A stretch of 64,000 nt of DNA from Catellatospora sp. TT07R-123. Lineage in GTDB: Bacteria > Actinomycetota > Actinomycetes > Mycobacteriales > Micromonosporaceae. Below are positions 1 through 64,000 of the stretch, piece after piece. The notes beneath the pieces were generated by a model. It was not told the DNA's origin. It searched no databases and worked only from the letters and a program-made list of their open reading frames with translations. The position numbers and the translations under genes are program-made. The stretch lies in NCBI RefSeq assembly GCF_018327705.1, contig NZ_BNEM01000002.1, positions 248,001 through 312,000 on the forward strand. The letters are read 5' to 3'. The stretch's first letter is position 1. Every line of letters begins with the position of its first letter.

Positions 1-505
1 CGGCGCCGAGGCCCAGCGCCTGCGCCGCGCTGACGGAGCTGTTGGCCGCGGTGCGGCCCTGCGACCGGGCCGTGGTCGGGTCAGCGGACATCTTCGGGGC
101 GCGGGTGCCGCACGGCGCCTGGTAGCCCAGTTCGATCGGCATCAGGTGCCAGCCGTTGGCGACCTGGTTGGCGACCCAGGTGGCGGTGAGGTTCGGCTGG
201 GAGCACGAGCGGCTGGCCCCGCTGATGTAGATGCCGACCGCCCGGTACGGCGAGCTGGTGCGCCAGGCGTTCATGTTCGACTGCGACGGGGCGGCGCAGG
301 TCTCGAAGCCCTTGCCGGTGTAGGTCCCCGGCTGCGGGGCGGTGACGGCCAGCGGCGCGGCAGCGGCCACGGTGACCTGGTTTCCGTTGCTGGTGACGGC
401 GTTGCGGCCGCCGAGCTGCTGTGCCGGTGCGGCCGTCGCGGCGGCGGCCACGACCAGCACCGCCGCCGTGACCACACCTCCGATGCGTGCCAAAGCCCTT
501 CCCAT
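1..505 (-). CDS. Secreted DUF1906 (glycoside-hydrolase-like) protein, 5' part only
   Basis: This minus-strand frame stays open from an ATG at 505 to the left edge of the window (168 codons), so the 3' end lies outside. A good Shine-Dalgarno (AGGGAGG) sits about 8 nt before the ATG. Residues 1-30 form a signal peptide (Ala/Val-rich core, Ala-rich cleavage region). From about residue 65 the sequence reads GKGFETCAAPS, then AVGIYISG and later HLMPIELGYQAPC. This matches the start of the DUF1906/Rv2525c-like domain, a TIM-barrel related to glycoside hydrolases and found in exported actinobacterial proteins. Substrate unknown. Other frames in this stretch are also open but lack a signal peptide and a Shine-Dalgarno. 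Confidence 0.75.
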   Translation of the reverse strand, partial: MGRALARIGGVVTAAVLVVAAAATAAPAQQLGGRNAVTSNGNQVTVAAAAPLAVTAPQPGTYTGKGFETCAAPSQSNMNAWRTSSPYRAVGIYISGASRSCSQPNLTATWVANQVANGWHLMPIELGYQAPCGTRAPKMSADPTTARSQGRTAANSSVSAAQALGLGA

Positions 506-621
506 CCGCGCGCCTCCCTGAAGATTTCCTACAACTGATCGCTGTTGCTAGAAGGCTTTTACCACACATCGAATGCCATCGGTAGATGCACGTGGCAGCA
601 CGCCTCAGGCCCAGCAGGCAA

Positions 622-647
622 CGACCATCGTCATTGGACGATGGTCG
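622..647. terminator. Inverted repeat, 11-bp arms, 4-nt loop
   Basis: CGACCATCGTC, then ATTG, then GACGATGGTCG: a perfect hairpin about 150 bp beyond the stop of the leftward phosphatase gene and upstream of the DUF1906 gene. No T-tract follows on either strand. It could end the phosphatase transcript or be an operator in the DUF1906 promoter region. The rest of 506-796 holds no gene I can support. Confidence 0.4.
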
Positions 648-796
648 GCATGGATGAACTGTGCGGCAGGCCGATCCCGGCGATCGAGGCCCCGCGAATT
701 GTGTCCAGACCGTGATCCGGTCGGGCCGGTCCGGCAGATCCGGAGAACGGGCTCAGCCCGGATCGGGGTCGGCGGGTCGGCGCGGTCGCGCCGCCG

Positions 797-2410
797 TCAC
801 CGGGCGATACGGACGACGGTCAGGGCCACGTCGTCTTCGAGCCGGTCGCCGAACCGGTCCAGGATCTCGTCGCAGAGGTCCTCGGCGGACAGGTCCTGGC
901 GATCGGTGACCGCTTCCAGCAGGTGCTCCGGCGAGTGGGTGCGGTCGGGTAGGCGGCGCTCCACCAGACCGTCGGTGAACAGCACGAGCGCCGCGCCCGG
1001 CGGCAGCTCGACCGTGTGGTCGTGCCGGGCCACGGTGCTCACGAAGCCCACCAGCGGCTCCGGCCGCGCCGCCAGCGCGTGGGCCTGCCCGGAGGGCAGC
1101 AGCAGCACCGGGGGCGGGTGCCCGGCGTTGGCCCAGCGCAGCACCCGGACCCCGTCCCGCACCGGCTCCAGCTGGGCCAGCAGCACGGTGGCCATGGTGC
1201 GGGGGCCGAGCACGGCCATCGCCCGGTCCAGCGCGGACAGGATCGCCGACGGCGGCGACTGGACCGTGAAGGCGATACCCCGCAGCAGGTTGCGGATCTG
1301 CGCCATCTCGGCGGCCGCCCGCCGGTCGTGCCCGCTGACGTCGCCGATCGCCACGGTCAGCTGCCCGTCGGGCAGGGCGAACGAGTCGTACCAGTCACCG
1401 CCGACGTGCGCCCGCTCGGCCGCGGGCCGGTAGCGGACGGCGATCTCCACCCGGTCGTCCACGGCCGGCTCGGTCAGCAGGCTCAGCTGGAGCGTCTCGG
1501 ACATCTTGCGCTCCAGCTCCGCGACCCGCCGCTCGGCCTGGTGCCCGGCGATGCGGGCGACGGCCTCGGCGGTGGTGGACCCCACCAGCCGCAGAAAGGT
1601 GCGGTAGCCGTCGTCCACCGCCAGCGCGTCGCTCAGGCACGCCGAAAGCACGAACTCCACCGGCGGGTCACCGACGGCGGGCAGCGGCACCCGCACCAGC
1701 GGCCCGTCGGCAGTACGCAGGACGGTCAGGTCGTCACGCTTGACGTCGTGGCCGTCGTGGCCGTCGTGGCCGTCGTGGCCGTCGTGGCCGTCGTGGCCGT
1801 CGGGCAGCCGGTGGACGCGCACGTCCGACACGTCCGCCGCCGCGGGTTCCAGCGCCGCCGCGACCCGCTCCGACAGCAGCTCCACGTCGTCGAGTTCGGC
1901 CAGCGTCTGTGCCAGTCGGCCCAGAGCCTCCAGCCTGCGCCTGGTCACGACCCGGCCCGTCGCCTCCTCGGTGATGTCGATGACGCCCTCGATCACGCCG
2001 CCCGCCCCACGCACCGCCGAGTACGCGAAGGTGAAGTGGCACTCCTCCAGGAAGCCGTGCCGGTGCAGGTCCAGCCGCACATCCTGCATCAGCACCGGGC
2101 CGCCGCCCTCGCGTACGGAGTCCAGCAGCGGGCCGATCACATCCCAGGCCTCCGGGAACACGTGCTCGGCGGGGCGGCCCAGCGCCGCCGGGTGCTTGCC
2201 CGCGATCAGCTCGACGTACGCCTCGTTGTAGAGCAGCACGTACTGCGGCCCCCAGAGCAGGGTCACCGGGAAGCGGCTGTTGAGGGTGATGCTGAGCGCC
2301 GTACGCAGCGTCGGGCCCCACTGCTCCGGTGGTCCGAGCGGGGTCGCCGCCCAGTCGACCCGCTCATAGCTGTGGAGCAGACGGCCGGCGTCACGGAACA
2401 CGGCGACCAC
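797..2410 (-). CDS. PAS-domain SpoIIE-type (PP2C) serine phosphatase
   Basis: A 537-residue protein. Residues about 10-150 are a PAS domain of the type starting with ATPLGPPEQW, which senses an unknown signal. A middle region (about 160-310) carries six tandem Gly-His-Asp triplets near residues 205-222. The C-terminal half (about 315-537) is a SpoIIE/PP2C phosphatase with the metal-binding motifs GGDWYD, IGDVSGHD, FTDGLVERR and the terminal EDDVALTVV. This family dephosphorylates anti-anti-sigma (STAS) proteins in partner-switching sigma control. No partner is adjacent, although a MEDS-STAS protein lies at 18.9 kb. The His-rich insert could bind metal, which is inference. Confidence 0.9.
   Translation of the reverse strand: MVAVFRDAGRLLHSYERVDWAATPLGPPEQWGPTLRTALSITLNSRFPVTLLWGPQYVLLYNEAYVELIAGKHPAALGRPAEHVFPEAWDVIGPLLDSVREGGGPVLMQDVRLDLHRHGFLEECHFTFAYSAVRGAGGVIEGVIDITEEATGRVVTRRRLEALGRLAQTLAELDDVELLSERVAAALEPAAADVSDVRVHRLPDGHDGHDGHDGHDGHDGHDVKRDDLTVLRTADGPLVRVPLPAVGDPPVEFVLSACLSDALAVDDGYRTFLRLVGSTTAEAVARIAGHQAERRVAELERKMSETLQLSLLTEPAVDDRVEIAVRYRPAAERAHVGGDWYDSFALPDGQLTVAIGDVSGHDRRAAAEMAQIRNLLRGIAFTVQSPPSAILSALDRAMAVLGPRTMATVLLAQLEPVRDGVRVLRWANAGHPPPVLLLPSGQAHALAARPEPLVGFVSTVARHDHTVELPPGAALVLFTDGLVERRLPDRTHSPEHLLEAVTDRQDLSAEDLCDEILDRFGDRLEDDVALTVVRIAR
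1745..1798. repeat. Six tandem 9-bp repeats encoding (Gly-His-Asp)6
   Basis: The plus strand reads GTCGTGGCC six times in succession with no mismatch, followed by a partial copy. The unit is 9 bp, so copy-number change keeps the phosphatase frame and adds or removes one GHD triplet. It lies inside the PAS/SpoIIE phosphatase gene. Confidence 0.95.
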
Positions 2411-2472
2411 CAGGCACGACCCTCACGAATCGATCTTAGGAGACCATCCGGGACGCCGCCCGCATTCGGCGG

Positions 2473-3069
2473 CTAGGAGTCGGTATCGGGGCGCAGGCTG
2501 TCCAGCAGCGGGGCGAACCGCTGAGACGCGTCGAACAGGGCCTCGGGGCCGAGCCGGTTGGCGTGCAGGTGCGACAGCAGTTCCATGCCCAGGTACATGG
2601 CGACCGCGGCCGTGGCGAGCTCTCGCACCGGAATCACCTCGGCCAGCGGCGTCCCCGCCAGCAGGCCCTCGATGGTGTCGGCGGCGAAGTCCTGCCAGAC
2701 CGCGGTCTGGACGCGCACCTGCTCGGCCAGCCGCGGGTTGCTGTTGGCGGCCGCGACCAGCTCCTGCACCGCCGCGATGTGCCCCTCGGCGCCGTCCTCG
2801 GCGTACAGCCGCCGCAGGCGTTCCAGCACGTCGGCGAAGGAGGCCGCCCCGGCCAGCTCGGCCCGGTAGCGGGCCAGCCGGGCGTCGCTGGTGAACTGGG
2901 CGGTCGCCACGAGCAGGTCGTCGAGGTCGGCGAAGTGGTAGTAGATGACGCCGGGCGCGAACCCGCCGGTGCGGGCGATCGCGCGGGCGGTGGTGCGCCC
3001 GTATCCCTCGGCGGCCAGGGTGGTGACGGCCGCCCGCAGGACACGGGCGCGGGTGTCGGCGCGGGGCAC
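2473..3069 (-). CDS. TetR-family regulator, last gene of the carotenoid-type operon
   Basis: 198 residues with an N-terminal TetR helix-turn-helix (TTARAIARTGGFAPGVIYYHF, about residues 23-45) and a helical ligand/dimer domain. The GTG start lies 1 nt after the desaturase stop, so it is translationally linked to the two enzymes upstream. Two TetR-like dyads overlap the operon's promoter at 5408-5434. The simplest reading is that this protein represses its own operon, released by a lipid- or carotenoid-like ligand; that is inference. Confidence 0.85.
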   Translation of the reverse strand: MPRADTRARVLRAAVTTLAAEGYGRTTARAIARTGGFAPGVIYYHFADLDDLLVATAQFTSDARLARYRAELAGAASFADVLERLRRLYAEDGAEGHIAAVQELVAAANSNPRLAEQVRVQTAVWQDFAADTIEGLLAGTPLAEVIPVRELATAAVAMYLGMELLSHLHANRLGPEALFDASQRFAPLLDSLRPDTDS

Positions 3070-3070
3070 C

Positions 3071-3877
3071 TCAGATCACCCGGACCGGCCTGACCCCGGC
3101 GCGCGCGAGGTGCGGATCGAGGCGGCGGGCCAGTTCGGGCAGGCGGTGGCTGGGGATCTGCGGGTACAGGTGGTGCTCCAGGTGGTAGGTCAGTTCCAGG
3201 AAGACGGCGGGGATGATCCTGCCGCGCAGCGTACGCGTCTGGGTCAGCGGGTCGTCGCCGTACCGGTGGTGCGGCAGGTAGACGGTCAGCAGCGGATACA
3301 CCCAGCTGCCGACGACCGCCATCACCGCGTAGACGAGCAGGCCCGGGGTGTACGGCCACAGCAGCACCCCGCCGGCCAGCACCGCGACCGGCATCACCGC
3401 CTCGACCAGCAGCCACGCGCGGCGGCGCGCGTCCCCCGCGGCGCGGCGGAACGCCCACCACCACAGCCGCCCGAGGAACACCGGCCCGTACGCGATCGCG
3501 CCGAGCAGGGTCAGCCTGGCCGGGTAGCCCTCGGGGTCGTCGTCGGACGGGAACAGGCGGTGGTGCTGCAGGTGGGTGTCGCGGTAGGCGTGGCCGCTCT
3601 CCAGCAGCACCACGCCCATCGCGAACAGCGCCCACTCGGTCTGGCGCGCGGTCAGCCCGAGGCTGCGGTGCACCACGTCGTGGGTGACGGTCACGACCGC
3701 GACGAACACCCCGAACACCAGCAGCGGGGTCAGCCACCACCAGCCGCGCCAGGCCGCGAGCACGAACAGCCCGACTCCGGCGTACGGCCGCAGCAGCGCC
3801 AGCCAGCGCCGCCGCCCCGTCACGGGCAGCAGGTCGGCGCCGACCTCGGCCAGGCTCGGCAGCCCCGGGGCGCTCAC
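3071..3877 (-). CDS. Membrane fatty-acid desaturase / CrtR-like hydroxylase
   Basis: 268 residues starting at a GTG that overlaps the upstream stop (GTGA). Several hydrophobic segments alternate with the three histidine clusters of the membrane di-iron family: HDVVH near residue 75, HLQHH near 110 and HLEHH near 235. The family includes acyl desaturases and beta-carotene hydroxylases/ketolases. Its partner in the operon is a carotenoid-desaturase-type flavoprotein, so a carotenoid or polyene substrate is plausible, but a fatty acyl substrate cannot be excluded. Confidence 0.8.
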   Translation of the reverse strand: MSAPGLPSLAEVGADLLPVTGRRRWLALLRPYAGVGLFVLAAWRGWWWLTPLLVFGVFVAVVTVTHDVVHRSLGLTARQTEWALFAMGVVLLESGHAYRDTHLQHHRLFPSDDDPEGYPARLTLLGAIAYGPVFLGRLWWWAFRRAAGDARRRAWLLVEAVMPVAVLAGGVLLWPYTPGLLVYAVMAVVGSWVYPLLTVYLPHHRYGDDPLTQTRTLRGRIIPAVFLELTYHLEHHLYPQIPSHRLPELARRLDPHLARAGVRPVRVI

Positions 3878-5427
3878 CGGGCCACCGCCGCGGTGTCGCG
3901 CCGCACGCCGTCGGCGACGATCCGGCTGCCCAGCACGCAGGCGACGGTCCCCAGACCGGGCCAGGTGCTGTCGCCGACGAGCCAGAACCCGGGCAGGGCG
4001 CTGCGGTGGCCCAGGGCGTGCTGGTTGGTGTTGGCCGGCGTCTGCCGTACGCCCCCGACCGCCCCTCCTGGCCGCCCGGTGAACCGCTGGTAGCTGCGCG
4101 GCGTGCCCACCTGGCACACCACGGCCCGCTCCCCCAGCCTCGGGTAGGCGCGCCGGGCATACCCGATCAGCCGCCGCCCGATCTCCTCCTTGCGCACCGC
4201 GTAGTCGGCTTCGGACAGCCCGGCCCAGTCGCCCAGCTCGGTGTGCGTGGAGATCATCACGGCGCGGTGGCCGGGTGGGGCGCTGTCGAGGTCGCCGGGG
4301 CCGGACACCGACACGAACATGTTGTTGCCCTCCCCCAGCGGCCGCGCGTAGTCGTGCAGCAGCTGGTGGTGGGTGAACTCGTGCTCGGCCACCTCGTCCT
4401 CGGGCACCCCGAGGAACACCACGACCGCCCCGCCCAGGTCGGGTTCGTCGCGCCGCAGGTACGGCCCGAGCCCGGCGGCCACCTCCGGCGGCGCGAGCGC
4501 GGCGGTCAGCTGGGCCGGGACGGCGCTGACGACGGTCGCGGCGGTGACGGTGCCGCGCGGGGTGTGCACCGCGAACGCGCCCGCCCGGCCGGTGACCTGC
4601 TCGACGCGGCAGCCGGTGCGCAGGTCGCCGCCGAGGCTGCGGTAGTGGGCGACCAGGCGGCGCCAGAAGCCGTGCATGCCGCCCCGGTGGCGGCTCAGGC
4701 CCGCGCCCCGGATCGTGACGCCGAGCGCCGCGTTGATCAGCGGCGCCCGGTCGACGGCGCTGTGCACCGTGTCCTCCACGAGCATGCCGAGCAGTGCGAC
4801 GAGGCTGTCCTGCCCGCGCAGGCCGTGGCGGCGCAGCTCGTCGCCCAGCGTCCGGTTCAGGTGCCGGGCCAGCGGCCAATGGCGCAGGCCGACGGCGCGC
4901 AGGTCGTGCAGGGCGTCGGCGGGGGTGCGTACGGGCAGGCGGATGCCGGCGCGGCTGGCCGACCAGAACACGTGCGCCAGGTGGTCGAGCCCGGCCCAGA
5001 AGCGGCGGTGGGCGCGGGTGTCGCCGAGGGCGCGCAGCCGCTCGGCGTGCCAGCGGGCCGGGTCGCGGTGCAGGGTGACGGTGCGGTCGGGCAGCCAGGC
5101 GACGTATCCGGGCAGGTCGTGGCCGTCCAGGCCGGTCAGGCCGGTGGCGTCGAGCAGTTCGGCGCCGACGCCGCCGGGGGCGAAGTCGACCAGGGTGGTG
5201 GCGCCGACGTCGAAGGAGAAGCCGCGGTGGCGGTAGTAGCCCGCGCAGCCGCCCGCGTGGCCGTGGGCTTCGAAGACCACGGTGGACAGTCCGTCGGCCT
5301 GCAGGCGCAGGGCGGTGGCCATGCCGGACATGCCGCCGCCGATGACTGCGACGTCGCAGCGCCGCGGCAGGGCGCGCGGCGGGCGGGTGCCCGCCGGGAC
5401 GAGGTTCTGAACATCTGTTCTGAACAT
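3874..5427 (-). CDS. FAD-dependent CrtI/CrtISO-family oxidoreductase
   Basis: 517 residues. The N-terminus has a dinucleotide fold (VAVIGGGMSGMATALRLQ, about residues 26-43) followed by AGGCAGY, and the C-terminus has FWLVGDSTWPGLGT, the FAD signature of phytoene desaturases, carotenoid isomerases and retinol saturases. Length is normal for the family. It is the first gene of a three-gene operon with a desaturase and a TetR regulator. The ATG coincides with the predicted transcription start (TTGACG, 17 bp, TAATTT), so the mRNA is probably leaderless. The reaction is not determinable; other carotenoid genes (crtE, crtB) are not in this window. Confidence 0.8.
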   Translation of the reverse strand: MFRTDVQNLVPAGTRPPRALPRRCDVAVIGGGMSGMATALRLQADGLSTVVFEAHGHAGGCAGYYRHRGFSFDVGATTLVDFAPGGVGAELLDATGLTGLDGHDLPGYVAWLPDRTVTLHRDPARWHAERLRALGDTRAHRRFWAGLDHLAHVFWSASRAGIRLPVRTPADALHDLRAVGLRHWPLARHLNRTLGDELRRHGLRGQDSLVALLGMLVEDTVHSAVDRAPLINAALGVTIRGAGLSRHRGGMHGFWRRLVAHYRSLGGDLRTGCRVEQVTGRAGAFAVHTPRGTVTAATVVSAVPAQLTAALAPPEVAAGLGPYLRRDEPDLGGAVVVFLGVPEDEVAEHEFTHHQLLHDYARPLGEGNNMFVSVSGPGDLDSAPPGHRAVMISTHTELGDWAGLSEADYAVRKEEIGRRLIGYARRAYPRLGERAVVCQVGTPRSYQRFTGRPGGAVGGVRQTPANTNQHALGHRSALPGFWLVGDSTWPGLGTVACVLGSRIVADGVRRDTAAVAR

Positions 5428-5434
5428 ACGTTCA
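5408..5434. promoter_or_regulatory. Tandem TetR-type operators over the start of the carotenoid-type operon
   Basis: TGAACATACGTTCA (5421-5434) is a perfect dyad with 5-bp arms and 4-bp spacer. It abuts TGAACATCTGTTCT (5408-5421), the same dyad with one mismatch. The first overlaps the ATG and predicted +1; the second lies inside codons 3-7. Position and the TetR gene at the operon's end suggest autorepression. Confidence 0.65.
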
Positions 5435-5462
5435 AATTAGAGTCGTTCCCGCCTCCCGTCAA
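5434..5462 (-). promoter_or_regulatory. SigA/HrdB-type promoter giving a leaderless transcript
   Basis: Minus strand: -35 TTGACG (5462-5457), exactly 17 bp, -10 TAATTT (5439-5434), then 6 nt to the ATG at 5427. The predicted +1 is the first base of the start codon, and no Shine-Dalgarno lies at usable distance. Confidence 0.7.
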
Positions 5463-5532
5463 CGGGCACAACGGCTTCCGGCCGCGGACACCGCGCCGCC
5501 CGGCAACCGGACCGGTCGGCTCGGGCGTTTCG

Positions 5533-6312
5533 ATGCGCATGAGAAACGTCTTGATCCCTGTCCGGCAGGCCCTGATCGCCAGCCTTCTGCTGGCCGGGGC
5601 ACTGACCGCAGCCGCCGGGTGCGGCGGCCCGGGATCGGCGCAGCCGACGGATCCGGCCGCGGCCGCGCGGCAGCAGGTCATCGACACCGCCGACGCGGAC
5701 TGCCTGGCCGACCGCGGGCCGCTCGTCGTCGTCACCGGCGCTGGGCAGAACATGACCGCCGCGATCGAGGCGGGCAGCGGCGACACCGGCGTGGTGCTGC
5801 TGCACCAGGTCGACGGCACGATGTGCCAGTGGTACCCGTACGCGCTGGTCCTGGCGCAGAAGGGTTACCGGACGCTGGCGCCGGACATCACCTCCCGCGA
5901 CGCCGTGGAGGTCGCCCAGGCCGCGATCGCCCACCTGCGAGCCGAAGGCGCCAAGCGGGTGTTCGTCCTCGGAGCATCGCGCGGCGGCACCATCGCCCTG
6001 GCCGCGGCAGCAGCCACCACGCCGCCCGTGGACGGCGTGATCGCCCTGTCCGCGCCGACCGTGTACGACGCCAACGCCACGACCGCCGTGAAGACGCTGG
6101 CCGTGCCCACCATCTTCGCCGCCGGGGACCTCGACGGCACCTTCCCCGACCACGCCAGGGAGCTGTACAGCCTGTCGGTCTCCACGCACAAGCGGCTGAT
6201 CATCCGCTCCAGCGCCGACCACGGCGTGTCCCTGCTCGGCGGCGACCTGGACGACATCGTCCTGGCCTTCCTGACCGACCCGGTGTCGGCCACCGCGGCC
6301 GGGCAGTCCTGA
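5533..6312 (+). CDS. Alpha/beta-hydrolase lipoprotein
   Basis: 259 residues from an ATG at 5533. The first ~26 residues are a lipoprotein signal ending in a lipobox-like TAAAGC, so the mature protein should be lipid-anchored outside the membrane. A dienelactone-hydrolase-like alpha/beta-hydrolase fold follows, with nucleophile motif GASRGG, the probable acid in AAGDLDGTFP and the histidine in SADHGVSL. The gene is divergent from the carotenoid-type operon and convergent with the CocE gene, with a 40-bp palindrome beyond its stop. Substrate unknown. Confidence 0.75.
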   Translation: MRMRNVLIPVRQALIASLLLAGALTAAAGCGGPGSAQPTDPAAAARQQVIDTADADCLADRGPLVVVTGAGQNMTAAIEAGSGDTGVVLLHQVDGTMCQWYPYALVLAQKGYRTLAPDITSRDAVEVAQAAIAHLRAEGAKRVFVLGASRGGTIALAAAAATTPPVDGVIALSAPTVYDANATTAVKTLAVPTIFAAGDLDGTFPDHARELYSLSVSTHKRLIIRSSADHGVSLLGGDLDDIVLAFLTDPVSATAAGQS

Positions 6313-6378
6313 GCCCGAGCCGCCGCCCGTCGGACCGAGCCGCGCCGCGTCCGGCCGGCCGGCCTCGCAGTGTCCGGC

Positions 6379-6418
6379 TCACACGTGTGGGGTTGTGGCC
6401 ACAACCCCACACGTGTGA
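6379..6418. terminator. 40-bp perfect palindrome between convergent genes
   Basis: The left half TCACACGTGTGGGGTTGTGG is followed immediately by its exact reverse complement, with no spacer. It lies 66 bp after the hydrolase stop and 48 bp before the CocE stop. It probably acts as a bidirectional terminator, but the lack of a loop and of a T-tract is unusual. Confidence 0.6.
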
Positions 6419-6466
6419 CGTCGCGGACGAGGTCGGCCCCCGCTGGGGCGCCGACGGCGGCTGCGG

Positions 6467-8206
6467 TCAGCGCGTCCGGACCGGCAGCTGGAGGTAGGAC
6501 GGGGTCGCTGCGCCGGTGTGGATGACGTGCCGGCCGCTGTTGGCGCCGACGTACTCCCGGATGCCGGGCATCATCGTGCCCAGCAGGTTGCGGGCGCTGA
6601 CGATGAACCGCAGCTGCTCCCCCGGGCTGAACCTCAGGCCGACGGGCAGCAGGTCGATCTCGATGTCGACGATCTGCCCTGCGGACAGCTTCTCGACGCG
6701 GTCGAAGGTGTGCGCCGGGACGTCATCGGTCGACAGGGCCGGGTCGAGGTGGCGCGCCGAGACGCGCAGCCGGCCGTCGGAGCCCTTGTAGCGCAGGATG
6801 GTCGCGCCGTGGTCGGTCAGGTCGTGGGCCATCGCGCTCTGGTTGGGCACCGTGAAGGCGGCCAGGGGTGTGCCGTACGCGTCGAGTTTCTGCACCAGGA
6901 CGAACAGGTCCATGTCGTCGGCGTCGCGCGCCTCCACCCACAGGTGCGCCTTGGGGTAGCCGACCAGCACGGTCTCGACGTCGAACCGGGTGATGAAGGA
7001 GACCGCGCCCGGGTTGGCGTCCGCCGTGTACGCCGCCTCGGCCTGCTCGGACGGGGCCGTGACGCTCAGCGAGCGGGATCGGGCGTCGAGGTAGAACCGC
7101 TGCGAGACGGTGCCTTCGGGCGGAAACGTGTCGGCGGGCACGCCGACCTCGTCGCCGCCGCGCAGGTCGAGCACGGAGTAGCGGACGTGCGGCGTCTGCT
7201 CCCAGCCGTTGTCGACGCCCTTGAGGTAGTGGTCGAAGAAGCGGCGCAGGTCCTCGACGTTCGCCGCGTCGTAGTAGTCGGGCCACTCCTGGCTGTTGTG
7301 GATGCGCAGCCACTTGTCCGGCGAGGCCATGCGCCGCCAGGCGCGGAACGTGCCGGCGGTGTGCAGCGTGTTGGAGTAGCTGGCTACCACGTAGGCGGGC
7401 ACGGCGATCCGGTCGAACTCCGGGATCTTGTCGGCCCACAGCTCGTTCATCAGCGGGTAGCGCTCGGCCTCGGCCAGGACGTCCTCCTTGCGGCTGCGGC
7501 CGAAGAAGCTCCCGTGCTGCAACTGCGCGGCGAACCCGGTGTCGGGCATCCCGCCCCGCAGCACCAGGTCCCGGTAGACGTCGCTGACGCCCTCCCACGG
7601 GTTGATCGCCGCCAGGTGCGGCGGCTGCTCGGCGGCGGTGAACCACTGCGCGACCGCGAGGTAGGAGGTGCCGCTCATGCCGACCTTGCCGGTGCACCAC
7701 GGCTGGACGGCCAGCCATTCGACGAGGTCGTAGCAGTCCCGGCCCTCCTGGCGGTCCCACAGCACGCTGTCGCCGTCGGAGTCGACGACTCCGCGCACGT
7801 CCGGGTTGCAGACCGCGTAGCCCTGGGCGCACCAGTACGCCGGGTCGGGTGCCTCGAACTTCGCCAGTCCGGAGACGGTCTGGTTGCTCAGCCCGACGAG
7901 ACCGAAGACGCCCATCACACTGGCCGAGGTGCCCTGGCCCTTGCCGTACGGGCTCCACGCCACGATCACCGGCACCTGCTCGTCCCCGGCGGGCCGGAAG
8001 ACGTCGACGTGGATCGTCACGCCGTCGCGCAGGGTGACCGCGACGTCCTTATCCAGCACGACGTCGACCGGCAGGTCCCGGAACTGGGGGGCGATCCGGA
8101 AACCGGCCTCCAGCGTCTGGGTGCCCGGTGCGAAGCCGGTCAGCACCCCGGTGCGGGCGGCGGGCAGCGGCCCGGAAGCGGTGTACATCGTCAAGTCACT
8201 GCTCAT
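6467..8206 (-). CDS. CocE/NonD-family serine hydrolase
   Basis: 579 residues resembling the X-Pro dipeptidyl-peptidase S15/CocE superfamily. An alpha/beta-hydrolase domain (about 40-330) carries the nucleophile motif GMSGTSY, preceded by the family's DVRG motif in NPDVRGVVDSDG. A C-terminal jelly-roll domain (about 350-575) ends in the typical GEQLRFIVSARN stretch. Members cleave esters, acyl amides or X-Pro peptides. There is no signal peptide. It is divergent from a TetR gene, with two 22-bp direct repeats between them that probably serve as that regulator's operators. Confidence 0.8.
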   Translation of the reverse strand: MSSDLTMYTASGPLPAARTGVLTGFAPGTQTLEAGFRIAPQFRDLPVDVVLDKDVAVTLRDGVTIHVDVFRPAGDEQVPVIVAWSPYGKGQGTSASVMGVFGLVGLSNQTVSGLAKFEAPDPAYWCAQGYAVCNPDVRGVVDSDGDSVLWDRQEGRDCYDLVEWLAVQPWCTGKVGMSGTSYLAVAQWFTAAEQPPHLAAINPWEGVSDVYRDLVLRGGMPDTGFAAQLQHGSFFGRSRKEDVLAEAERYPLMNELWADKIPEFDRIAVPAYVVASYSNTLHTAGTFRAWRRMASPDKWLRIHNSQEWPDYYDAANVEDLRRFFDHYLKGVDNGWEQTPHVRYSVLDLRGGDEVGVPADTFPPEGTVSQRFYLDARSRSLSVTAPSEQAEAAYTADANPGAVSFITRFDVETVLVGYPKAHLWVEARDADDMDLFVLVQKLDAYGTPLAAFTVPNQSAMAHDLTDHGATILRYKGSDGRLRVSARHLDPALSTDDVPAHTFDRVEKLSAGQIVDIEIDLLPVGLRFSPGEQLRFIVSARNLLGTMMPGIREYVGANSGRHVIHTGAATPSYLQLPVRTR

Positions 8207-8275
8207 CGCGGACTCCTTCAGCGGGTGGCCCCAGCGGGCTCGGACGTGGTCACGACCCTAGGTCTGGACCCGTCA

Positions 8276-8320
8276 AATATAAACACCTGTTGAGAAAAAA
8301 TATAAACGCTTGTTGAGAAA
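8276..8320. promoter_or_regulatory. Two 22-bp direct repeats (TetR operator pair)
   Basis: Copies at 8276-8297 and 8299-8320 share 20 of 22 bases and are spaced 23 bp apart, about two helical turns. Each begins AATATAAAC and ends TGTTGAGAAA. The first contains the small dyad AACACCTGTT. They form an AT-rich island between the divergent CocE and TetR genes; the second overlaps the TetR -35 box. Confidence 0.7.
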
Positions 8321-8338
8321 TGGGTGCTGGGTTACATT
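8310..8338 (+). promoter_or_regulatory. Leaderless promoter of the TetR gene
   Basis: -35 TTGTTG (8310-8315), 17-bp spacer, -10 TACATT (8333-8338), then 6 nt to the GTG at 8345. The operator repeat at 8299-8320 covers the -35 element, consistent with autorepression. Confidence 0.55.
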
Positions 8339-8344
8339 CGGCCG

Positions 8345-8986
8345 GTGACCGCACCCCAGGAACCGACGCCCAAGGCCCGGCGGGGGCGCCGGTCCGGCTC
8401 CGCCAGCACCCGCCAGGCGGTGCTCGACGCGGCACGGGTGCGCTTCGCCACCGACGGCTTCGCCGCGACCACGATCCGGCGCGTCGCCGCCGACGCGGGA
8501 GTCGACGCCTCCCAGGTGATGCAGTTCTTCGGCACCAAGGACGAGCTGTTCGCCGCGGTGAGAGCCATCCCCGCCTCGGCGGTCAGGCGCTTCGACACCG
8601 CGTTCGAAGGGCCCGACGAGCACCTGGGCGAGCGGGTGGTCCGGGCCTACCTGGCCGCGTGGGAGGAGGTCGCCGAGGAGTCCGAGCCCCTGATGGCGAT
8701 GCTGCGCGGCGCGATCGTCAACGAGGACGCCAGTGCGCAGCTACGCGACTTCATCGAGTCCCGGCTGCGCCACGGGATCACCGGCGGGACCCGCCACGAC
8801 GAGCAGGACGCGATGCTGCGCGTCGGGCTGGCCTCGGCGATGCTGGTCGGCATCATCACCAGCCGGCGCGTCATCGGCGTGCCCGTGCTGGCCGCCGCGG
8901 ACACCGAGCAGATCGTGGCCACCGTCGCCCCGGCCATCCAGCTCATCCTGGTCGGGCCTGCGCCCGGACACCGGCACCCTGTCTGA
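8345..8986 (+). CDS. TetR-family regulator
   Basis: 213 residues from a GTG at 8345, chosen because it lies exactly at the predicted transcription start (leaderless). An in-frame start 21 bp upstream would fall inside the promoter. The helix-turn-helix is at about residues 25-70 (TTIRRVAADAGVDASQVMQFF), followed by a long helical ligand domain. It is divergent from the CocE hydrolase with shared operator repeats between them, so it probably controls that gene and itself. Confidence 0.85.
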   Translation: MTAPQEPTPKARRGRRSGSASTRQAVLDAARVRFATDGFAATTIRRVAADAGVDASQVMQFFGTKDELFAAVRAIPASAVRRFDTAFEGPDEHLGERVVRAYLAAWEEVAEESEPLMAMLRGAIVNEDASAQLRDFIESRLRHGITGGTRHDEQDAMLRVGLASAMLVGIITSRRVIGVPVLAAADTEQIVATVAPAIQLILVGPAPGHRHPV

Positions 8987-8998
8987 CGGCCGAGGCGG

Positions 8999-9041
8999 CC
9001 CGCAGCCCCGCAGGCTTGTCGGCACCTGCGGGAACTGCGGG
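8999..9041. terminator. Bidirectional terminator hairpin
   Basis: CCCGCAG-cc-CCGCAGG pairs with CCTGCGG-gaa-CTGCGGG around a 10-nt loop. It lies between the convergent TetR and ABC-permease genes. There is no T-tract, as is usual in these GC-rich genomes. Confidence 0.6.
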
Positions 9042-9048
9042 CGGCGGG

Positions 9049-11568
9049 TCACTGCGAGGCGATCGCGGCGAGGATGTCGGCGCGGGCCGCGCGGCGGGCC
9101 GGCCACAGCGCGGCCAGCACGCCGACCAGCGCCATGCCCGCCAGCGCCACACCGGCGGTCGGCCACGGGACAGACATCGAGAACACCGGGTTGGCCAGGA
9201 TGACGTACTGCATCACCCCGCCCAGCAGCACGCCGACCGCGATGCCGAGCAGGCCGCCGTACAGGCAGATGACCACGCTCTCGCGGCGTACGGTGCGGCG
9301 CACCAGCGGCCGGGACGCGCCCAGCGCCCGGAACACGCCCAGCTCGCGGGTGCGTTCCAGCACCGACAGCGCCAGGGTGTTCACGACGCCGAACACCGCG
9401 ATCACCACGGCGGCGCCGAGCAGCACGTACACCAGGCCGAGGACCAGGTTGAACGGTCGCAGCACCTCGTCGAGCAGCTGGTCGCGGTCCATCACCACCA
9501 CGTCGGGCCGCTGGGCGAACGCCCGGTCCAGGGCGGTGCGCAGTGCGGCCGGGTCGGCGCCGACGGCGACCATCGTGTCGGTGTAGGTGTCGAGTCCGGC
9601 GGGCAGCTCGGACCGGTCGAGCACGACGCCGCGCAGCAGGTCGGTGCCGTGGTGCAGGCCCGCGACGGTGGTCTGGACCTCGACGTGGGCCGGGTTGCCC
9701 GCGCTGTCGGGGGTGGTGAACCGGAGCCGGACCGAGTCGCCGACGCCGAGCCCGGCTTCGGCCGCGCGCTGCTGGTCGAGCAGGATGCCGCCGCGCAGGT
9801 CGGCCCGGCCCGAGACCAGCTGCGGCCGCAGTGCCGTGCCCAGGGCGGCGGGGTCGAGGGCGGTGACGTCGACCTCCAGCGGCCGGCCGCTCGCGGGCAC
9901 CAGCTGTGCGCTGCCGAGCTGCGGCGCGGCCAGCGCACCGAGGCCGGGCACCGCCGCAGCGGTGGTGCGGGCGGAGTCGTCGAGGATCCCGAACGCCGCC
10001 GCGCGCAGCACGACCGCCTCCTGCGGCACCGCGGCACGCACCTCGTCGGTGAGACCGGAGGCGAGGGTCTGGCCGACGGTCGCGAACGCGCTGACCAGCG
10101 ACAGGCCGATCATCAGTGCGGACGCGGTGGCGGCGGTGCGGCGCGGGTCGCGTACGGCGTTGCGCAGCGCGATCCGGGTGACCGGCCCGCCCCGCCTGCC
10201 GAGCAGCCGCGACAGCGGCCGCAGCACGCCCGCGACCAGGACCGGTGCCATCAGCAGCAGCCCGACCCAGGCGAGCACCGCCCCGGCCATCGCCTGGACG
10301 CGGGCCGGTTCGTCCAGCGTCTCGGCGCTCGTCGTCGCGATCAGCGCGACGCCCGCCCCGACGGCGAGCAGGCCGAGGACGGTGCCCAGGACCAGCGAGC
10401 GGCGCGGGACGGCGGCGTCGGTGCGCAGCGCGGCCATGGGCGACACCCGGGCGGCGCGGCGGGCCGACCCGTAGGCCGACACCATTGTCACGACGACGCC
10501 GACGGCGTAGCCGAGCAGGATCGCCCACGGCGACACGGCGTAGCGCACCGTGTCGGCGACCGGCAGCACCCGCATCGCCAGCAGGCCCAGCCCGACACCG
10601 AGGCCGACCCCGAGCGTCGACCCGACCAGGCCGAGCACGAGCGCTTCGGCGAGCACGGCCCGGCGGACCTGGGCCCGGCGCGCCCCGACCGCGCGCAGCA
10701 GCGCGAACTGGCGGGTGCGCTGGGTGACCAGCATGGTGAAGGTGTTGGCGATGACGAACACCCCGGCCATCAGGGCCACGGCCGCGAACGCGAGCAGCGC
10801 CTTGCGGATGATGTCGGCGTCGCTGTCTGCGGACTTCTCCAGCTGCGTACGCAGCTCGCTGCCGGAGCGCACCTCGAAGCCGGAGCCGAGCTCGGCCCGT
10901 ACGGCGGCCAGGACGGCGGGCTCGTCGGGGCTGGACACCTCGACGCGGGCGAAGCCGGGCGCGGTCCCGGGTGCCTCGTCCCGGCGGTGCAGCAGCCGGG
11001 CGGCGGTGTCGGGGTCGTACGCGACCCCGGGGTCGAGTTCGCGCCCGGCGGGACGGTAGGTGAACAGCCCGACCACGGTCGCGGTGTCGTTGCGGCCGTC
11101 GGTGAGCAGGATGCGGGCCGTGCCGCCGAGGCCCACCCCGGCGTCGGTCGCGGCCTGCTGCTCCAGCGCGACCTCGCCGGAGCGCTCGGGGCCGCGCCCG
11201 GCGGTGAGCGCGAAGCGCTGCGAGCCGTCCCAGTCGGTGCCGCCCGCGTCGGGCCAGGTGGTGGTGCCGAGCTTGCCGTCGGCGCGGACCAGGGCGGCGT
11301 AGCCGGTGCGTACGCCCTCGGCGCGGGTCACGCCGGGCAGGGCCGCCAGCCGGGCGACGGCCTGCTCGGTTATCCCCGTTCGGGATGCGTCACTTTCCAC
11401 GAGGGCGGCCAGGTCGGTGCGCTGCCCGCCGCCGCGGACGGTGGCGGCGGCGGAGTCCGACACCACCCAGGTGGCGACGACGAAGCCCACCCCGAGCACG
11501 ATCGCGGCCAGGGTCATCGCGACCCGGCCCAGGTGTGCGCGCAGATCGCGCAGCATCGCCCGCAGCAT
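9049..11568 (-). CDS. MacB/FtsX-type ABC transporter permease
   Basis: 839 residues. An N-terminal membrane segment is followed by a large extracellular domain, a three-helix FtsX block (about 250-400), more helices, a second extracellular domain and a final FtsX block ending in a membrane segment near the C-terminus. This duplicated arrangement is typical of actinobacterial exporters of lipids, peptides or antibiotics. The ATG overlaps the stop of the ATPase gene (TGATG), so the two form one transporter. A divergent two-component system probably regulates them. Confidence 0.85.
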   Translation of the reverse strand: MLRAMLRDLRAHLGRVAMTLAAIVLGVGFVVATWVVSDSAAATVRGGGQRTDLAALVESDASRTGITEQAVARLAALPGVTRAEGVRTGYAALVRADGKLGTTTWPDAGGTDWDGSQRFALTAGRGPERSGEVALEQQAATDAGVGLGGTARILLTDGRNDTATVVGLFTYRPAGRELDPGVAYDPDTAARLLHRRDEAPGTAPGFARVEVSSPDEPAVLAAVRAELGSGFEVRSGSELRTQLEKSADSDADIIRKALLAFAAVALMAGVFVIANTFTMLVTQRTRQFALLRAVGARRAQVRRAVLAEALVLGLVGSTLGVGLGVGLGLLAMRVLPVADTVRYAVSPWAILLGYAVGVVVTMVSAYGSARRAARVSPMAALRTDAAVPRRSLVLGTVLGLLAVGAGVALIATTSAETLDEPARVQAMAGAVLAWVGLLLMAPVLVAGVLRPLSRLLGRRGGPVTRIALRNAVRDPRRTAATASALMIGLSLVSAFATVGQTLASGLTDEVRAAVPQEAVVLRAAAFGILDDSARTTAAAVPGLGALAAPQLGSAQLVPASGRPLEVDVTALDPAALGTALRPQLVSGRADLRGGILLDQQRAAEAGLGVGDSVRLRFTTPDSAGNPAHVEVQTTVAGLHHGTDLLRGVVLDRSELPAGLDTYTDTMVAVGADPAALRTALDRAFAQRPDVVVMDRDQLLDEVLRPFNLVLGLVYVLLGAAVVIAVFGVVNTLALSVLERTRELGVFRALGASRPLVRRTVRRESVVICLYGGLLGIAVGVLLGGVMQYVILANPVFSMSVPWPTAGVALAGMALVGVLAALWPARRAARADILAAIASQ

Positions 11569-12371
11569 CAGGCACCCGCCCCGACGCTCGTACGGCCCCG
11601 AGCGGCCGACTCCAGGGACCGGACCCGGTCCAGGACCCGGTCGGCGGAGGCGTCGCGCAGTTCGTCGACGATGACGCCGTCGGCCAGGAACAGCACCCGG
11701 TCGGCGTACCCGGCCGCGACCGGGTCGTGGGTGACCATGACGACGGTCTGGCCGAGCTCGTCGACGCTGCGGCGCAGGAACCCCAGCACCTCGGCGCCGG
11801 TGCGGGAGTCCAGCGCCCCGGTGGGTTCGTCGGCGAACACGACGTCGGGGCGGCTGACCAGGGCGCGGGCGCAGGCGACCCGCTGCTGCTGGCCGCCGGA
11901 CAGCTGCGACGGGCGGTGGTGCAGCCGGTCGCGCAGGCCGACGGCGTCGATCACGGTGTCGGCGAAGGCCCGGTCGGGGCGACGCCCGGCCAGTTCCAGC
12001 GGCAGGGTGATGTTCTCCCAGGCGGTCAGGGTGGGCAGCAGGTTGAACGCCTGGAACACGAAGCCCATCCGGTCGCGGCGCAGCGCGGTCAGCGCGTCGT
12101 CGCGCAGGCCGCTCAGCTCCACCCGGTCGGGGCTGCCGTGGCGGGAGCCGTGCAGCCACACCTGGCCGCCGGTCGGGGTGTCCAGACCCGCCAGGCAGTG
12201 CATCAGGGTCGACTTGCCGGACCCGGACGGGCCCATGATCGCGGTGAGTTCGCCGCGGCCGAACGCGACGGTCACCGCGTCCAGCGCGACCACCTGGGCG
12301 TCGCCCGAGCCGTACCGTTTGGTCAGGTCTTCCGCGCTCACCGCGGCTTCGAAACTGGTCATGGCGCCCAC
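11568..12371 (-). CDS. MacB/LolD-type ABC transporter ATPase
   Basis: 267 residues (an alternative ATG at 12362 gives 264). It has Walker A GPSGSGKST, Q-loop FVFQAFNLLPTLT, signature LSGGQQQR, and Walker B VVFADEPTGALD followed by the H-loop THD. The LTAWENITLPLEL stretch is typical of the LolD/MacB subfamily. It energises the permease encoded directly downstream and is transcribed divergently from a NarL-type two-component system. Confidence 0.9.
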   Translation of the reverse strand: MGAMTSFEAAVSAEDLTKRYGSGDAQVVALDAVTVAFGRGELTAIMGPSGSGKSTLMHCLAGLDTPTGGQVWLHGSRHGSPDRVELSGLRDDALTALRRDRMGFVFQAFNLLPTLTAWENITLPLELAGRRPDRAFADTVIDAVGLRDRLHHRPSQLSGGQQQRVACARALVSRPDVVFADEPTGALDSRTGAEVLGFLRRSVDELGQTVVMVTHDPVAAGYADRVLFLADGVIVDELRDASADRVLDRVRSLESAARGRTSVGAGA

Positions 12372-12421
12372 GCTGCCGCCCCGCGGCGGTCCTGCCGTCC
12401 GGCGAGAGTCGATCTCGCCCT

Positions 12422-12435
12422 GCTACTTAAGTAGC
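12422..12435. promoter_or_regulatory. Palindrome in the ABC / two-component divergent promoter
   Basis: GCTACTTAAGTAGC is a perfect 14-bp dyad. The half-site AAGTAG recurs at 12452-12457. It lies between the divergent ABC exporter and histidine kinase genes, so it is a candidate site for the LuxR-type response regulator encoded nearby. Confidence 0.5.
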
Positions 12436-12522
12436 GGGTCGGGTCGACGGAAGTAGTGTCCGGCCCGGCGCCGGGCCTGCCTAGGCTCGGGGGCGAACGG
12501 TCGGCGTGGACGGGAGCGGGCG

Positions 12523-13809
12523 ATGGAGCGGGTCAGGGCGGAGGCGGTGCCGGGCCTGCCGTCGTGGCTGCAACCGGGCCGCCTGCCGCGCCGGATCGCG
12601 CACCGGCTGTTCCCGCTCGCTCTGGGCTTCGCCGTGTTCGTGGGCTCGTTCGTCTCGCCCTTCCGCCCGGCGCTGTACCTGTTCGACAGCCGGGTCCACG
12701 ACTCGCCCCAGTGGCTGGTGGCCGCCTGCGTGCTGGCCTGCGCCGTCAGCGCGACGCTGGTGCGCCGGTGGCGGTGGCCGCTGTTCGTCAGCTCGCTGGT
12801 CGCCTACCTGGCCCTGGCGATGGGCGCGGCGGTGTTCGTCGCCTCGTACTACGCCGGGGCGGGCCGGCCGGGGCCGCCGCAGCGGGCGGGGCGGGCCTGG
12901 CCGTTCTTCCTGGTCGCGGTGCCGCTGGTCGGGGTGCCGGTGGGCTGGAGCGCGATGCACAGCGACCTGCTCTACGAGGGTATGACCGGCGGCCTGCTCC
13001 TGGGCGGCGTGCTCACCGGCCTGGGCTGGGTCGCGATGACCGTGGTGCTGCCGTTCGTGTTCGGGCTGTGGGTGCGCGCCCGCCGCCAGGTCCTCGCCCA
13101 GCTGCGGGAACGGGCCGAACGGCTGGAGCGCGAGCAGCACGAGCGCGCCGAGCACGCCCGCGCCGAGGAGCGCCGCCGCATCGCCCGCGAGATGCACGAC
13201 GTCGTCGCGCACCGGGTGGCGCTGATGGTGCTGCACGCGGGGGCGCTGGAGGTGAGCACCGCCGATCCGCGTACCGCCGAGGAGGCCGCGCTGATCCGCA
13301 CCACCGGCCGGGAGGCGATGCAGGAGCTGCGGGAGGTTCTCGGGATGCTGCGCGCGCCCGGCGGCGCCGAGGGCACCGACCTGGCCCCGCAGCCGACGCT
13401 GGCGGACCTGGACCGGCTGCTGGAGTCCAGCCGCGCGGCGGGGCTGCCGGTGCGGCGGATCGACGAGGGGCGGCCGCAGCAGGTGTCGCCGTCGGCGCAG
13501 CGCACCGCGTACCGGGTGGTGCAGGAGGCGCTGACGAACGTGGCCAAGCACGCCGGGCCGGTCCCGACCACGGTCACGCTGCGCCACGAGCCGCACGAGC
13601 TGGTGGTGACGGTCGACAACGCCGCGCCGTCGCACCCGGTCCCGGCGCATCCCGACAGCGGGCTGGGGCTGGTCGGGCTGGGCGAGCGGGTCGCGCTCGC
13701 GGGCGGCAGCGTCGACGCGCGGCCGCGGCTGGACGGCGGGTTCACCCTGTACGCCCGCATCCCGGCCGACCCGCCGGAACCGGTCGCCGAACGGAAGGAG
13801 CCCGCATGA
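12523..13809 (+). CDS. NarL-type (HPK7) sensor histidine kinase
   Basis: 428 residues. The first ~180 contain four to five membrane segments with little extracellular sequence, suggesting detection of membrane or cell-envelope stress. A coiled coil (about 185-215) leads to the HisKA_3 dimerisation helix RRIAREMHDVVAHRV, where His225 is the probable phosphorylation site. The C-terminal HATPase domain shows DNAAP and GLGLVGLGER as N and G boxes. The stop overlaps the start of the response-regulator gene (ATGA). The neighbouring exporter suggests an export-and-sense module. Confidence 0.9.
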   Translation: MERVRAEAVPGLPSWLQPGRLPRRIAHRLFPLALGFAVFVGSFVSPFRPALYLFDSRVHDSPQWLVAACVLACAVSATLVRRWRWPLFVSSLVAYLALAMGAAVFVASYYAGAGRPGPPQRAGRAWPFFLVAVPLVGVPVGWSAMHSDLLYEGMTGGLLLGGVLTGLGWVAMTVVLPFVFGLWVRARRQVLAQLRERAERLEREQHERAEHARAEERRRIAREMHDVVAHRVALMVLHAGALEVSTADPRTAEEAALIRTTGREAMQELREVLGMLRAPGGAEGTDLAPQPTLADLDRLLESSRAAGLPVRRIDEGRPQQVSPSAQRTAYRVVQEALTNVAKHAGPVPTTVTLRHEPHELVVTVDNAAPSHPVPAHPDSGLGLVGLGERVALAGGSVDARPRLDGGFTLYARIPADPPEPVAERKEPA

Positions 13810-14471
13810 TCCGGGTGCTGGTGGTCGACGACGAGGCGCTGGTGCGCTCCGGCCTGCGGATGATCCTGGAGGCGGCGGGCGACATCGCGGTGGTCGCCGA
13901 GGCCCGCGACGGCGCCGAGGCCGTGGACGCGGCCAGGCGGCACCGCCCCGACGTGGTGCTGATGGACGTACGCATGCCCGGCACCGACGGGCTGACCGGC
14001 GCCGCCGCCGTGGCGCAGCTGCCCGAACCGCCCCGGGTCATCATGCTGACCACGTTCGACCTGGACGAGTACGTGCACGCGGCGCTGCGCGCCGGGGCGG
14101 TCGGCTTCCTGCTCAAGGACACTCCCCCGCGCGACCTGGCCGAGGCCGTCCGCACCGTCGCGGCGGGCAACGCGATGCTGTCGCCGACGGTGACCCGGCG
14201 GCTGATCAGCTCGTTCGCGCAGCGGGGCCCGTCAGTGACCGACCAGGCACGGGCCCGGCTCGCGGTGCTGACCGACCGCGAGCGCGACGTGGTGCGGGCG
14301 GTGGCGCGGGGGCTGTCCAACGCGGAGATCGCCCGCGAGCTGGACATGGCCGAGGCGACGGTGAAGGCGCACGTGAGCCGGGCGCTGGCCAAACTGGGCC
14401 TGGCCAACCGGGTCCAGGCCGCGATCCTGGTGCACGACGCCCGCCTGGACCCCGGCCCGCACCCGCGCTGA
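13806..14471 (+). CDS. NarL/LuxR-family response regulator
   Basis: 221 residues. The receiver domain (1-120) has acidic residues Asp8/Asp9, phospho-acceptor Asp54 in LMDVRMPG, the conserved Thr in MLTTFD and Lys in FLLKD. A LuxR-type helix-turn-helix (about 155-215) reads LTDRERDVVRAVARGLSNAEIA. It pairs with the kinase encoded upstream by 4-bp overlap. Its likely targets include the divergent ABC exporter through the AAGTAG sites at 12422-12457. Confidence 0.92.
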   Translation: MIRVLVVDDEALVRSGLRMILEAAGDIAVVAEARDGAEAVDAARRHRPDVVLMDVRMPGTDGLTGAAAVAQLPEPPRVIMLTTFDLDEYVHAALRAGAVGFLLKDTPPRDLAEAVRTVAAGNAMLSPTVTRRLISSFAQRGPSVTDQARARLAVLTDRERDVVRAVARGLSNAEIARELDMAEATVKAHVSRALAKLGLANRVQAAILVHDARLDPGPHPR

Positions 14472-14604
14472 CGCGGCCGCGACGGCGGTGCGAGCCCGGC
14501 CACACGTGACTCGGCCTATCGCGACGTATTGCGCCTGGCGCCGTAGCCTGCATGCTGGAGGTCGGCGGCACCGCCGCGAGGCAGTCCAGGACGGGAGGCA
14601 CGGC

Positions 14605-15579
14605 GTGAACCACCGCCACCGGGTGCGCCTGGGACGCAGCGGGCTCCAGGTGACACGGATGGGCCTCAACCTGGCCGCGGTCGGGCGCCTGGCCCTCGGC
14701 CGCGCCGACGGGGCCGCCGCCGTCATCGACCATGCCTGGCAGCGCGGCCTGCGGCTGTTCGACACCGCCCCCGAGTACGGCGACGGCAGCGCCGAACGCC
14801 ACACCGGCCGCGCCCTGGCCGACCGGCCGCGCGAGGACTACGTGCTGACCACCAAGGTCGGGCGGCAGAACGAGCCGGGCGGCGCCTACCTGTGGCTCGG
14901 CGACCCCAGCCCCGGACCGCAGTTCGACTTCAGTTACGACGGCGTGCACCGCAGCCTGGAGCAGAGCATGCACCGGCTCAGCGTGGAGCGGCTCGACGTG
15001 GTGCACCTGCACGACCCGGTGCGCCGCGCCGACGAGGCGCTGCGCGGCGGATACAAGGCCCTGGTCCAGCTGCGGGCGGCCGGGACGATCGGCGCGATCA
15101 GCGCCAGCGCCGACCACACCGGCCTGCTGGCCGAGTACGCCGCGATCGGGCGGCGCAGCGACCAGCAGGACCCCGGGTTCGACTGCTTCCTGCTCGCCGG
15201 GCGCTACACCCTGCTCGACCAGTCCGGACTGGACCTGCTGCTGCCCCGCTGCGCCGCGTGGGGCATCGGGGTGATGGCGGCCGGGGTGCTGCACCGGGGC
15301 CTGCTGGCCGGGGCGCCCGCCACCGACCGGCCCGCGTACGTGCGGGAGCGGGTCGAGGCGATCCGCCGGGTGTGCGACCTGTACGCCGTCCCGCTGCGCG
15401 CCGCGGCCCTGCAGTTCCCGCTGGGGCACCCGGCGGTGGCGACGGTGCTGGTCGGCGCGAAGTCACCCGAGCAGCTCGAAGACGACATCGCGATGTTCAA
15501 CCATCCGATCCCCGCCGCGCTGTGGGCCGATCTTAAGCGGCGCAACCTGATCGAGCAGCGCACCCCGACGCCCCGCTGA
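14605..15579 (+). CDS. Aldo/keto reductase, D-threo-aldose (fucose) dehydrogenase type
   Basis: 324 residues from a GTG with GGGAGG 6 nt upstream. The TIM-barrel fold shows FDTAPEYGDGSAERH, with the catalytic Asp and Tyr, then LTTKVG with the catalytic Lys and LDVVHLHDP, where His replaces the more distant fourth residue. The stretch FDFSYDGVHRSLEQS matches the aldose 1-dehydrogenase subgroup, which oxidises L-fucose and related sugars with NAD(P). It is a single gene, convergent with the SDR and separated by a hairpin. Confidence 0.8.
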   Translation: MNHRHRVRLGRSGLQVTRMGLNLAAVGRLALGRADGAAAVIDHAWQRGLRLFDTAPEYGDGSAERHTGRALADRPREDYVLTTKVGRQNEPGGAYLWLGDPSPGPQFDFSYDGVHRSLEQSMHRLSVERLDVVHLHDPVRRADEALRGGYKALVQLRAAGTIGAISASADHTGLLAEYAAIGRRSDQQDPGFDCFLLAGRYTLLDQSGLDLLLPRCAAWGIGVMAAGVLHRGLLAGAPATDRPAYVRERVEAIRRVCDLYAVPLRAAALQFPLGHPAVATVLVGAKSPEQLEDDIAMFNHPIPAALWADLKRRNLIEQRTPTPR

Positions 15580-15593
15580 CCCCGCGACATACG

Positions 15594-15630
15594 CCGGCCG
15601 CCGCCCGCCGGAGCGGACGGCGGCGGCCGG
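15594..15630. terminator. Bidirectional terminator hairpin
   Basis: CCGGCCGCCGCC and GGCGGCGGCCGG form 12-bp perfect arms around a 13-nt loop, between the convergent aldo/keto reductase and SDR genes. Confidence 0.65.
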
Positions 15631-15633
15631 GTG

Positions 15634-16434
15634 TCAGAAGGCGCCGCGGACGGTGCCTCCGTCGACCCGGATCGTGGCCCCGCTGACGTAGTCGGCGTAG
15701 GTGCTGCACAGGTACGCCACCGCCGCGGCGATCTCGTCCGGCCTGCCGTAGCGCACGCGGTCGTTGGGCACGATCTCCCGGACCGAGTTGTGTTCGATCT
15801 CCTCCCAGGTCCCGCCCCAGCCGCGGTCCGGCGCGAGCTTGGTCAGGAAGTCCTGAACGGCCGGGACGAGGATCGCCCCGGGCGACACGACGTTGGAGGT
15901 GACGCCCGTGCCCGCCAGGTCGCGGGCGAGGGAGACCGCCAGGTTGTGCCGGGCGGCCAGGGACGCGTTGTAGTGCGGGTGGTTGCCGAACGGCTGGAGG
16001 CCCAGACCGCCGCCGATGGTGACGACCCGCCCGTAGTCCCGCTCGCGCATCGCCGGGACGAGGCGCTGGATCATCCGTACGCCGGAGACGACGTTGACGT
16101 TGTAGGTGTCCAGCCAGATGTCGGGGCGGGCGGCGGACCAGTCGAGGTGCTCGTACGCCCCGGCGTTGTTGACCAGGATGTCGACGGGGCCACCGGCCAG
16201 GGCGTCCTGGGCTGCCTGGTCGGCGCCCTCGTCGGTGGCGAGGTCGCCGAGGGCGATCGAGGCGCTGCCCCCACCGCCGGTGATCGAGTCGGCCACCGCC
16301 CGCGCGCGTGCGGCGCTGCGGCCGTGGACGACCACCTGCGCGCCTTCGGCCGCGAGCAGCCGGGCGATGGCCTCGCCCAGTCCGGACGTCGACCCGGTGA
16401 CGAGTGCGCGGCGTCCTGCCAGTTGCAGATCCAT
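15634..16434 (-). CDS. Short-chain dehydrogenase-like protein lacking the usual catalytic Lys
   Basis: 266 residues with a clear Rossmann cofactor motif (TGSTSGLGEA), NNAG and a C-terminal SDR region, preceded by AAGGAG and an ATG. The catalytic region is odd. Where classical SDRs have a Ser in strand 5 this reads VVTIGGG, and the YxxxK motif reads YNASL, so both the Ser and the Lys appear replaced while the Tyr remains. It may use a different mechanism, bind without turnover, or belong to a divergent subgroup. It is divergent from a TetR gene with a perfect dyad between them, so substrate-induced expression is likely. Confidence 0.8.
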   Translation of the reverse strand: MDLQLAGRRALVTGSTSGLGEAIARLLAAEGAQVVVHGRSAARARAVADSITGGGGSASIALGDLATDEGADQAAQDALAGGPVDILVNNAGAYEHLDWSAARPDIWLDTYNVNVVSGVRMIQRLVPAMRERDYGRVVTIGGGLGLQPFGNHPHYNASLAARHNLAVSLARDLAGTGVTSNVVSPGAILVPAVQDFLTKLAPDRGWGGTWEEIEHNSVREIVPNDRVRYGRPDEIAAAVAYLCSTYADYVSGATIRVDGGTVRGAF

Positions 16435-16455
16435 GAGAACTCCTTAACGCGTTTT

Positions 16456-16471
16456 GTCTACACACGTAGAC
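16456..16471. promoter_or_regulatory. TetR-type operator between the SDR and TetR genes
   Basis: GTCTACACACGTAGAC has perfect 6-bp arms and a 4-bp spacer. A further half-site TGTAGAC lies at 16492-16498, overlapping the -10 box (TAGACT, 16494-16499) of the rightward TetR gene. Confidence 0.65.
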
Positions 16472-16507
16472 TACGCCGCGAGGTTGCCACCTGTAGACTT
16501 ATTGGCT

Positions 16508-17095
16508 ATGACCCTTGCCACGAACAGGCGGCGCCACGCCGGGAATACCCGCCAGGCGATCCTCGACGCGGCGGTCACCGCGTTCACCAGGCACGGCTAC
16601 ACCGGGGTGGGCGTGCGGGAGATAGCGGCGAACGCCGGGGTTACGGCCATGCTCGTCAACCGGTACTTCGGCTCCAAGGAAGGCCTGTTCGCCGAAGTCG
16701 TCGACGTCTCGTTCGCGCAGCCGACCGTGGTCCCGCAGGATGCCCGCGACCTCGCGGCCGAGACGGCGGAAGCCCTGGTCGCCCGCACCGCGCCGGACAC
16801 CGATGAGCTCGGGCCGTTCGCGCTGATGCTCAGGTCGGCGGCCGACCCGCGCGCCGCCGAGATCATCCAGGCCGCCGTCGAGAAGCACGTCGGCGCCCGG
16901 TTCACCGACGCCCTCCAGGGCCCGCACCCGCAGGAACGGGCAGAGCTGGGACTGGCCCTCATCGCCGGGACATGGCTGATGCGCCGGATCATCGGCACAC
17001 CCGCACTGCGCGACGCCGACCCGGCGGCGCTGACCGCACACCTCACCCGCATGCTGGCGGCGGTCACCGAGCCGCCCGCGACGCCGTCGCCGTAA
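16508..17095 (+). CDS. TetR-family regulator
   Basis: 195 residues. The ATG at 16508 lies 8 nt after a TAGACT box with no Shine-Dalgarno, so the gene is probably leaderless; an upstream in-frame ATG would lie inside the operator region. The helix-turn-helix (about 18-60) reads VGVREIAANAGVTAMLVNRYF. The C-terminal helical domain resembles TetR_C subfamilies tied to catabolic enzymes. It faces the SDR gene and probably represses it and itself through GTCTAC dyads. Confidence 0.85.
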   Translation: MTLATNRRRHAGNTRQAILDAAVTAFTRHGYTGVGVREIAANAGVTAMLVNRYFGSKEGLFAEVVDVSFAQPTVVPQDARDLAAETAEALVARTAPDTDELGPFALMLRSAADPRAAEIIQAAVEKHVGARFTDALQGPHPQERAELGLALIAGTWLMRRIIGTPALRDADPAALTAHLTRMLAAVTEPPATPSP

Positions 17096-17137
17096 TCCGA
17101 GGGCGGCGCCGACGACCCGCTGGATAGCATCCCGGGC

Positions 17138-17875
17138 ATGGCGGAGTTCGTACACATCACCACGGCGGCGTCTGGACGGCGCATCGAGCGCACGGGCGTC
17201 GCCGCCCGCAGCCGGGGACCCGCCGGGGCGCGTGGCGTGTACTGCATGCCGGTGCTGGCGTCGTTCACCCTCACCCACCAGTGGGCACGTGAGCTGCGGC
17301 GCTGGCACCCGGGCGTGCTGGTCGCGGTCCACCTGCGGCTGCCCGACGACGAGCCGGTGACGTTCGGGCACTACGGTGCCGCGACGCGGGTGGCCACCGC
17401 CGCGCAGGCGGTCGCGGCGATCCGCGCCCTGGACGACCCCCGTGGCTACGAGGTGTTCCTGCCTCGCGCGGTCACGGCTGCCGAGGTGCGGCGGATCCGC
17501 ACCGTCCCGCAGGGTGTCGGCTGGCGCTACCTGCCCGGAGCCCACGGCAGGCGGCCGTGCACCTGCCCAGCCTGCGTCCAGCCCGGCACGCCCAACGTGG
17601 CCAGGCTGCGCCGCCGCTATCCCTACGACGAGCCGCCCACCCCGAAGAACGAGCTGATGGCGCGGCTGCGGGCCGCGACGGACGCAGACGAGATCGTCGA
17701 CGTGCTGTGGGAGCTGGGCCGGGGCCGGAGGGGCGGCGCCGAGGAACTGGCGTACCTGGTCGACCATCCCGACCCGGAGGTGCGCGAGACCCTGGAGAGC
17801 GTGCTGGGCTCGTACCGAGGTCGCGAAGCCCGGCGACTGCGGGAGCGCCTGCAGACGCTGCTCCCAGACGCGTGA
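17138..17875 (+). CDS. Protein with HITT/GVYCMP N-terminal domain and HEAT-like C-terminus
   Basis: 245 residues; function not recognised. The N-terminal ~90 residues start FVHITTAASGRRIERTGV, continue RGVYCMP and LVAVHLRLPDDEPVTFGHYG. This order (His, helix with Ile and Gly, then a Gly-Tyr strand) is reminiscent of ADP-ribosyltransferase-like folds such as KptA or DarT; that is inference only. A CTCPAC cluster near residue 142 may bind zinc. Residues about 165-240 look like one or two HEAT-like helical repeats. It is probably leaderless (TAGCAT 7 nt before the ATG). The next gene encodes a barstar-family protein. Confidence 0.7.
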   Translation: MAEFVHITTAASGRRIERTGVAARSRGPAGARGVYCMPVLASFTLTHQWARELRRWHPGVLVAVHLRLPDDEPVTFGHYGAATRVATAAQAVAAIRALDDPRGYEVFLPRAVTAAEVRRIRTVPQGVGWRYLPGAHGRRPCTCPACVQPGTPNVARLRRRYPYDEPPTPKNELMARLRAATDADEIVDVLWELGRGRRGGAEELAYLVDHPDPEVRETLESVLGSYRGREARRLRERLQTLLPDA

Positions 17876-17907
17876 CGCGCTCGCCGACCTGGGCTAACGT
17901 CCCTGTC

Positions 17908-18444
17908 ATGGCGGCCTTCGACCCGAATGCGGACCTGCGCCAGGATCTCGCGTTCCGTTTGATGAGGAACAGCCCGGTGACGCTGTTCTGGCGCCCGCAG
18001 GTGCTGCACGACACGCTGACCTGGCTGGAAGCCCACGGCTACCAGGTGACGCGCGTCGACGCCGCGCGCTGGTCATCGGATCGGGATCTGCATCGCGACA
18101 TCGCCGCCGCGCTCGACTTCCCGGACTACTACGGCGGCAACCTGAACGCCCTCAACGACTGCCTGCGCGACGTCGTCGACCAGGGCTACGGGTGGGCGCC
18201 GGGCACCACCGGCCTCGCCCTCGTCTTCACCGGGTATGACGCCTTCGCCGCCAGGTCGCCGGAGACCGCGCAGAGCGTCCTCGACCTCATGGCGGCCCAC
18301 TCCCGCAGCGCGCTGCTGTTCGGCCGGCGCCTCATGTGCCTGGTGCAAAGCGACGATCCGCAGATCCGGTTCGAGCCCGTCGGCGCCTCCCCCGTCATGT
18401 GGAACGGGGCCGAGTGGCTGGACTCCCGACGCCGCGCCGACTGA
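17908..18444 (+). CDS. Barstar-family protein
   Basis: 178 residues. The region from about residue 55 to 135 matches the barstar fold: an N-terminal strand ending in a Gly-Tyr turn, then RDIAAALDFPDYYGGNLNALNDCLRD, the hallmark helix-loop of RNase-inhibitor barstars. Barstar proteins block secreted or cytoplasmic RNases, and many family members are immunity proteins. The ~35-residue N-terminal extension is unusual. No barnase-type RNase is visible beside it; its only close neighbour is the HEAT-like protein 32 bp upstream. It is probably leaderless (TAACGT 7 nt before the ATG). Confidence 0.85.
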   Translation: MAAFDPNADLRQDLAFRLMRNSPVTLFWRPQVLHDTLTWLEAHGYQVTRVDAARWSSDRDLHRDIAAALDFPDYYGGNLNALNDCLRDVVDQGYGWAPGTTGLALVFTGYDAFAARSPETAQSVLDLMAAHSRSALLFGRRLMCLVQSDDPQIRFEPVGASPVMWNGAEWLDSRRRAD

Positions 18445-18574
18445 CCGGCCGTGAGCCGCGCCACCGCCTGCCGATGAGGTGTGCTCGTCCGCACGCCCTC
18501 GGTGATGGACGTCGCGGCGGACTCGGGACCTTCGGCCCGTACGCGGGGCCGGGCCAGGTGCGAGGCTGGTGGAC

Positions 18575-18757
18575 ATGCCCGCTGCATCGACCCGGACCGC
18601 GGTGAGGACCCGACCCGACGCGCGCTGCCCGCTCCGGCCCGGCCAGCCGTGCACGCTGTGCCAGCTCGACGTGACCGGCCCCGAGGACTGCCCGGTGGTG
18701 TACCTCGTGATGTCCGACGACGAACTGCGTGAGGGGCTGCGACGCACCCAGGGCTGA
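18575..18757 (+). CDS. Small cysteine-containing actinobacterial protein
   Basis: 60 residues, from an ATG with GAGG 9 nt upstream (a GTG at 18569 is an alternative). The core reads CPLRPGQPCTLCQ, GPEDCPVVYLVMSD, DELRE. Four cysteines in a CX(7)CX2CX(11)C pattern suggest a zinc or redox site. The sequence resembles short conserved actinobacterial proteins of unknown function. GC and codon use match the neighbours, so I take it as real. Confidence 0.6.
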   Translation: MPAASTRTAVRTRPDARCPLRPGQPCTLCQLDVTGPEDCPVVYLVMSDDELREGLRRTQG

Positions 18758-18911
18758 ACCATCCGGGGCCGGACGCGGACCGCGAAACACCGTCGTGGCG
18801 ACCATGGCCTACCGGGTCGTGCCGCCACCGGCGCCAGTGGCCGCATACGCCCAGATCTGGCTTCTGAGCTGCGGCGATGCCCACAGGACCCGGCCGTGGT
18901 AGTTTCGGCGA

Positions 18912-19745
18912 ATGCGCCAGAGCGGGTTCGTTGACGCGGTCGACGGCCTGGGCCGCAGCGACCACCTCTGCTGGGCGTTCGACACACACGACGAATTCCG
19001 GACGCTGGCCGCCCGTTTTCTCGCCGACGGCCTCGCCGCGGGCCAGCAGGTCGTCTACCTCGCCGAGTCCGCCGGTGCGGCCGAGCTCGACGGGTTCGGC
19101 GGGTTCGCCGCCGCCCGGGCCAGCGGCGCGGCCAGGGTGCAGGACCTGAGCATCTACGACCGCAGCCTGCTGGCCGAGCCCCGCGCGCAGGTGCGCGCCT
19201 ACGCGCAGGCCACCGAGCAGGCACTCGCGGCCGGTTACACCGGCCTGCGGGTGGCTGCCGACGCCACCCCGCTCGTGCGCACCCCGGCCGACCGGTCGGC
19301 GTTCGCCCGCTACGAGCACCTGGTCGACGTGTACATGACCCGCCATCCGTTCGCCGCGATGTGCGGCTACCACCGCGGTCGGCTGGACCCGGCCGCCATC
19401 GCCGAGCTGGCCTGCATGCATCCGCTGGCCAGGAGCTCGTCGGCCCCGCTGCGGCTGTTCGCGTCCGACCAGCCCGGGATCGACATGGTCCTGGCGGGCG
19501 AGGTCGACCTGGCCGGGCACGCGCTGCTCCGGACGGCACTCGAACACGCCGACGCGGCACCGGCCGGGGGCGAGATCTCCGTCGACGCCCGGCACCTGAC
19601 CTTCATCGACCACCGAGGACTCATGCGGCTCGCCGAGCACGTCCAGGCCCGGGGCGGCACCGCGGTGCTGCACACCGCCCGCGGCGCCACCCGGCTGCTG
19701 ACCGAACTGCTGGACCTGCCGCAGCTGCGGGTGTCGGCGTCATGA
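18912..19745 (+). CDS. MEDS-domain sensor with C-terminal STAS domain
   Basis: 277 residues. Residues 1-175 form a MEDS (methanogen/methylotroph DcmR sensory) domain: SDHLCWAFDTHDEF, AGQQVVYLAE and MCGYHRGRLD, a RecA-like fold thought to sense small ligands or redox state. Residues about 185-277 are a STAS domain with MVLAGEVDLAGH and VDARHLTFIDHRGL, the anti-sigma antagonist fold, although the usual phosphorylatable Ser after D is His-Arg here. Probably leaderless (TAGTTT 6 nt before the ATG). Its stop overlaps the next gene, a MEDS-kinase, so the two should work as a partner-switch pair. Confidence 0.85.
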   Translation: MRQSGFVDAVDGLGRSDHLCWAFDTHDEFRTLAARFLADGLAAGQQVVYLAESAGAAELDGFGGFAAARASGAARVQDLSIYDRSLLAEPRAQVRAYAQATEQALAAGYTGLRVAADATPLVRTPADRSAFARYEHLVDVYMTRHPFAAMCGYHRGRLDPAAIAELACMHPLARSSSAPLRLFASDQPGIDMVLAGEVDLAGHALLRTALEHADAAPAGGEISVDARHLTFIDHRGLMRLAEHVQARGGTAVLHTARGATRLLTELLDLPQLRVSAS

Positions 19746-20695
19746 GATCGGGACCGGCGGCCGGGCACCACGGCATCCTCCACGAGGCGGCGTTCTACGG
19801 CTCCGACGAGCAGTTCCTCGCGGTCGTGCTGCCGTTCCTGCGCGACGGGCTGGCGGCCGGCGAGCCGGCCGTGTCCCTGTTCGGCGAGCGGAACCAGAAT
19901 CTCGTACGCGAGGCGCTGGGTCCGGGCAGCGGGGTCGTCTTCATCGACGGCGACGGGCACTACCTGCGCCCGGCCGTGGCGATCCGCAGGCACCAGCAGA
20001 TGCTGGCCGAGTACGTGGCCGCCGGGGCGGCGCAGATCCGCATCGCCGGGGACGTGCCGCACCCCGGGGTCGGCGTGCCGTGGGAGTGGTGGGCGCGCTA
20101 CGAGGCCGCCGCCAACGAGGTCTACGACGCCTTCCCGATGTACGGGCTGTGCCCGTACGACACGCGGACCGCCCCGGCGCACGTGCTCGAGGACGCGCTG
20201 CGCACCCACAGCCACGTGGTGACCCCCGACGGGCGGCGGGAGGCCAGCGGCACGTACCAGAGTCCGCGGACGTTCCTGTCCACGGCGGTGGCGTCCTGGA
20301 CGGAGCCGTTGGAGGCCGGGCCGCCCGCGCTGTGGCTGGTCGATCCGGAGATCGCGCAGGCCCGGCACTCGGTGGCGGCGTTGCAGCGCACGGCCGGGCT
20401 CACCGGCGACGACCTGGACGGGCTGCTGCTCAGCACCAGCGAGGCGGTCACCAACGCCCGCCTGCACGGCGGGGCGCCGGTGCGGCTGAGCGCGTGGGCG
20501 GCGCCCGGCCGGATCATCGTGACCGTCGCCGACCGGGGACCGGGTCCGGCCGACCCGACCGCCGGGCTGGTGCCCGGTGCCGGGCCGGGCGGGCTCGGAC
20601 TGTGGCTGGCGCACCAGCTGTGCGCGTACGTGTCGCTGCGCACCGGCCCCGACGGGTTCACGATCCGGCTGATCGCGGGCGACGCTCCCGCCTGA
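19742..20695 (+). CDS. MEDS-domain sensor with RsbW-type HATPase domain
   Basis: 317 residues beginning in a 4-bp overlap (ATGA) with the MEDS-STAS gene. Residues 1-190 are a second MEDS domain (SDEQFLAVVLPFLRDGLAAG, then RIAGDVPHPG and YGLCPYDTR). Residues about 205-317 are an anti-sigma-type HATPase: STSEAVTNARLHGG (N box), VADRGPGPADP (G1) and GLGLWLAHQLCAYV (G2). The family phosphorylates STAS proteins and binds sigma factors. Two MEDS sensors, one carrying the antagonist and one the kinase, suggest a switch set by a shared ligand. Confidence 0.88.
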   Translation: MRSGPAAGHHGILHEAAFYGSDEQFLAVVLPFLRDGLAAGEPAVSLFGERNQNLVREALGPGSGVVFIDGDGHYLRPAVAIRRHQQMLAEYVAAGAAQIRIAGDVPHPGVGVPWEWWARYEAAANEVYDAFPMYGLCPYDTRTAPAHVLEDALRTHSHVVTPDGRREASGTYQSPRTFLSTAVASWTEPLEAGPPALWLVDPEIAQARHSVAALQRTAGLTGDDLDGLLLSTSEAVTNARLHGGAPVRLSAWAAPGRIIVTVADRGPGPADPTAGLVPGAGPGGLGLWLAHQLCAYVSLRTGPDGFTIRLIAGDAPA

Positions 20696-20746
20696 ACGGC
20701 ACCGCGGCCTCGCCGCCGGGGCGGCGATGCCGCTACCGTCGCTGCC

Positions 20747-22309
20747 GTGACCCCCGACTTATGGTTCCTGTCCGCAGACGAGCGCGGCAACCCGGCCACC
20801 GGCATCGACCGGCGGCGCGCCGACGGCCTGGCCTGGACCCGGGGCAACCGCGCCCGCCCCCTCGTGCACGGCGCGGCCTACTTCCACGAGCTGGTCGAGG
20901 TGCTGGCCGCGACCCGGGCGGGCGACGTGGTGATGTTCACCGACTGGCGCGGCGACCCCGACGAGCGGCTGGACGGGCCGCGCACCCAGGTCACGAAGGT
21001 GCTCGGCGACGCCGCCCGGCGCGGCGTGCGCGTGTACGGGCTGCTGTGGCGCTCGCACCCCGACTGGCTGCACTTCAGCTCGCCGCAGAACCGGCAGCTC
21101 GCCGAGCAGTTGCAGGCCGCCGGCGCCCACGTGCTGCTGGACATGCGGGTGCGGTTCGGCGGATCGCATCACCAGAAGATGTTCGTGGTACGCCACCAGG
21201 GCCGCCCGGACCGCGACGTGGCCTACGTCGGCGGCATCGACCTGTCCCGGGGCCGCAACGACGACGCCGAGCACCGCGGTGATCCGCTCGCCCCGCCGAT
21301 GGCGGCGGTCTACGGCCCGAACCCGCCCTGGCACGACATCCAGCTGGAGCTGCGCGGCCCGGCGGTGGGCGACGTCGAGCACGTCTTCCGCGAGCGGTGG
21401 GCCGACCCGAGCCGCCTGTCGCTGAACCTGCTGGACCGGTTGCGCGACCGGCTGTCGCGGCTGCGGACCGAGGCCCCGGCGCTGCCTGAGCAGCTGCCCG
21501 ATCCGCCCGCCTGCGGGACGCACAGCGTCCAGGTGCTGCGCACGTACCCGCGCCGGAAGCTTGGCCGCTACCCGTTCGCCCCGCGTGGGGAGCGCAGCAT
21601 CGCCCGGGGTTACCTCAAGGCGCTGGCCCGCGCGCAGGATCTGATCTACGTCGAGGATCAGTACCTGTGGTCGGCCCGTGTCATCCAGCCGTTCGCCCGC
21701 GCCCTGCGCGCCAACCCGCGCCTGCGCCTGATCTGCGTCGTGCCGCTGGCTCCCGACGCCGCCTCGCCGTCCATCGCCATGGCCGAGTCGTGGGGGCGCA
21801 AGCAGGCGATGCGGGTCCTGGGCCGGGCGGGAGGCGACCGGGTCGCGGTCTACGGCCTGGAGAACGCCGCCGGTACGCCGATCTACGTGCACGCCAAGGC
21901 GTGCATCGTGGACGACGCCTGGGCCACGGTCGGCTCGGACAATTTCAACCTGCGGTCGTGGACCTACGACTCCGAGTTGACGTGCGCGGTCGTCGACGAG
22001 GGACCCGATCCGACGTACGCCCGCGACCTGCGCCTGGAGCTGATGAGTGAGCATCTGGGCGGTGACGGCACGCCCGATCCGCGGCTGGGCGACGCCCAGG
22101 CGGCCTTCGAGGCGTTCGCGGCGGCGGCCGTGGAACTCGACGGCTGGCACGCGGCGGGAGGCGCAGGTCCCCGGCCGCGTGCCCGGCTGCGCCGCTACGA
22201 GCCGCCGAAGGTGCGCGGCTGGCAGCGGCTTCCCGCTCGCATCATCTACGAGCTGATCTGCGACCCGGACGGCCGTCCCCGGACGATGCGCATGCGCAAC
22301 CGGTTCTGA
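20747..22309 (+). CDS. Phospholipase D / cardiolipin-synthase-like protein
   Basis: 520 residues. Two HKD half-sites are present: HHQKMFVVR near residue 143, where the usual Asp is shifted or replaced, and the canonical HAKACIVDDAW near 383 followed by GSDNFNLRSW. Spacing fits full-length PLD superfamily enzymes that hydrolyse or transfer phosphatidyl groups. There is no signal peptide, so action at the inner membrane face is likely. The GTG start follows TACCGT by 7 nt with no Shine-Dalgarno, so it is probably leaderless. Its stop is only 3 bp from that of the convergent DinB gene. Confidence 0.88.
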   Translation: MTPDLWFLSADERGNPATGIDRRRADGLAWTRGNRARPLVHGAAYFHELVEVLAATRAGDVVMFTDWRGDPDERLDGPRTQVTKVLGDAARRGVRVYGLLWRSHPDWLHFSSPQNRQLAEQLQAAGAHVLLDMRVRFGGSHHQKMFVVRHQGRPDRDVAYVGGIDLSRGRNDDAEHRGDPLAPPMAAVYGPNPPWHDIQLELRGPAVGDVEHVFRERWADPSRLSLNLLDRLRDRLSRLRTEAPALPEQLPDPPACGTHSVQVLRTYPRRKLGRYPFAPRGERSIARGYLKALARAQDLIYVEDQYLWSARVIQPFARALRANPRLRLICVVPLAPDAASPSIAMAESWGRKQAMRVLGRAGGDRVAVYGLENAAGTPIYVHAKACIVDDAWATVGSDNFNLRSWTYDSELTCAVVDEGPDPTYARDLRLELMSEHLGGDGTPDPRLGDAQAAFEAFAAAAVELDGWHAAGGAGPRPRARLRRYEPPKVRGWQRLPARIIYELICDPDGRPRTMRMRNRF

Positions 22310-22312
22310 CGG

Positions 22313-22918
22313 CTAGCCGATCTGGAACGGGTACGCCGGGCCGGGCGGGTCCTCGCCCACGCGGCCGTCGACCGCCTCCCGGAGCAGGTCGGCGTGGCCG
22401 GTGTGCCGGGCGTACTCCTCGATCATGTCGACGAGCAGGCGGCGCAGTGTCAGCCGCGAACCGCCGGGTGCGGTGTACACGGCGTCGACCCCGAAGGACA
22501 GCAGCACCTGCGAGACCGCCAGCCGCGACCGCTCGACCGCCTGCTCCCATACCCCGTAGAGCTCGGCGGGCTGGTCGCGGCCGGCGGAGCGCCAGTCCCA
22601 GCCGGGCTCGGCCGCCCAGTCGACGTCGCGCCACGGTTTCGGCAGGTCGCCGCCGGCCAGGCCGCAGGTGAAGTTGAGGTCCTCCAGGTACGCCAGGTGC
22701 TTGAGCAGCCCGCCGAGCGTCACCCGCGAGACCCCGACCCTCATCCGCAGCGCGTGCTCGCCGAGACCGGCGCATTTCCACGCGAAGGTGGCACGCTGCC
22801 GTTCCAGCGAGCCCAGCAGCGTCTCGGCCTCGCCGCCGACGGCGGGCGGCTCGGGATAGCCCGCTTCGACCTGCGTCAACGCCGGCTCCTCTCCACGGTC
22901 GTGCAGGGTGGCGGTCAC
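22313..22918 (-). CDS. DinB-superfamily (DUF664) protein, mycothiol-transferase-like
   Basis: 201 residues from a GTG overlapping the upstream small gene (GTGA). It forms the DinB four-helix bundle: ETLLGSLERQRATFAWKCAGL, then VTLGGLLKHLAYLED with the first His, and MIEEYARHTGHADLLRE with the HxxH pair that binds metal. In actinobacteria DinB proteins include mycothiol-dependent maleylpyruvate isomerases and S-transferases for detoxification, the likeliest role. Confidence 0.8.
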   Translation of the reverse strand: MTATLHDRGEEPALTQVEAGYPEPPAVGGEAETLLGSLERQRATFAWKCAGLGEHALRMRVGVSRVTLGGLLKHLAYLEDLNFTCGLAGGDLPKPWRDVDWAAEPGWDWRSAGRDQPAELYGVWEQAVERSRLAVSQVLLSFGVDAVYTAPGGSRLTLRRLLVDMIEEYARHTGHADLLREAVDGRVGEDPPGPAYPFQIG

Positions 22919-23100
22919 AGCCCCGCATAGCTCCACGCGAATTCGGCCGCCAGTTCCGCGCGTACGGCGTGCTCGGCCGCCGCACACGGTGACGGCCGGC
23001 CGCAGCCGTCGCAGACCGGCTCGGCCAACGGCGCCGGTCCGGCGTCGACCGGCAGGTCCACCACGCTGCCGAATGCCATGTCGCCTCGCACGTGCTGCAT
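22915..23100 (-). CDS. Small CxxC protein coupled to the DinB gene
   Basis: 61 residues from an ATG with AGGAGG 4-5 nt upstream, which decides against the in-frame ATGs at 23163 and 23079. The centre reads CDGCGRPSPC, a possible zinc knuckle, followed by a helical tail AEHAVRAELAAEFAWSY. The stop overlaps the DinB start. No function recognised. A thiol-chemistry accessory to the mycothiol-transferase-like partner is conceivable. Confidence 0.6.
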   Translation of the reverse strand: MQHVRGDMAFGSVVDLPVDAGPAPLAEPVCDGCGRPSPCAAAEHAVRAELAAEFAWSYAGL

Positions 23101-23205
23101 GTCGCCTCCTCGGCCACGGGCGGCGACGGCGCCGCCCCGGCATCGGCATTCCCGCCGTGGCACGGGGCAAACATCGTCGCCGTCAGCGGCGGCAGCGGCG
23201 GGCGG

Positions 23206-24033
23206 TCACGCCCGCTGGTACTCCTCCCAGGTCACCTTCGGGTCGACCACCGGGCCGTCGTCGGGCGCGTGGTTGGCGAGCCCGTTGAAGCCCAGGTAGT
23301 AGTCCCCGGCCTGGTTGCGGGCCGGAGCCGACAGGTCGGTGTCGGCCAGTGCGATCGCGTGGATGTGGTACGGCCAGTCGCCCTGAGACGGGGTCCGCAC
23401 CCAGGCGGCGAAGCCGACCTGCCGCAGCCTCCTGGCCACGGTGGTCCGCACCGCGGCGGTCATCCCGGTGACCGAGACGTCCAGCGCGCCCCCGCCGTCG
23501 TGGGTGCCCGCCGACGTCGGATCGTTGCCCGGACTGTACGACCCCTGGTCGAAGCTCAGCGTGAACCCGAGCAGCCGCTCGGCCTCCAGCACCATGGCCT
23601 TGGTGCGGGCGTTGACGGGCACGCCCCGGAAGGTCGAGCGCGCCCCGGGCGAGATGGACCGGATCACCGTGTACCGCTGGTCGCCGAGCAGCCGCAGCGA
23701 GGTCGGCCCCGGCAGGCCGGTCGCGTCGAGCCCGGTGTATCCCAGCGACCGCTGGTAGGCGGCGTAGGCGTCGATCGTCTTGGTGCCGAAGTGCCCGTCG
23801 ACGTAGGCCGCGGCGAGCAGGCCGAGGTCTCGCAGCGCCCGCTCCACCAGCAGCACGCTGTCGCGGCTGCCCGGGGTGATCGCGGTGTCGGCCCGCCGGG
23901 GGTCGATCTGCGCCGCCTTGACGACCGCCTCCATGTCGACGGTCGGCAGCGCGGCGTGCACCGGCACCGCCCCGCTCGCCGCCGCCAGCGCACCGGCCAG
24001 TGCGGCCGCGGCCAGGGCTCTCCTCGTGGGCAT
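23206..24033 (-). CDS. Secreted peptidoglycan-binding, M15-like D,D-peptidase
   Basis: 275 residues with a signal peptide (1-27, cleavage after VHA) and a strong GGGAGG before the ATG. Residues about 55-115 are a PG_binding_1 repeat (VLLVERALRDLGLLAAAYVDGHFG). The C-terminal part has THDGGGALDVS and WPYHIHAIAL, the His-Asp and His-x-His zinc ligands of M15 D-Ala-D-Ala carboxypeptidases. It probably trims cell-wall peptides outside the cell. It is a single gene divergent from the HisD-like operon. Confidence 0.8.
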   Translation of the reverse strand: MPTRRALAAAALAGALAAASGAVPVHAALPTVDMEAVVKAAQIDPRRADTAITPGSRDSVLLVERALRDLGLLAAAYVDGHFGTKTIDAYAAYQRSLGYTGLDATGLPGPTSLRLLGDQRYTVIRSISPGARSTFRGVPVNARTKAMVLEAERLLGFTLSFDQGSYSPGNDPTSAGTHDGGGALDVSVTGMTAAVRTTVARRLRQVGFAAWVRTPSQGDWPYHIHAIALADTDLSAPARNQAGDYYLGFNGLANHAPDDGPVVDPKVTWEEYQRA

Positions 24034-24201
24034 CGCGCCTCCCAGAATACGGCGGCGTCCTGATCGGAGCCGCCTGTGTCGATGTCGGCACGACCGTAGG
24101 GCAGGGCACTACACGAGCGGTACAAGGTCGCTACAGCACCGCGGCCCCGGCCGGCGGGGCCGGGGGCGCGGCTCATGGGCCACCGCGCCGAGTACGCGGT
24201 A

Positions 24202-24218
24202 TGGAAACAGCGTTTCCA
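24202..24218. promoter_or_regulatory. LacI-type operator upstream of the HisD-like operon
   Basis: TGGAAACAGCGTTTCCA has perfect 6-bp arms around 5 bp, the form of GalR/LacI operators. It is 59 bp before the HisD-like start. No LacI gene lies in this window. The rest of 24034-24276 holds the divergent promoter of the peptidase. Confidence 0.6.
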
Positions 24219-24276
24219 AACTGCTACGCTCGGCGCCCGGCGGTGCGCGGCAGCCCGCGGCGATCGGAGGCAGGAC

Positions 24277-25587
24277 GTGCCCATCCACCTCAAGACGGCC
24301 CCACCGGTCTCGGCGAGCACACCGGCAGGGGTGCGCGAGACCGTGGCCGCGATCATCGCCGACGTGCGGCAGCGCGGCGATCAGGCGGTGCGGGAACTGT
24401 CGGCGCGGTTCGACTCGTGGAGCCCGGACCGGTTCCGGCTGGCGCCCGACGAGGTCGACCGCATCGTCGCCGGTGTGCCGGCCCAGGTGCTCGACGACAT
24501 CCGTACGGCGCAGGCCAACGTGCGCGCCTTCGCCGAGCACCAGCGCCGGTCGCTGCACGACTTCGAGGTCGAGACCTCGCCCGGTGTCCGGCTCGGCCAG
24601 CGCAGCATCCCGGTGGCGGCGGCCGGGGCCTACATCCCGGGCGGCCGATACCCCCTGGTCGCCTCGGCCCACATGACCATCGTCACCGCCAAGGTCGCCG
24701 GAGTGGAGCGCGTGGCCGCGTGCACGCCGCCGATCCGCGGGCAGGTGCCCGCCGCGACCGTGGCCGCGATGCATCTGGCCGGTGCGGACGAGATCTACCT
24801 GCTCGGCGGCGTCCAGGCCGTCGCCGCCCTGGCCCTGGGCACCGAGACCCTCGCCCCGGTCGCCATGATCTCCGGACCCGGCAACGCGTACGTGGCCGAG
24901 GCCAAGCGGCAGCTGTTCGGCGAGGTCGGCATCGATCTGCTGGCCGGGCCCACCGAGATCCTGATCATCGCCGACGACGCCGCCGACCCGTTCGTGGTCG
25001 CGGTCGACCTGCTGAGCCAGGCCGAACACGGCCCGGACTCCCCCGCCATCCTCATCACCACCTCGCGGCCGCTGGGCGAGCAGGTGATCGCCCACGTCGA
25101 GCAGCTGCTGCCGACGATGCCGACCCGCGACTTCGCCGGCCCCGCGTGGCGCGACCACGGCCAGGTCCTCGTCGTGGCCGACCTGGCCGAGGCGTACGCG
25201 GTCGCCGACGGGTTCGCGTGCGAGCACGTGCAGGTGCTGACCCGCGAGCCGCGGCAGGCCCTGGACCGGATGCGCAACTACGGCGCGCTGTTCCTCGGCG
25301 AGGCGACGTGCGTGTCCTACGGCGACAAGGTGATCGGCACCAACCACACGCTGCCGACCCGGCAGGGCGCCCGCTACACGGGCGGGCTGTGGGTGGGCCG
25401 CTACCTCAAGACGGTCACCTATCAGGAGGTGCTCGAACCGGCGGCCAGTGTGGAACTGGGCAGGCTGTGCGGGCGGGCCAGCCGGGTCGAGCTGTTCGAG
25501 GGCCACGCCCGCTCCGGCGACGTCCGCGCGGCCAAGTACGGCGGCGACGAACTCGCCTGGTCCGACCACCGGTGGACCCGGCCGTGA
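24277..25587 (+). CDS. Histidinol-dehydrogenase-family enzyme, probably catabolic paralogue
   Basis: 436 residues from a GTG with GGAGG 6 nt upstream. It shows the family's zinc and catalytic residues: QAEHG, CEHVQVL (Glu-His base) and [14 protein letters not shown] (Asp and His). True HisD usually lacks the [13 protein letters not shown] wording, and no his gene is adjacent. Instead an SDR follows in a 4-bp overlap, and a LacI-type operator precedes. This fits paralogues that oxidise hydroxy-sulfonates or sugar-derived alcohols (HpsN type) rather than histidine biosynthesis. Substrate unproven. Confidence 0.75.
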
Positions 25588-26354
25588 CCGGCCTCGCGGG
25601 CCGCACCGCCCTGGTCACCGGCGGCGGCAACGGACTGGGCCGGGCGACCGCGCACGCCCTGGCGGCGGCGGGAGTGCGGGTGCTCCTGGTCGGCCGCACC
25701 CACGCCACCCTGCACGCCGTCGCGCAGGAGCTGGCGGACGCCCCGGGCGGCGCACGCGTGGCCGTCTGCGACACCGCCGAGCCCGAGCAGGTCGCCGCCC
25801 TGGGCGCCGAGCTGGCCGACGAACAGGTGTCCATCCTGGTCAACAACGCGGGCATCGCCGGGCCGGTGCGCGAGCTCGTGCGGGTGCGGCCGGAAGAGTG
25901 GGACGAGGTGTTCGCCGTCAACGTGCGCGGCGTCTACCTCATGTGCCGGGAGTTCCTGCCGCCGATGATCGAGCGGCGCGGCGGCGACGTCGTCAACCTG
26001 GCGTCGGTCAGCGGCAAGCGGCCCCTGACCCGCCGCACCCCGTACACCGCGTCGAAGATGGCCGTGCTCGGGCTGACGTTCACCCTGGCGCACGAGGTCG
26101 GGCCGTACGGGATCAGCGTCAACTGCCTGTCCCCCGGGCCGGTCGACGGCCCCCGGATGCACCGCAACTTCCGGCTGGAGGCCGAGCGCACCGGGACCAG
26201 CTACGCACAGGCCGAGGAGGCGTTCGTGTCACGGTCGGCGCTGGGCCGGATGGTCACCGAGACCGAGGTGGGCGCGGCCGTCGTGGCGATGCTGCGCATG
26301 CCCGGCCTCACCGGGGCAGACATCGACCTGTCCGCCGGGATGATCGGACGCTGA
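25584..26354 (+). CDS. Short-chain dehydrogenase, partner of the HisD-like enzyme
   Basis: 256 residues starting at a GTG overlapping the upstream stop (GTGA); a GTG 12 bp earlier is possible. It is a classical SDR: TGGGNGLGRA cofactor motif, NNAG, catalytic Ser in LASVSGK, PYTASKMA with Tyr and Lys, and SPGPVDGPRM. Coupling to the HisD-like dehydrogenase implies consecutive or alternative oxidation of one polyol-like substrate. The stop is 11 bp from that of a convergent gene. Confidence 0.88.
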   Translation: MTGLAGRTALVTGGGNGLGRATAHALAAAGVRVLLVGRTHATLHAVAQELADAPGGARVAVCDTAEPEQVAALGAELADEQVSILVNNAGIAGPVRELVRVRPEEWDEVFAVNVRGVYLMCREFLPPMIERRGGDVVNLASVSGKRPLTRRTPYTASKMAVLGLTFTLAHEVGPYGISVNCLSPGPVDGPRMHRNFRLEAERTGTSYAQAEEAFVSRSALGRMVTETEVGAAVVAMLRMPGLTGADIDLSAGMIGR

Positions 26355-26365
26355 GGCGCCCGCGC

Positions 26366-27082
26366 TCAGCGCAGCCGGGTGACCCCGGCCGGGATCAGAC
26401 CCTGGTCGCGGACCTCGGTGCGCAGCCGGTGCAGCAGCTCGGCGGCGCTGGTCGACGCGGCCTGGCGGGCCACGGCCGCGTCGACCGCCCAGGCCGCGTC
26501 GGGGTCGACGCGCCGCAGCGTCCAGGACACCGCCTGCCCGTCGACGGTCCGCCGGGTCCGCCCCGCCACCCCGTGCGCGGCGTCGTCGGCGCGGTCGAAG
26601 GGCGGCATCCGCCAGCCGCCGCGCAGCGCCCGCAGTCCGTCTCCCGCGAACTCGCCCGCGAACAGCACCCGGTAGACCCGGTCCTCGCCGGTGGCCTGGA
26701 CGGGCACCGGCGAGACCGGCAGCTCCCACCGGTCCAGGAAGTGGCGCCGCAGCTGCGGCTCGGCGGGCAGCTCCCCGCCGCCGAGCAGCCGGTACGCCGC
26801 CTGCGCACCCGTACGGCCGACCACGGCCACCCGCGTCCGCAACCGGACGTCGGCCCGCAGCCCCCGGCTGAACGCCGCCGCCGTCCACCAGGCCGCACCG
26901 GTGCCGGTCCAGCCCGCACTGTCCAGTCCCGACGTGGTGCCGTCGGGCCGCAGCACGAACTCCTCCAGCACCAGTCCCTCGGGCGGCAGGCCGCGCCCGC
27001 GCGCCCGGCTGTTCGCGTAGACCAGGTAGTAGTCGAGCTGCTCGGCGACATCGACGGCGACAGGCTGTCCAGGGCGGCTCAC
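26366..27082 (-). CDS. Uncharacterised protein, 238 residues
   Basis: I do not recognise the family. The protein starts VSRPGQPVAVDVAEQLDYY and is rich in Arg, Ala and Trp, with no signal peptide or membrane segment. The centre (AAYRLLGGGELPAEPQLRRHF) and the tail look mixed alpha/beta. The GTG start is chosen as the first start downstream of a GC-biased frame, but no clear Shine-Dalgarno is visible. The frame extends further upstream, so the start is uncertain. It is convergent with the SDR and divergent from the next unknown gene. Confidence 0.6.
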   Translation of the reverse strand: MSRPGQPVAVDVAEQLDYYLVYANSRARGRGLPPEGLVLEEFVLRPDGTTSGLDSAGWTGTGAAWWTAAAFSRGLRADVRLRTRVAVVGRTGAQAAYRLLGGGELPAEPQLRRHFLDRWELPVSPVPVQATGEDRVYRVLFAGEFAGDGLRALRGGWRMPPFDRADDAAHGVAGRTRRTVDGQAVSWTLRRVDPDAAWAVDAAVARQAASTSAAELLHRLRTEVRDQGLIPAGVTRLR

Positions 27083-27261
27083 GACTCGATGATGCCGCCG
27101 CAGCCCGTGCCCCGCACCGCGACAGGCCGCTGCCGCAACTGTCGTATATCGATCCATGAGTGCCTGCGGCGCGCCGCCTTGCCGTCGCCGTCCGCGCGCC
27201 CCATCGTCATGTCCGCAGCACCGTCCAACGTGGCGACAGCCCGGCCGCCCGAGGAGACCGC

Positions 27262-27777
27262 ATGACCGACCACCCCGCGACGAATCCGGCCGCGACGCCG
27301 ATTCCGGACGTGTGGAACGTGGGCCGGCCCGGCGACCCGGACCGGACCGAGCTGGAGTTCCTCGGCTGCGAAGTGCTGTCGGTACGGTGGCGCGACGCCG
27401 ACGGCGCGATCTGGCTGGAACCGGATCTCGACGTCGTGCTGCCGATGGCGCCCTCCCTGGCCGCCTACCCCGGTCCGGCGGACGGGCTGCACATGCGGGT
27501 GCACACGGCCGGGCTGACCGGCTGGTCCGCAGCGGAGCTCGCCGAGGCCACGGGCCTGCCGGTCGGTGCGCCGTACGAGCATCCGGACGCGATCTGGCCC
27601 GAGCCGCTGTCGGCCAGGTTCGTCCGGCTGAACTGGCAGTCCGACGAGCCTGCCGTGATCGTCTCCGCGCGCACCGAGGCCGCGCTGCGGTCGGTCCTGC
27701 ACGCCGCGACGGCGCGCAGGCCGGACACGGTCTGCCGGGACAAGGCAGGCCATGTGCTGGCCCCGCCGCACGCCTGA
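27262..27777 (+). CDS. Uncharacterised protein, 171 residues
   Basis: ATG at 27262 with GAGGAG 8 nt upstream. The family is not recognised. It is soluble, rich in Trp and Pro, with stretches DGAIWLEPDLDVVLPM, GLHMRVHTAGLTGW and FVRLNWQSDEPAVIV that suggest a beta-sandwich or small alpha/beta protein. No catalytic motif is visible. Its stop lies 9 bp from that of the convergent FAD oxidoreductase. Confidence 0.65.
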   Translation: MTDHPATNPAATPIPDVWNVGRPGDPDRTELEFLGCEVLSVRWRDADGAIWLEPDLDVVLPMAPSLAAYPGPADGLHMRVHTAGLTGWSAAELAEATGLPVGAPYEHPDAIWPEPLSARFVRLNWQSDEPAVIVSARTEAALRSVLHAATARRPDTVCRDKAGHVLAPPHA

Positions 27778-27786
27778 GGCCGCCGC

Positions 27787-29802
27787 TCACACCGGCAGGA
27801 AGCGGGCCGCGTCGGCGACGACGTAGCCGTCGGTGGACTCGGTGCGGATCAGGACACTCGCGCCGGACGGCGACGACCCGGCGGGCAGCGTGAACGTGCC
27901 CAGCGACACCCACTGGCCGCCCCCGCCGCGCTGGTCGACGGTCCGGGTGGTGACCGTGCCGCCCGCGCATACGTCGACGGGCACGTTGCTCGCCCGGTTG
28001 GCGTGCGAGGTCCAGCGCAGGAACACCTGGTAGGCGCCCGCAGTCGGGATCGCCGGCGTGAACCGCAGGCGGTTGACGCCCTTATTCGCGTTGTCATCGT
28101 GCTCATAGTCGGGGCCCCAGTACCCGCTGATGGAGGTGGACTTCAGCCATACCCCCGCCCGGGTCACCCCGGCCGAGGTCGAGCTGTCGACGATGATCTC
28201 GCCAGAAGCGGTCGGCGGCCAGGTCAGCAGCTGCCCGTCGGCGCGCAGCCGGGCCTGCAGCATCGCGACCGGCACCTGCTGCACCGCCGACCCGGCCGTG
28301 ATCGCCAGATGCGCCGCAGTGGCGGCGGACTGGCCCAGGATCATGAACACCGGTTCCATCCGGATCGAGCCGTAGGCGATGTGGCTGGCCGACAGGCAGA
28401 CCGGGACCAGCAGGTTCTCGCACTGCGACGCGGCCGGGACGATGGCCCGGTAGCTGATCGGGTACGGCTGCGGCACACCGATCTGCACGTCGCCCTCGTT
28501 CTTCAGCGCGCCGGACACCACGACGCGCTGGCAGTTATGAGAGTCCATGGTGTAGCTGGCCAGCCCGACCGAGTCCGCGGCGGCCCGCCCGCCCCGGCAG
28601 TCCGCTTCGGTCATCACGTACGCCGACACCATCCGCCTGGCCTCGCGGACGTACAGCTGGGTGGGCCAGCCGCCGTTGCCCGTGAACTCGTCGGCGGCCA
28701 GGCCCCAGGACGCCGTGGCGGCGCGGATCGAGGCGGGCACGCGCGGATCGTTGGCCAGGAACCACATCAGGCCCTGCTGGTACGTGCGATGGTCGGCGAC
28801 CATGCCGCCCCGCGCCGCATAGGATGCCGTCGGGTAGGCGTAGTTGGCGCCGATGAAGTCGGTCGAGAACGCACCGTCGTTGTTGGAGTCGGTCTTGCCG
28901 CCACCGACCGCGTGCGTCGTGAAGAACGGCCCGGTGTAGCCGGCCTGCACGTAGCGGGCCAGCGGCTCGTACCGGACCGGGTCGTAGCCGCTCGGCCTGG
29001 CGAACGGGACCCGGTCGGCGGCCTGGGTCAGGCACATCCGGAAGTTGTACGCCTGGATCCGGTCGTCGCCGCTGCCCGCGGGCGCGAGCGGGGCCGCCGA
29101 GATGCCCGGCAACAGCCCACTGGCGGGACTGCCCGCGGTGACGTACGGGTCGACGAACCGGTTGTACTGGTGCCCGCCGCGCAGCTGCACCCCGTCGATG
29201 GTCTCGCCGTAGACGCTGTTGGCCTCCCGGCCCACGGTCCAGGCGACGCCCGCGGCGGCCATCAGGTCGCCTTCATAGGTGGCGTCGACGTACATCGGGG
29301 CCCGGAACACCTGCCCGTTGTCGCAGGCCAGCTCCGTGATCCGGGTGCCCGCCCTGGTGACGGCGGTCAGCTGGGCGCCGAGGTAGACCGGCACGCCCGC
29401 CTCGGCCAGCAGGTCGTCGAAGACCGCCGCGGCGACATGCGGTTCGAACGTGAACCGGGTCGGCGAGGTCGCGGTGACCGAGGTGCCTTGGTACTTCGCG
29501 TACACCCGCCGGTAGAACTCGGCGGCCAGACCGCCGATCGCCGCGGTGACCCCGCTGTCGGTCATGCCGAGACCGCCGGTGGACAGGCCGCCGACATGCG
29601 TGCCCGGCTCGACGATCAGCGCGGTGCGGCCCAGCCGCCGCGCGGTCACCGCCGCGGCGATGCCCGCCGAGGTCGCACCGTAGACCACCAGGTCGGCGGT
29701 GACGACGGTCGCGGCGAGGGCGGGCACGGCCAGACCCGAGGCCGTGGTGACGGTCAGGGTCGCGGCGCCCAGGCGCAGGACATGGCGGCGGGTGTACGGC
29801 AT
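27787..29802 (-). CDS. Exported FAD-dependent oxidoreductase with golvesin/xanthan-lyase-like C-terminus
   Basis: 671 residues. The N-terminus YTRRHVLRLGAA with an Ala-rich core is a twin-arginine-type signal, fitting export with folded FAD. Residues about 35-530 are an FAD_oxidored (PF12831) domain: DLVVYGATSAGIAAAVTARR, GGLSTGGLG, YVDATYEGDLMAAAG and a C-terminal GQSAATAAHLA. Residues about 545-671 form a beta-sandwich like golvesin/xanthan-lyase C-terminal carbohydrate-binding domains (GYWGPDYEHDDN). It probably acts on extracellular polysaccharide or a glycan-derived acid. Its start is divergent from the triple-repeat secreted protein. Confidence 0.8.
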   Translation of the reverse strand: MPYTRRHVLRLGAATLTVTTASGLAVPALAATVVTADLVVYGATSAGIAAAVTARRLGRTALIVEPGTHVGGLSTGGLGMTDSGVTAAIGGLAAEFYRRVYAKYQGTSVTATSPTRFTFEPHVAAAVFDDLLAEAGVPVYLGAQLTAVTRAGTRITELACDNGQVFRAPMYVDATYEGDLMAAAGVAWTVGREANSVYGETIDGVQLRGGHQYNRFVDPYVTAGSPASGLLPGISAAPLAPAGSGDDRIQAYNFRMCLTQAADRVPFARPSGYDPVRYEPLARYVQAGYTGPFFTTHAVGGGKTDSNNDGAFSTDFIGANYAYPTASYAARGGMVADHRTYQQGLMWFLANDPRVPASIRAATASWGLAADEFTGNGGWPTQLYVREARRMVSAYVMTEADCRGGRAAADSVGLASYTMDSHNCQRVVVSGALKNEGDVQIGVPQPYPISYRAIVPAASQCENLLVPVCLSASHIAYGSIRMEPVFMILGQSAATAAHLAITAGSAVQQVPVAMLQARLRADGQLLTWPPTASGEIIVDSSTSAGVTRAGVWLKSTSISGYWGPDYEHDDNANKGVNRLRFTPAIPTAGAYQVFLRWTSHANRASNVPVDVCAGGTVTTRTVDQRGGGGQWVSLGTFTLPAGSSPSGASVLIRTESTDGYVVADAARFLPV

Positions 29803-29970
29803 CAGACGGCTCCAGCTCGACAGCAGACCAGGACAGGAGCGCGCCGCCGCACCCGGCCCCCAAGAATCGGCGCTCACCCCGATCGATGTCAACCCCGGTC
29901 GCGCAGCCGTTGCCGGAGGGCCGTACGGTCGCCCATGAAATCGCTCCATCGAGATATATGGAGGAACTTC

Positions 29971-30825
29971 GTGACACGTCGAATCCTGGCCGCAGCCGCA
30001 GCCGCAGCGCTGGCCGTACTCATCCCGGCCGCCCCCGCGCACGCCTCGGTGGCACCGGGCGGGTTCACCCGCGCCACGGTGGCCTGCCCCACCGGCAAGG
30101 TCGCCGTCGCCGGCGGCACGCAGGTGGCCGGGGAGGGAAGCCGCGACTTCCGCACCGTGCTACAGGAGTCGTCGCCCAGCGGATCGCTGTGGCTGATCGC
30201 CGCCCGCAACAACGACTCGACCGCGCACACCATCGGCCTGTACGCCGTGTGCGCCACCGCGCCGTCCGGCTACGAGGTCGTCCGCAAGGACGCGGTCGTC
30301 ACCGCGGGCGGGTTCCTGCGCACGTACGCGGTGTGCCCGTCCGGCAAGGTCGTCCTCGGGGGCGGCGCCCAGGTCGTCGGTTCGGGCAGCGCCGACTTCC
30401 GCACCGTCATCCAGGAGACCGGCCCCGACTCGGCCATGGCCGGCGCCCTGAAGCTGTGGCGGACCGCGGTGAGCAACAACGACTCGGTCGCGCACACCAT
30501 CGGCTTCTTCGCCGTCTGCGCCAACCCGCCGACCGGCTATGAGGTCGTCCGCCGCGACGTGTCCGTCGCCGCGGGCGGGTTCCTGCGTACGACGGCCAAC
30601 TGCCCTGCGGGCAAGGCGGTGCTGGGCGGCGGCGGCCAGGTGATCGACTCCAGCGGCGCGAACTACCAGGTCGTGACGCAGGAGAGCGCACCCGGCGACG
30701 CGGGCGGCTTCGGGTTGTTCCTGACCGCCATGCGCAACAACGGCACCGCCACCCGCACCGTGGCCCTGCTGGCCGTCTGCGCGACGTCCCTGCCCGGCTA
30801 CCAGATCGTCCCGCGCTACCTCTGA
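29971..30825 (+). CDS. Secreted protein with three ~80-residue repeats
   Basis: 284 residues from a GTG with GGAGG 6 nt upstream; an ATG 36 bp earlier lacks one. A signal peptide (1-26, cleavage after AHA) precedes three consecutive copies starting at GGF(T/L)R. Each copy carries TA/TV..CP(T/S/A)GK(V/A)..GG, then a run like DFRTVIQE, then NN(D/G)S.AHTI, and ends VCA. Two cysteines per repeat suggest one disulfide each. I do not recognise a function; the repeat resembles uncharacterised secreted actinobacterial proteins. It is divergent from the secreted FAD oxidoreductase. Confidence 0.8.
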   Translation: MTRRILAAAAAAALAVLIPAAPAHASVAPGGFTRATVACPTGKVAVAGGTQVAGEGSRDFRTVLQESSPSGSLWLIAARNNDSTAHTIGLYAVCATAPSGYEVVRKDAVVTAGGFLRTYAVCPSGKVVLGGGAQVVGSGSADFRTVIQETGPDSAMAGALKLWRTAVSNNDSVAHTIGFFAVCANPPTGYEVVRRDVSVAAGGFLRTTANCPAGKAVLGGGGQVIDSSGANYQVVTQESAPGDAGGFGLFLTAMRNNGTATRTVALLAVCATSLPGYQIVPRYL

Positions 30826-30848
30826 GGCCGAGTGCCCGAGCGTGGGCA

Positions 30849-30905
30849 AGTTGCCGGGCAGTCGGGCGTAAGAGTGCCCGAAACACGCCCGACTGCCCGG
30901 CAACT
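30849..30905. terminator. Long inverted repeat, 21-bp perfect arms
   Basis: An arm starting AGTTGCCGGG at 30849-30869 is matched perfectly at 30885-30905 across a 15-nt loop. It lies 24 bp after the triple-repeat gene and 39 bp before the GNAT gene, both rightward. It is a probable terminator, although its length and lack of T-tract are notable. Confidence 0.6.
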
Positions 30906-30943
30906 CTGATGATCTGGGCGCGTGCGGGCCGTACCGTGGCGGC

Positions 30944-31450
30944 ATGACGACGCTGCACGGCGACCGCGTGACGCTGCGACCGGCCGGACCCGGCGACGTG
31001 GACGCGCTGGTCGCGATCCGGTCCACGCCGGAGGTCCACGCCCGCTGGCAGGGCGGCGACCTGGCCGCCGAGATCGCCGACGACCTCACCGATCCCGACG
31101 TCGAGCTGCTGGCGATCGAGCACGGCGGCCGCGTCGTCGGCGCGATCCAGTGGCACGAGGAGAGCGACGCCATGTACCGCCACGCGGGCATGGACCTCTA
31201 CCTCGACCCGGCGGTGCACGGGCGCGGCCTCGGCTCCGACGCGGTGCGTACGCTGGCCCGGCACCTGATCGCCGAACGGGGCCACCACCGGCTGGTCATC
31301 GACCCGGCCGCGGACAACACCGCCGCGATCGCCTGCTACGCGAAGGTCGGCTTCCGGCCGGTCGGCGTGATGCGGCGCTACGAGCGGGGTCCCGACGGCA
31401 GCTGGCACGACGGGCTGCTGATGGACCTGCTCGCCGAGGACCTGTGCTGA
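30944..31450 (+). CDS. GNAT acetyltransferase, AAC(6')-like
   Basis: 168 residues. The GNAT motif A reads PAVHGRGLGSDAVRTLARHL, with motif B in DNTAAIACYAKVGFRPVG and a C-terminal WHDGLLMDLLAEDL. This layout matches the family containing aminoglycoside 6'-N-acetyltransferases, though most chromosomal members have unknown substrates. A TACCGT box 6 nt before the ATG and no Shine-Dalgarno suggest a leaderless mRNA. Confidence 0.85.
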   Translation: MTTLHGDRVTLRPAGPGDVDALVAIRSTPEVHARWQGGDLAAEIADDLTDPDVELLAIEHGGRVVGAIQWHEESDAMYRHAGMDLYLDPAVHGRGLGSDAVRTLARHLIAERGHHRLVIDPAADNTAAIACYAKVGFRPVGVMRRYERGPDGSWHDGLLMDLLAEDLC

Positions 31451-31529
31451 CCCGCGCCGAAATACGCGCGCCCGGGATGCAACAGGACGGCGGCACCGCG
31501 CGTACTTCATGGGTGGGAGGTGGCGATCG

Positions 31530-32039
31530 GTGCCCGATCATTCGTTCGACGAGTTCGTACGTGCCGCGCTGCCCACGCTCAGGCGATACGCCTACGCCCT
31601 GACCGGTGCGGTCGGGCCAGGCGACGACCTGATCCAGGACACCCTGGTCAAGGTCGCCGGAGCGTGGCGGCGTGTGCACGGCGACGGCAATCCCGTCGCG
31701 TACGCGAAGACGGCGATGCTCAACACATACCTGAGCGCCTGGCGGACCAGGCGACGCAGGCCGGAACTGGTTCCGCTGGTCGACGACCGGCCGGGGCCCG
31801 ACGCGTACGCGGGCGTCGACGCCCGCGACCTGCTGCGGCGCGCGCTGGGACGGCTGCCCCGCGACCAGCGGGCGGTGCTGGTGCTCGGGTTCCTGGACGA
31901 CCTGTCCGATGACCAGCTGGCGACCCTGCTGAACCGGCGGCCCGCCACGGTGCGCTCACTGCGTGCCCGCGGCCTGGCCGCGCTGCGCCAGCAGCTCGCC
32001 CCGGAAGGTGTGGGAGGTGAGACCCATGCACGATCTTGA
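31530..32039 (+). CDS. SigE-family RNA polymerase sigma factor
   Basis: 169 residues from a GTG with GGGAGG 9 nt upstream. Region 2 reads FVRAALPTLRRYAYALTG.. GDDLIQDTLVKV, and region 4 has LPRDQRAVLVLGFLDDLSDDQLATLL with a helix-turn-helix RRPATVRSLRARGL. This is the actinobacterial SigE (ECF-like) group. It overlaps by 14 bp a gene for a membrane protein with an N-terminal cytoplasmic segment, its likely anti-sigma partner. Confidence 0.9.
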   Translation: MPDHSFDEFVRAALPTLRRYAYALTGAVGPGDDLIQDTLVKVAGAWRRVHGDGNPVAYAKTAMLNTYLSAWRTRRRRPELVPLVDDRPGPDAYAGVDARDLLRRALGRLPRDQRAVLVLGFLDDLSDDQLATLLNRRPATVRSLRARGLAALRQQLAPEGVGGETHARS

Positions 32040-33216
32040 GCAGGCCCTGCGCGAGGAGGTCGGCCGCCTGTCCGGCCTGCCCGGCGCCGGTGCCGACACC
32101 ATGTTGGCCCGGGTGCACCGGCGGCGGCGCCGCAACCGGATCGCCGTCACGGCGGCGCTGGGCGCGGTCGCGGTGCTCGCCACTGTCGCGGGCGTCGTCT
32201 GGGGGCTGCGGCCGACCGGCGCGCCCGACCCCGCCCTGCCCAGCCCCACCCGCTCGGCCCAGCTGGCCATGGACCCGCCCACGCTGGCGTTCCCCGACGC
32301 CGACCACGGGTTCGCGCTGGCCGCGTCCTGCTTCGACGGCACCTGCCAGGCCGCGCTGGCCGCCACCGCCGACGGCGGCGCGACCTGGTCCACCCATCCC
32401 GTCCCGGAGATGACCTACCCCGGACCGGCGCTCGGGCCGCCGCTGAACCTGCACGCGCTCGACGGGCAGCACGTCGCGCTCGACAACTACGACGGCACCC
32501 GCCGCTGGTTCACCGCAGACGCAGGGCGCACCTGGACCCAGCCTCCGGTCGCCCCGCAGGGCACGGTCGACGAGATCCCGGTCGGCGGGCTGGCCTTCGT
32601 GCAGTCCAACGCCGGTGCCGACATCGACATCGTGGTGCTCCGGCCCGACGGCACCTCCGCCATGCTGGCCACGCCGCCGCCGACACCGATGATCAGCCTG
32701 CTCGCCGACGTGCGTTTCGGCGCCGACGGCAGCGCCTGGGTGTACGGCGGCGACGACACCCATACCTGGTTGTGGGCCAGCCGCGACCGCGGCCGCCACT
32801 GGCACCAGGTCCCCCTGCCCGGCGGGCTGGGCGGCGGCGGGTTCGGCAGCGCGGACTCGGTCCTGCCCGACCAGGGCGGCATCGTGTACGCCCTCGACGC
32901 CGTAGGCGGCCGCGCGTGGCGGACCACCGACGACGGCGTGCACTGGCAGCCGCTGACCCTGCGACTACAGAAACGCACGCAGGACTTCGGGCTCGGCGCG
33001 GTCGTCCGCTTCGACGGCAGCCTGCTGGTGTTCGACTACGAGCACTCCGCGCAGTTCGAGGTGAGCGCGACGGGCACGGCGTTCACCCCGGCGCCGCAGG
33101 CGGTCCCGATGCAGCGGTACGGCGGCCGGTACGTGCGCATCACCGACCGGGATCCGGCCAAGGCGAAGATCCTGCACTCGGTCGACGGCACCACCTGGAC
33201 CGAGCTGCGCCTGTGA
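32026..33216 (+). CDS. Membrane-anchored beta-propeller protein, probable anti-sigma/sensor
   Basis: 396 residues with GGGAGG before the ATG. A ~37-residue cytoplasmic segment (MHDLEQALREEVGRL) precedes one membrane helix (about 38-62). The extracellular part (70-396) has BNR/sialidase-like beta-propeller repeats: ADGGATWSTHPV, ADAGRTWTQPP, RDRGRHWHQVPL, TDDGVHWQPL, VDGTTWTEL. The coupling to a sigma gene and the short N-terminal helix suggest a sensor in which the propeller reads an outside signal. No canonical zinc anti-sigma motif is seen. Confidence 0.75.
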   Translation: MHDLEQALREEVGRLSGLPGAGADTMLARVHRRRRRNRIAVTAALGAVAVLATVAGVVWGLRPTGAPDPALPSPTRSAQLAMDPPTLAFPDADHGFALAASCFDGTCQAALAATADGGATWSTHPVPEMTYPGPALGPPLNLHALDGQHVALDNYDGTRRWFTADAGRTWTQPPVAPQGTVDEIPVGGLAFVQSNAGADIDIVVLRPDGTSAMLATPPPTPMISLLADVRFGADGSAWVYGGDDTHTWLWASRDRGRHWHQVPLPGGLGGGGFGSADSVLPDQGGIVYALDAVGGRAWRTTDDGVHWQPLTLRLQKRTQDFGLGAVVRFDGSLLVFDYEHSAQFEVSATGTAFTPAPQAVPMQRYGGRYVRITDRDPAKAKILHSVDGTTWTELRL

Positions 33217-33335
33217 CGCGGCGGGTCCCCGGCGGATCGGTCCGCCGGGGACCCGAACCCCTTTCGGCACTTCGGCGTTTAACAGTCACCCGAAGGGGAT
33301 TCCCCAGTCGAACGCGTACACGTGAGGAGCCAGAG

Positions 33336-33704
33336 ATGACGGTGTTGGCGAGCAGCCCGTCCATGGACGACATCGGCCGCCTGCTGCAGCAGCGTTATGA
33401 GGAAGCGGTCGAGCAGGTCCGCCTGGAGGCGCTGGCCCGCGCCGAGCTCCACGTGACGTTGCAGGGTCCGGGCGATGTCGCCGACGCCGGCCTGCTCATC
33501 TCCGAGAGCGCGCAGCAGGAGCTGGTGTCGGCCGCGTTGCGGGAGCAGTTGCAGCGGCTGGAGGCGGCGCTGGAGCGCTGGAGCGCGGGCACCCTCGGGA
33601 CCTGCGAGTCCTGCGGCGGCCAGATCCCGCCGGGCCGCCTGGAGATCATGCCGTGGGCGACCCACTGCGTCCCCTGCCAGGGCACCGCCGGCCGCAACCG
33701 CTGA
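33336..33704 (+). CDS. TraR/DksA C4-type zinc finger protein
   Basis: 122 residues, ATG with GAGGAG upstream. An N-terminal coiled-coil (about 10-85) leads to a four-cysteine finger CESCGGQI... CVPC at about 95-117. The family binds RNA polymerase through its secondary channel; short actinobacterial members are also linked to dormancy or stress. A GGGGATTCCCC dyad lies about 30 bp upstream. Single gene. Confidence 0.85.
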   Translation: MTVLASSPSMDDIGRLLQQRYEEAVEQVRLEALARAELHVTLQGPGDVADAGLLISESAQQELVSAALREQLQRLEAALERWSAGTLGTCESCGGQIPPGRLEIMPWATHCVPCQGTAGRNR

Positions 33705-33833
33705 CCCTGCGGCACCGCCGCGACCCGGCCGGCACATGGAGGACCCCCGCGACACGCGGCGGGTCCTCCGCTGGCTTCGCGGCGCGGTCGGGATGCTCGT
33801 GCCGAGTCCTGCGGAAAGTTCTGCCGTACAGTC

Positions 33834-33860
33834 TGTCGAATTCGCGCGGGCCGTTCGACG
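33834..33860 (+). promoter_or_regulatory. Candidate ECF42-dependent promoter
   Basis: TGTCGA (33834-33839), 16 nt, then CGACG (33856-33860), about 47 bp before the DGPF gene. From memory, ECF42 promoters carry TGTCGA at -35 and a CGA-type -10, so this is a good autoregulation candidate. Confidence 0.5.
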
Positions 33861-33906
33861 TACAGGCGTACCGACCGAGAACACGAAGCAGGAAGGCAGC
33901 CCCGAC

Positions 33907-34263
33907 ATGGCCCAGTACGCGGTCCTGATCTACGCCGGCGACTCCGCCCACAGCGCCGACGCCACCGCCGAGGACACCGCACCGCACGACCGGCACGCCG
34001 AGGAGCTGGAGCGCTCCGGCGCGGTGCGCGCGGCGTACGCGCTGACCCCGCGCGACCTGGCGACCTCGATCCGCGGCGACGTCGTCACCGACGGCCCGTT
34101 CGTGGACGCCAAGGAGGTCGTGGCGGGCTTCTACATCCTGGAGGCGCCCGACCTGGACGCCGCCCTGGCGATCGCGCGGCTCAACCCGGCCTGCCAGATG
34201 GGCGGCGGAGTCGAGGTCCGGCCGGTCGCCGGCGGTGGCCCCGTGGCGCCGCCCGCCCGATGA
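33907..34263 (+). CDS. DGPF (YCII-related) protein
   Basis: 118 residues, preceded by GGAAGG. It has the ferredoxin-like YCII fold with the diagnostic VTDGPFVDAKEVVAGFYILEA. DGPF proteins are encoded next to ECF42 sigma factors, exactly as here: the stop overlaps the sigma start (ATGA). Their biochemical role is unsettled. A candidate ECF-type promoter precedes the gene. Confidence 0.9.
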   Translation: MAQYAVLIYAGDSAHSADATAEDTAPHDRHAEELERSGAVRAAYALTPRDLATSIRGDVVTDGPFVDAKEVVAGFYILEAPDLDAALAIARLNPACQMGGGVEVRPVAGGGPVAPPAR

Positions 34264-35543
34264 ACCGGGGGGCGGCCGTCGAGGCGGCCATCGTCGACGC
34301 GCACCGCCGCGACTGGGCCCTGGTGCTCGCCGCGACGGCGCGCGTGGCCGGTGACCTGGACCTGGCCGAGGAATGCGTGCAGGAGGCGTACGCCGCCGCG
34401 GTGCTGAGCTGGGCCCGCGACGGCGTGCCCGCCAACCCGGCGGCGTGGCTGACCACGGCGGCCAAGCGGCGCGCCACGGACGCCGTCCGGCGCGAGCAGA
34501 CGTTCCGGGCGAAGCTGCCGCTGCTGGTGGAGCCCGAGGAGGCGGTCGCGGACGCGGCGATGGAACGGCTGTTCAGCGACGAGGAGGACCCGGACGGCGG
34601 GGTGCCCGACGACCGGCTGCGGCTGATCTTCACCTGCTGCCATCCGGCGCTGGCGCAGGAGGCGCAGATCGCGCTGACGCTGCGGCTGGTGTGCGGGGTG
34701 CCCACCGCCGACGTGGCGCGGGCGTTCCTGGTGTCGGAGCCGACCATGGCGGCCCGGATCACCAGGGCGAAGAAGAAGATCTCCGGCGCGCGTATCCCGT
34801 ACCGGGTGCCGCGGCCGGCCGAACTGCCCGATCGGCTGCGGCCGGTGCTCGCGGTGGTCCACCTGCTGTTCACCACCGGGCACACCGCACCGTCCGGCGT
34901 GGACCTGGTGCGCGCCGACCTGGTCGAGCGCGCCCTGCACCTGGCGCGGATGCTGCACGAGCTGATGCCCGACGAGCCCGAGGTGCGCGGGCTGCTGGCC
35001 CTGCTGCTGGTCACCCACGCCCGCAGCGCCACCCGGACCGACGCTGACGGCAGGCTCGTGCGCCTACAGGACCAGGACCGCGCCCGCTGGGACCGCGCCG
35101 CCGTCGCCCGGGCACACGACCTGATCGTGGCCGGGCTGCGCGCCGGGCCGCCCGGCCGTTACGTGCTCCAGGCGGCGATCGCGGCGCTGTACGCCGAGGC
35201 GCCCACCTATGACGCGACCGACTGGCCGCAACTCGTGCAGCTGTACGACGCGCTGCTGCGGGTGTGGCCCTCCCCCGTCGTCGCGCTGAACCGGGCCGTG
35301 CCGCTGGCCATGGTCGCCGGGCCTGAGGCCGCCCTCGCCGAGGTCGAGCGGCTGTCGGCGGACCCTGGCCTGGCGAACTACCAGTACCTGCCGGCGGTGC
35401 AGGCGGACCTGCTCAGCCGGCTCGGGCGCGGCGCGCAGGCGCGCGAGGCGTACCACCGGGCCCTGGCCCTCACCGCCAACGACGCCGAGCGGACCTTCCT
35501 GGCCGGCCGGCTCGCGAGTCTGGCCGACGGCCAGGCTCGGTGA
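34260..35543 (+). CDS. ECF42-type sigma factor with C-terminal extension
   Basis: 427 residues. Sigma-70 regions 2 and 4 occupy about 1-170 (LAEECVQEAYAAAVLSW; RLIFTCCHPALAQEAQIAL; DVARAFLVSEPTMAARITRAKKKI). A ~230-residue helical C-terminal domain follows (DUF6596-like then TPR-like helices, AGPEAALAEVERLSADP). This arrangement and the DGPF neighbour define the ECF42 group, which has no anti-sigma and relies on its extension for activity. Confidence 0.92.
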   Translation: MNRGAAVEAAIVDAHRRDWALVLAATARVAGDLDLAEECVQEAYAAAVLSWARDGVPANPAAWLTTAAKRRATDAVRREQTFRAKLPLLVEPEEAVADAAMERLFSDEEDPDGGVPDDRLRLIFTCCHPALAQEAQIALTLRLVCGVPTADVARAFLVSEPTMAARITRAKKKISGARIPYRVPRPAELPDRLRPVLAVVHLLFTTGHTAPSGVDLVRADLVERALHLARMLHELMPDEPEVRGLLALLLVTHARSATRTDADGRLVRLQDQDRARWDRAAVARAHDLIVAGLRAGPPGRYVLQAAIAALYAEAPTYDATDWPQLVQLYDALLRVWPSPVVALNRAVPLAMVAGPEAALAEVERLSADPGLANYQYLPAVQADLLSRLGRGAQAREAYHRALALTANDAERTFLAGRLASLADGQAR

Positions 35544-35682
35544 CCCCGCCTGCCGCGGCCCGGCCCGGCCCGGCCCGGCCAGCGTGCACCAGCTCGCCGC
35601 TCGCGGTAGGTGTGGCCCGCCGCGTGGACGGGTACTGCCTGATCATGGACAAACCGACCTTCACTCCGCCGGACTGATCCGT

Positions 35683-36876
35683 ATGCGTTACGACCCGTGG
35701 CACGCCGCCGTCATCGATCTGCTGCAGCTCGTCCAGCACGCGCGGCCGGAGCAGGTCGCCGAGTGCGTGAACGCGGCACTTCGGCCGCTGGGCATGCAGG
35801 CGACCTGCTACCTGGCCGACGTGGAGCAGCGCTGCCTGCGCCCGATGCCGGAACGCGGCAAGCCGCTGGGGCCCTCGCTGAGCATCGACACCAGCCTCGC
35901 CGGCCGGGCATACACCGCGATCGCCACGCAGCACGCCGACCGGGGACCGCCCCAGCGCAGCTGGATCCCGCTCGTGGACGGCACCGAGCGCCTCGGCGTC
36001 GTCGAGCTGGTGGCGGACGAGGGTGGACCCGCGGCGGCGCAGGAGTGGTGCGAGACCTACGTCAACCTCGCCGGGCACCTGTTCGCGGTGAAGATGCCCT
36101 ACGGCGACACCCTGCGCCAGCTGCGGCGCACCCAGCCCATGACCGTGGCCGGGGAGATGGTCTGGTCGACGCTGCCGCCGCTGACGTTCGCCTCCGAGAG
36201 CGTGGTCGTCAGCGCGATCCTGGAGCCGCGGTACGACATCGGCGGCGATGTGTTCGACTACTCCCTCGACGGTCCTCGGGTACGGTTCCTCGTCCTGGAC
36301 GCGGTCGGCCGGGGGCTGCCCGCCGCGGTCATGTCCGTGACGGCGCTGGGCGCGATCCGGGCGGCCCGGCGGTGGGGGGCCGACCTGCTCGGCATGGTCG
36401 ACCAGGCTGAGCTGGCGCTGACCGAGCAGTTCGGCCGGGACGCGTTCGTGACGGGGCTGTTCTGCGAGCTGGACACCGACAGCGGTGAGCTGCGTTTCGT
36501 CAACGCCGGGCACCCGTCGCCGCTGCTGCTGCGGCGCAGCCGGACCGTCGGTGAGCTTGACGGCGGCCGACGCCTGCCCCTCGGCCTGGGCGACGCACGC
36601 CGCGAGGTCGGGGAGGATTCGCTGGAGCCCGGTGACCGGCTGCTGCTCTACACCGACGGGGTGACCGAGGCAAGGGACGGCGACGGGACGCCGTTCGGGG
36701 TGGAACGGCTGGCCGACCTCGCCGAGCGGGCGCAGCTGGCAGAGCTGCCGGCCCCGGAGACCCTGCGGCAGCTGGCGAGGCAGCTGGCCCAGTTCCAGGT
36801 CGGGCCGCCCCGGGACGACGCGACGCTGATGCTCGTCGAATGGTCGGTCGAGGCCTCCCGCCGGGTCCGGCTGTGA
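35683..36876 (+). CDS. SpoIIE-type (PP2C) serine phosphatase
   Basis: 397 residues. The N-terminal ~150 form a GAF-like sensory region (SIDTSLAGRAYTAI, WIPLVDGTERLGVVELV). The SpoIIE domain runs from about 180 to 395 with DIGGDVFDY, LDAVGRGLPAA, YTDGVTEAR and RDDATLMLVEW. It should dephosphorylate a STAS protein, perhaps one in this region. No Shine-Dalgarno is visible before the ATG. The upstream stretch contains a short (CCCGG)n run. Confidence 0.88.
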   Translation: MRYDPWHAAVIDLLQLVQHARPEQVAECVNAALRPLGMQATCYLADVEQRCLRPMPERGKPLGPSLSIDTSLAGRAYTAIATQHADRGPPQRSWIPLVDGTERLGVVELVADEGGPAAAQEWCETYVNLAGHLFAVKMPYGDTLRQLRRTQPMTVAGEMVWSTLPPLTFASESVVVSAILEPRYDIGGDVFDYSLDGPRVRFLVLDAVGRGLPAAVMSVTALGAIRAARRWGADLLGMVDQAELALTEQFGRDAFVTGLFCELDTDSGELRFVNAGHPSPLLLRRSRTVGELDGGRRLPLGLGDARREVGEDSLEPGDRLLLYTDGVTEARDGDGTPFGVERLADLAERAQLAELPAPETLRQLARQLAQFQVGPPRDDATLMLVEWSVEASRRVRL

Positions 36877-36973
36877 CCCTCGTCCGTGGAGCGTGCCCAG
36901 GGCGGGAATCGGTGGCGGATGGCGGGATGCCGGGCGTTGTTACCCTGCGGGCCGCAGCCGAGCAGGAGGACTC

Positions 36974-37408
36974 ATGGTCAGGACCTCGCCGAACGCCAGG
37001 CCCGAGGGCAGGCGGCCCAGGTCGTGGGGGTGGCGCGTCGCGCTTACGGCCGTCACGACTGCGGCACTGCTGGTGGTCGCCCATCAGGTCGCGGTCCTGC
37101 TGCTGTACGCGCTGTCGGTGCGGGCCGACGGTGTGGCCGCCGCCCGGATCACGCTGGTGCTGCTCGGATTCGCGGTCTGGGTTCCCGCGACGCGGGTCGG
37201 CTACCGGTGGCGGGACATCGTGCTGCTGCTCATCCCCTTCTACGGCCTGTTCCTGGCCTTGCGGATCGTCTGGCGGTGCTGGTACCTGCCCTTCGCCGAC
37301 TGGATGCCGCGCCCCGAGCAGCAGGCGCGCTGGCAGCAGGTGCTGCACCCCAGCGAGCCCGGCGAGCTGTTGTTCGTGCCCGCCGGCCGTTCGCTGCCCG
37401 AGGGCTGA
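36974..37408 (+). CDS. Small membrane protein
   Basis: 144 residues, ATG with GGAGGA 6 nt upstream. Three hydrophobic segments are visible at about 20-50, 57-75 and 80-98, with charged N- and C-terminal ends. The C-terminal soluble tail reads WMPRPEQQARWQQVLHPSEPG. No family recognised. It is separated from the convergent propeller gene by a hairpin. Confidence 0.7.
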   Translation: MVRTSPNARPEGRRPRSWGWRVALTAVTTAALLVVAHQVAVLLLYALSVRADGVAAARITLVLLGFAVWVPATRVGYRWRDIVLLLIPFYGLFLALRIVWRCWYLPFADWMPRPEQQARWQQVLHPSEPGELLFVPAGRSLPEG

Positions 37409-37411
37409 TCC

Positions 37412-37447
37412 CGGCAGGCGCCCCGTCCGGAGGCGGGACGCCTGCCG
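37412..37447. terminator. Bidirectional terminator hairpin
   Basis: CGGCAGGCG pairs with CGCCTGCCG around an inner CCCGTC/GGCGGG region. It lies between the convergent membrane-protein and propeller genes. Confidence 0.65.
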
Positions 37448-37452
37448 TCGCC

Positions 37453-38895
37453 CTATTGACGGGCGATGCGTACGACACCGGTGACGGTGCCCTGGTAGTA
37501 CACCCCGTTGCGGGACGTGCCCGCGGTCTGAAGCGGGTTGACCAGGGCCGAGCCCAGCAGCAGCTGGTCGGACACGGCCCCGGTGCGGGCGTCGACGGCG
37601 GCGAAGTAGAACGGGTCGAGGTCGCCCAGCAGGCCGTCCTGGACCGCGGTGTACAGCCTGCCGTCGGCGGTCGACAGCCGGGGCAGCGCCGCCGAGCGGG
37701 TGCCCGTCTCCCACACCACGTCGCAGCCGGTGCCGTCGGCGCGGACGTCGACGCGGGTCAGGCCGCCGGTGAACGGGGCGTCCTCGGGCACGCTCGGGCC
37801 CGCGTCGTCGGGCAGGGCCGGGTAGTCGTAACCGTAGGAGTTGGTGAGGAACACGCTGCGGCCGGCGGCCACGGGCGCGTTCTCGGTGCCGCTGGCGGGC
37901 TTGCCGGTGAACAGCGGCCGCGTGCAGAGCACCGTGCCGTCGGCGGCGCGCAGGACGAGCAGGTTCATGTGGGGAGACGCGTTGTCGGTGATCGCCACGT
38001 ACTCGGTGCCGGTCGCTGGTCCGAAGAAGACGGGGGTGGCTCCGCTGCCCCAGCTGAGCTGGCCGGGCTTGCGGGCCGGGCCGCGGTCGTACGCCTGGCG
38101 CCAGCGCAGCACCGGGATGCCCGGGGTGTCGGCGGCGAACAGGTACAGGGCGTGGTCGCTGGTGACGGCGACGCCTGCGGGCACCGTGGACAGGCTGTTG
38201 GCGATGCGCTCGCCGGCGGGCAGACGGTAGGCGTTCACGCTGCCGGTGGCCGGATCGTAGACCCCGACGGTGCCGGCGGCGGTGATGAACCACACCCGGC
38301 GGTCGTAGCCGGCCAGCACGCCGACCACCGAGTCGTCGGCGGCCACTGCGGCGGCCAGCGACACCTTCTGCGTCACGCGCAGGGTCCAGATGCCGAACAG
38401 GCCCCGGCTGTGCGCGATGCGCAGCAGGTCGCGGTTGCCGTCGACGACCACGACCTGGTCGGTGTCGTCGAGGTAGGCGTAGACGCCGCCGAGCAGGTTG
38501 CCCTTGGCGATGGACAGCCTGGCCAGCGAGTTGCCGGTGCCGCGGTCGAGCAGGTGGACCGCCGGGGTCTGGCCGAGCACGTCGGTGCACAGGGCCAGCA
38601 GTTGCCCGTCGCCGCCGTGCAGCAGGGTCGGGCAGGCTGCCAGCAGCGTGGCCCGGGTGGCGGTCAGCGGCGCTCCGGCCGGTCCGGGTTCGGCGAAGGT
38701 CTTGGCCGAGGCGCTGTCGCCGTGGCTGCTGGCTCCTCCGGCGGGGGCGGTCGCCGGGTTCTGCGGGGCGGGCGGGCCGAACTCCGGATAGCCGGCGCTC
38801 GCGGGGACGGCGGGGGATGCGGCGGCGACCAGCACGCCGAGGACCAAGGCTAGTGCGGTGCGGCGCGGGCGCCGGCGCGGAACGGATGAGGGCAC
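37453..38895 (-). CDS. Secreted PQQ-like beta-propeller protein
   Basis: 480 residues with a Sec signal (1-35, Arg-rich start, cleavage after ASA). The mature part has repeated strand pairs of the PQQ/WD-like propeller type (GQLLALCTDVLGQTPAVHLLDRGTG, DDSVVGVLAGYDRRVWFI, DHALYLFAADT, LLVLRAADGTVLC, RLYTAVQDGLLGDLDPFYFAAVDARTG). There is no enzymatic motif, and a scaffold or binding role is likely. It is transcribed alone. Confidence 0.75.
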   Translation of the reverse strand: MPSSVPRRRPRRTALALVLGVLVAAASPAVPASAGYPEFGPPAPQNPATAPAGGASSHGDSASAKTFAEPGPAGAPLTATRATLLAACPTLLHGGDGQLLALCTDVLGQTPAVHLLDRGTGNSLARLSIAKGNLLGGVYAYLDDTDQVVVVDGNRDLLRIAHSRGLFGIWTLRVTQKVSLAAAVAADDSVVGVLAGYDRRVWFITAAGTVGVYDPATGSVNAYRLPAGERIANSLSTVPAGVAVTSDHALYLFAADTPGIPVLRWRQAYDRGPARKPGQLSWGSGATPVFFGPATGTEYVAITDNASPHMNLLVLRAADGTVLCTRPLFTGKPASGTENAPVAAGRSVFLTNSYGYDYPALPDDAGPSVPEDAPFTGGLTRVDVRADGTGCDVVWETGTRSAALPRLSTADGRLYTAVQDGLLGDLDPFYFAAVDARTGAVSDQLLLGSALVNPLQTAGTSRNGVYYQGTVTGVVRIARQ

Positions 38896-38998
38896 AGGTT
38901 CTCCTGCCGATCGCTGTGTCTGTCCGACCAGGACCGCAATACCCTACTGTTCATATCGGCGTTGTAGGTGAACAACTTTCGCAGTCCGGGTTGCGGCA

Positions 38999-39038
38999 TT
39001 GCGCCCGACCCGACCAACCATATAACCTATAGAAATAG
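38999..39038 (+). promoter_or_regulatory. Rrf2 gene promoter with overlapping dyad
   Basis: -35 TTGCGC (38999-39004), 16 bp, -10 TATAAC (39021-39026). The dyad CTATAGAAATAG (39027-39038), inside a larger CCTA..TAGG repeat, covers the predicted start, suggesting autoregulation. Confidence 0.5.
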
Positions 39039-39079
39039 TAGGAATAGTTCCTGCCGTCCGAACAGGATTGCGCGAGGCA

Positions 39080-39496
39080 GTGCACATCACGGCCAGACAC
39101 GACTACGCGGTGCAGGCGATGCTGGCCATCGCCGCGGCCGGTGGCGCGCACGTGTCGACCAGCCAGCTCGCCGCCCGGCAGGGCATCCCCGCGACCTACC
39201 TGCCCCCGCTGCTGTACGACCTGCGCCGGGCCGAGCTCCTGCTCAGCCGGGCGGGCAACGACGGCGGCTACAGCCTGGCCCGGCCCGCCGAGCTGATCTC
39301 CATCGGCGACGTCATGCGCGCCGTCAGCGGCGAGCTCAGCAGCATCCGGGGCCGCCCGCCGCACGCGATCACCTACGTCGGCTCGGCCCGCGCGCTGCCG
39401 CTGTTCTGGCGGTCGCTGCACGCGGCGGCTGGCGGCATGCTGAACAGCACGAGCCTGCGCGACCTGCTGGATCAGCTGACAGAGACGGGCGGCTGA
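39080..39496 (+). CDS. Rrf2-family regulator without cysteines
   Basis: 138 residues from a GTG at 39080, which makes the protein begin HITARHDYAVQAML as Rrf2 proteins do (TTG at 39068 is the alternative). The winged helix has STSQLAARQGIPATYLPPLLYDLRRAEL and GNDGGYSLARP. Unlike IscR or NsrR it has no cysteine at all, so it cannot bind an iron-sulfur cluster through Cys. That is like CymR, the cysteine-metabolism regulator. It is convergent with the sulfate transporter operon, so a sulfur-responsive role is suggested. Confidence 0.85.
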   Translation: MHITARHDYAVQAMLAIAAAGGAHVSTSQLAARQGIPATYLPPLLYDLRRAELLLSRAGNDGGYSLARPAELISIGDVMRAVSGELSSIRGRPPHAITYVGSARALPLFWRSLHAAAGGMLNSTSLRDLLDQLTETGG

Positions 39497-39510
39497 CGCC
39501 GGCACGAGGC

Positions 39511-39565
39511 GGCCCGCGGGTTCGTCGGTGGGCGACAGCAACGTCCACCGCCGGGCCCGCGGGCC
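39511..39565. terminator. Bidirectional terminator with nested hairpins
   Basis: GGCCCGCGGG (39511-39520) pairs with CCCGCGGGCC (39556-39565); GTCG/CGAC pairs inside. It separates the convergent Rrf2 and cysA genes. Confidence 0.6.
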
Positions 39566-39584
39566 TGGGCACCTCGTACGACGG

Positions 39585-40568
39585 TCAGACGGCGCCGACC
39601 GCCTGCGACCGGCTCTGCACCGCGCCGACCTCGGGCGCGACCCGCACCTGCACGTCGGAGCCGACCTGCACGCCCAGCGCAAGGAACTCGTTGCGGTTGA
39701 GGGTGACCGTGACGTCCTGGTCGCCCACCGCCACCTCGACCCGGATCTCGAAGCCGATGCGGGTGACCCGCCTGACCCGACCCGACACCGCGCCGGGATC
39801 GGTGCTGTCTACCAGCAGTTGCAGGTCGTGCGGGCGCACCAGGCGGCCGCCGAGTTCGGTCACCGGGCCGAGGAACCGCATGACGAAGTCGTTGGCCGGG
39901 CGGTCGTAGAGCTCGTCGGGCGAACCGACCTGCTCGACGCGGCCCTCGTTGATCACGACGATCTCGTCGGCGACCTCCAGCGCCTCCTCCTGGTCGTGGG
40001 TGACGAAGACCGTGGTGACGTGGACCTCGTCGTGCAGGCGGCGCAGCCAGTCGCGCAGCTCCTTGCGCACCTTGGCGTCCAGGGCGCCGAACGGCTCGTC
40101 GAGCAGCAGCACGCTGGGCTGCACCGCCAGCGCGCGGGCCAGTGCCATGCGCTGGCGCTGGCCGCCGGACAGCTGCGCGGGCAGCCGGTCGGCGAACTGG
40201 GACAGGTGGACCAGCTTCAGCAGCTCGTCGACCCGGTCGCGGATCTCGGCCTTGGGCTTCTTGCGGATCTCCAGGCCGAACGCGACGTTGCGGGCCACCG
40301 ACAGGTGCTTGAACGCGGCGTAGTGCTGGAACACGAAGCCGACGTTGCGCTTCTGCGGCGACAGCCGGGTGGCGTCCACGCCTTCGATCTCGACCCGGCC
40401 GGTGTCGGCGGTCTCCAGCCCGGCGATGATCCGCAGCAGCGTCGACTTGCCGCCGCCGGACGGCCCCAGCAGGGCGGTGAGCCCGCCGGACGGGATGCTC
40501 ACGGACACGTCGTCGAGGGCGACGAAGTCCCCGAAACGCTTGGAAACTCCTGTGATCTCGATGCTCAA
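39585..40568 (-). CDS. cysA: Sulfate/thiosulfate ABC transporter ATPase
   Basis: 327 residues. Walker [11 protein letters not shown]-loop [14 protein letters not shown], signature LSGGQRQR and Walker [12 protein letters not shown] are all present. The N-terminus [20 protein letters not shown] and the C-terminal TOBE-like region (about 245-327) match CysA. It overlaps the cysW stop by 4 bp and is the last gene of the operon sbp-cysT-cysW-cysA. Confidence 0.93.
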
Positions 40569-41398
40569 CGGTCTTCCTTAGGGCGGAGGGCGGAGACGAC
40601 GATGATGCAGGCCACCGCCACGAGGGCGAGCAGGAAGGCGGTGGCGTACGCGCCGGGCTTGTCGAAGTTGAGGTACTTCTCCTCCACGACCAGCGTGGCG
40701 GTACGGGTGTCGCCGAGCACGTTGCCCGACACGACCTTGACCGCGCCGAACTCGCCCAGCGACCGGGCGAGGCTCAGCACGACGCCGTAGATGACGCCCC
40801 ACTTGATCGACGGCAGGGTGATCCGCAGGAACGTCTGCGCGGCGTTGGCGCCGAGGCTGCGCGCGGCCTGCTCCTGCTCCTCGCCGACCTCTTCGAGGAC
40901 GGGCACGACCTCGCGGATCACCAGCGGCAGCGCCACGAACACCGTGGCCAGCACGATGCCCGGGGTGGCGAAGATGACCTGGAAACCGGCGCCTTCCAGG
41001 GCCGGGCCGAACCAGCCGGTGCGCCCGCCGTAGACGAGCACCAGCGCCAGGCCGACCACGATCGGGGAGACCGACAGCGGCAGGTCCAGCAGCGCGCTCA
41101 GCCACCGCTTGCCCGGCAGGTCGTAGCGGACCAGCAGGATCGAGATGCCGACGCCGAACACCGTGTTGATCACCACGGAGATGAGCGCGACCTGCACGGT
41201 CAGGCCCAGCGCGTGCACGATGTCGGGGTCTTCGAGCAGGCCGGTCAGGTTGTCCGTGCCGTCGGCGAAGGCGTTCTTGGCGACCAGGTACACCGGCCAC
41301 GCCACCAGGAAGAACAGGTAGACGATGACGAGCAGGCGGATCAGGTAGCCGATCGGGCCGCGGCGGGTGCGGGTGCGGCGGTGGGACAGTTCAGCCAC
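40565..41398 (-). CDS. cysW: Sulfate ABC transporter permease CysW
   Basis: 277 residues with six membrane helices and the EAA motif region [23 protein letters not shown]. The C-terminal [13 protein letters not shown] is typical of CysW. It overlaps cysT by 8 bp. With CysT it forms the channel. Confidence 0.93.
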
Positions 41399-42239
41399 GG
41401 CGCACCAGCCTCCGCTGCAGGGTGTCGACGACGACCAGCACGATGAACGAGATCACCAGCAGGATCGTGGCGACCGCCGCGGCGCTGTCGAGGTTGTCGT
41501 TCTCGATGCTGCTGAGGATGCGCACCGAGGTGACCTCCGTCTTCATCGGCAGGTTGCCCGACAGCAGCACGAGCGAGCCGTACTCGCTGACGCCGCGGGC
41601 GAACGACAGCGCGGCGCCCGCCGCGATGGCGGGCGTCAGGCTGGGCAGGATGATCCGGCGGAACACGGTGAACCGGCTCGCGCCCAGCGACATGGCCGCC
41701 TCCTCCACGTCGCGGTCCAGTTCGGCCAGCACGGGCTGCACGGTGCGGACGACGAACGGGAGCGTGACGAACAGGAACGCCAGGAAGACGGCGGTGCGGG
41801 TGTTGGCGATGTCGACGCCCAGCGGGCTGTTCGGCCCGTACAGCGCCAGCAGCACCAGACCCGCGACGATCGTCGGCAGGGCGAACGGGATGTCGATCAG
41901 GACCTCCAGCACCCGCTTGCCGAAGAACCGGTCGCGGACCAGCACCCACGCGATGAGGGTGCCCATGACGACGTTGACCACCGTCACCGCGAACGCGGTG
42001 CCGACGGTCAGTTCGATCGCGGCCAGGGTCTGCTCGTTGGTGACGGCGTCCCAGAACCCGCTCCAGCCGCCGGTCGACGCGGTGACGACGACGGCGGTCA
42101 GGGGGATCAGGACGAGCAGGCTGAACCAGAGCATCGTGACGCCGAAGCCGACCCCGGAGACCCAGGTCAGGGGGCGTCCATGCCGGATCGGCCGGCGGGA
42201 GACCGCCGGCCGATCCGTCGTGAGGGCCGTCGCCGTCAC
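41391..42239 (-). CDS. cysT: Sulfate ABC transporter permease CysT
   Basis: 282 residues, six membrane helices, EAA motif at AAMSLGASRFTVFRRIILPSL and the diagnostic ARGVSEYGSLVLLSGN. The ATG overlaps the stop of the binding-protein gene (ATGA). Confidence 0.93.
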   Translation of the reverse strand: MTATALTTDRPAVSRRPIRHGRPLTWVSGVGFGVTMLWFSLLVLIPLTAVVVTASTGGWSGFWDAVTNEQTLAAIELTVGTAFAVTVVNVVMGTLIAWVLVRDRFFGKRVLEVLIDIPFALPTIVAGLVLLALYGPNSPLGVDIANTRTAVFLAFLFVTLPFVVRTVQPVLAELDRDVEEAAMSLGASRFTVFRRIILPSLTPAIAAGAALSFARGVSEYGSLVLLSGNLPMKTEVTSVRILSSIENDNLDSAAAVATILLVISFIVLVVVDTLQRRLVRRG

Positions 42240-43267
42240 TTGGCCTTGCCCGAGGCCGCGATGATCTTGACGATGAGGCCTTCCTTCTCGTCGAAGAACT
42301 TCTTCGACAGGGCCGACCAGCTCTCGAAGTCCTTGCTCACGGTGAGCAGCTTCGCCGGGGTCGGGAAGGGGTTGGCCGGGTCCTTGACGCCCTGGATGCC
42401 GGTGGTGTCGACACCCTCGATGATCGGGCGGAAGCCCTTGAGCGCGAACTGGCGCTGGCCGTCCTTGCTGAGCACGAAGCTCAGCCAGTCCTTGGCCTTC
42501 GGGTCGGCGTTCTTGGTGATGGCGCCCGGGTTCTCGATCAGGATCGTGGTGGCCGGGACGACCCAGTCGAACTTCTCCCCCGCCTGGGTGGCCAGGATGG
42601 CCTCGTTCTCGTACGCCAGCAGCACGTCACCGGTGCCGCCGAGGAAGGCGGTGGTGGCGTCGCGGCCGCTGCTGGGCAGCGACACGACGTTGGCGAACAG
42701 CTTCGTCAGGAAGTCGGTGGCCTGGGCGTCGGTGCCGCCGTTGGCCGTGATGTGGCCCCACGCCGCGAGCGCGTTCCACCGGGCGGAGCCGGAGGAGGCC
42801 GGGTTCGGGGTGACGATCTGGACGCCCGGCTTGATCAGGTCGTCCCAGCCCTTGATGCCCTTCGGGTTGCCCGGGCGCACCGCGAGCACCACGATCGAGG
42901 AGGACACGATGCCCTTGGTGGGGCCGGCGTTCCAGTCCTTCTCGACCAGACCGGCGTCGACCAGGCGGGTGACGTCGCTGGAGACCGAGAAGTGGACGTA
43001 GTCGGCCTTCAGTCCGTTGACGACCGCGCGGCTCTGGTCGCCGGAGGCGCCGTAGGAGGTCTGGAACTTGACGCCCTTACCGGCGTCGGTCTTGTTCCAG
43101 GCCGCGGCGATCGCCTTGTTGGCCTGCTCGGGGACCGCGAAACCGACGATGTGCAGCGTGGTGTCGGAAGCCGGCGTGCCGCTGTTGTCTTCCTTGCCAC
43201 CGCACGCCGACAGCGCCAGTACGGCGGCAGCGGCGAGCGCGACGGTTGCTCTGATCCGGTTCTTCAT
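42236..43267 (-). CDS. sbp: Sulfate-binding lipoprotein
   Basis: 343 residues. The signal MKNRIRATVALAAAAVLALS ends in the lipobox LSAC, so the protein is anchored by Cys21. Family motifs of the Sbp/CysP binding proteins include SYGASGDQSRAV, PNPASSGSARWN and ENEAILA. The same frame continues open upstream to a GTG at 43456, which coincides with the predicted transcription start. The signal peptide argues for the ATG with GAGGA upstream. It heads a four-gene sulfate uptake operon. Confidence 0.92.
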   Translation of the reverse strand: MKNRIRATVALAAAAVLALSACGGKEDNSGTPASDTTLHIVGFAVPEQANKAIAAAWNKTDAGKGVKFQTSYGASGDQSRAVVNGLKADYVHFSVSSDVTRLVDAGLVEKDWNAGPTKGIVSSSIVVLAVRPGNPKGIKGWDDLIKPGVQIVTPNPASSGSARWNALAAWGHITANGGTDAQATDFLTKLFANVVSLPSSGRDATTAFLGGTGDVLLAYENEAILATQAGEKFDWVVPATTILIENPGAITKNADPKAKDWLSFVLSKDGQRQFALKGFRPIIEGVDTTGIQGVKDPANPFPTPAKLLTVSKDFESWSALSKKFFDEKEGLIVKIIAASGKAK

Positions 43268-43462
43268 GCGGAACCTGTCCTCCTCGGGGCGCGCGGAAGC
43301 GCACCGATCCCCACCGGTCCGGTGTGGTCGGTTTATCAGCAATGAAAGGGGGGTGCAGCTGACTAGGTGCAGGTGGTCGATCGAGTTACCGCACGCAGCA
43401 CCGATGCCACGCTCCGGCCGCCTCCGCCAGGTGGCGGCGCGGTCCGGCTCGACCACGGAATG

Positions 43463-43491
43463 AATATCCCACTAAACCGCTAGGGTTTCAA
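43463..43491 (-). promoter_or_regulatory. Promoter of the sulfate transporter operon
   Basis: Minus strand -35 TTGAAA (43491-43486), 17 bp, -10 GATATT (43468-43463), predicted +1 near 43456. This gives a ~190-nt leader before sbp. I saw no convincing riboswitch or cysteine-rich leader peptide in it. The remainder of 43268-43711 has no gene. Confidence 0.55.
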
Positions 43492-43661
43492 GACTTTGGC
43501 TCCGCAGCCGATCAACATCATCCGCAGTTTCCGATATGCCCGAGAATGCACAGCCGAATGGGCCATAGGCGCATCGCCGAAGGGGCGACCGGCGGTGCGC
43601 CGGACGTACCGGGTGCGGCCATCATGCACTCCGCCCGCGAACTTCCCGGTCAGCCGAAGGT

Positions 43662-43703
43662 ACGAAGGCCCGCGCCGCCGGGTCGGCGGACACGGGCCTT
43701 CGT
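43662..43703 (-). terminator. Terminator of the ten-gene peptide operon
   Basis: ACGAAGGCCCG (43662-43672) pairs perfectly with CGGGCCTTCGT (43693-43703), with a nested CGCCG/CGGCG inside. It lies 9 nt after the stop of the LLM gene, the last gene of the leftward operon. Confidence 0.7.
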
Positions 43704-43711
43704 GGTGGCGC

Positions 43712-44713
43712 TCAGCCGCGCAGGGTCGGCAGGACGCGGCGGCCCAGCAGGTCGACGCCGCGCATCGGGCTCAGCCCATGCGGGGTGCCGAACTCGATCC
43801 GGGTCACCCCCGCCGCGAACAGCGCCTCGGCCTGGGCGGCGACCTGGTGCGGGGTGCCGGAGAACGCGAACAGGTCGAGCAGGTCGCCGCCGATCAGCGC
43901 GCCCGCCGCGACGTGCTCGCCGCGCCCGACGTGCGCCTGGACCCGGGCCAGCAGCTCGGGATCGATCTCGACCGTCGGGTCGAGATCGGCGACCACGGCC
44001 AGGTACATGGCGACCTCGGTGCGCGCCAGGCTCCGGGCGGCGGCGCCGTCCTCGTCGACGACCGTGACGGCGCCGAGGGTCAGCCCCACCTCCGACGGCT
44101 TGCGCCCGGCGGCGGTCGCGGCCGCGTCGAGCCAGCCCCGCATGGTCTTGCCCATCCCCGGGTTGGCCGAGCCGCCGACCTTGACCTCGTCGGCGACGGC
44201 CGCGGCCAGCTCGGCGGTGCGCTGCCCCCAGGTGCCGACCAGCAGCGGCACCCGGGGCCGGTGCGGGGTGTAGCGCAGGGCCGTACCCGGGGCGATGGTC
44301 AGCTCCTTGCCGCTGTAACCGGACGGGTCCTGGGCGAGCAGCAGGTTGACCACGTCGACGGTCTCGCGCAGCCGGCGCAGCGGCCGGGCCTGCGCCACGC
44401 CGACCTGGTCCAGCCAGGTGCCCCGGGCCAGGCCGAGGTAGGCGCGGCCGCCGGAGGCGAGATCGAGTGCCGCGGCCTGGCCCGCGATCTCGGCCGGATG
44501 CATCGTGTACGGGTTGAGGCACGCCGGCCCGAGCGTGATCCGGCTGGTGTGCTGCGCCGCCACGAGCAGCGGGAAGATGGGCGGCTGGTACATCAGGTCG
44601 CCGAAGACCGACAGGGTGTCGAAGCCGTGCCGTTCGGCGAGCTGGGCGATGGCGGCGTACTCGGCGGCGGTCTTGTCGGACTGCACGCCGAGTCCGATGA
44701 GGCGCTGGGTCAC
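43712..44713 (-). CDS. LLM-class F420-dependent oxidoreductase
   Basis: 333 residues starting at a GTG that overlaps the upstream stop (GTGA). The luciferase-like TIM-barrel shows GLGVQSDKTAAEYAAIAQLAERHGFD, ITLGPACLNPYTMHP and GGRAYLGLARGTWL, typical of actinobacterial F420-dependent enzymes such as methylene-tetrahydromethanopterin-reductase-like proteins. They reduce or oxidise alcohols, imines or double bonds. As the last gene of the peptide operon it may process a product of the imported substrate. Exact reaction unknown. Confidence 0.85.
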   Translation of the reverse strand: MTQRLIGLGVQSDKTAAEYAAIAQLAERHGFDTLSVFGDLMYQPPIFPLLVAAQHTSRITLGPACLNPYTMHPAEIAGQAAALDLASGGRAYLGLARGTWLDQVGVAQARPLRRLRETVDVVNLLLAQDPSGYSGKELTIAPGTALRYTPHRPRVPLLVGTWGQRTAELAAAVADEVKVGGSANPGMGKTMRGWLDAAATAAGRKPSEVGLTLGAVTVVDEDGAAARSLARTEVAMYLAVVADLDPTVEIDPELLARVQAHVGRGEHVAAGALIGGDLLDLFAFSGTPHQVAAQAEALFAAGVTRIEFGTPHGLSPMRGVDLLGRRVLPTLRG

Positions 44714-45033
44714 GTGAGCTCTTCCGTGGGGATGGTGCGGCGGCGGGTGCGCTCGATGCGCATGATCAGCCGCTCGTCGGGGTCGGGGCAGGCGACGTGG
44801 CAGTCGGTCTCCAGCCAGTCGCCGGGCGGCAGCGGCCGCTGCTTGGCGGGCAGCAGCGGCATGCACGCGGCCAGGGCGTACAGGCAGAAGTGGCCGCCGG
44901 GGGGCGTGGACAGCCGGTTGGACTCGGTCAGGTCGATGTAGTCGCCGACCTTCAGGCCGCACACGGAGCGGCCCTCGATGCGCTCGACGACGACGCGCAG
45001 GTCGTACAGGTCGGTGACGGGTTCGTCGGTCAT
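44710..45033 (-). CDS. TIGR04076-family protein
   Basis: 107 residues overlapping both neighbours by 4 bp. The pattern LRVVVERIEGRSVCGLKVGDYIDL, then HFCLYALAACMPLLPAKQR and ETDCHVACPDPDERLIMRIER matches TIGR04076 (DUF2204-like) proteins, small cysteine-containing proteins of unknown function. Four Cys residues could bind metal. The name is from pattern memory. Confidence 0.7.
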   Translation of the reverse strand: MTDEPVTDLYDLRVVVERIEGRSVCGLKVGDYIDLTESNRLSTPPGGHFCLYALAACMPLLPAKQRPLPPGDWLETDCHVACPDPDERLIMRIERTRRRTIPTEELT

Positions 45034-45413
45034 GACAGGGCCTCCGCGTGGTGGTGCACGATCCGCCAGCCGGTCTCGTCGCGGCGCAGCACGTCGGTGA
45101 CCCGGAAGACGTCGTCGCGGCCGCCGTCGGCGTAGCGGGCGCGCAGCAGGTAGCGGGCCACGCCGGTCCCGTCCCAGGCCTCGGTGAGCAGTTCCTCGGG
45201 GCTGACGGTGACCGAGCCGCGGGCGGGGGCGCCGGTGCGGGCGGCGGCGCGGCGGTCGCGCAGGTCGTCCAGGGCGGGCAGGCCGTGCAGCAGGGCGGGG
45301 GCGTCCGATTCCCAGATGGTCAGGTCGGGGTGCAGGTGGGCGTCGAACCCGGGGCGGTCGCCCAGGGACCGGTACATCGCGGTGATGACCGCGGCGATGT
45401 CAGGGGTGGTCAC
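45030..45413 (-). CDS. NTF2-like (DUF4440/SnoaL) protein
   Basis: 127 residues from a GTG, 3 nt after the stop of the DUF885 gene. The cone fold is clear: DIAAVITAMYRSLGDRPGFDAHLHPDLTIWES, then DVFRVTDVLRRDETGWRIVHHHAE. NTF2-like proteins are isomerases, dehydratases or binding domains; here it may work on the same intermediate as its operon neighbours. Confidence 0.8.
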   Translation of the reverse strand: MTTPDIAAVITAMYRSLGDRPGFDAHLHPDLTIWESDAPALLHGLPALDDLRDRRAAARTGAPARGSVTVSPEELLTEAWDGTGVARYLLRARYADGGRDDVFRVTDVLRRDETGWRIVHHHAEALS

Positions 45414-45416
45414 GGA

Positions 45417-47084
45417 TCAGTCCTCGGGGTGCGGAGCGGGGTGGAGGGCGGTGAGGGTGGCGCGCAGCGGGTCCAGGCCCATCGGGCCCAGCCGCAGCGC
45501 GTCGGCGTGGAACCGCTTGCGGTCGAACGCGGCGCCGGCGCGGGTCTCGGCGTCGCGGCGGGCCTGGGCCCACAGCCGGGCCCCGGCCTTGAACGCCAGC
45601 GCCTGGCCGGGCCAGCCCAGGTAGCGGTCCACTTCGAAGCGGGCGGTGGCGCGGTCGAGTCCGGCCACGGTGGACAGGAAGTCGACGGCCAGTTCGGGGG
45701 TCCAGCGGTCGGCGTCGGTGAAGCCGTTGCCGGCGGGGATGGAGGCGTCCAGGTGCAGTCCCATGTCGATGACGATGCGGGCGGCGCGCCAGATCTGCCC
45801 GCAGAGCATGCCGAGGCGTTCGGCGGGCCCGCGGTAGAGGCCGAGCTCGTCGGCCAGGCGCTCGGCGTAGTGCGCCCAGCCTTCGGCGTACCCGTGGACG
45901 TGGCAGAGGTGGCGCTGCCACGGGTGCAGCGAATCGGTGGTCATGGTGACGGCGAACTGGAGGTGGTGGCCGGGCAGGCCCTCGTGGAAGAGGGTGCCGA
46001 CGTGGCTCCATACCGGGATCTCGGGCTGGCCGCCGGGCACCGCCCACCAGATGGCGCCGGGGCGGGTCAGGGTGGCGTCGGGCGGGGTGTAGTACATGAC
46101 GCCGGAGGCGGCGGGGCTGATCCGGCACTGCACCCGGCGGGTCCGGGCGGGGATGTCGAAGTGGGTGCCGTCGAGGGCGTCGGTGACCTGCTCGACGCGT
46201 TCGTTGAGCCACTGCTCCAGGGCCGGTCCGGTGGTCACGCGCCACGCCGGGTCGGCGTCGAGGGCGGCCATGGCGGCGGCGGTGTCGGGGTGGCCGAGTT
46301 CGGCGGCGACCTGCCGCATCTCGTCGGCGGTGCGGCGCAGCTCGTCCCAGCCGTAGGCGTACAGCTCGTCCAGGTCGACCTGGGCGCCGAGGAAGCTGCG
46401 GGAGGTGACGGCGTACAGGTCGCGGCCGACGCCGTCGACGGTCCCGGCGCGGGGGGCGAGTTCGGCGCGCAGGAACTCGACGAACCGGCCGGTCGCGGCG
46501 ACGGCCTGGTCAGCGCCTGCGGCGAGCCGGTCGTGGCAGCCGCCGCCGGGGTGGGCGGCGACGAGCCTGCCGTAGAAGTCGTCGGTGGTGATCCAGGCGG
46601 TGGCCTGGTCGGCGACGGCGAGGATCTGGCGGCGGGCGACGAGGTGGCCCCGGTCTGCGGCCTCGCGCAGGGTCGCGGCGTATGCGTCCAGGGCCCCGCC
46701 GAGCGCCTCCAGGTGCTCGGCGACGACGGTCCAGTCGTCCTCGGTGTCGCGCGGCAGCTGGTCGAACACCTGGCGGGTCAGGTGCACGGGGGTGGCCAGC
46801 GGCGCGAGCAGCCGGGTGGTGAACCCGGCGTCGTACAGGGCGAGGTCGCTTTCGAGCCGGTCGACCAGGGCGGCCTGGAGCGCGTATTCGGCGGTGGTGG
46901 CGGCGGTGGCGTTGCGCGCCGCGGCCAGAGTGGTCCGGTCCAGGTCCGCACGGGCGGCGAACCCGGCCGGGGAGAGGTCGCCGAACCGCAGCGGCAGCGG
47001 GCGGCCCACGACGTCGGCGGCGTCGGGGTCGGTCGCGGCGAGCGCGGCCAGGTAGCCGTCGGCGACCTCGGTGATCGTGGTCAT
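45417..47084 (-). CDS. DUF885-family metallopeptidase-like protein
   Basis: 555 residues, ATG overlapping the amidohydrolase stop. DUF885 features include LFHEGLPGHHLQFA (HExxxGH zinc site), HGYAEGWAHYAERLADELGLY and a C-terminal YLGWPGQALAFKAGARL. The family is related to gluzincin-type carboxypeptidases and dipeptidases. There is no signal peptide, so it should cleave imported peptides in the cytoplasm. Confidence 0.85.
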   Translation of the reverse strand: MTTITEVADGYLAALAATDPDAADVVGRPLPLRFGDLSPAGFAARADLDRTTLAAARNATAATTAEYALQAALVDRLESDLALYDAGFTTRLLAPLATPVHLTRQVFDQLPRDTEDDWTVVAEHLEALGGALDAYAATLREAADRGHLVARRQILAVADQATAWITTDDFYGRLVAAHPGGGCHDRLAAGADQAVAATGRFVEFLRAELAPRAGTVDGVGRDLYAVTSRSFLGAQVDLDELYAYGWDELRRTADEMRQVAAELGHPDTAAAMAALDADPAWRVTTGPALEQWLNERVEQVTDALDGTHFDIPARTRRVQCRISPAASGVMYYTPPDATLTRPGAIWWAVPGGQPEIPVWSHVGTLFHEGLPGHHLQFAVTMTTDSLHPWQRHLCHVHGYAEGWAHYAERLADELGLYRGPAERLGMLCGQIWRAARIVIDMGLHLDASIPAGNGFTDADRWTPELAVDFLSTVAGLDRATARFEVDRYLGWPGQALAFKAGARLWAQARRDAETRAGAAFDRKRFHADALRLGPMGLDPLRATLTALHPAPHPED

Positions 47085-48322
47085 CGGGCGAACCTCCGGG
47101 TCGCGTTCGTGTCGTCGCGGTACACGACGCCACCCTTCATGACCAGGTGCAGGGTGCGCAGCGCGGCGATGTCGCGGGTCGGGTCGTCGCGCAGCACGAT
47201 CAGGTCGGCGTGTTTGCCCGCCTCGACGGTGCCGAGCCGGTCGTCGGCGCCGAGCCACTGCGCGGGCCGTACGGTGGCGGACTTGAGCGCGTCGGCGACG
47301 GTCATCCCGGCGTCGACCATGAACTCCAGCTCGCGGACGGTGGCGCTGGTCTCGTCGTAGCCCGCGTGCGGCGGCATGTCGCTGCCCAGCGCGATCGGGA
47401 CGCCGTTGCGGATGGCCAGTTGCAGGCTCTCCCAGTGCCGGGGTCCGGCGCCCAGGGCCCGGTCCATGAGCCAGCCGGGCACGCCGGAGTCGCGGAAGAA
47501 CTGCTCGCAGCGGCTGACGACGATGGTCGGCACGTACCAGACGCCGCGCTGGGCCATGAGCTTGGTGACGTCGTCGGTGAGCTCGTAGCCGTGCTCGACG
47601 CAGTCCAGGCCCAGCTCGACGGCGCGGCGGACGGAGTCGGCCGGTCCGGCGTGGGCGGTGACCTTGCGGCCCCAGTCGTGGGCGACCTGGATGACGGCGG
47701 CCATCTCGTCGTCGAGCAGCTGCGGGGTGTCGATGGCCTCGTGCTGCCCGGCGATGCCGCCGGAGATGCACACCTTGATCAGGTCGGCGCCGGCGCGGAT
47801 CTGCTGGCGGGTGAGCTTGCGGAAGCCGTCGGCGCCGTCGGCTTCGAGGGCGTCGGCGTCCCAGCCGTGGCCGCCGGTGCAGCACAGCGCGTGCCCGGCG
47901 GTGAAGATGCGGGGCCCGTCGACGGCGCCCTTGTCGATGGCCTTGCGCAGCGCGAAGTCGGCGTAGCGGCTCTCCCCCACCAGCCGGGCGGTGGTGACGC
48001 CCGCGTGCAGGGTGCGCCGGGCCGAGTCGGCCATGAGCAGCACGAGTTCGGCCTGGTCGGAGCGGTGCACCTCGTCGCCGAAGTGGCCGGGCAGGCCGAG
48101 CGACAGGTGGACGTGCATGTTGGTCAGGCCGGGCATGACGTACCCGCCGCCGAGGTCGACGACCGTGCGGCCGGGTGCCTCGGCCAGGACGTCGTCGACG
48201 GGCCCGACGGCCCGGATCATGCCGTCGGGGTCGACCCAGACGCCGTGGTCGGTGAGGACTGTGTCGCTGACGGCGTCGTAGACGGAGCAGTTGACGAGCA
48301 CCTGCTCGACAGGGCGGAACAT
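47081..48322 (-). CDS. Amidohydrolase, Xaa-Pro/Xaa dipeptidase-like
   Basis: 413 residues. The metal site is complete: HVHLSLG (HxH), a probable carbamylated Lys in GADLIKVCISGG, VTAHAGPADS, CVEHGYEL and the catalytic Asp in ALGSDMPPHAG. The C-terminal KHADLIVLRDDPTRDI is typical. This subgroup (imidazolonepropionase-like fold) includes prolidase-type and Xaa-Arg dipeptidases. The overlap with the DUF885 gene and an upstream peptide importer support a dipeptidase role, inferred from context. Confidence 0.85.
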   Translation of the reverse strand: MFRPVEQVLVNCSVYDAVSDTVLTDHGVWVDPDGMIRAVGPVDDVLAEAPGRTVVDLGGGYVMPGLTNMHVHLSLGLPGHFGDEVHRSDQAELVLLMADSARRTLHAGVTTARLVGESRYADFALRKAIDKGAVDGPRIFTAGHALCCTGGHGWDADALEADGADGFRKLTRQQIRAGADLIKVCISGGIAGQHEAIDTPQLLDDEMAAVIQVAHDWGRKVTAHAGPADSVRRAVELGLDCVEHGYELTDDVTKLMAQRGVWYVPTIVVSRCEQFFRDSGVPGWLMDRALGAGPRHWESLQLAIRNGVPIALGSDMPPHAGYDETSATVRELEFMVDAGMTVADALKSATVRPAQWLGADDRLGTVEAGKHADLIVLRDDPTRDIAALRTLHLVMKGGVVYRDDTNATRRFAR

Positions 48323-48331
48323 GCTGCCTCC

Positions 48332-49288
48332 TTACAGGTGGGCGGGCTGGGGCTGGAGCTGGTGCAGCCAGCAGGCGACGGCGGCCGACGGTCCGGTCGC
48401 GACGGTGGGCGGGGCTTCGGCGCAGCGGTCGAAGGCGTGCGGGCAGCGCGGGGCGAACCGGCATCCGGCCGGGGCGTTGGCCGGGTCGGGGACCTCACCG
48501 GCCAGGGTCGACGGGAGCACGGGCTGCGCGCTGATACGGGGCACAGCGTCGATCAGAGCACGGGTGTACGGGTGGAGCGGCTGTTCCCACAACCGGCGGG
48601 TCGGCGCCGTCTCGACGATCTTCCCGAGGTACATGACCGCGGTGACGTCGGCGATCTCGTGCACCAGGGCCAGGTCGTGCGAGATGAACAGCATCCCCAT
48701 GCCCAGTTCCCGGACCAGCCCGACCAGCAGGTTCACCACCTGCGCCTGCGACGAGGCGTCCAGGGCGGTGACCGGCTCGTCGGCGATGATCACGCGGGGC
48801 TGCGGGGCCAGGGCGCGGGCGATGGCCAGCCGCTGGCGCTGCCCGCCGGAGAACTGGTGCGGGTAGCGGCTCGCGGCGGTGGCGGGCATGCCGACCCGGT
48901 CGAGCAGTTCGGCGACGCGGGCGCGCCGGGCCGGGCCGGCGACTTCGGCCGGCACGCCGTCGAGCAGCTGGTCGCCGACGGCGCGGCGCGGGTTGAGCGA
49001 GGCGTACGGGTTCTGGAACACCATCTGCAACCCCACCTCGTCGGCGTTGCGGCGGCGCCAGCCCAGCGGGGTGACCGGGCGTCCGGCGTAGCGGACCTGC
49101 CCGGCGCTGGGCGGGGTGAGCCCGGCCGCGACCCGGGCCAGCGACGACTTGCCGCACCCGGACTCCCCGACCAGCCCCACGATCTGCCCCGGCGCCACGC
49201 TCAGGTCTACCCCGGCCACGGCCCGAACGGGCGCCCGGCCGCGCGGCTTGTGCTCGACGTGTACGGCGTCGATCTCCAGCAGCGTCAC
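48332..49288 (-). CDS. Oligopeptide ABC transporter ATPase (DppF/OppF type)
   Basis: 318 residues from a GTG overlapping the neighbouring ATPase gene. Walker [24 protein letters not shown], signature SGGQRQR and Walker B VIIADEPVTALD are followed by the C-terminal oligopeptide domain with cysteine motif CRFAPRCPHAFDRC. It pairs with the DppD-type ATPase next to it. Confidence 0.92.
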   Translation of the reverse strand: MTLLEIDAVHVEHKPRGRAPVRAVAGVDLSVAPGQIVGLVGESGCGKSSLARVAAGLTPPSAGQVRYAGRPVTPLGWRRRNADEVGLQMVFQNPYASLNPRRAVGDQLLDGVPAEVAGPARRARVAELLDRVGMPATAASRYPHQFSGGQRQRLAIARALAPQPRVIIADEPVTALDASSQAQVVNLLVGLVRELGMGMLFISHDLALVHEIADVTAVMYLGKIVETAPTRRLWEQPLHPYTRALIDAVPRISAQPVLPSTLAGEVPDPANAPAGCRFAPRCPHAFDRCAEAPPTVATGPSAAVACWLHQLQPQPAHL

Positions 49289-50262
49289 GCGGCCACCTCC
49301 AGCTCGGTACGGATCACGCAGGCCGACGTGCGGTCGGGGCCTGCCGGGTGCAGGGGCGGCACGCCGCTGCGGCACTCGTCGCGCACGTGGGCGCAGCGGG
49401 GGCTGAACGCGCAGCCGGGCGGCAGCTCGCCGGGCGCGGGCGGGCTGCCCGGGATCGGGGTGAGCGCCACGCCGGTCTGGCCGCCGTGCGGCCGGGCGCC
49501 CAGCAGCGCGGCCGTGTACGGGTGCCGGGGCTCGGTGAGCAGCGCTCCCGTGGGCCCGGCCTCGACGACGCGTCCGGCGTAGAACACGTAGCTGCGGGCG
49601 GTCAGGGCGCTGAGCACGCCCAGGTCGTGGGTGATGAACGCGACGGCCAGGCCGGTCTCGCGGCGCAGCCGGTCCAGCAGCGCCAGGATGCCGGCCTGGA
49701 CGGTGACGTCCAGCGCCGTCGTGGGCTCGTCGGCGATGAGCAGCCGGGGCTGGGCGGCCAGTGCGCTGGCGATCGCGACGCGCTGGCGCATGCCGCCGGA
49801 GAACTGGTGCGGGTAGGCGTGCAGGGCGCGTTCGGGGTCGGGCAGGCGCACCTGGTCGAGCAGGTCGACGGCGCGGCGCTCGGCGGCCTTGCGGCCCATG
49901 CGCAAGTGGATGCGCATGTGCTCGGTGAGCTGGGTGCCGACGGTGAGCATGGGGTGCAGGGCGGCGGTGGGGTCCTGGAACACCATCGCGATGCCGCGGC
50001 CGCGTACCCGCTGCCAGCCCTTGCGGTCCAGGGTGAGCAGCTCGTCGCCGTCGAAACGGGCCGAGCCGGACACCTTCGCGCCGGGCGGGAGCAGCCCGAG
50101 GACGGTCTGGGCGGTCATGCTCTTGCCGCAGCCGCTCTCCCCCGCGATGCCGACGAGCTCGCCCTCCCCCACGGTGAGGGAGACGTCGTGCAGGATCGGC
50201 AGGGGTCCGCGGGGTCCGGGCAGGGCCACGGCGAGGCGGTCGATGTCGAGGAGTGCGCCCAT
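49285..50262 (-). CDS. Oligopeptide ABC transporter ATPase (DppD/OppD type)
   Basis: 325 residues. Walker [10 protein letters not shown], signature SGGMRQR and Walker [13 protein letters not shown] are present, with the C-terminal [14 protein letters not shown] motif typical of DppD. It starts 3 bp after the permease stop and overlaps the second ATPase by 4 bp. Confidence 0.92.
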
Positions 50263-50264
50263 CG

Positions 50265-51170
50265 TCAGCGTCCGTTCATGTAGCGGGGGTCGAGGCGGTC
50301 GCGCAGCGCGTCGCCGAGGACGTTGAAGGCCAGCACCACGGTGAGGATGGCCAGGCCCGGGAAGACGCTGACCCACCACATGGACAGGTCCTGGGCGCCC
50401 AGCGCGACCATCGAGCCCCATTCGGCGGCGGGCGGCCGCGGGCCGAGGCCGAGGAACGACAGGGCGGCCAGCAGCAGTACGGCGTTGCCGAGTTCGAGGG
50501 TGGCCAGCACGATGGCGGGGCCGACGCTGTTGGGCAGCACGTCGCGGCGCAGGGTGGTGATCGGGCCGACGCCGAGCAGCCGGGAGGCGCTGAGGTAGTC
50601 CTCGCCGCGGATGGTGAGCACGGCGCTGCGGATGACCCGGGCGTACACCGGCCAGGAGACGATGACCAGGGCCAGGATCGCGTTGCCGGTGCTGGGCCCG
50701 AACGCGGCGGTGACGGCCATGGCGAGGATGATCTGCGGGAACGCGAACACCAGGTCGGTCAGCCGCATCACGGCCTCGTCCAGGAAGCGGCCGACGTATC
50801 CGGCGACCAGCCCGAGCAGGCCGCCGAGCAGCAGCGCGAGCGCGACGATGGCCAGGGCGAGCGGGATGGACAGGCGGGCGCCGTAGACGACTCGGCTGAA
50901 CACGTCGCGGCCCAGGGAGTCGGTGCCGAACCAGTGGGCGCCGCCGGGCGGCTGGTAGGTGTCGGCGCTCTGCGCGATGGGGTCGTGCGGGGCGATCAGC
51001 GGCGCGGCCAGGGCGATCAGCAGCCAGGCGGCGAGGATCGCGAGGGCGGCGACGGTGACCGGCTGACGCCAGATCGGGCGGCCGGCGGTGGCGCCGCGTA
51101 CCCGGCGCAGCCAGCGGCGGCGGTTCAGGGGCTTGGCGGCCTTGGGGTCGGTGTGGGCGAGGCTGGTCAT
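50265..51170 (-). CDS. Dipeptide/oligopeptide ABC transporter permease (DppC type)
   Basis: 301 residues with an N-terminal OppC domain (IAPHDPIAQ, HWFGTDSLGRDVFSRVVYG), five to six membrane helices and EAA motif ASRLLGVGPITTLRRDVLPN. Overlaps the DppB gene by 4 bp. Confidence 0.92.
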   Translation of the reverse strand: MTSLAHTDPKAAKPLNRRRWLRRVRGATAGRPIWRQPVTVAALAILAAWLLIALAAPLIAPHDPIAQSADTYQPPGGAHWFGTDSLGRDVFSRVVYGARLSIPLALAIVALALLLGGLLGLVAGYVGRFLDEAVMRLTDLVFAFPQIILAMAVTAAFGPSTGNAILALVIVSWPVYARVIRSAVLTIRGEDYLSASRLLGVGPITTLRRDVLPNSVGPAIVLATLELGNAVLLLAALSFLGLGPRPPAAEWGSMVALGAQDLSMWWVSVFPGLAILTVVLAFNVLGDALRDRLDPRYMNGR

Positions 51171-52270
51171 TGCAACCGGATCCTGGGGTCGATGAGTCCG
51201 TACAGCAGGTCGACGGCGAGGTTGACCAGCGTGTAGACCAGGGCCACGAACAGGCTGGCGCCGAGGATCGCGGGCAGGTCCAGCGCGCTGGCGCTGCGGT
51301 AGGCGTACTGGCCCAGGCCCGGCCAGCCGAAGATGTTCTCGACCAGCACCGTGCCCGACAGCAGCGACGCGAAGGCCAGGCCGGAGACGGTGATGACGGG
51401 GACGAGGCCGGCGCGCAGCAGGTGGCGGCGCAGCACGAGGCTGGTGGGCAGGCCCTTGGCGTACGCGGCCTTGATGTAGTCGTGCTGGAGCACCTCCAGC
51501 ATCGAGGAGCGCACGAACCGGACCAGGATCGCCACGGTGAGGCAGGTCAGCACCAGCACCGGCAGGACGAGGTGCTGGGCGGCGTCCCAGGCCAGGTCCC
51601 ACTGCCCGGACAGGGCGGCGTCGACGGTGTACATGCCGGTGACGGTGTCGGGCGGGGTGAAGCCCGGGGACAGGCGTCCGCCGCTGGGTGACAGTCCGAG
51701 CTGGTAGAAGAACAGGTACAGCACGACCAGCGACAGCCAGAACGGCGGGGTGGACAGGCCGAGCAGGGCCCCGACGCGGATGAGCTGGTCGGTGATCCGG
51801 CCGTTGCGGACCGCGGCGAGCATGCCGATGCCGGTGCCGAGCAGCAGCGCCAGCAGCATGGTCGGGATGGCCAGTTCCATGGTGGCGGGCACGTAGTGCA
51901 GCAGGTCCTCGGCCACGGCGCGGCCGGTCTGCTGGGAGGTGCCGAGGTCGCCGGTGAGCAGGTGCTGGAGGTAGTGCCAGTACTGGAGGTATACGGGCTG
52001 GTCCAGGCCCCACTTGGCGCGGAACGCCGCGACGGCGGCCGGGTCGTTGAGGGCCTGGTCGGACAGGTTCGCGGTGACCGGGTCGCCGGGCACGACCTGG
52101 ACCAGCCCGAACGTCAGGACGGTGACGCCGAGCAGCAGCCCGGCGGTGATCACCAGCCGCTTGGCCAGGTACGCCAGCATGGGGTGCCGGTGGCTGAAGC
52201 GACGGCGGGGGCGGGGCCCGGGGGCGGCCGTGACGGCCGCTCCCGGGTTTTCCGTGGTGCTCGCGGTCAT
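51167..52270 (-). CDS. Dipeptide/oligopeptide ABC transporter permease (DppB type)
   Basis: 367 residues with six membrane helices, VVPGDPVTANL near the N-terminus and EAA motif AAYAKGLPTSLVLRRHLLRAGL. It carries a ~30-residue N-terminal Arg/Pro-rich cytoplasmic extension. The ATG overlaps the binding-protein stop (TAATG). Confidence 0.92.
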   Translation of the reverse strand: MTASTTENPGAAVTAAPGPRPRRRFSHRHPMLAYLAKRLVITAGLLLGVTVLTFGLVQVVPGDPVTANLSDQALNDPAAVAAFRAKWGLDQPVYLQYWHYLQHLLTGDLGTSQQTGRAVAEDLLHYVPATMELAIPTMLLALLLGTGIGMLAAVRNGRITDQLIRVGALLGLSTPPFWLSLVVLYLFFYQLGLSPSGGRLSPGFTPPDTVTGMYTVDAALSGQWDLAWDAAQHLVLPVLVLTCLTVAILVRFVRSSMLEVLQHDYIKAAYAKGLPTSLVLRRHLLRAGLVPVITVSGLAFASLLSGTVLVENIFGWPGLGQYAYRSASALDLPAILGASLFVALVYTLVNLAVDLLYGLIDPRIRLQ

Positions 52271-53877
52271 TACCTGGTACCGATCGCGGCGAGGTCGATC
52301 TGCCAGCCCGCCGGGGTGTACTCGACCCCGGTGAGGTCGGCGGTGGCGACGTTCATGCCGGAGTTGTTGGCGATCACGAGGTACGGCGAGTGCTGGTTCA
52401 TCAGCCGCTGCCAGTCCTTCATCGCCTCGGCGCGGGCGGCCGGGTCCAGGGTGGACACGACCTTCTGGCCTGCGGCGACGACGGCCGGGTCGGCCCGCTC
52501 GACGGTCCAGCCGGCACGCAGGGCGCTGCCGGCCCCGGGTGCCATGTTGTTGACCAGCGAGTCGGCGACCGGGTAGTTGAGGCTCTGCGGGCTGAAGCCC
52601 ATCGCCATCTTGCCGCTGCGCATCACGTCCAGGAACGAGGTCAGCGGCTGCGGGTTGAGCTCCAGGGTGATCCCGGCCTCGGCGGCGTCGCCCTGCACCT
52701 TGGTGGCGACCGTGCCGAGGTCGACGCCGCGGTAGGTGATCGTCGGGTAGGTGAACTTCACCGTCGGGTTGGTCAGCCCGGCCTCGGCCAGCAGCTGCTT
52801 GGCCAGGGTGATGTCGCGCTTGCCCTCCTCGCCCGCGGGCAGGGTGCCCGGGAACGCGGGGGCGACCAGTCCGGCGCCGGGGCCGGCGCCCTTGCCGTAC
52901 AGCGCCGCGACGCCCTGGTAGTCGATCGAGGCCCGCAGTGCCTGGCGGAACTTCGGGTTCGACGTCACCGGCGACACGGCCGGGTCGGCGTTGAGGATGA
53001 GGTAGTAGATGGTGTCCTGGACGCCCGAGGTCAGCAGGGTGTCGGGCAGCCCGTCGAGCAGCTTGCCGGAGATGTCCAGCGACACCTCGGCGGCGGTGGC
53101 CCGGGACATGGTCAGCTTCTGGGTCTGCACGTCCATGTTGCGCAGCACCACCCGGTGGAACTTGGGCTTGGTGCCCCAGTAGTTCGGGTTGGCCTCCAGC
53201 ACGACCTGCGAGGACGGGTCGTAGGACTTCAGGACGTACGGGCCGCTGCCGGCGGAGCTCTTGTCGAAGAACTGCTGGGCGGTGTCGGCCGAGGCCGCGT
53301 CGGCGCCGTCGGTGGCGCCGTTGGCCTTGGCGACCTTCGAGTTGACGACGCCGGTGGCCGACATGGCCAGCACGACCGGGACGTTGGGGTTGGGCTGGGC
53401 GGAGGTGACCACGACGGTCTTGTCGTCGGTCTTGCTCGCGGTCAGGTCGGTGACCATGACCGCGGGGCTGGCCTTGACGTTCTTCAGCCGGTTGAGCGAG
53501 AAGACGACGTCGTCGGCGGTCAGCGGGGTGCCGTCGGAGAACTTCACGCCGTCGCGGAGCTTGAACGTGAACGTCTTGGCGTCGGCGGAGGCCTCGTACG
53601 ACTCGGCGAGCTCCGGCACGGGCTTGCTGACGTCGGAGCCCTTGAACGTGAGCAGGGTGTCGTAGAGGGCGTGGGTGGCGGTGACGCCGGTCGCCTCGTA
53701 CACCCGGCCCGGGTCGAGGGTCTTGATGACGAACGAGGTGTCGACCGTCAGGGTGTCGCTGCCGCCCGCGGCGTTGCCGCCGCCGCTGCCGGCGGTGCAG
53801 GCGGCGGTGGCGGAGGCGGTGGTGATCGCGGCGAGCGCGAGCGCTGCGGCGCGGAGTCGGCGGGGGTTCACCGACAT
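52270..53877 (-). CDS. Peptide-binding lipoprotein (SBP_bac_5)
   Basis: 535 residues. The lipoprotein signal ends in TAAC (about Cys26). Family motifs include DTSFVIKTLDPGRVYEATG, FKLRDGVKFSDGTPLTADDVVFSLNRL and PNYWG. This is the DppA/OppA-like receptor of the importer. It heads the ten-gene leftward operon, directly facing the XRE-cupin regulator. Confidence 0.92.
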   Translation of the reverse strand: MSVNPRRLRAAALALAAITTASATAACTAGSGGGNAAGGSDTLTVDTSFVIKTLDPGRVYEATGVTATHALYDTLLTFKGSDVSKPVPELAESYEASADAKTFTFKLRDGVKFSDGTPLTADDVVFSLNRLKNVKASPAVMVTDLTASKTDDKTVVVTSAQPNPNVPVVLAMSATGVVNSKVAKANGATDGADAASADTAQQFFDKSSAGSGPYVLKSYDPSSQVVLEANPNYWGTKPKFHRVVLRNMDVQTQKLTMSRATAAEVSLDISGKLLDGLPDTLLTSGVQDTIYYLILNADPAVSPVTSNPKFRQALRASIDYQGVAALYGKGAGPGAGLVAPAFPGTLPAGEEGKRDITLAKQLLAEAGLTNPTVKFTYPTITYRGVDLGTVATKVQGDAAEAGITLELNPQPLTSFLDVMRSGKMAMGFSPQSLNYPVADSLVNNMAPGAGSALRAGWTVERADPAVVAAGQKVVSTLDPAARAEAMKDWQRLMNQHSPYLVIANNSGMNVATADLTGVEYTPAGWQIDLAAIGTR

Positions 53878-54105
53878 GCTGGTCCTACCTTCCTTCGGGC
53901 CGGTCCACGGTGAGCACGGGAGGATGGCTCTTGCCGAGGACCGGCGATTCCAGGGCCGGCATGCGGCCGGCGGCGCGCCTTCGGGTGTACGGAGGGAGCC
54001 GGGTTTCCCCCGGCGTCGACCGCACGTGTTTGATGTGGACGGACGCGGGTGCGCCCGGTGCTGTGCAGTAAGGGCTGGTTATGAGGGGACTCATTACCGC
54101 TCTGG

Positions 54106-54138
54106 TTGACCACACTAAACACGCTCGTGTAGTTTAGT
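54106..54138 (+). promoter_or_regulatory. Promoter and nested operator of the XRE-cupin operon
   Basis: -35 TTGACC (54106-54111), 18 bp, -10 TAGTTT (54130-54135). ACTAAAC (54114-54120) and GTTTAGT (54132-54138) form a 25-bp dyad with ACAC/GTGT nested inside, and a second dyad AAGTT/AACTT lies at 54144-54159. The operator covers spacer and -10, so repression by the adjacent regulator is likely. The region 53878-54105 shows no gene. Confidence 0.65.
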
Positions 54139-54176
54139 CAAACAAGTTCAGCGAAACTTATCTAGTGGAGGCCCCG

Positions 54177-54713
54177 ATGCTCGGCGACCGGCTCCGTGAG
54201 CTGCGCCAGCAGCACGGCTATACGCTGCGCCAGCTGGCCGCCGAAGCCGACGTGTCTTCGGCTCTGCTTAGCCAGATTGAAAACGGGGCGACCGACCCGA
54301 GCCTGTCGACCCTGCGCAAACTCGCCCGGGTGTTCGACACCTCGATCGCGATGCTGTTCAGCGAACCCGACGCCCCGGCGGTGTACATCAGCCGCCCCGG
54401 CGCCCGCAGCCGCCTGGCGGCACCGCCCGGCCAGATCTCCTACGACCGGCTCACCCCCGGCCGCGGCGACCTGGAGGTGCTCCAGGCCGACCTCGCCCCC
54501 GGTGACGCCAGCTCCGCCCAGCCCTGGTCGCACCCGTCCACCGAGTGCGCCATCGTGCTGGCCGGCACGGTCACCGCCGAGATCGGCGGCAGCACGTACC
54601 AGCTGGCCACCGGCGAGTCCGTCACGTTCGACTCCCGGCTGCCGCACCGCTACCTCAACACCAGCGACGAACCGGCCCGCCTGGTCATCGCGGTGACCCC
54701 GCCGACCCCCTAA
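54177..54713 (+). CDS. XRE-cupin transcription regulator
   Basis: 178 residues, ATG with GGAG 7 nt upstream (a GTG 12 bp earlier is possible). An N-terminal helix-turn-helix (about 5-60, LRQLAAEADVSSALLSQIENG) is joined to a cupin_2 domain (about 100-172, TECAIVLAGTVTAEIGG, ATGESVTFDSRLPHRY). Such HipB-cupin proteins regulate amino-acid, polyamine and opine catabolism, binding a small ligand in the cupin. It probably controls both divergent operons. Confidence 0.9.
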   Translation: MLGDRLRELRQQHGYTLRQLAAEADVSSALLSQIENGATDPSLSTLRKLARVFDTSIAMLFSEPDAPAVYISRPGARSRLAAPPGQISYDRLTPGRGDLEVLQADLAPGDASSAQPWSHPSTECAIVLAGTVTAEIGGSTYQLATGESVTFDSRLPHRYLNTSDEPARLVIAVTPPTP

Positions 54714-54787
54714 CCGCCCCACCGCACCGCCGCACAGCCCGCCCCCACCGGCGGGCCGATGCCCCCTGCGCCACGGAAGGACCCGCC

Positions 54788-55705
54788 ATGGACCGCGACA
54801 GCGTCGACTGGCACGGCTACATCCCCGCCGTCACCACCCCGTTCACCGCCACCGGCGACCTCGACCTCGCCGCCTGGGCCGCCCAGCTCGACTGGCTGGC
54901 CGACCAGCAGATGCACGGCATCGTCGTCGCGGGCACCACCGGCGAGTGGTTCAGCCTCACTGAACACGAGCGCGCCGACCTGTTCACCGCCGCCGCGAAG
55001 CAGGTCGGCGACCGGATGACCGTGCTCGGCGGCTGCAACGCCTACACCGCCGCCGAGGCGATCCGCCACGCCCGCGCCGCCCAGGCCGCCGGGCTGCACG
55101 GCATCCTGCTCACCCCGCCTCCGTACGTCGTGCCCAGCCGCGAGGAGATCCTCGCCTTCTACCGCGAGGTCTCCGAGGCCGTCGACCTCCCGCTGTGCGT
55201 CTACAACTGGCCCCGCGGCACCGGCGTCGACCTGGACACCGACCTGCTGTCCCGGCTCGCCGACCTGCCCACCGTCGTCGCGGTCAAGAACTCCACCCCC
55301 GACTTCGGCGGCTTCGTCCGGGGCCTGGTCGCGCTGCGGCACCGGGTCCGCTACTTCGGCATCCCCACCAGCGAGACCGGCATCGAGCTGCTCACCCGTA
55401 TCGGCGGCGACGGCCTCATGGGTGCCGGAGCCGTCCTCGGCGCCGACCACCCCGGCTTCTTCCGGGCCGTCGCCGACGGCGACCTCGACCGGGCCCGCCG
55501 CCTCGGCGCCCGCGACCGGGTCCTGATGGAGACCTGGTTCGGCGCCGACTACGGCGCCAGGTTCGCCAGCGCCCAGGCGATCCTCAAGCACGCCCTGACG
55601 CTGCGCGGCGTCCCGGCCGGGCACGTCCGCCGCCCCCTGCTGCCGCTGACCGCCGACCAGCAGGCCCGGGTCCGGGCCACACTGGCCGAGCTCGACCTGA
55701 TCTGA
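54788..55705 (+). CDS. DapA-family lyase/deaminase
   Basis: 305 residues, GGAAGG before the ATG. Class I aldolase-type TIM barrel with GTTGEWFSL, catalytic Tyr in CVYNWPRGTG and Schiff-base Lys in VVAVKNSTPD. The position equivalent to the substrate-binding Arg138 of dihydrodipicolinate synthase is shifted (WPRGTG), so lysine biosynthesis is unlikely. The family also contains pyrroline-4-hydroxy-2-carboxylate deaminases of hydroxyproline breakdown, sugar-acid dehydratases and aldolases. Next to a D-hydroxyproline-type dehydrogenase, the deaminase is the leading guess. Confidence 0.85.
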   Translation: MDRDSVDWHGYIPAVTTPFTATGDLDLAAWAAQLDWLADQQMHGIVVAGTTGEWFSLTEHERADLFTAAAKQVGDRMTVLGGCNAYTAAEAIRHARAAQAAGLHGILLTPPPYVVPSREEILAFYREVSEAVDLPLCVYNWPRGTGVDLDTDLLSRLADLPTVVAVKNSTPDFGGFVRGLVALRHRVRYFGIPTSETGIELLTRIGGDGLMGAGAVLGADHPGFFRAVADGDLDRARRLGARDRVLMETWFGADYGARFASAQAILKHALTLRGVPAGHVRRPLLPLTADQQARVRATLAELDLI

Positions 55706-56874
55706 TGGCCCGCTACGACACCGCGGTCGTCGGCGGCGGGCTGCTCGGCTGCGCCGTCGCCTGGCACCTGGCCAAAGCCGGCACCCGTGTCCTGCTCGTC
55801 GAGAAGGACCAGCTCAACCGGCACGCCTCCGGCCAGAACGCGGGCAGCCTGCACTTCCAGCTCGAATACCGCATGGTCGAGCACGGCGACGACGCCGCCC
55901 GGCTGGCCGCCCGCGCGCTGCCGCTGCACCTGGACGCCATGCGCACCTGGGCCGGGCTCGAAACCGCGCTCGGGCTGCCGTGCGGCGTCGCCCAGCGCGG
56001 CGGGCTGATGCTCGCCGAGACCCCCGCGCAGGTCGCCGCCCTGGACCGCAAAGCCGCCCTGGAACGCGAGTACGGCCTCGACGTCGACGTGCTGGAAGGC
56101 ACCCGGCTGCGGGAGCTGGCGCCATACCTCGCCGACAGTGTCCGGGCCGCCGCCCACCTGCCCGGCGAGGGCAAGGCCAACCCGCGGCTGGTCACCCCGG
56201 CGTTCGCTCGCGCCGCCGCCGACCACGGCGCCGAGCTGCGCACCGGCCACCGCGTCACCGCGCTGCACCGCGACGGCGGGCGCTGGCACCTGACCGGCTC
56301 CGACGGCCGCACCGACACCGCCGACACCGTCGTGCTGGCCGCCGGGGTGTGGACCACCGAACTGGCCGCGATGGCCGACGTCCGGCTGCCCGCGTTCCCG
56401 GTCGGGCTGACCATGAGCGCCACCGCCCGCACCACCGCCCTGCTGCCGCACCTGATCCAGCACGTCGGGCGGAGGCTGTCGATGAAGCAGACCGCCGAGG
56501 GCAACATCCTGCTCGGCGGCGGCTGGCCCGCCAAACTGGTCACCCGCGGCGGCCGCGTCGACCTCGACCGCAACCCGGAGCTGCGCTACGAGTCGCTGAC
56601 CGGCAACGCCGACGCGGCCCGCGTCGTGCCCGCCGTCATGGGCCTGCCCGTCATCCGCTCGTGGACGGGCATGACCACGCTGACCCCCGACCAGCTGCCG
56701 CTGCTCGGGGCGGTGCCCCGCCGCCCCGGCCTGTACACCGCCACCGGCGGCTCGGCGTTCACGCTGGGGCCGACCTACGCCCGGCTGCTGGCCGCGACCG
56801 TGCTCGGCACCGAGCCCGACCTGCCGCTGGACGACTACTCCCCCGCCCGGTTTGGAGCGCTGAACTTTGTCTGA
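55705..56874 (+). CDS. FAD-dependent amino/imino-acid dehydrogenase, beta subunit (DAO fold)
   Basis: 389 residues, ATG overlapping the upstream stop (TGATG). The N-terminus ARYDTAVVGGGLLGCAVAWHLA binds FAD and the C-terminus PLLGAVPRRPGLYTATGG completes the D-amino-acid-oxidase/SoxB-like fold. No signal peptide. The gene triplet FAD/DAO, small [2Fe-2S] and large FAD/NAD subunit is that of heteromeric sarcosine, opine, cyanide-forming glycine, and D-hydroxyproline dehydrogenases. Confidence 0.88.
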   Translation: MARYDTAVVGGGLLGCAVAWHLAKAGTRVLLVEKDQLNRHASGQNAGSLHFQLEYRMVEHGDDAARLAARALPLHLDAMRTWAGLETALGLPCGVAQRGGLMLAETPAQVAALDRKAALEREYGLDVDVLEGTRLRELAPYLADSVRAAAHLPGEGKANPRLVTPAFARAAADHGAELRTGHRVTALHRDGGRWHLTGSDGRTDTADTVVLAAGVWTTELAAMADVRLPAFPVGLTMSATARTTALLPHLIQHVGRRLSMKQTAEGNILLGGGWPAKLVTRGGRVDLDRNPELRYESLTGNADAARVVPAVMGLPVIRSWTGMTTLTPDQLPLLGAVPRRPGLYTATGGSAFTLGPTYARLLAATVLGTEPDLPLDDYSPARFGALNFV

Positions 56875-57154
56875 GACCGCCGTCCGCACCGCTCTGGACC
56901 GCCCCGGCCCCGTCACCATCGACGTCGACGGCGAGCCGGTCACCGCGTACCCCGGGGAATCCCTGGCCACCGCGCTGCTGGCCGCCGGGCGCCGCGCCAC
57001 CGGCGCCACCGCCTCGGGCGCGGCGCGGGCGCCGTACTGCAACATGGGCGCCTGCTTCGAATGCGTCGTCACCGTCGACGGCCAGCCCTTCCAGCGCTCC
57101 TGCCAGGTCCGGGTCCGGCCCGGCCTGACCGTGCGGACCGGGGCGCCGCGATGA
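56867..57154 (+). CDS. Small [2Fe-2S] subunit of the dehydrogenase
   Basis: 95 residues from a TTG (a rare start) that overlaps the beta-subunit gene by 8 bp; GGAG lies ~9 nt upstream. The ferredoxin-like ligands are in YCNMGACFECVVTVDG, followed by CQVRVRPG. It matches HcnA/gamma-subunit proteins that relay electrons between the two flavin subunits. Confidence 0.85.
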   Translation: MSETAVRTALDRPGPVTIDVDGEPVTAYPGESLATALLAAGRRATGATASGAARAPYCNMGACFECVVTVDGQPFQRSCQVRVRPGLTVRTGAPR

Positions 57155-58605
57155 GCGGGCAGCCCGACGTCGTCGTGGTCGGCGCGGGCCCGGCCGGGCT
57201 GGCCGCAGCCGCGACGCTCGGCCGCCACGGCGCGCGGGTGCTCGTGGTCGACGAGCAGCAGCGGCCCGGCGGGCAGATCTACCGGCAGCCGCCGGTCGGG
57301 TTCACCCGCTCCGGCAGGCAGGCCGGGGCCGGGCGGGCGCTGCTGGCCGAAGCCGCGGCGGCGCCGAACGTGGACTGGCTGCCCGACGCCACCGCGTGGG
57401 GCGTCTTCGGCACCCGCGCCGGGCTCGACGACTACGCCGGACCGGCCCCGGCCCTCGGCCGCCTCCGCATCGGCGTGCACACCCCCGACGGCGGGCGGGT
57501 GCTGGAACCGGCAGCGCTGCTGCTCACGGCGGGCGCGTACGACCTGCCGGTCCCGTTCCCCGGCTGGACGCTGCCCGGCGTGCTCACCGCAGGCGGCGTC
57601 CAGGCCTTCGTGAAGGCACAGGGGCTGCTGCCGGGACGCCGGTTCGTGCTGGCCGGCGGGCACCCGCTGCTGCTGGTCGTCGCCGCCCAGCTCGTCGCCG
57701 CCGGAGCCGCCGTCGCGGAGGTCGCCTTCAGCCAGCGGCCCCGTGCCCTGGTGCCGGGTCCGCGCGCCGTGCCCGCCGCGCTCGGCAACCTCGGCAAGCT
57801 GGCCGAGGGCGCCGCCGCGCTGCGCACCCTGCGGCGCGCCCGGGTGCCGGTCCGGTTCGGCACCGTGATCCGGTCCGCCGCCGGCGACGGCGCCCTCGAC
57901 ACCGTCATCCTGTCCAGGGTGGACGCGGCCGGGGCACCCGTGCCCGGCACCGAGCGGACCGTGGCGTGCGACGTGCTCGCGGTCGGGTACGGCTTCGTCC
58001 CGTCCACCGAGCTGGCCCGCCAGGCCGGGTGCGCGGTGGCGTGGCGGCACGCCGAGGGCGGCTGGGTCGTCGAGCACGACGACTGGCTGCGCACCAGCGT
58101 GCCCGGGGTCAGCGCCGCCGGGGAGCTGACCGGGGTCGCCGGCGCGGAGCAGGCCGAGGTGGAGGGGCGGCTGGCCGCGTACGGGACGCTCCAGGACCTC
58201 GGGCTGCTGGACCCCGCCCGCGCCGCGACCCTGTCCCGCCCGGTACGCAGGCTGCTGGCCCGGCGGCGGCGCTTCACCACCGCCGTGCTGAGCCGGTTCG
58301 CGCCCGACCCGGCGCTGCTCAGCGCGCTGGTCACCGACGACACGACACTGTGCCGGTGCGAGGAGGTCCGCGCCGGTGACATCCGCCGGGCGCTGACCGA
58401 GCACCCGCACCTGGGCACCGCCAACGCGGTCAAGCTGCTGACCCGCGCGGGCATGGGCCTGTGCCAGGGCCGCTCCTGCGCCCCCGGGGTCTGCCGCTTC
58501 GTCGCCGAGCAGACCGGGCGCACGCCCGAGCAGGTGGGCACCTTCACCGCCCAGGCGCCGGTCAAGCCGGTGCCGCTGGCGGCCCTGGCTGCCGACCGCC
58601 CGTGA
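57151..58605 (+). CDS. Large FAD/[2Fe-2S] subunit of the dehydrogenase (SoxA/HcnB-like)
   Basis: 484 residues starting in a 4-bp overlap with the previous gene. An N-terminal pyridine-nucleotide-disulfide-like fold (VVVVGAGPAGLAAAATL; GGQIYRQPP) is followed by a C-terminal BFD-like domain with CRCEEVRAGDI and GMGLCQGRSCAPG. This is the alpha subunit of heteromeric amino-acid dehydrogenases. It ends the rightward operon; the stop is 24 bp from that of a convergent gene. Confidence 0.88.
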   Translation: MSGQPDVVVVGAGPAGLAAAATLGRHGARVLVVDEQQRPGGQIYRQPPVGFTRSGRQAGAGRALLAEAAAAPNVDWLPDATAWGVFGTRAGLDDYAGPAPALGRLRIGVHTPDGGRVLEPAALLLTAGAYDLPVPFPGWTLPGVLTAGGVQAFVKAQGLLPGRRFVLAGGHPLLLVVAAQLVAAGAAVAEVAFSQRPRALVPGPRAVPAALGNLGKLAEGAAALRTLRRARVPVRFGTVIRSAAGDGALDTVILSRVDAAGAPVPGTERTVACDVLAVGYGFVPSTELARQAGCAVAWRHAEGGWVVEHDDWLRTSVPGVSAAGELTGVAGAEQAEVEGRLAAYGTLQDLGLLDPARAATLSRPVRRLLARRRRFTTAVLSRFAPDPALLSALVTDDTTLCRCEEVRAGDIRRALTEHPHLGTANAVKLLTRAGMGLCQGRSCAPGVCRFVAEQTGRTPEQVGTFTAQAPVKPVPLAALAADRP

Positions 58606-58629
58606 CCTCCCTGCCTCACGGCGGCGCGG

Positions 58630-59541
58630 TCAGGAAGTCTGCGGCGGGTCCGGCGCCGGGTCGTACCCGCAGCGCTGCGGGTCGCATTCGGCTTTGTGGT
58701 CACGGCTCCAGAGATAGAGGTCCCGCTCGATGGACCGGACCCGGTGGAAGAGCCGGAGCTGCTGCGTCCGTGCCAGCGTCGAGGGCAGCGCCGCGAAGGT
58801 CTCCGGCATGACGGCGACCATCCCGCTCACCTGCTCGCCGTTGCGCATCCGCAGCAGCACGGAGCACTGCCACCAGGCGATCTTGCCGTCCCGGCCGTCG
58901 CCGTTGCCGGGCCAGTAGTAGGAGGCCGGATCGGGCACGACGTAGTGGACGCCGTCGGGGTCCAGGTGCGCCGGAAGCCAGGGGCCGCCCTTGCCGAGGC
59001 CGAGTCGCCGCCGCCCGGCTTCGGCGTACAGCTCGCAGATCGCGGCGCTGTCCAGCGCTTTGAGGACCTGTGACTGCGCGGGCAGCGGTTCGCGCCCGGC
59101 CGGAGTCTGGACGGGCCAGCGCCGCAGCAGCACCCCGAGCCGCTGGCCCAGGGTCAGCGGCAGCGCCTCCGCGCGGGCGGTCGGCAGCGCAGGCGGCGGC
59201 GTCCAGGTCGGGTGGTACTGCCGGATGTGGCTCAGCATCCAGGCGCGCCCCTCGGGGCCTGCGGTGTGCCAGGTCCAGCCCATCGGCCGTCGGGCCATCG
59301 CCTGCTCGCGGCTGCTGGGGGCGCTTCCTGTGCGCGACGGTCGCCACCGGCTCGGCTGCGTGATTCCCGGCAGGTTGTGGCACAGGTTGGCCAGGAACCT
59401 GATGCGCTCCAGGTCTTCGGCCGGAGAACTCGTCTGCGACGCGCGATGGGCGCTGCCCGCCAGCGCCCGGATCTCCACGAAGGCCCGGGCTGCCAGCAGC
59501 GCGGCCACCCGCCGGTCGAGCCGGGCTTCACTGCGGCTCAT
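58630..59541 (-). CDS. Uncharacterised protein co-transcribed with a MarR gene
   Basis: 303 residues overlapping the MarR gene by 4 bp. The family is not recognised. Part of the N-terminus is helical and Arg-rich (LDRRVAALLAARAFVEIRALAG). The centre reads HPTWTPPPALPTARAEALPLTLGQRLG and GGPWLPAHLDPDGVHYVVPDPASYYWP, and the C-terminus CDPQRCGYDPAPDPPQ. No membrane segment. It may be a substrate- or DNA-related partner of the regulator; unproven. Confidence 0.65.
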   Translation of the reverse strand: MSRSEARLDRRVAALLAARAFVEIRALAGSAHRASQTSSPAEDLERIRFLANLCHNLPGITQPSRWRPSRTGSAPSSREQAMARRPMGWTWHTAGPEGRAWMLSHIRQYHPTWTPPPALPTARAEALPLTLGQRLGVLLRRWPVQTPAGREPLPAQSQVLKALDSAAICELYAEAGRRRLGLGKGGPWLPAHLDPDGVHYVVPDPASYYWPGNGDGRDGKIAWWQCSVLLRMRNGEQVSGMVAVMPETFAALPSTLARTQQLRLFHRVRSIERDLYLWSRDHKAECDPQRCGYDPAPDPPQTS

Positions 59542-60041
59542 CCGGCCGCACCGGCCTGGCGGGCGGCTTCACGGCTGTCCACGATGGCCGTGGTCATGGC
59601 GCGCAGAATGTCCGCGGCCAGTTGCAGCTCCTTCGTATCGCGTCCATCCAGCGCGGCCTCGATCCGGGTGCGCAGCGGCTGGAAGAAGTCGACGGCCATC
59701 TGCTGGGCGGAGGGCCGCACCGCCAACGTGACCCGCCGCCGGTCGTGCGGGTCACGGACCCGGTCGACGTGCCCCGATGTTTCGAGCCGGTCGATCAGCG
59801 AGGTGGTGGCCGACGCCCCGAGACCCAGCTTGGCGGCGAGTTCGCCGGCCGTGAGCGGGTGACCGTCCCGAGCCGCCGAGGTGATCCACATGACGGCGTT
59901 GAGGTCGCTGCGGTGCAGCGCGTGGGCACGGGCGAACACATCCACCAGCACGTCGCTCTCGACGCTGCTCTCCTGCAGCGCCGTGATGAGCTCCCGCAGC
60001 ACCGCTGCGCGCTCGGAGGGGGGTTCGGTTTGCCGGGCCAC
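59538..60041 (-). CDS. MarR-family regulator
   Basis: 167 residues from a GTG at 60041, 7 nt after an extended -10 (TGTTAGACT), so leaderless. The ATG at 60083 lies inside the operator and is less likely. The winged helix reads LTAGELAAKLGLGASATTSLIDRLETSGHVDRVRDPHDRRRV. It is divergent from the MMPL exporter gene, with a long dyad in between, the classic layout of a MarR-controlled drug or lipid exporter. Confidence 0.9.
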   Translation of the reverse strand: MARQTEPPSERAAVLRELITALQESSVESDVLVDVFARAHALHRSDLNAVMWITSAARDGHPLTAGELAAKLGLGASATTSLIDRLETSGHVDRVRDPHDRRRVTLAVRPSAQQMAVDFFQPLRTRIEAALDGRDTKELQLAADILRAMTTAIVDSREAARQAGAAG

Positions 60042-60048
60042 GAGCGAC

Positions 60049-60057
60049 AGTCTAACA
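60049..60057 (-). promoter_or_regulatory. Extended -10 of the leaderless MarR gene
   Basis: Minus strand TGTTAGACT (TG-n-TAGACT) ends 7 nt before the GTG at 60041. No good -35 is visible at standard spacing, as expected for an extended -10 promoter. Confidence 0.5.
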
Positions 60058-60089
60058 TTTCGACTACCGAACCTTTCGGTCATCGAAAT
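60057..60089. promoter_or_regulatory. MarR operator between the MarR and MMPL genes
   Basis: A 33-bp dyad centred on 60073: ATTTCGA.. ACCGAA is mirrored by TTCGGT.. TCGAAAT, 13 of 16 pairs matching. It lies between the divergent MarR and MMPL genes. Confidence 0.7.
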
Positions 60090-60137
60090 AATATCCCCCG
60101 GGCCCGAGGCCCGCCGGAACGAGGAGCACACACCACC

Positions 60138-62264
60138 ATGGGCGAGCGCATCGCCACCTGGATCACCAGCCGGACCGGAGCCGTCCTCATCCTGCTGGTC
60201 ACCGTGGCCCTGTCGACGCTGGCACTGCTCAACGCACCCGCGCAGCCGCAGGCCGAGCCCACCGACGGCCTGCCCGAGGGCAAGCAGTCCACCGCCGTGA
60301 CCGCGCTGCTGGACCGGTTCGCCAGCGGCCGGACCACCTCGGCGATCGTCGTGTTCGAACGCCCGCAGGGCTCCCTGTCCCCGGACGACCGCACCGCGAT
60401 CGCCGACACGGCCACCGCGCTGACCGGCGTGGCCGGGATCGGGCAGGGTCCGCCGCCGCAGTTCTCCGACGACGGCGCGGCCGCGCTGGTCGTGCTGCCG
60501 TTCACCCCCGACCTGGACGACGAGGCGGCCAACAGCGCCGTCGACCAGCTGCGGCAGCGGTTGCGCGACAACCGGCTGCCCGACGGGCTCGGCGCCCAGG
60601 TGACCGGCCCGGCCGCGTTCCGGCGCGACATCTCGGCCGCCTTCGCGGGCGCCGACACCACCCTGCTGGCCGCCACCGCGGCGGTCGTCGCACTGCTGCT
60701 GCTGATCACCTATCGCAGCCCGTTCCTGTGGCTCCTGCCGCTGACCGTGATCGGCCTGGCCGACCAGGTCACCGCCAAGCTGCTGCCCGGCGTCGGACAG
60801 CTGATCGGCGAGCCCACCGACGCCTCCGTCGCGGGCATCGTCTCGGTGCTGGTGTTCGGCGCGGGCACCGACTACGCCCTGCTGCTGATCTCCCGCTACC
60901 GCGAGGAGCTGCGCCGCACCGCCGACCGGCGGGCGGCCCTGGCCACCGCCGTACGCTCGGCCGGGCCCGCGATCATCGGCAGCGCCGGGACCGTCATCCT
61001 GGCGCTGCTGACCCTGCTCACCGCGGTCCTGACCAGTAACCGCACCCTCGGCGTGGCCGCGGCTGTCGGCGTCGCGATCGCGCTGCTGTTCGGCCTGGTG
61101 GTGCTCCCGGCCGCGCTGGCCTGCGTGCCGCGCGGCGCGTTCTGGCCGCGCGTGCCGACCCACGGCAGCGCCGACGCGACCGAGTCGGGCCTGTGGGCCC
61201 GCACCGCCGGCCTGGTCGCCCGTCGCCCCGCCGCCGTGCTGGCCGTCGCGGTCGTCATCCTGGCCGCACTGTCGGCCGGCCTGCTGACCACCCGGATCGG
61301 ACTGTCGCAGACCGAGCAGTTCCGCACCGAGGTCGAGTCGGTGCAGGCGCAGCAGACCCTCGCCCGGCACTTCCCCGCCGGCTCCTCGCAACCGGTCACC
61401 GCGATCACGACCACCGCCGCCGCCCAGACCGCGGTCGACGCGGCGGGCCAGACCCCGGGGGTGGCCTCGGTCGGCCGCCCCGAGATCTCCACCGACGGCA
61501 CCCTGGCCCAGTTCTCCGTCCGGCTGACCGCCGAGTCGGGCACCGGCGCCGCCGACCAGGCCGTGACCGCACTGCGTGAACGCCTCGGCCAGATCCCGGA
61601 CGCGCGGGCACTGGTCGGCGGGCAGCCGGCCGCCGACCTCGACCAGCGCGACGCCAACACCCGCGACAACACCGTCGTCGCACCACTGGTCCTGGCCGTC
61701 GTCCTGCTGGTGCTGGTCCTGCTGCTGCGCTCGCTCGTCGGGCCGCTGCTGCTGCTGGTCACGGTCGTGGGCAGCTTCGCCGCCAGCCTCGGCGCCGCCA
61801 GCCTGGTGTTCAAGCTCCTGGACATCCCCGCGCTGGCCGCCAGCGTTCCGCTGCTGGCGTTCCTGTTCCTGGTCGCCCTCGGCGTCGACTACAACATCTT
61901 CCTGGTCAGCCGGGCCCGGGAGGAGACCGAGCGGCGCGGCGACACCCGCGCCGGGACGCTGAAGGCCCTGTCTGCCACCGGCGGGGTCATCACCTCCGCC
62001 GGGATCCTGCTCGCCGCCGTGTTCACGGTGCTGGGGGTGCTGCCGGTCATCGTGCTGACCCAGCTCGGCATCATCGTCGGCATCGGCGTGCTGCTGGACA
62101 CGCTGCTCGTACGCACGCTGGTCGTACCCGCCATCGCCATGCTGCTGGGGCACCGCTTCTGGTGGCCGTCCCGTCCGGAGCGGCAGCCGCACCCCGCCGC
62201 CGAGGCACCCGGCGACCACCCGGCCGACCAGCAGCTCAACGCGGTGACTGTGACCGGCCGCTGA
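60138..62264 (+). CDS. MMPL-family membrane exporter
   Basis: 708 residues with a first helix, a soluble loop (about 35-170), a five- to six-helix block with GAGTDYALLLISRYREEL, a second soluble region and a final helical block containing ALGVDYNIFLVSRAREE. This is the RND-like MMPL layout used to export lipids or drugs, driven by the proton gradient. The ATG follows GGAG by ~12 nt. Control by the divergent MarR protein is likely. A hairpin follows the stop. Confidence 0.9.
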   Translation: MGERIATWITSRTGAVLILLVTVALSTLALLNAPAQPQAEPTDGLPEGKQSTAVTALLDRFASGRTTSAIVVFERPQGSLSPDDRTAIADTATALTGVAGIGQGPPPQFSDDGAAALVVLPFTPDLDDEAANSAVDQLRQRLRDNRLPDGLGAQVTGPAAFRRDISAAFAGADTTLLAATAAVVALLLLITYRSPFLWLLPLTVIGLADQVTAKLLPGVGQLIGEPTDASVAGIVSVLVFGAGTDYALLLISRYREELRRTADRRAALATAVRSAGPAIIGSAGTVILALLTLLTAVLTSNRTLGVAAAVGVAIALLFGLVVLPAALACVPRGAFWPRVPTHGSADATESGLWARTAGLVARRPAAVLAVAVVILAALSAGLLTTRIGLSQTEQFRTEVESVQAQQTLARHFPAGSSQPVTAITTTAAAQTAVDAAGQTPGVASVGRPEISTDGTLAQFSVRLTAESGTGAADQAVTALRERLGQIPDARALVGGQPAADLDQRDANTRDNTVVAPLVLAVVLLVLVLLLRSLVGPLLLLVTVVGSFAASLGAASLVFKLLDIPALAASVPLLAFLFLVALGVDYNIFLVSRAREETERRGDTRAGTLKALSATGGVITSAGILLAAVFTVLGVLPVIVLTQLGIIVGIGVLLDTLLVRTLVVPAIAMLLGHRFWWPSRPERQPHPAAEAPGDHPADQQLNAVTVTGR

Positions 62265-62282
62265 AGCCGGTCGGCTCAGCCG

Positions 62283-62316
62283 GGGTGGCGCGGACGGATC
62301 ACCGTCCGCGCCACCC
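62283..62316 (+). terminator. Terminator hairpin of the MMPL gene
   Basis: GGGTGGCGCGGACGG pairs perfectly with CCGTCCGCGCCACCC across ATCA, 18 nt after the stop. A CT-rich stretch follows. 62317-62333 shows nothing else. Confidence 0.7.
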
Positions 62317-62333
62317 TCTGCCCTCAGGCTGGA

Positions 62334-62381
62334 GCGGTGCCCAACCGCAGGTCGCAGGTTCGATTCCTGCCGGGAGCACCA
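62334..62381 (+). tRNA. 3' remnant of a tRNA gene, possible attachment site
   Basis: The stretch ends with a perfect T-arm (GCAGG TTCGATT CCTGC), an acceptor strand CGGGAGC and encoded A-CCA. A 4-bp anticodon-like stem GCGG/CCGC precedes it. No 5' acceptor GCTCCCG or D-arm is found upstream, so it is a 3' fragment, not a functional tRNA. Such fragments mark att sites of integrative elements. Identity of the parent tRNA not determinable. Confidence 0.5.
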
Positions 62382-62413
62382 CGATAATCAGCGATTTCCC
62401 ATAACCAGCCAGA

Positions 62414-62524
62414 ATATTTGGCGGCAGCTTCACTCACGGTCCAGCGCGAGAGACGCAGGACGCGGCGAAGCGAGATGCGTCGCCAGTAGCTCTCGCGACG
62501 GATTTACCGGCAGCCGCCAAATAT
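62414..62524. repeat. Large imperfect inverted repeat (~110 nt)
   Basis: ATATTTGGCGGC (62414-62425) is matched exactly by GCCGCCAAATAT (62513-62524), and the arms extend with one mismatch. Nested pairs CGCGAGAG/CTCTCGCG (62445-62452/62490-62497) and GACGC/GCGTC share nearly the same centre. It could be a structured RNA, a recombination site or an element end. It lies just beyond the tRNA remnant. I see no coding sequence in 62382-62578. Confidence 0.6.
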
Positions 62525-62578
62525 GCAACCTGGCACCGGCTGCCGCTCCGCCCCTGTAGCGGTTTCGCACATCGAGGC

Positions 62579-62902
62579 TCAACGGACGCCGGAAATGCAT
62601 CTGAAGTCGCTTCGAATGACACCGTGCTCCGCGGGTGAGACCCAGCAGCTAAACAGGCTGCCGATGAGGGCTGACTCGTCAATTCCCAGCTGTACTGCCA
62701 AAATCGCGGCGTCCGTCCTGTAGATACGCGAGCGATCTTCAATTCCCTGGTACTCCGCGATGCCGCCGCGTTTGCCGAGCACAACGTAGTCCACCCTCTT
62801 GCCAGGCCTGCCCGTAGCGGTGTCGTGCCCCATGCGGTCATGCGCGTCGTCTACGGGTAGGCCACAGACACCACATGGCGACACATCCTCAGAAGCGCTC
62901 AT
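62579..62902 (-). CDS. Small orphan protein with CxxC motif
   Basis: 107 residues; ATG with GGGAGG about 10 nt upstream. The N-terminus SPCGVCGLPVDDAHDRMGHD looks like a zinc knuckle (C-x2-C plus two His). The rest, YVVLGKRGGIAEYQGIEDRSRIYRTDAAILAVQLGIDESALIGSLF, suggests a small helical domain. Base composition is poorer in GC than the neighbours, as in mobile-element cargo. Function unknown. Confidence 0.55.
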   Translation of the reverse strand: MSASEDVSPCGVCGLPVDDAHDRMGHDTATGRPGKRVDYVVLGKRGGIAEYQGIEDRSRIYRTDAAILAVQLGIDESALIGSLFSCWVSPAEHGVIRSDFRCISGVR

Positions 62903-63130
62903 AAGGTCATCCCTCCCCGTAGGCGTTTCCGCTACCCAGACCGCCGCGACAGTTGCGAGACGCCGCGCCCGGGTCCACGCGACACCGTACAGCAGCTAAA
63001 TACGGCGACGTCGCCGTCTCAGGCTGACTCTGCCCGTTCGGCAATCGCACCTACAGTCTCCTACTCGACCACCGTCGACCATTCTGCGAGCAATCCGTAG
63101 GTTCAGGGTCGAGAGCTCAGTGAACAGATC

Positions 63131-63607
63131 TCAGCGGACGACGACAGCCCAGACCGGGAAGGCAGGGAGCGGAATGGCCTCGTCGTCATTGATCGAACGG
63201 GTGATCTCGGTCAGGTCATCGGACGGTACGTGGCCCGGATCGAGGTCAGCGGCAGCCAGGGCGACGACTTCGGCGGCGTCGCCGGTGACGCGGTACGTGC
63301 CGCTGAACGGCAACCGGCCTGGGGAAGCTGAGGTCAATGAGCACCTGAGTTGGCCTGCCTGTTCGTCGTACCAGGCGTAGAAGGTGCCCGGGTTCGGTTG
63401 GTCGGCCAGGCGCCGACGCAGCTCCCGCTGCACGACGTCCAGCGCCATCACGGTCGCCTCGACGTCGACCGGGCCGCATACCCCATACCGCCAGGTGTTC
63501 AGCCGGATCTCCCGCTCGAGCTCGTCGGGCCTCAGCGCTACCTCGGGGTCGTCAAGGTATGAGCGCACCATCTCGGCCAGCGTCTGGACCTGGGTGTCGT
63601 CAAGCAC
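63131..63607 (-). CDS. Hypothetical protein, 158 residues
   Basis: GTG start at 63607, no clear Shine-Dalgarno. Acidic, soluble protein: TLAEMVRSYLDDPEVALRPDELEREIRL, then FYAWYDEQAGQLRCSLTSA and a C-terminal PAFPVWAVVVR. The layout (helix then beta sheet) and location resemble small immunity- or cargo-type actinobacterial proteins, but I do not recognise a family. 62903-63130 upstream of its stop has no supportable gene. Confidence 0.5.
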   Translation of the reverse strand: MLDDTQVQTLAEMVRSYLDDPEVALRPDELEREIRLNTWRYGVCGPVDVEATVMALDVVQRELRRRLADQPNPGTFYAWYDEQAGQLRCSLTSASPGRLPFSGTYRVTGDAAEVVALAAADLDPGHVPSDDLTEITRSINDDEAIPLPAFPVWAVVVR

Positions 63608-63740
63608 TGTCAGCTCCGTGCAACATCCGCGCGACGCCAGTCGGCGAGTCAGTGTTCCAGCGATCGATCACGGTAGGCCACAGGCAACCAACCAGCAAGC
63701 GAGATACTGCGAAGACCAGGCCAAACGACCTGGTCTCGAC

Positions 63741-63782
63741 TGCGGTGCGGCAGGGTTCGAACCTGCGACCCTCTGCTTGCAA
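63741..63782 (-). tRNA. 3' remnant of a tRNA gene (Ala/Cys-like), possible attachment site
   Basis: Read on the minus strand: TTGCAAGC(AGA), GGGTC variable loop, a perfect T-arm GCAGG TTCGAAC CCTGC, then CGCACCG. The 5' half of the tRNA is absent; sequence diverges within the anticodon loop. The loop fits an Ala-UGC or Cys-GCA anticodon. Orientation places a possible intact tRNA, and any element, to the right beyond the window. Confidence 0.5.
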
Positions 63783-63803
63783 GCCGGACGTTGTGGGTGG
63801 CGC

Positions 63804-64000
63804 ATGCGCACTATGGTGGCTCTCGTGATCGCCAGCTATGCCGCCGGACGTCAGGCCACCCCAACCGAAACTCTGTTGGCAGGCTTGTATTTCATTGCGT
63901 TCGGATGCCTAGGGATCTTGCTGGCGCTGAGGAAACGTCGAGATCCAGACGGGATGCGGAAGCGAGCTCGAACTCTGGGCGGACGGCTGATTGCGCAACA
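63804..64000 (+). CDS. Small membrane protein, 3' end beyond the window
   Basis: An ATG at 63804 (alternative at 63813) opens a frame that runs off the window after 65 codons. It begins MRTMVALVIASYAAG and has a hydrophobic segment TLLAGLYFIAFGCLGILLAL followed by a basic RKRRDPDGMRKRAR tail, so it is probably a one- or two-helix membrane protein. No family recognised. It lies in the low-GC accessory segment. Confidence 0.4.
   Translation, partial: MRTMVALVIASYAAGRQATPTETLLAGLYFIAFGCLGILLALRKRRDPDGMRKRARTLGGRLIAQ

Follow-up and report, generated by a model that had tools for sequence, protein, structure and literature searches.

A divergent 15-gene locus lies at positions 43712 to 58605 of the window, the 64,000-nucleotide stretch of the soil actinobacterium Catellatospora sp. 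TT07R-123 analyzed here. With about even confidence, we regard it as a local catabolic unit under the control of an XRE-cupin regulator and acting on short peptides or N-acyl amino acids, in which a three-subunit dehydrogenase (M-N-O) and a DapA-type lyase (L) would process the freed N-substituted amino acid. A preliminary description had proposed an import-and-degrade unit around an XRE-cupin regulator, acting on hydroxyproline-containing or other N-substituted peptides. The unit is borne out by its gene content and its retention in relatives; hydroxyproline is not, given the lack of an epimerase, and "other N-substituted peptides" is the leading reading. A literature search for the gene combination returned no paper on the cluster by title.

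Gene content and organization of the locus

Gene-by-gene family assignment identified ten closely packed leftward genes (J to A) and five rightward genes (K to O); all 15 genes described earlier were present at their coordinates, in the families named and with intact catalytic motifs. Start codons were picked from the reading frame, gene overlap, and the sequence ahead of each gene; in A, D, F, G, H, L, M, and O the longest ORF extends upstream of the picked start. With these starts, six of the nine leftward junctions were overlaps, five of 4 bp and one of 1 bp (I/J), and three were gaps (E/F, 9 bp; C/D, 3 bp; G/H, 2 bp). On the opposite strand, K and L are separated by 74 bp, L and M overlap by 1 bp, N and O overlap by 4 bp, and M and N overlap by 8 bp provided that N starts at TTG 56867. 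The coordinates uphold the overlapping starts and stops reported previously, and this spacing suggests the two polycistronic mRNAs proposed with them. A scan of the divergent region for σ70 promoters and terminators found none.

Five leftward genes encode an Opp/Dpp importer, comprising a family-5 solute-binding protein, two BPD permeases, and two ATPases with the oligo_HPY domain. The binding protein J (52270..53877, minus strand; PF00496, 248 bits) carries a lipobox-like ATAAC, read off the sequence, and is probably a lipoprotein. Also on the minus strand, it is followed by the OppB/DppB permease I (51167..52270; PF00528 and PF19300), the OppC/DppC permease H (50265..51170; PF00528 and PF12911), and the Opp/Dpp ATPases G (49285..50262; OppD-like) and F (48332..49288; DppF/OppF-like), both matching PF00005 and PF08352.

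Two hydrolase genes lie downstream on the same strand. E (47081..48322; PF01979) is an amidohydrolase of the dipeptidase/carboxypeptidase/amide-hydrolase group, which we take to be COG1228. It shares its family and six metal ligands with the Xaa-Pro dipeptidases, the Arg carboxypeptidase Cc2672, and ochratoxinase; in a multi-locus alignment the window and all other rows where E aligned showed the full set (HHKHHD). Unlike the Xaa-Pro dipeptidases, E falls under the curated cut-off (NCBIfam model NF051886, 269.3 bits against 500), and a PDB search identified other amidohydrolases as its best solved relatives. The matches were 9kov, 8ihq, 2qs8 (Xaa-Pro dipeptidase), 3mtw (Arg carboxypeptidase), and 4c5y (ochratoxinase); 8ihq and 9kov, closer to E than 4c5y, presumably act on ochratoxin. 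In PMC10781821, a paper found on COG1228 and prolidases, these terms occur in the reference list only. D (45417..47084, minus strand; PF05960, 449 bits; PDB 3iuk, 3.6e−115) is a DUF885 putative zinc peptidase with a complete HE...HH...E motif, as HEGLPGHH ... E.

The leftward run ends, still on the minus strand, with a SnoaL/NTF2-like protein, C (45030..45413; PF13474, 3.9e−07), a TIGR04076 family protein, B (44710..45033; 64 bits, above the NCBIfam cut-off of 33), and a luciferase-like (LLM) oxidoreductase, A (43712..44713; PF00296, 3.3e−44; PDB 8qq8/8qpl), whose GTG start at 44713 overlaps B. A is closest to the F420-dependent methylene-H4MPT reductase (Mer), yet it scores far under the family cut-offs (TIGR03555, 139.6 bits against 348.7; NF002619, 160.1 bits against 276; NCBIfam). 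B adjoins A in 10 of the 12 loci in which a neighbor of B could be scored. Extracts of PMC8667426 describe TIGR04076 proteins as "potentially involved in redox reactions or iron cluster metabolism." In L133/L146, a tryptophan dioxygenase/kynureninase cluster comes after genes in the order K-B-A. A link to the kynurenine pathway was set aside, as a gene on the opposite strand intervenes and the arrangement was seen in no other locus read.

The XRE-cupin regulator and a putative operator

K (54177..54713, plus strand) encodes an XRE-cupin transcription factor (HTH_3 and Cupin_2) and adjoins transport and catabolic genes; it scored 82.8 bits against the PuuR model (cut-off, 211). A five-locus alignment identified a putative operator at 54104..54144 (no strand assigned), between the divergent operons, as a dyad (GGTTGACCA ... 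TAGTCAAACA) with inner arms ACTAAAC/GTTTAGT. A similar dyad precedes K in Micromonospora and Actinocatenispora, and eight loci in all kept the putative operator dyad at their divergent promoter. By eye, none was seen in the more distant loci L008, L010 to L012, L047, L065, L133, and L134, and extracts of PMC12565409 on XRE motifs held no motif string matching the candidate dyad.

According to extracts of PMC7901475, XRE-cupin factors of Pseudomonas aeruginosa are repressors of neighboring metabolic genes; direct targets of PsdR are a dipeptide-binding protein and a metallodipeptidase, and X-Pro dipeptides induce mdpA. The PsdR-dppA3-mdpA unit described there likewise places an XRE-cupin regulator by dipeptide-uptake and metallodipeptidase genes; its operator is palindromic, and the putative dyad may be the counterpart here. 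Compared with that unit, the present locus adds a full Opp importer, other hydrolase families, a three-subunit dehydrogenase, a DapA-type lyase, and the LLM/TIGR04076 pair.

The lyase and the three-subunit dehydrogenase

L (54788..55705, plus strand; PF00701) is a DapA-superfamily class I lyase of the "YNWP" group. Its Lys167 and Tyr139 lie at the places of, and presumably serve as, the Schiff-base lysine and the catalytic tyrosine. A profile built from the L alignment matched 24 PDB sequences at an E value of 1e−35, every one named as of the dihydrodipicolinate synthase type. The solved relatives of L thus give no hint of a different function. The FAD/[2Fe-2S] dehydrogenase encoded after it on the plus strand consists of the catalytic DAO-type FAD beta subunit M (55705..56874; PF01266, 219 bits), the [2Fe-2S] gamma subunit N (56867..57154, TTG start; PF13510, 91.8 bits; four cysteines), and the alpha subunit O (57151..58605), a pyridine-nucleotide-type flavoprotein (PF07992, PF04324, and PF17806) with BFD-like [2Fe-2S] and sarcosine-oxidase A3 domains and the Cys cluster present. 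A genome search identified no second full-length homologue of O. Wider-family relatives outside this group adjoin hydantoinase/oxoprolinase or glycine-cleavage-type genes; these varied neighbors indicate that substrates vary across the wider family.

A rival reading is an opine-type substrate, with Opp importing opines or opine peptides and the dehydrogenase splitting an N-(carboxyalkyl) amino acid; Dpp-type importers also transport opine-like ligands. Flavin opine dehydrogenases have the same alpha-beta-gamma build with an Arg-X-Trp motif in beta (extracts of PMC4575208), and M carries RSW at 318 to 320; the multi-subunit flavin/[2Fe-2S] build and the motif are shared with archaeal L-proline dehydrogenase as well. 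The dehydrogenase here, in contrast to both, comes with a DapA-type lyase. The word "dihydrodipicolinate" is absent from the main text of PMC4575208, so that, at least by this name, the paper describes no partner of the DapA type. The rows of the M tree include no authentic opine dehydrogenase, and we consider an opine substrate distinctly improbable.

Cyanide synthase is built of the same three subunits (extracts of PMC4575208), and M is distantly similar to glycine oxidase and dimethylglycine dehydrogenase. A cyanide synthase, or oxidation of glycine and sarcosine in general, to which the lyase and peptidases would be incidental, is nevertheless very improbable. M lacks an Arg aligned to that of the glycine oxidase GIRP/GLRP motif, no cyanide-synthase model was among the NCBIfam matches listed for M, N, and O (the best 25 for M and O), and the L and M trees are alike by eye, suggesting more than an incidental place for the lyase.

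Relation to hydroxyproline catabolism

The pairing of a three-subunit dehydrogenase with a DapA-family enzyme is known from hydroxyproline catabolism. The Streptomyces coelicolor operon SCO6289-6293 with HypR and the Pseudomonas lhp genes share the DAO, [2Fe-2S], alpha, and DapA-family proteins with the present locus, four protein types being held in common with the L-Hyp genes SCO6289-6292 (extracts of PMC6608401). The present locus differs in having no epimerase, an XRE-cupin regulator in place of GntR, enzymes of separate groups, and other active-site residues. No hydroxyproline 2-epimerase (PF05544) was matched in the locus or the whole genome at an E value of 0.001, in agreement with the absence noted previously, whereas O matched 11 other genomes of the same class, and in every one of them an epimerase lay within 1.5 kb of the alpha gene. 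No alpha-ketoglutarate-semialdehyde dehydrogenase was found among the genes of the locus, again as described; extracts of PMC6608401 indicate that none lies near the S. coelicolor L-Hyp operon either.

Four genomes with this cluster also hold a hydroxyproline-type locus elsewhere; three are complete, and that of G350 has a DapA-type gene and an epimerase only. In trees where "hydroxyproline-type" denotes an epimerase neighbor and the rows include no proven enzyme, L and M both fell outside the hydroxyproline-type group (split support, 99/99 for L and 100/99 for M), with their own-group node at 99/99 in the L tree and 94/95 in the M tree. The residues also differ: L and its group have GT[TS]GEW, YNWP, and K-[NQ]-S where hydroxyproline-type lyases mostly have GSLGEY, YNNP, and KEF, and position 324 of M is Thr in 18 of 19 own-group rows and Arg in 8 of 8 hydroxyproline-type rows. 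M lacks this Arg, found in the hydroxyproline-type rows and glycine oxidases, as does the L-proline dehydrogenase 1y56_B.

With the epimerase absent, separate loci coexisting, and groups and residues distinct, the hydroxyproline route was rejected as the main reading. A variant, in which hydroxyproline peptides are imported and cut, M-N-O oxidizes the L- or D-isomer without an epimerase, and L deaminates the pyrroline product, could draw on the shared protein types and on similar M24 Xaa-Pro aminopeptidase-like genes at or near two hydroxyproline-type loci (L110 and L116) and at the Streptomyces locus of the present cluster (L009/L122). Against the missing epimerase, the separate loci, and the divided trees and motifs, we judge it quite unlikely.

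Conservation and pairing of the two halves

The gene set was found again in several genera, with related clusters in distant bacteria, a recurrence that exceeds chance by judgement rather than by a formal null. In all 12 actinobacterial loci with enough flanking sequence read, the rightward genes adjoin an Opp importer and a prolidase-like amidohydrolase, and in L065 the genes form a single-strand run, J-I-H-G-F-E-D-C-K-L-M-N-O. The block proposed earlier is therefore kept in relatives, but strict co-conservation of both operons is ruled out by six genomes that carry the leftward genes, whole or in part, with K and no orthologue of L. The pairing is one-sided, and the rightward module appears dispensable for the basic job of the leftward genes in those six genomes. 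In trees of 20 E rows and 21 K rows, loci that have L were intermixed with loci that lack it, giving 3 label changes for E and 4 for K. Starred branches force only 2; two genomes are present twice among the rows, several forks stay unsettled, and the branches of L133, L145, and L067 are long.

In Pseudomonadota, neither an amidohydrolase nor an Opp gene was seen beside the rightward core in any of five loci read; an SSF transporter, not Opp, lay near L-M-N-O in four of them, and the substrate there may therefore be a small molecule. Peptidase genes accompany the core elsewhere. The Streptomyces M24 gene beside the core scored 224 bits against a cut-off of 465, and in Allobacillus (L012/L073) the core is accompanied by three genes each of the M24 and M20 types, plus an Opp importer set apart, one M20 being above the dipeptidase-model cut-off and the M24s under the Xaa-Pro model cut-offs. 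In L011, L046, and L072 the core has genes of the RidA (Ribonuc_L-PSP) family, which are imine deaminases, in its vicinity.

The six genomes without L would also fit salvage of N-acyl amino acids or amide conjugates, with E aminoacylase-like, A, B, and C targeting the acyl half, and the rightward module an optional add-on. The relationship of E to the ochratoxinase 4c5y, an amide-conjugate hydrolase, and the stable A-B pair point the same way. However, Opp importers with DUF885 or M20/M24 peptidases suggest peptides, and the rightward module always occurred with the leftward one in the 12 actinobacterial loci; this reading is unlikely.

Proposed pathway and significance

For the favored catabolic unit, we infer repression, a substrate class, an order of steps, an electron acceptor, and roles for A, B, and C as follows. 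K would repress both divergent operons through the single shared putative operator. Short peptides or N-acyl amino acids would enter through F-J and be hydrolyzed intracellularly by D and E, and A with its partner B, plus C, may act on a hydrolysis product. The amino acid set free, a secondary amine of cyclic or N-alkyl type and not trans-4-hydroxy-L-proline by way of the epimerase route, would be oxidized by M-N-O, which would hand electrons to the respiratory chain; L, as a Schiff-base lyase, would then cleave or deaminate the resulting imine or 2-oxo acid.

As the dehydrogenase-DapA pairing is easily misread as hydroxyproline catabolism, YNWP in the lyase, the missing Arg in the beta subunit, and the epimerase test separate this group from the hydroxyproline type and could aid annotation. 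TIGR04076 gains the LLM protein as a stable partner, together with a peptide-catabolic context for testing the family. It is plausible, if somewhat short of an even chance, that the locus encodes a pathway, absent from the papers found by the literature searches, that breaks down a secondary-amine amino acid carried in peptides and distinct from 4-hydroxyproline, combining a YNWP lyase and its own dehydrogenase with a new, possibly F420-dependent, LLM/TIGR04076 two-protein enzyme. If true, this would give the orphan family TIGR04076 a defined context.

Gene content of the cluster

Open reading frame (ORF) and domain reading of the window (C2:248001-312000; genome of 9.17 Mb in two contigs) confirmed all fifteen genes that the preliminary description had placed at 43712-58605, with the families it had stated. 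Leftward, in reading order, are an Opp importer comprising a binding protein (J), two permeases (I and H) and two ATPases (G and F), followed by an amidohydrolase (E), a DUF885 protein (D), a SnoaL/NTF2-like protein (C), a TIGR04076 protein (B) and an LLM oxidoreductase (A). Rightward are an XRE-cupin regulator (K), a DapA-family lyase (L) and three dehydrogenase subunits: a DAO-type flavoprotein (M, beta), a [2Fe-2S] protein (N, gamma) and an alpha flavoprotein (O). The overlaps noted earlier between leftward genes were also present, at six of nine junctions; the other three are gaps of 9, 3 and 2 bp. No second full-length O homologue was identified in the window genome, and the nearest relative for L was from Catellatospora sp. 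KI3 (locus L001; 92% identity), which makes Catellatospora the probable source genus of the window.

All six metal ligands are present in E, the HE...HH...E motif is intact in D, and N carries four cysteines. Across a 27-row alignment these motifs were kept wherever the site was aligned, with the exceptions of N from L045, where the segment stops short of the last Cys, and D from L006, which the end of the locus truncates. For O, the first four scored cysteine positions were invariant where aligned and the fifth varied.

Just past the cluster lie leftward genes for an ABC importer (one binding protein, a pair of permease ORFs and an ATPase; 39585-43456), probably of the sulfate/thiosulfate type; relatives' stretches mostly end short of this place. 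At the other end, a 303-amino-acid leftward ORF (58630-59541) adjoins O and gave no Pfam or NCBIfam match and no tblastn match at 1e-5 in L001 to L012. An MMPL-type transporter gene lies in the ORF at 59622-62264, its start probably inside that ORF.

Conservation and distribution

A search with L returned 12 related loci, of which L005, on a 3-kb contig, was excluded from the neighborhood count. In all 12 actinobacterial loci counted (the window, L001 to L004, L006 to L010, L047 on an Embleya plasmid and L065 from genome G918), an Opp importer and an E homologue adjoin the K-L-M-N-O genes. Gene order varies, with D-C and B-A each moving as a unit: the window reads E-D-C-B-A, whereas Cellulomonas and Actinocatenispora read E-B-A-D-C. 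A adjoins B in 10 of 12 scorable loci (window, L119, L007, L121, L133 and L136 to L140) and is not adjacent to it in L134 and L135; L001 to L003 break off at B, and L004 stops short of it. At the G918 locus, where neither A nor B was seen, one strand holds all thirteen genes present. The Embleya E homologue is just 36 to 38% identical, and no D was seen there. In Streptomyces (L009/L122), the Opp genes are only distantly related (24 to 50%) and an M24 peptidase is added to the block.

Six L-M-N-O loci were read outside the actinobacteria, from Achromobacter (L011), Allobacillus (L012/L073), Bradyrhizobium elkanii (L044), two Novosphingobium (L045 and L046) and G699 (L072); plasmid matches H4 to H6, H8 and H9 and the Embleya match H2 were left out of this reading. 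The Allobacillus locus has its own Opp importer with three M24 and three M20 genes. SSF transporters are present in L011, L045, L046 and L072, VOC genes in L011, L044 (∼11 kb off), L046 and L072, RidA genes in L011, L046 and L072, and a DUF885 gene in L072. The L family is rare: using alignment A1 at an E value of 1e-80, matches were found in 2 of 398 Pseudomonadota genomes (one being that of L011) and, with the own genome counted, in 7 of the 394 searched within the class. Five of these seven reach just 276 to 297 bits, and G918 has an additional second copy (326 bits). In five cluster-carrying genomes, orthologues scored 509 to 539 bits versus 179 for the next best paralogue. The cluster is a real and conserved catabolic unit with a patchy distribution.

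TIGR04076 is likewise uncommon, occurring in 9 of 296 genomes of the class, and loci around it were read in eight genomes beyond the window's own. Three (L137, L138 and L140) combine K with all ten leftward genes, arranged E-B-A-D-C. K also accompanies a shuffled set in L134/L145, the genes A-B-E in L139/L144, and Opp, B and A in L133; L136 shows only B-A and L135 only B. An L orthologue was absent from G890, G942, G899, G831, G973 and G991 (best score, 145 bits, versus 276 for the weakest relative), which indicates that in some genomes the leftward genes, as a complete or incomplete set, function without the rightward module. Conservation of the two operons is one-sided: they are joined in the 12 actinobacterial loci counted, and in six genomes some or all leftward genes occur with K and without L. 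In trees of E and K, loci lacking L stand among loci carrying it, which with modest support suggests that the rightward module has been gained or lost repeatedly. Separately, a run of tryptophan dioxygenase, kynureninase, FAD monooxygenase and aldehyde dehydrogenase genes adjoins K-B-A in G991 (L133, 9551-14469, and L146), parted from it by an opposite-strand gene; acetaldehyde dehydrogenase and aldolase genes follow the run.

Comparison with the hydroxyproline pathway

According to extracts of PMC6608401, the L-hydroxyproline (L-Hyp) operon of Streptomyces coelicolor (SCO6289-6293) encodes DAO, Fer2 and alpha proteins, a DapA-like deaminase and a PF05544 epimerase, and deletion of the epimerase abolishes growth on L-Hyp. 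By contrast, the window genome had no PF05544 match at an E value of 0.001, in line with the epimerase absence noted earlier. Searching 346 genomes of the phylum with O gave 26 matching genomes at 1e-30, own genome included. PF05544 was sought in 12 of the 25 others, namely G338 and 11 that share the order or class of the window genome; the remaining 13 lie outside the class. An epimerase was found ≤1.5 kb from alpha in all 11, and none was found in G338.

Among 13 further cluster-carrying genomes, PF05544 was absent from five (three Catellatospora, G349 and G918), weak or partial in two (G347, 19 bits, below cut-off; G348, 39 bits, positions 147-301) and strong in six, always on a different contig from the cluster or >200 kb away. 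The epimerase shares one locus with DAO, Fer2, alpha and Hyp-type DapA genes in G1113, G1114 and G1115, and adjoins only a Hyp-type DapA gene in G350. Its G699 neighbor is a DapA-type gene of lower similarity (36%), and no neighbor of these kinds was seen in G346. These genomes therefore retain the Hyp system, in whole or in part, alongside the cluster. In one Micromonospora Hyp-type locus (L110, 1373-8892), an Xaa-Pro aminopeptidase-like M24 gene lies between the dehydrogenase and epimerase genes.

Trees were built from 44 L-type and 45 M-type proteins, including 19 own-cluster rows, 10 and 8 Hyp-type rows and 15 and 18 rows in no group, respectively; the Hyp-type label denotes an epimerase neighbor, and the rows include no proven Hyp or opine enzyme. 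Own-cluster and Hyp-type rows split at 99/99 (L) and 100/99 (M). With ungrouped rows counted, support was 99/99 and 94/95 for the own-cluster node and 97/86 and 100/99 for the Hyp-type node. In L, all 19 own-cluster rows have YNWP at the tyrosine, K-N-S or K-Q-S at the lysine, and GTTGEW or GTSGEW. YNWP also occurs in seven next-group rows (L066 to L071 and L074). Hyp-type rows have YNNP (10 of 10, and several ungrouped rows) and GSLGEY with KEF (9 of 10; L111 has GTCGEN and KES). In M, T324 is found in 18 of 19 own-cluster rows (V in L072), versus Arg in 8 of 8 Hyp-type rows. The Arg of the GIRP/GLRP motif in glycine oxidases 4ysh and 7cyx, which we take to bind the substrate carboxylate, aligns to this position, and L-proline dehydrogenase 1y56_B has Tyr there. 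The change from Arg to T324 suggests a different mode of holding the substrate. The hydroxyproline pathway was set aside as the leading interpretation given the lack of a genomic epimerase, the separate Hyp-type loci, the divided trees and the different active-site residues; the hydroxyproline substrate first proposed is unsupported.

Regulator and divergent promoter

K is located at the divergent promoter. Extracts of PMC7901475 describe Pseudomonas aeruginosa XRE-cupin factors as repressors of neighboring metabolic genes; one, PsdR, directly controls dppA3 (dipeptide-binding protein) and mdpA (metallodipeptidase), and X-Pro dipeptides induce mdpA. K shares this domain composition. A putative operator (54104-54144), a dyad of the TGTTTGACCA and TAGTCAAACA type, occurs at the promoter in eight loci from Catellatospora, Micromonospora and Actinocatenispora (window and L001 to L007). 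Its spacing is identical in the five script-scored loci (L003 to L007); the window, L001 and L002 have less perfect arms. On visual inspection, L009 and L141 to L144 have a related but altered sequence, and no such dyad was seen in L008, L010 to L012, L047, L065, L133 or L134.

Proposed function

Peptides would enter through the Opp importer, D and E would free a residue from them, M-N-O would oxidize this residue at its C-N bond, and L would act on the product. The RidA genes in three loci are consistent with an imine intermediate. A secondary-amine residue is the favored substrate, on the grounds of the dehydrogenase class, analogy with PsdR and the occurrence of M24 genes at the Streptomyces and Allobacillus loci. 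N-acyl amino acids are also possible substrates, as E falls below the Xaa-Pro dipeptidase cut-off and is akin to amide-conjugate hydrolases, e.g., ochratoxinase.

Neighboring genes suggest that the wider family handles several kinds of N-substituted amino acids. Hydantoinase/oxoprolinase A and B genes lie near L067 and L074, relatives that fall outside the own-cluster group, a glycine-cleavage P-type protein and aminotransferases near L066, and dihydropyrimidinase near the more distant L078 and L080. L067 (1-10309) and L074 (6770-17000) combine relatives of the YNWP-type lyase and three-subunit dehydrogenase with adjacent hydantoinase/oxoprolinase A/B and Opp-type genes, a second, unexplained catabolic cluster. 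In L078 (Agrobacterium vitis) and L080 (Azospirillum brasilense), one long FAD oxidoreductase gene covers alpha- and beta-like parts, alongside DapA-type, amino-acid ABC importer, dihydropyrimidinase and DUF3830 genes.

Among the papers listed in literature searches for the gene combination, none is by its title about this arrangement of known parts. The own-cluster group is now set apart from the hydroxyproline pathway, and the orphan family TIGR04076 gains a testable context.
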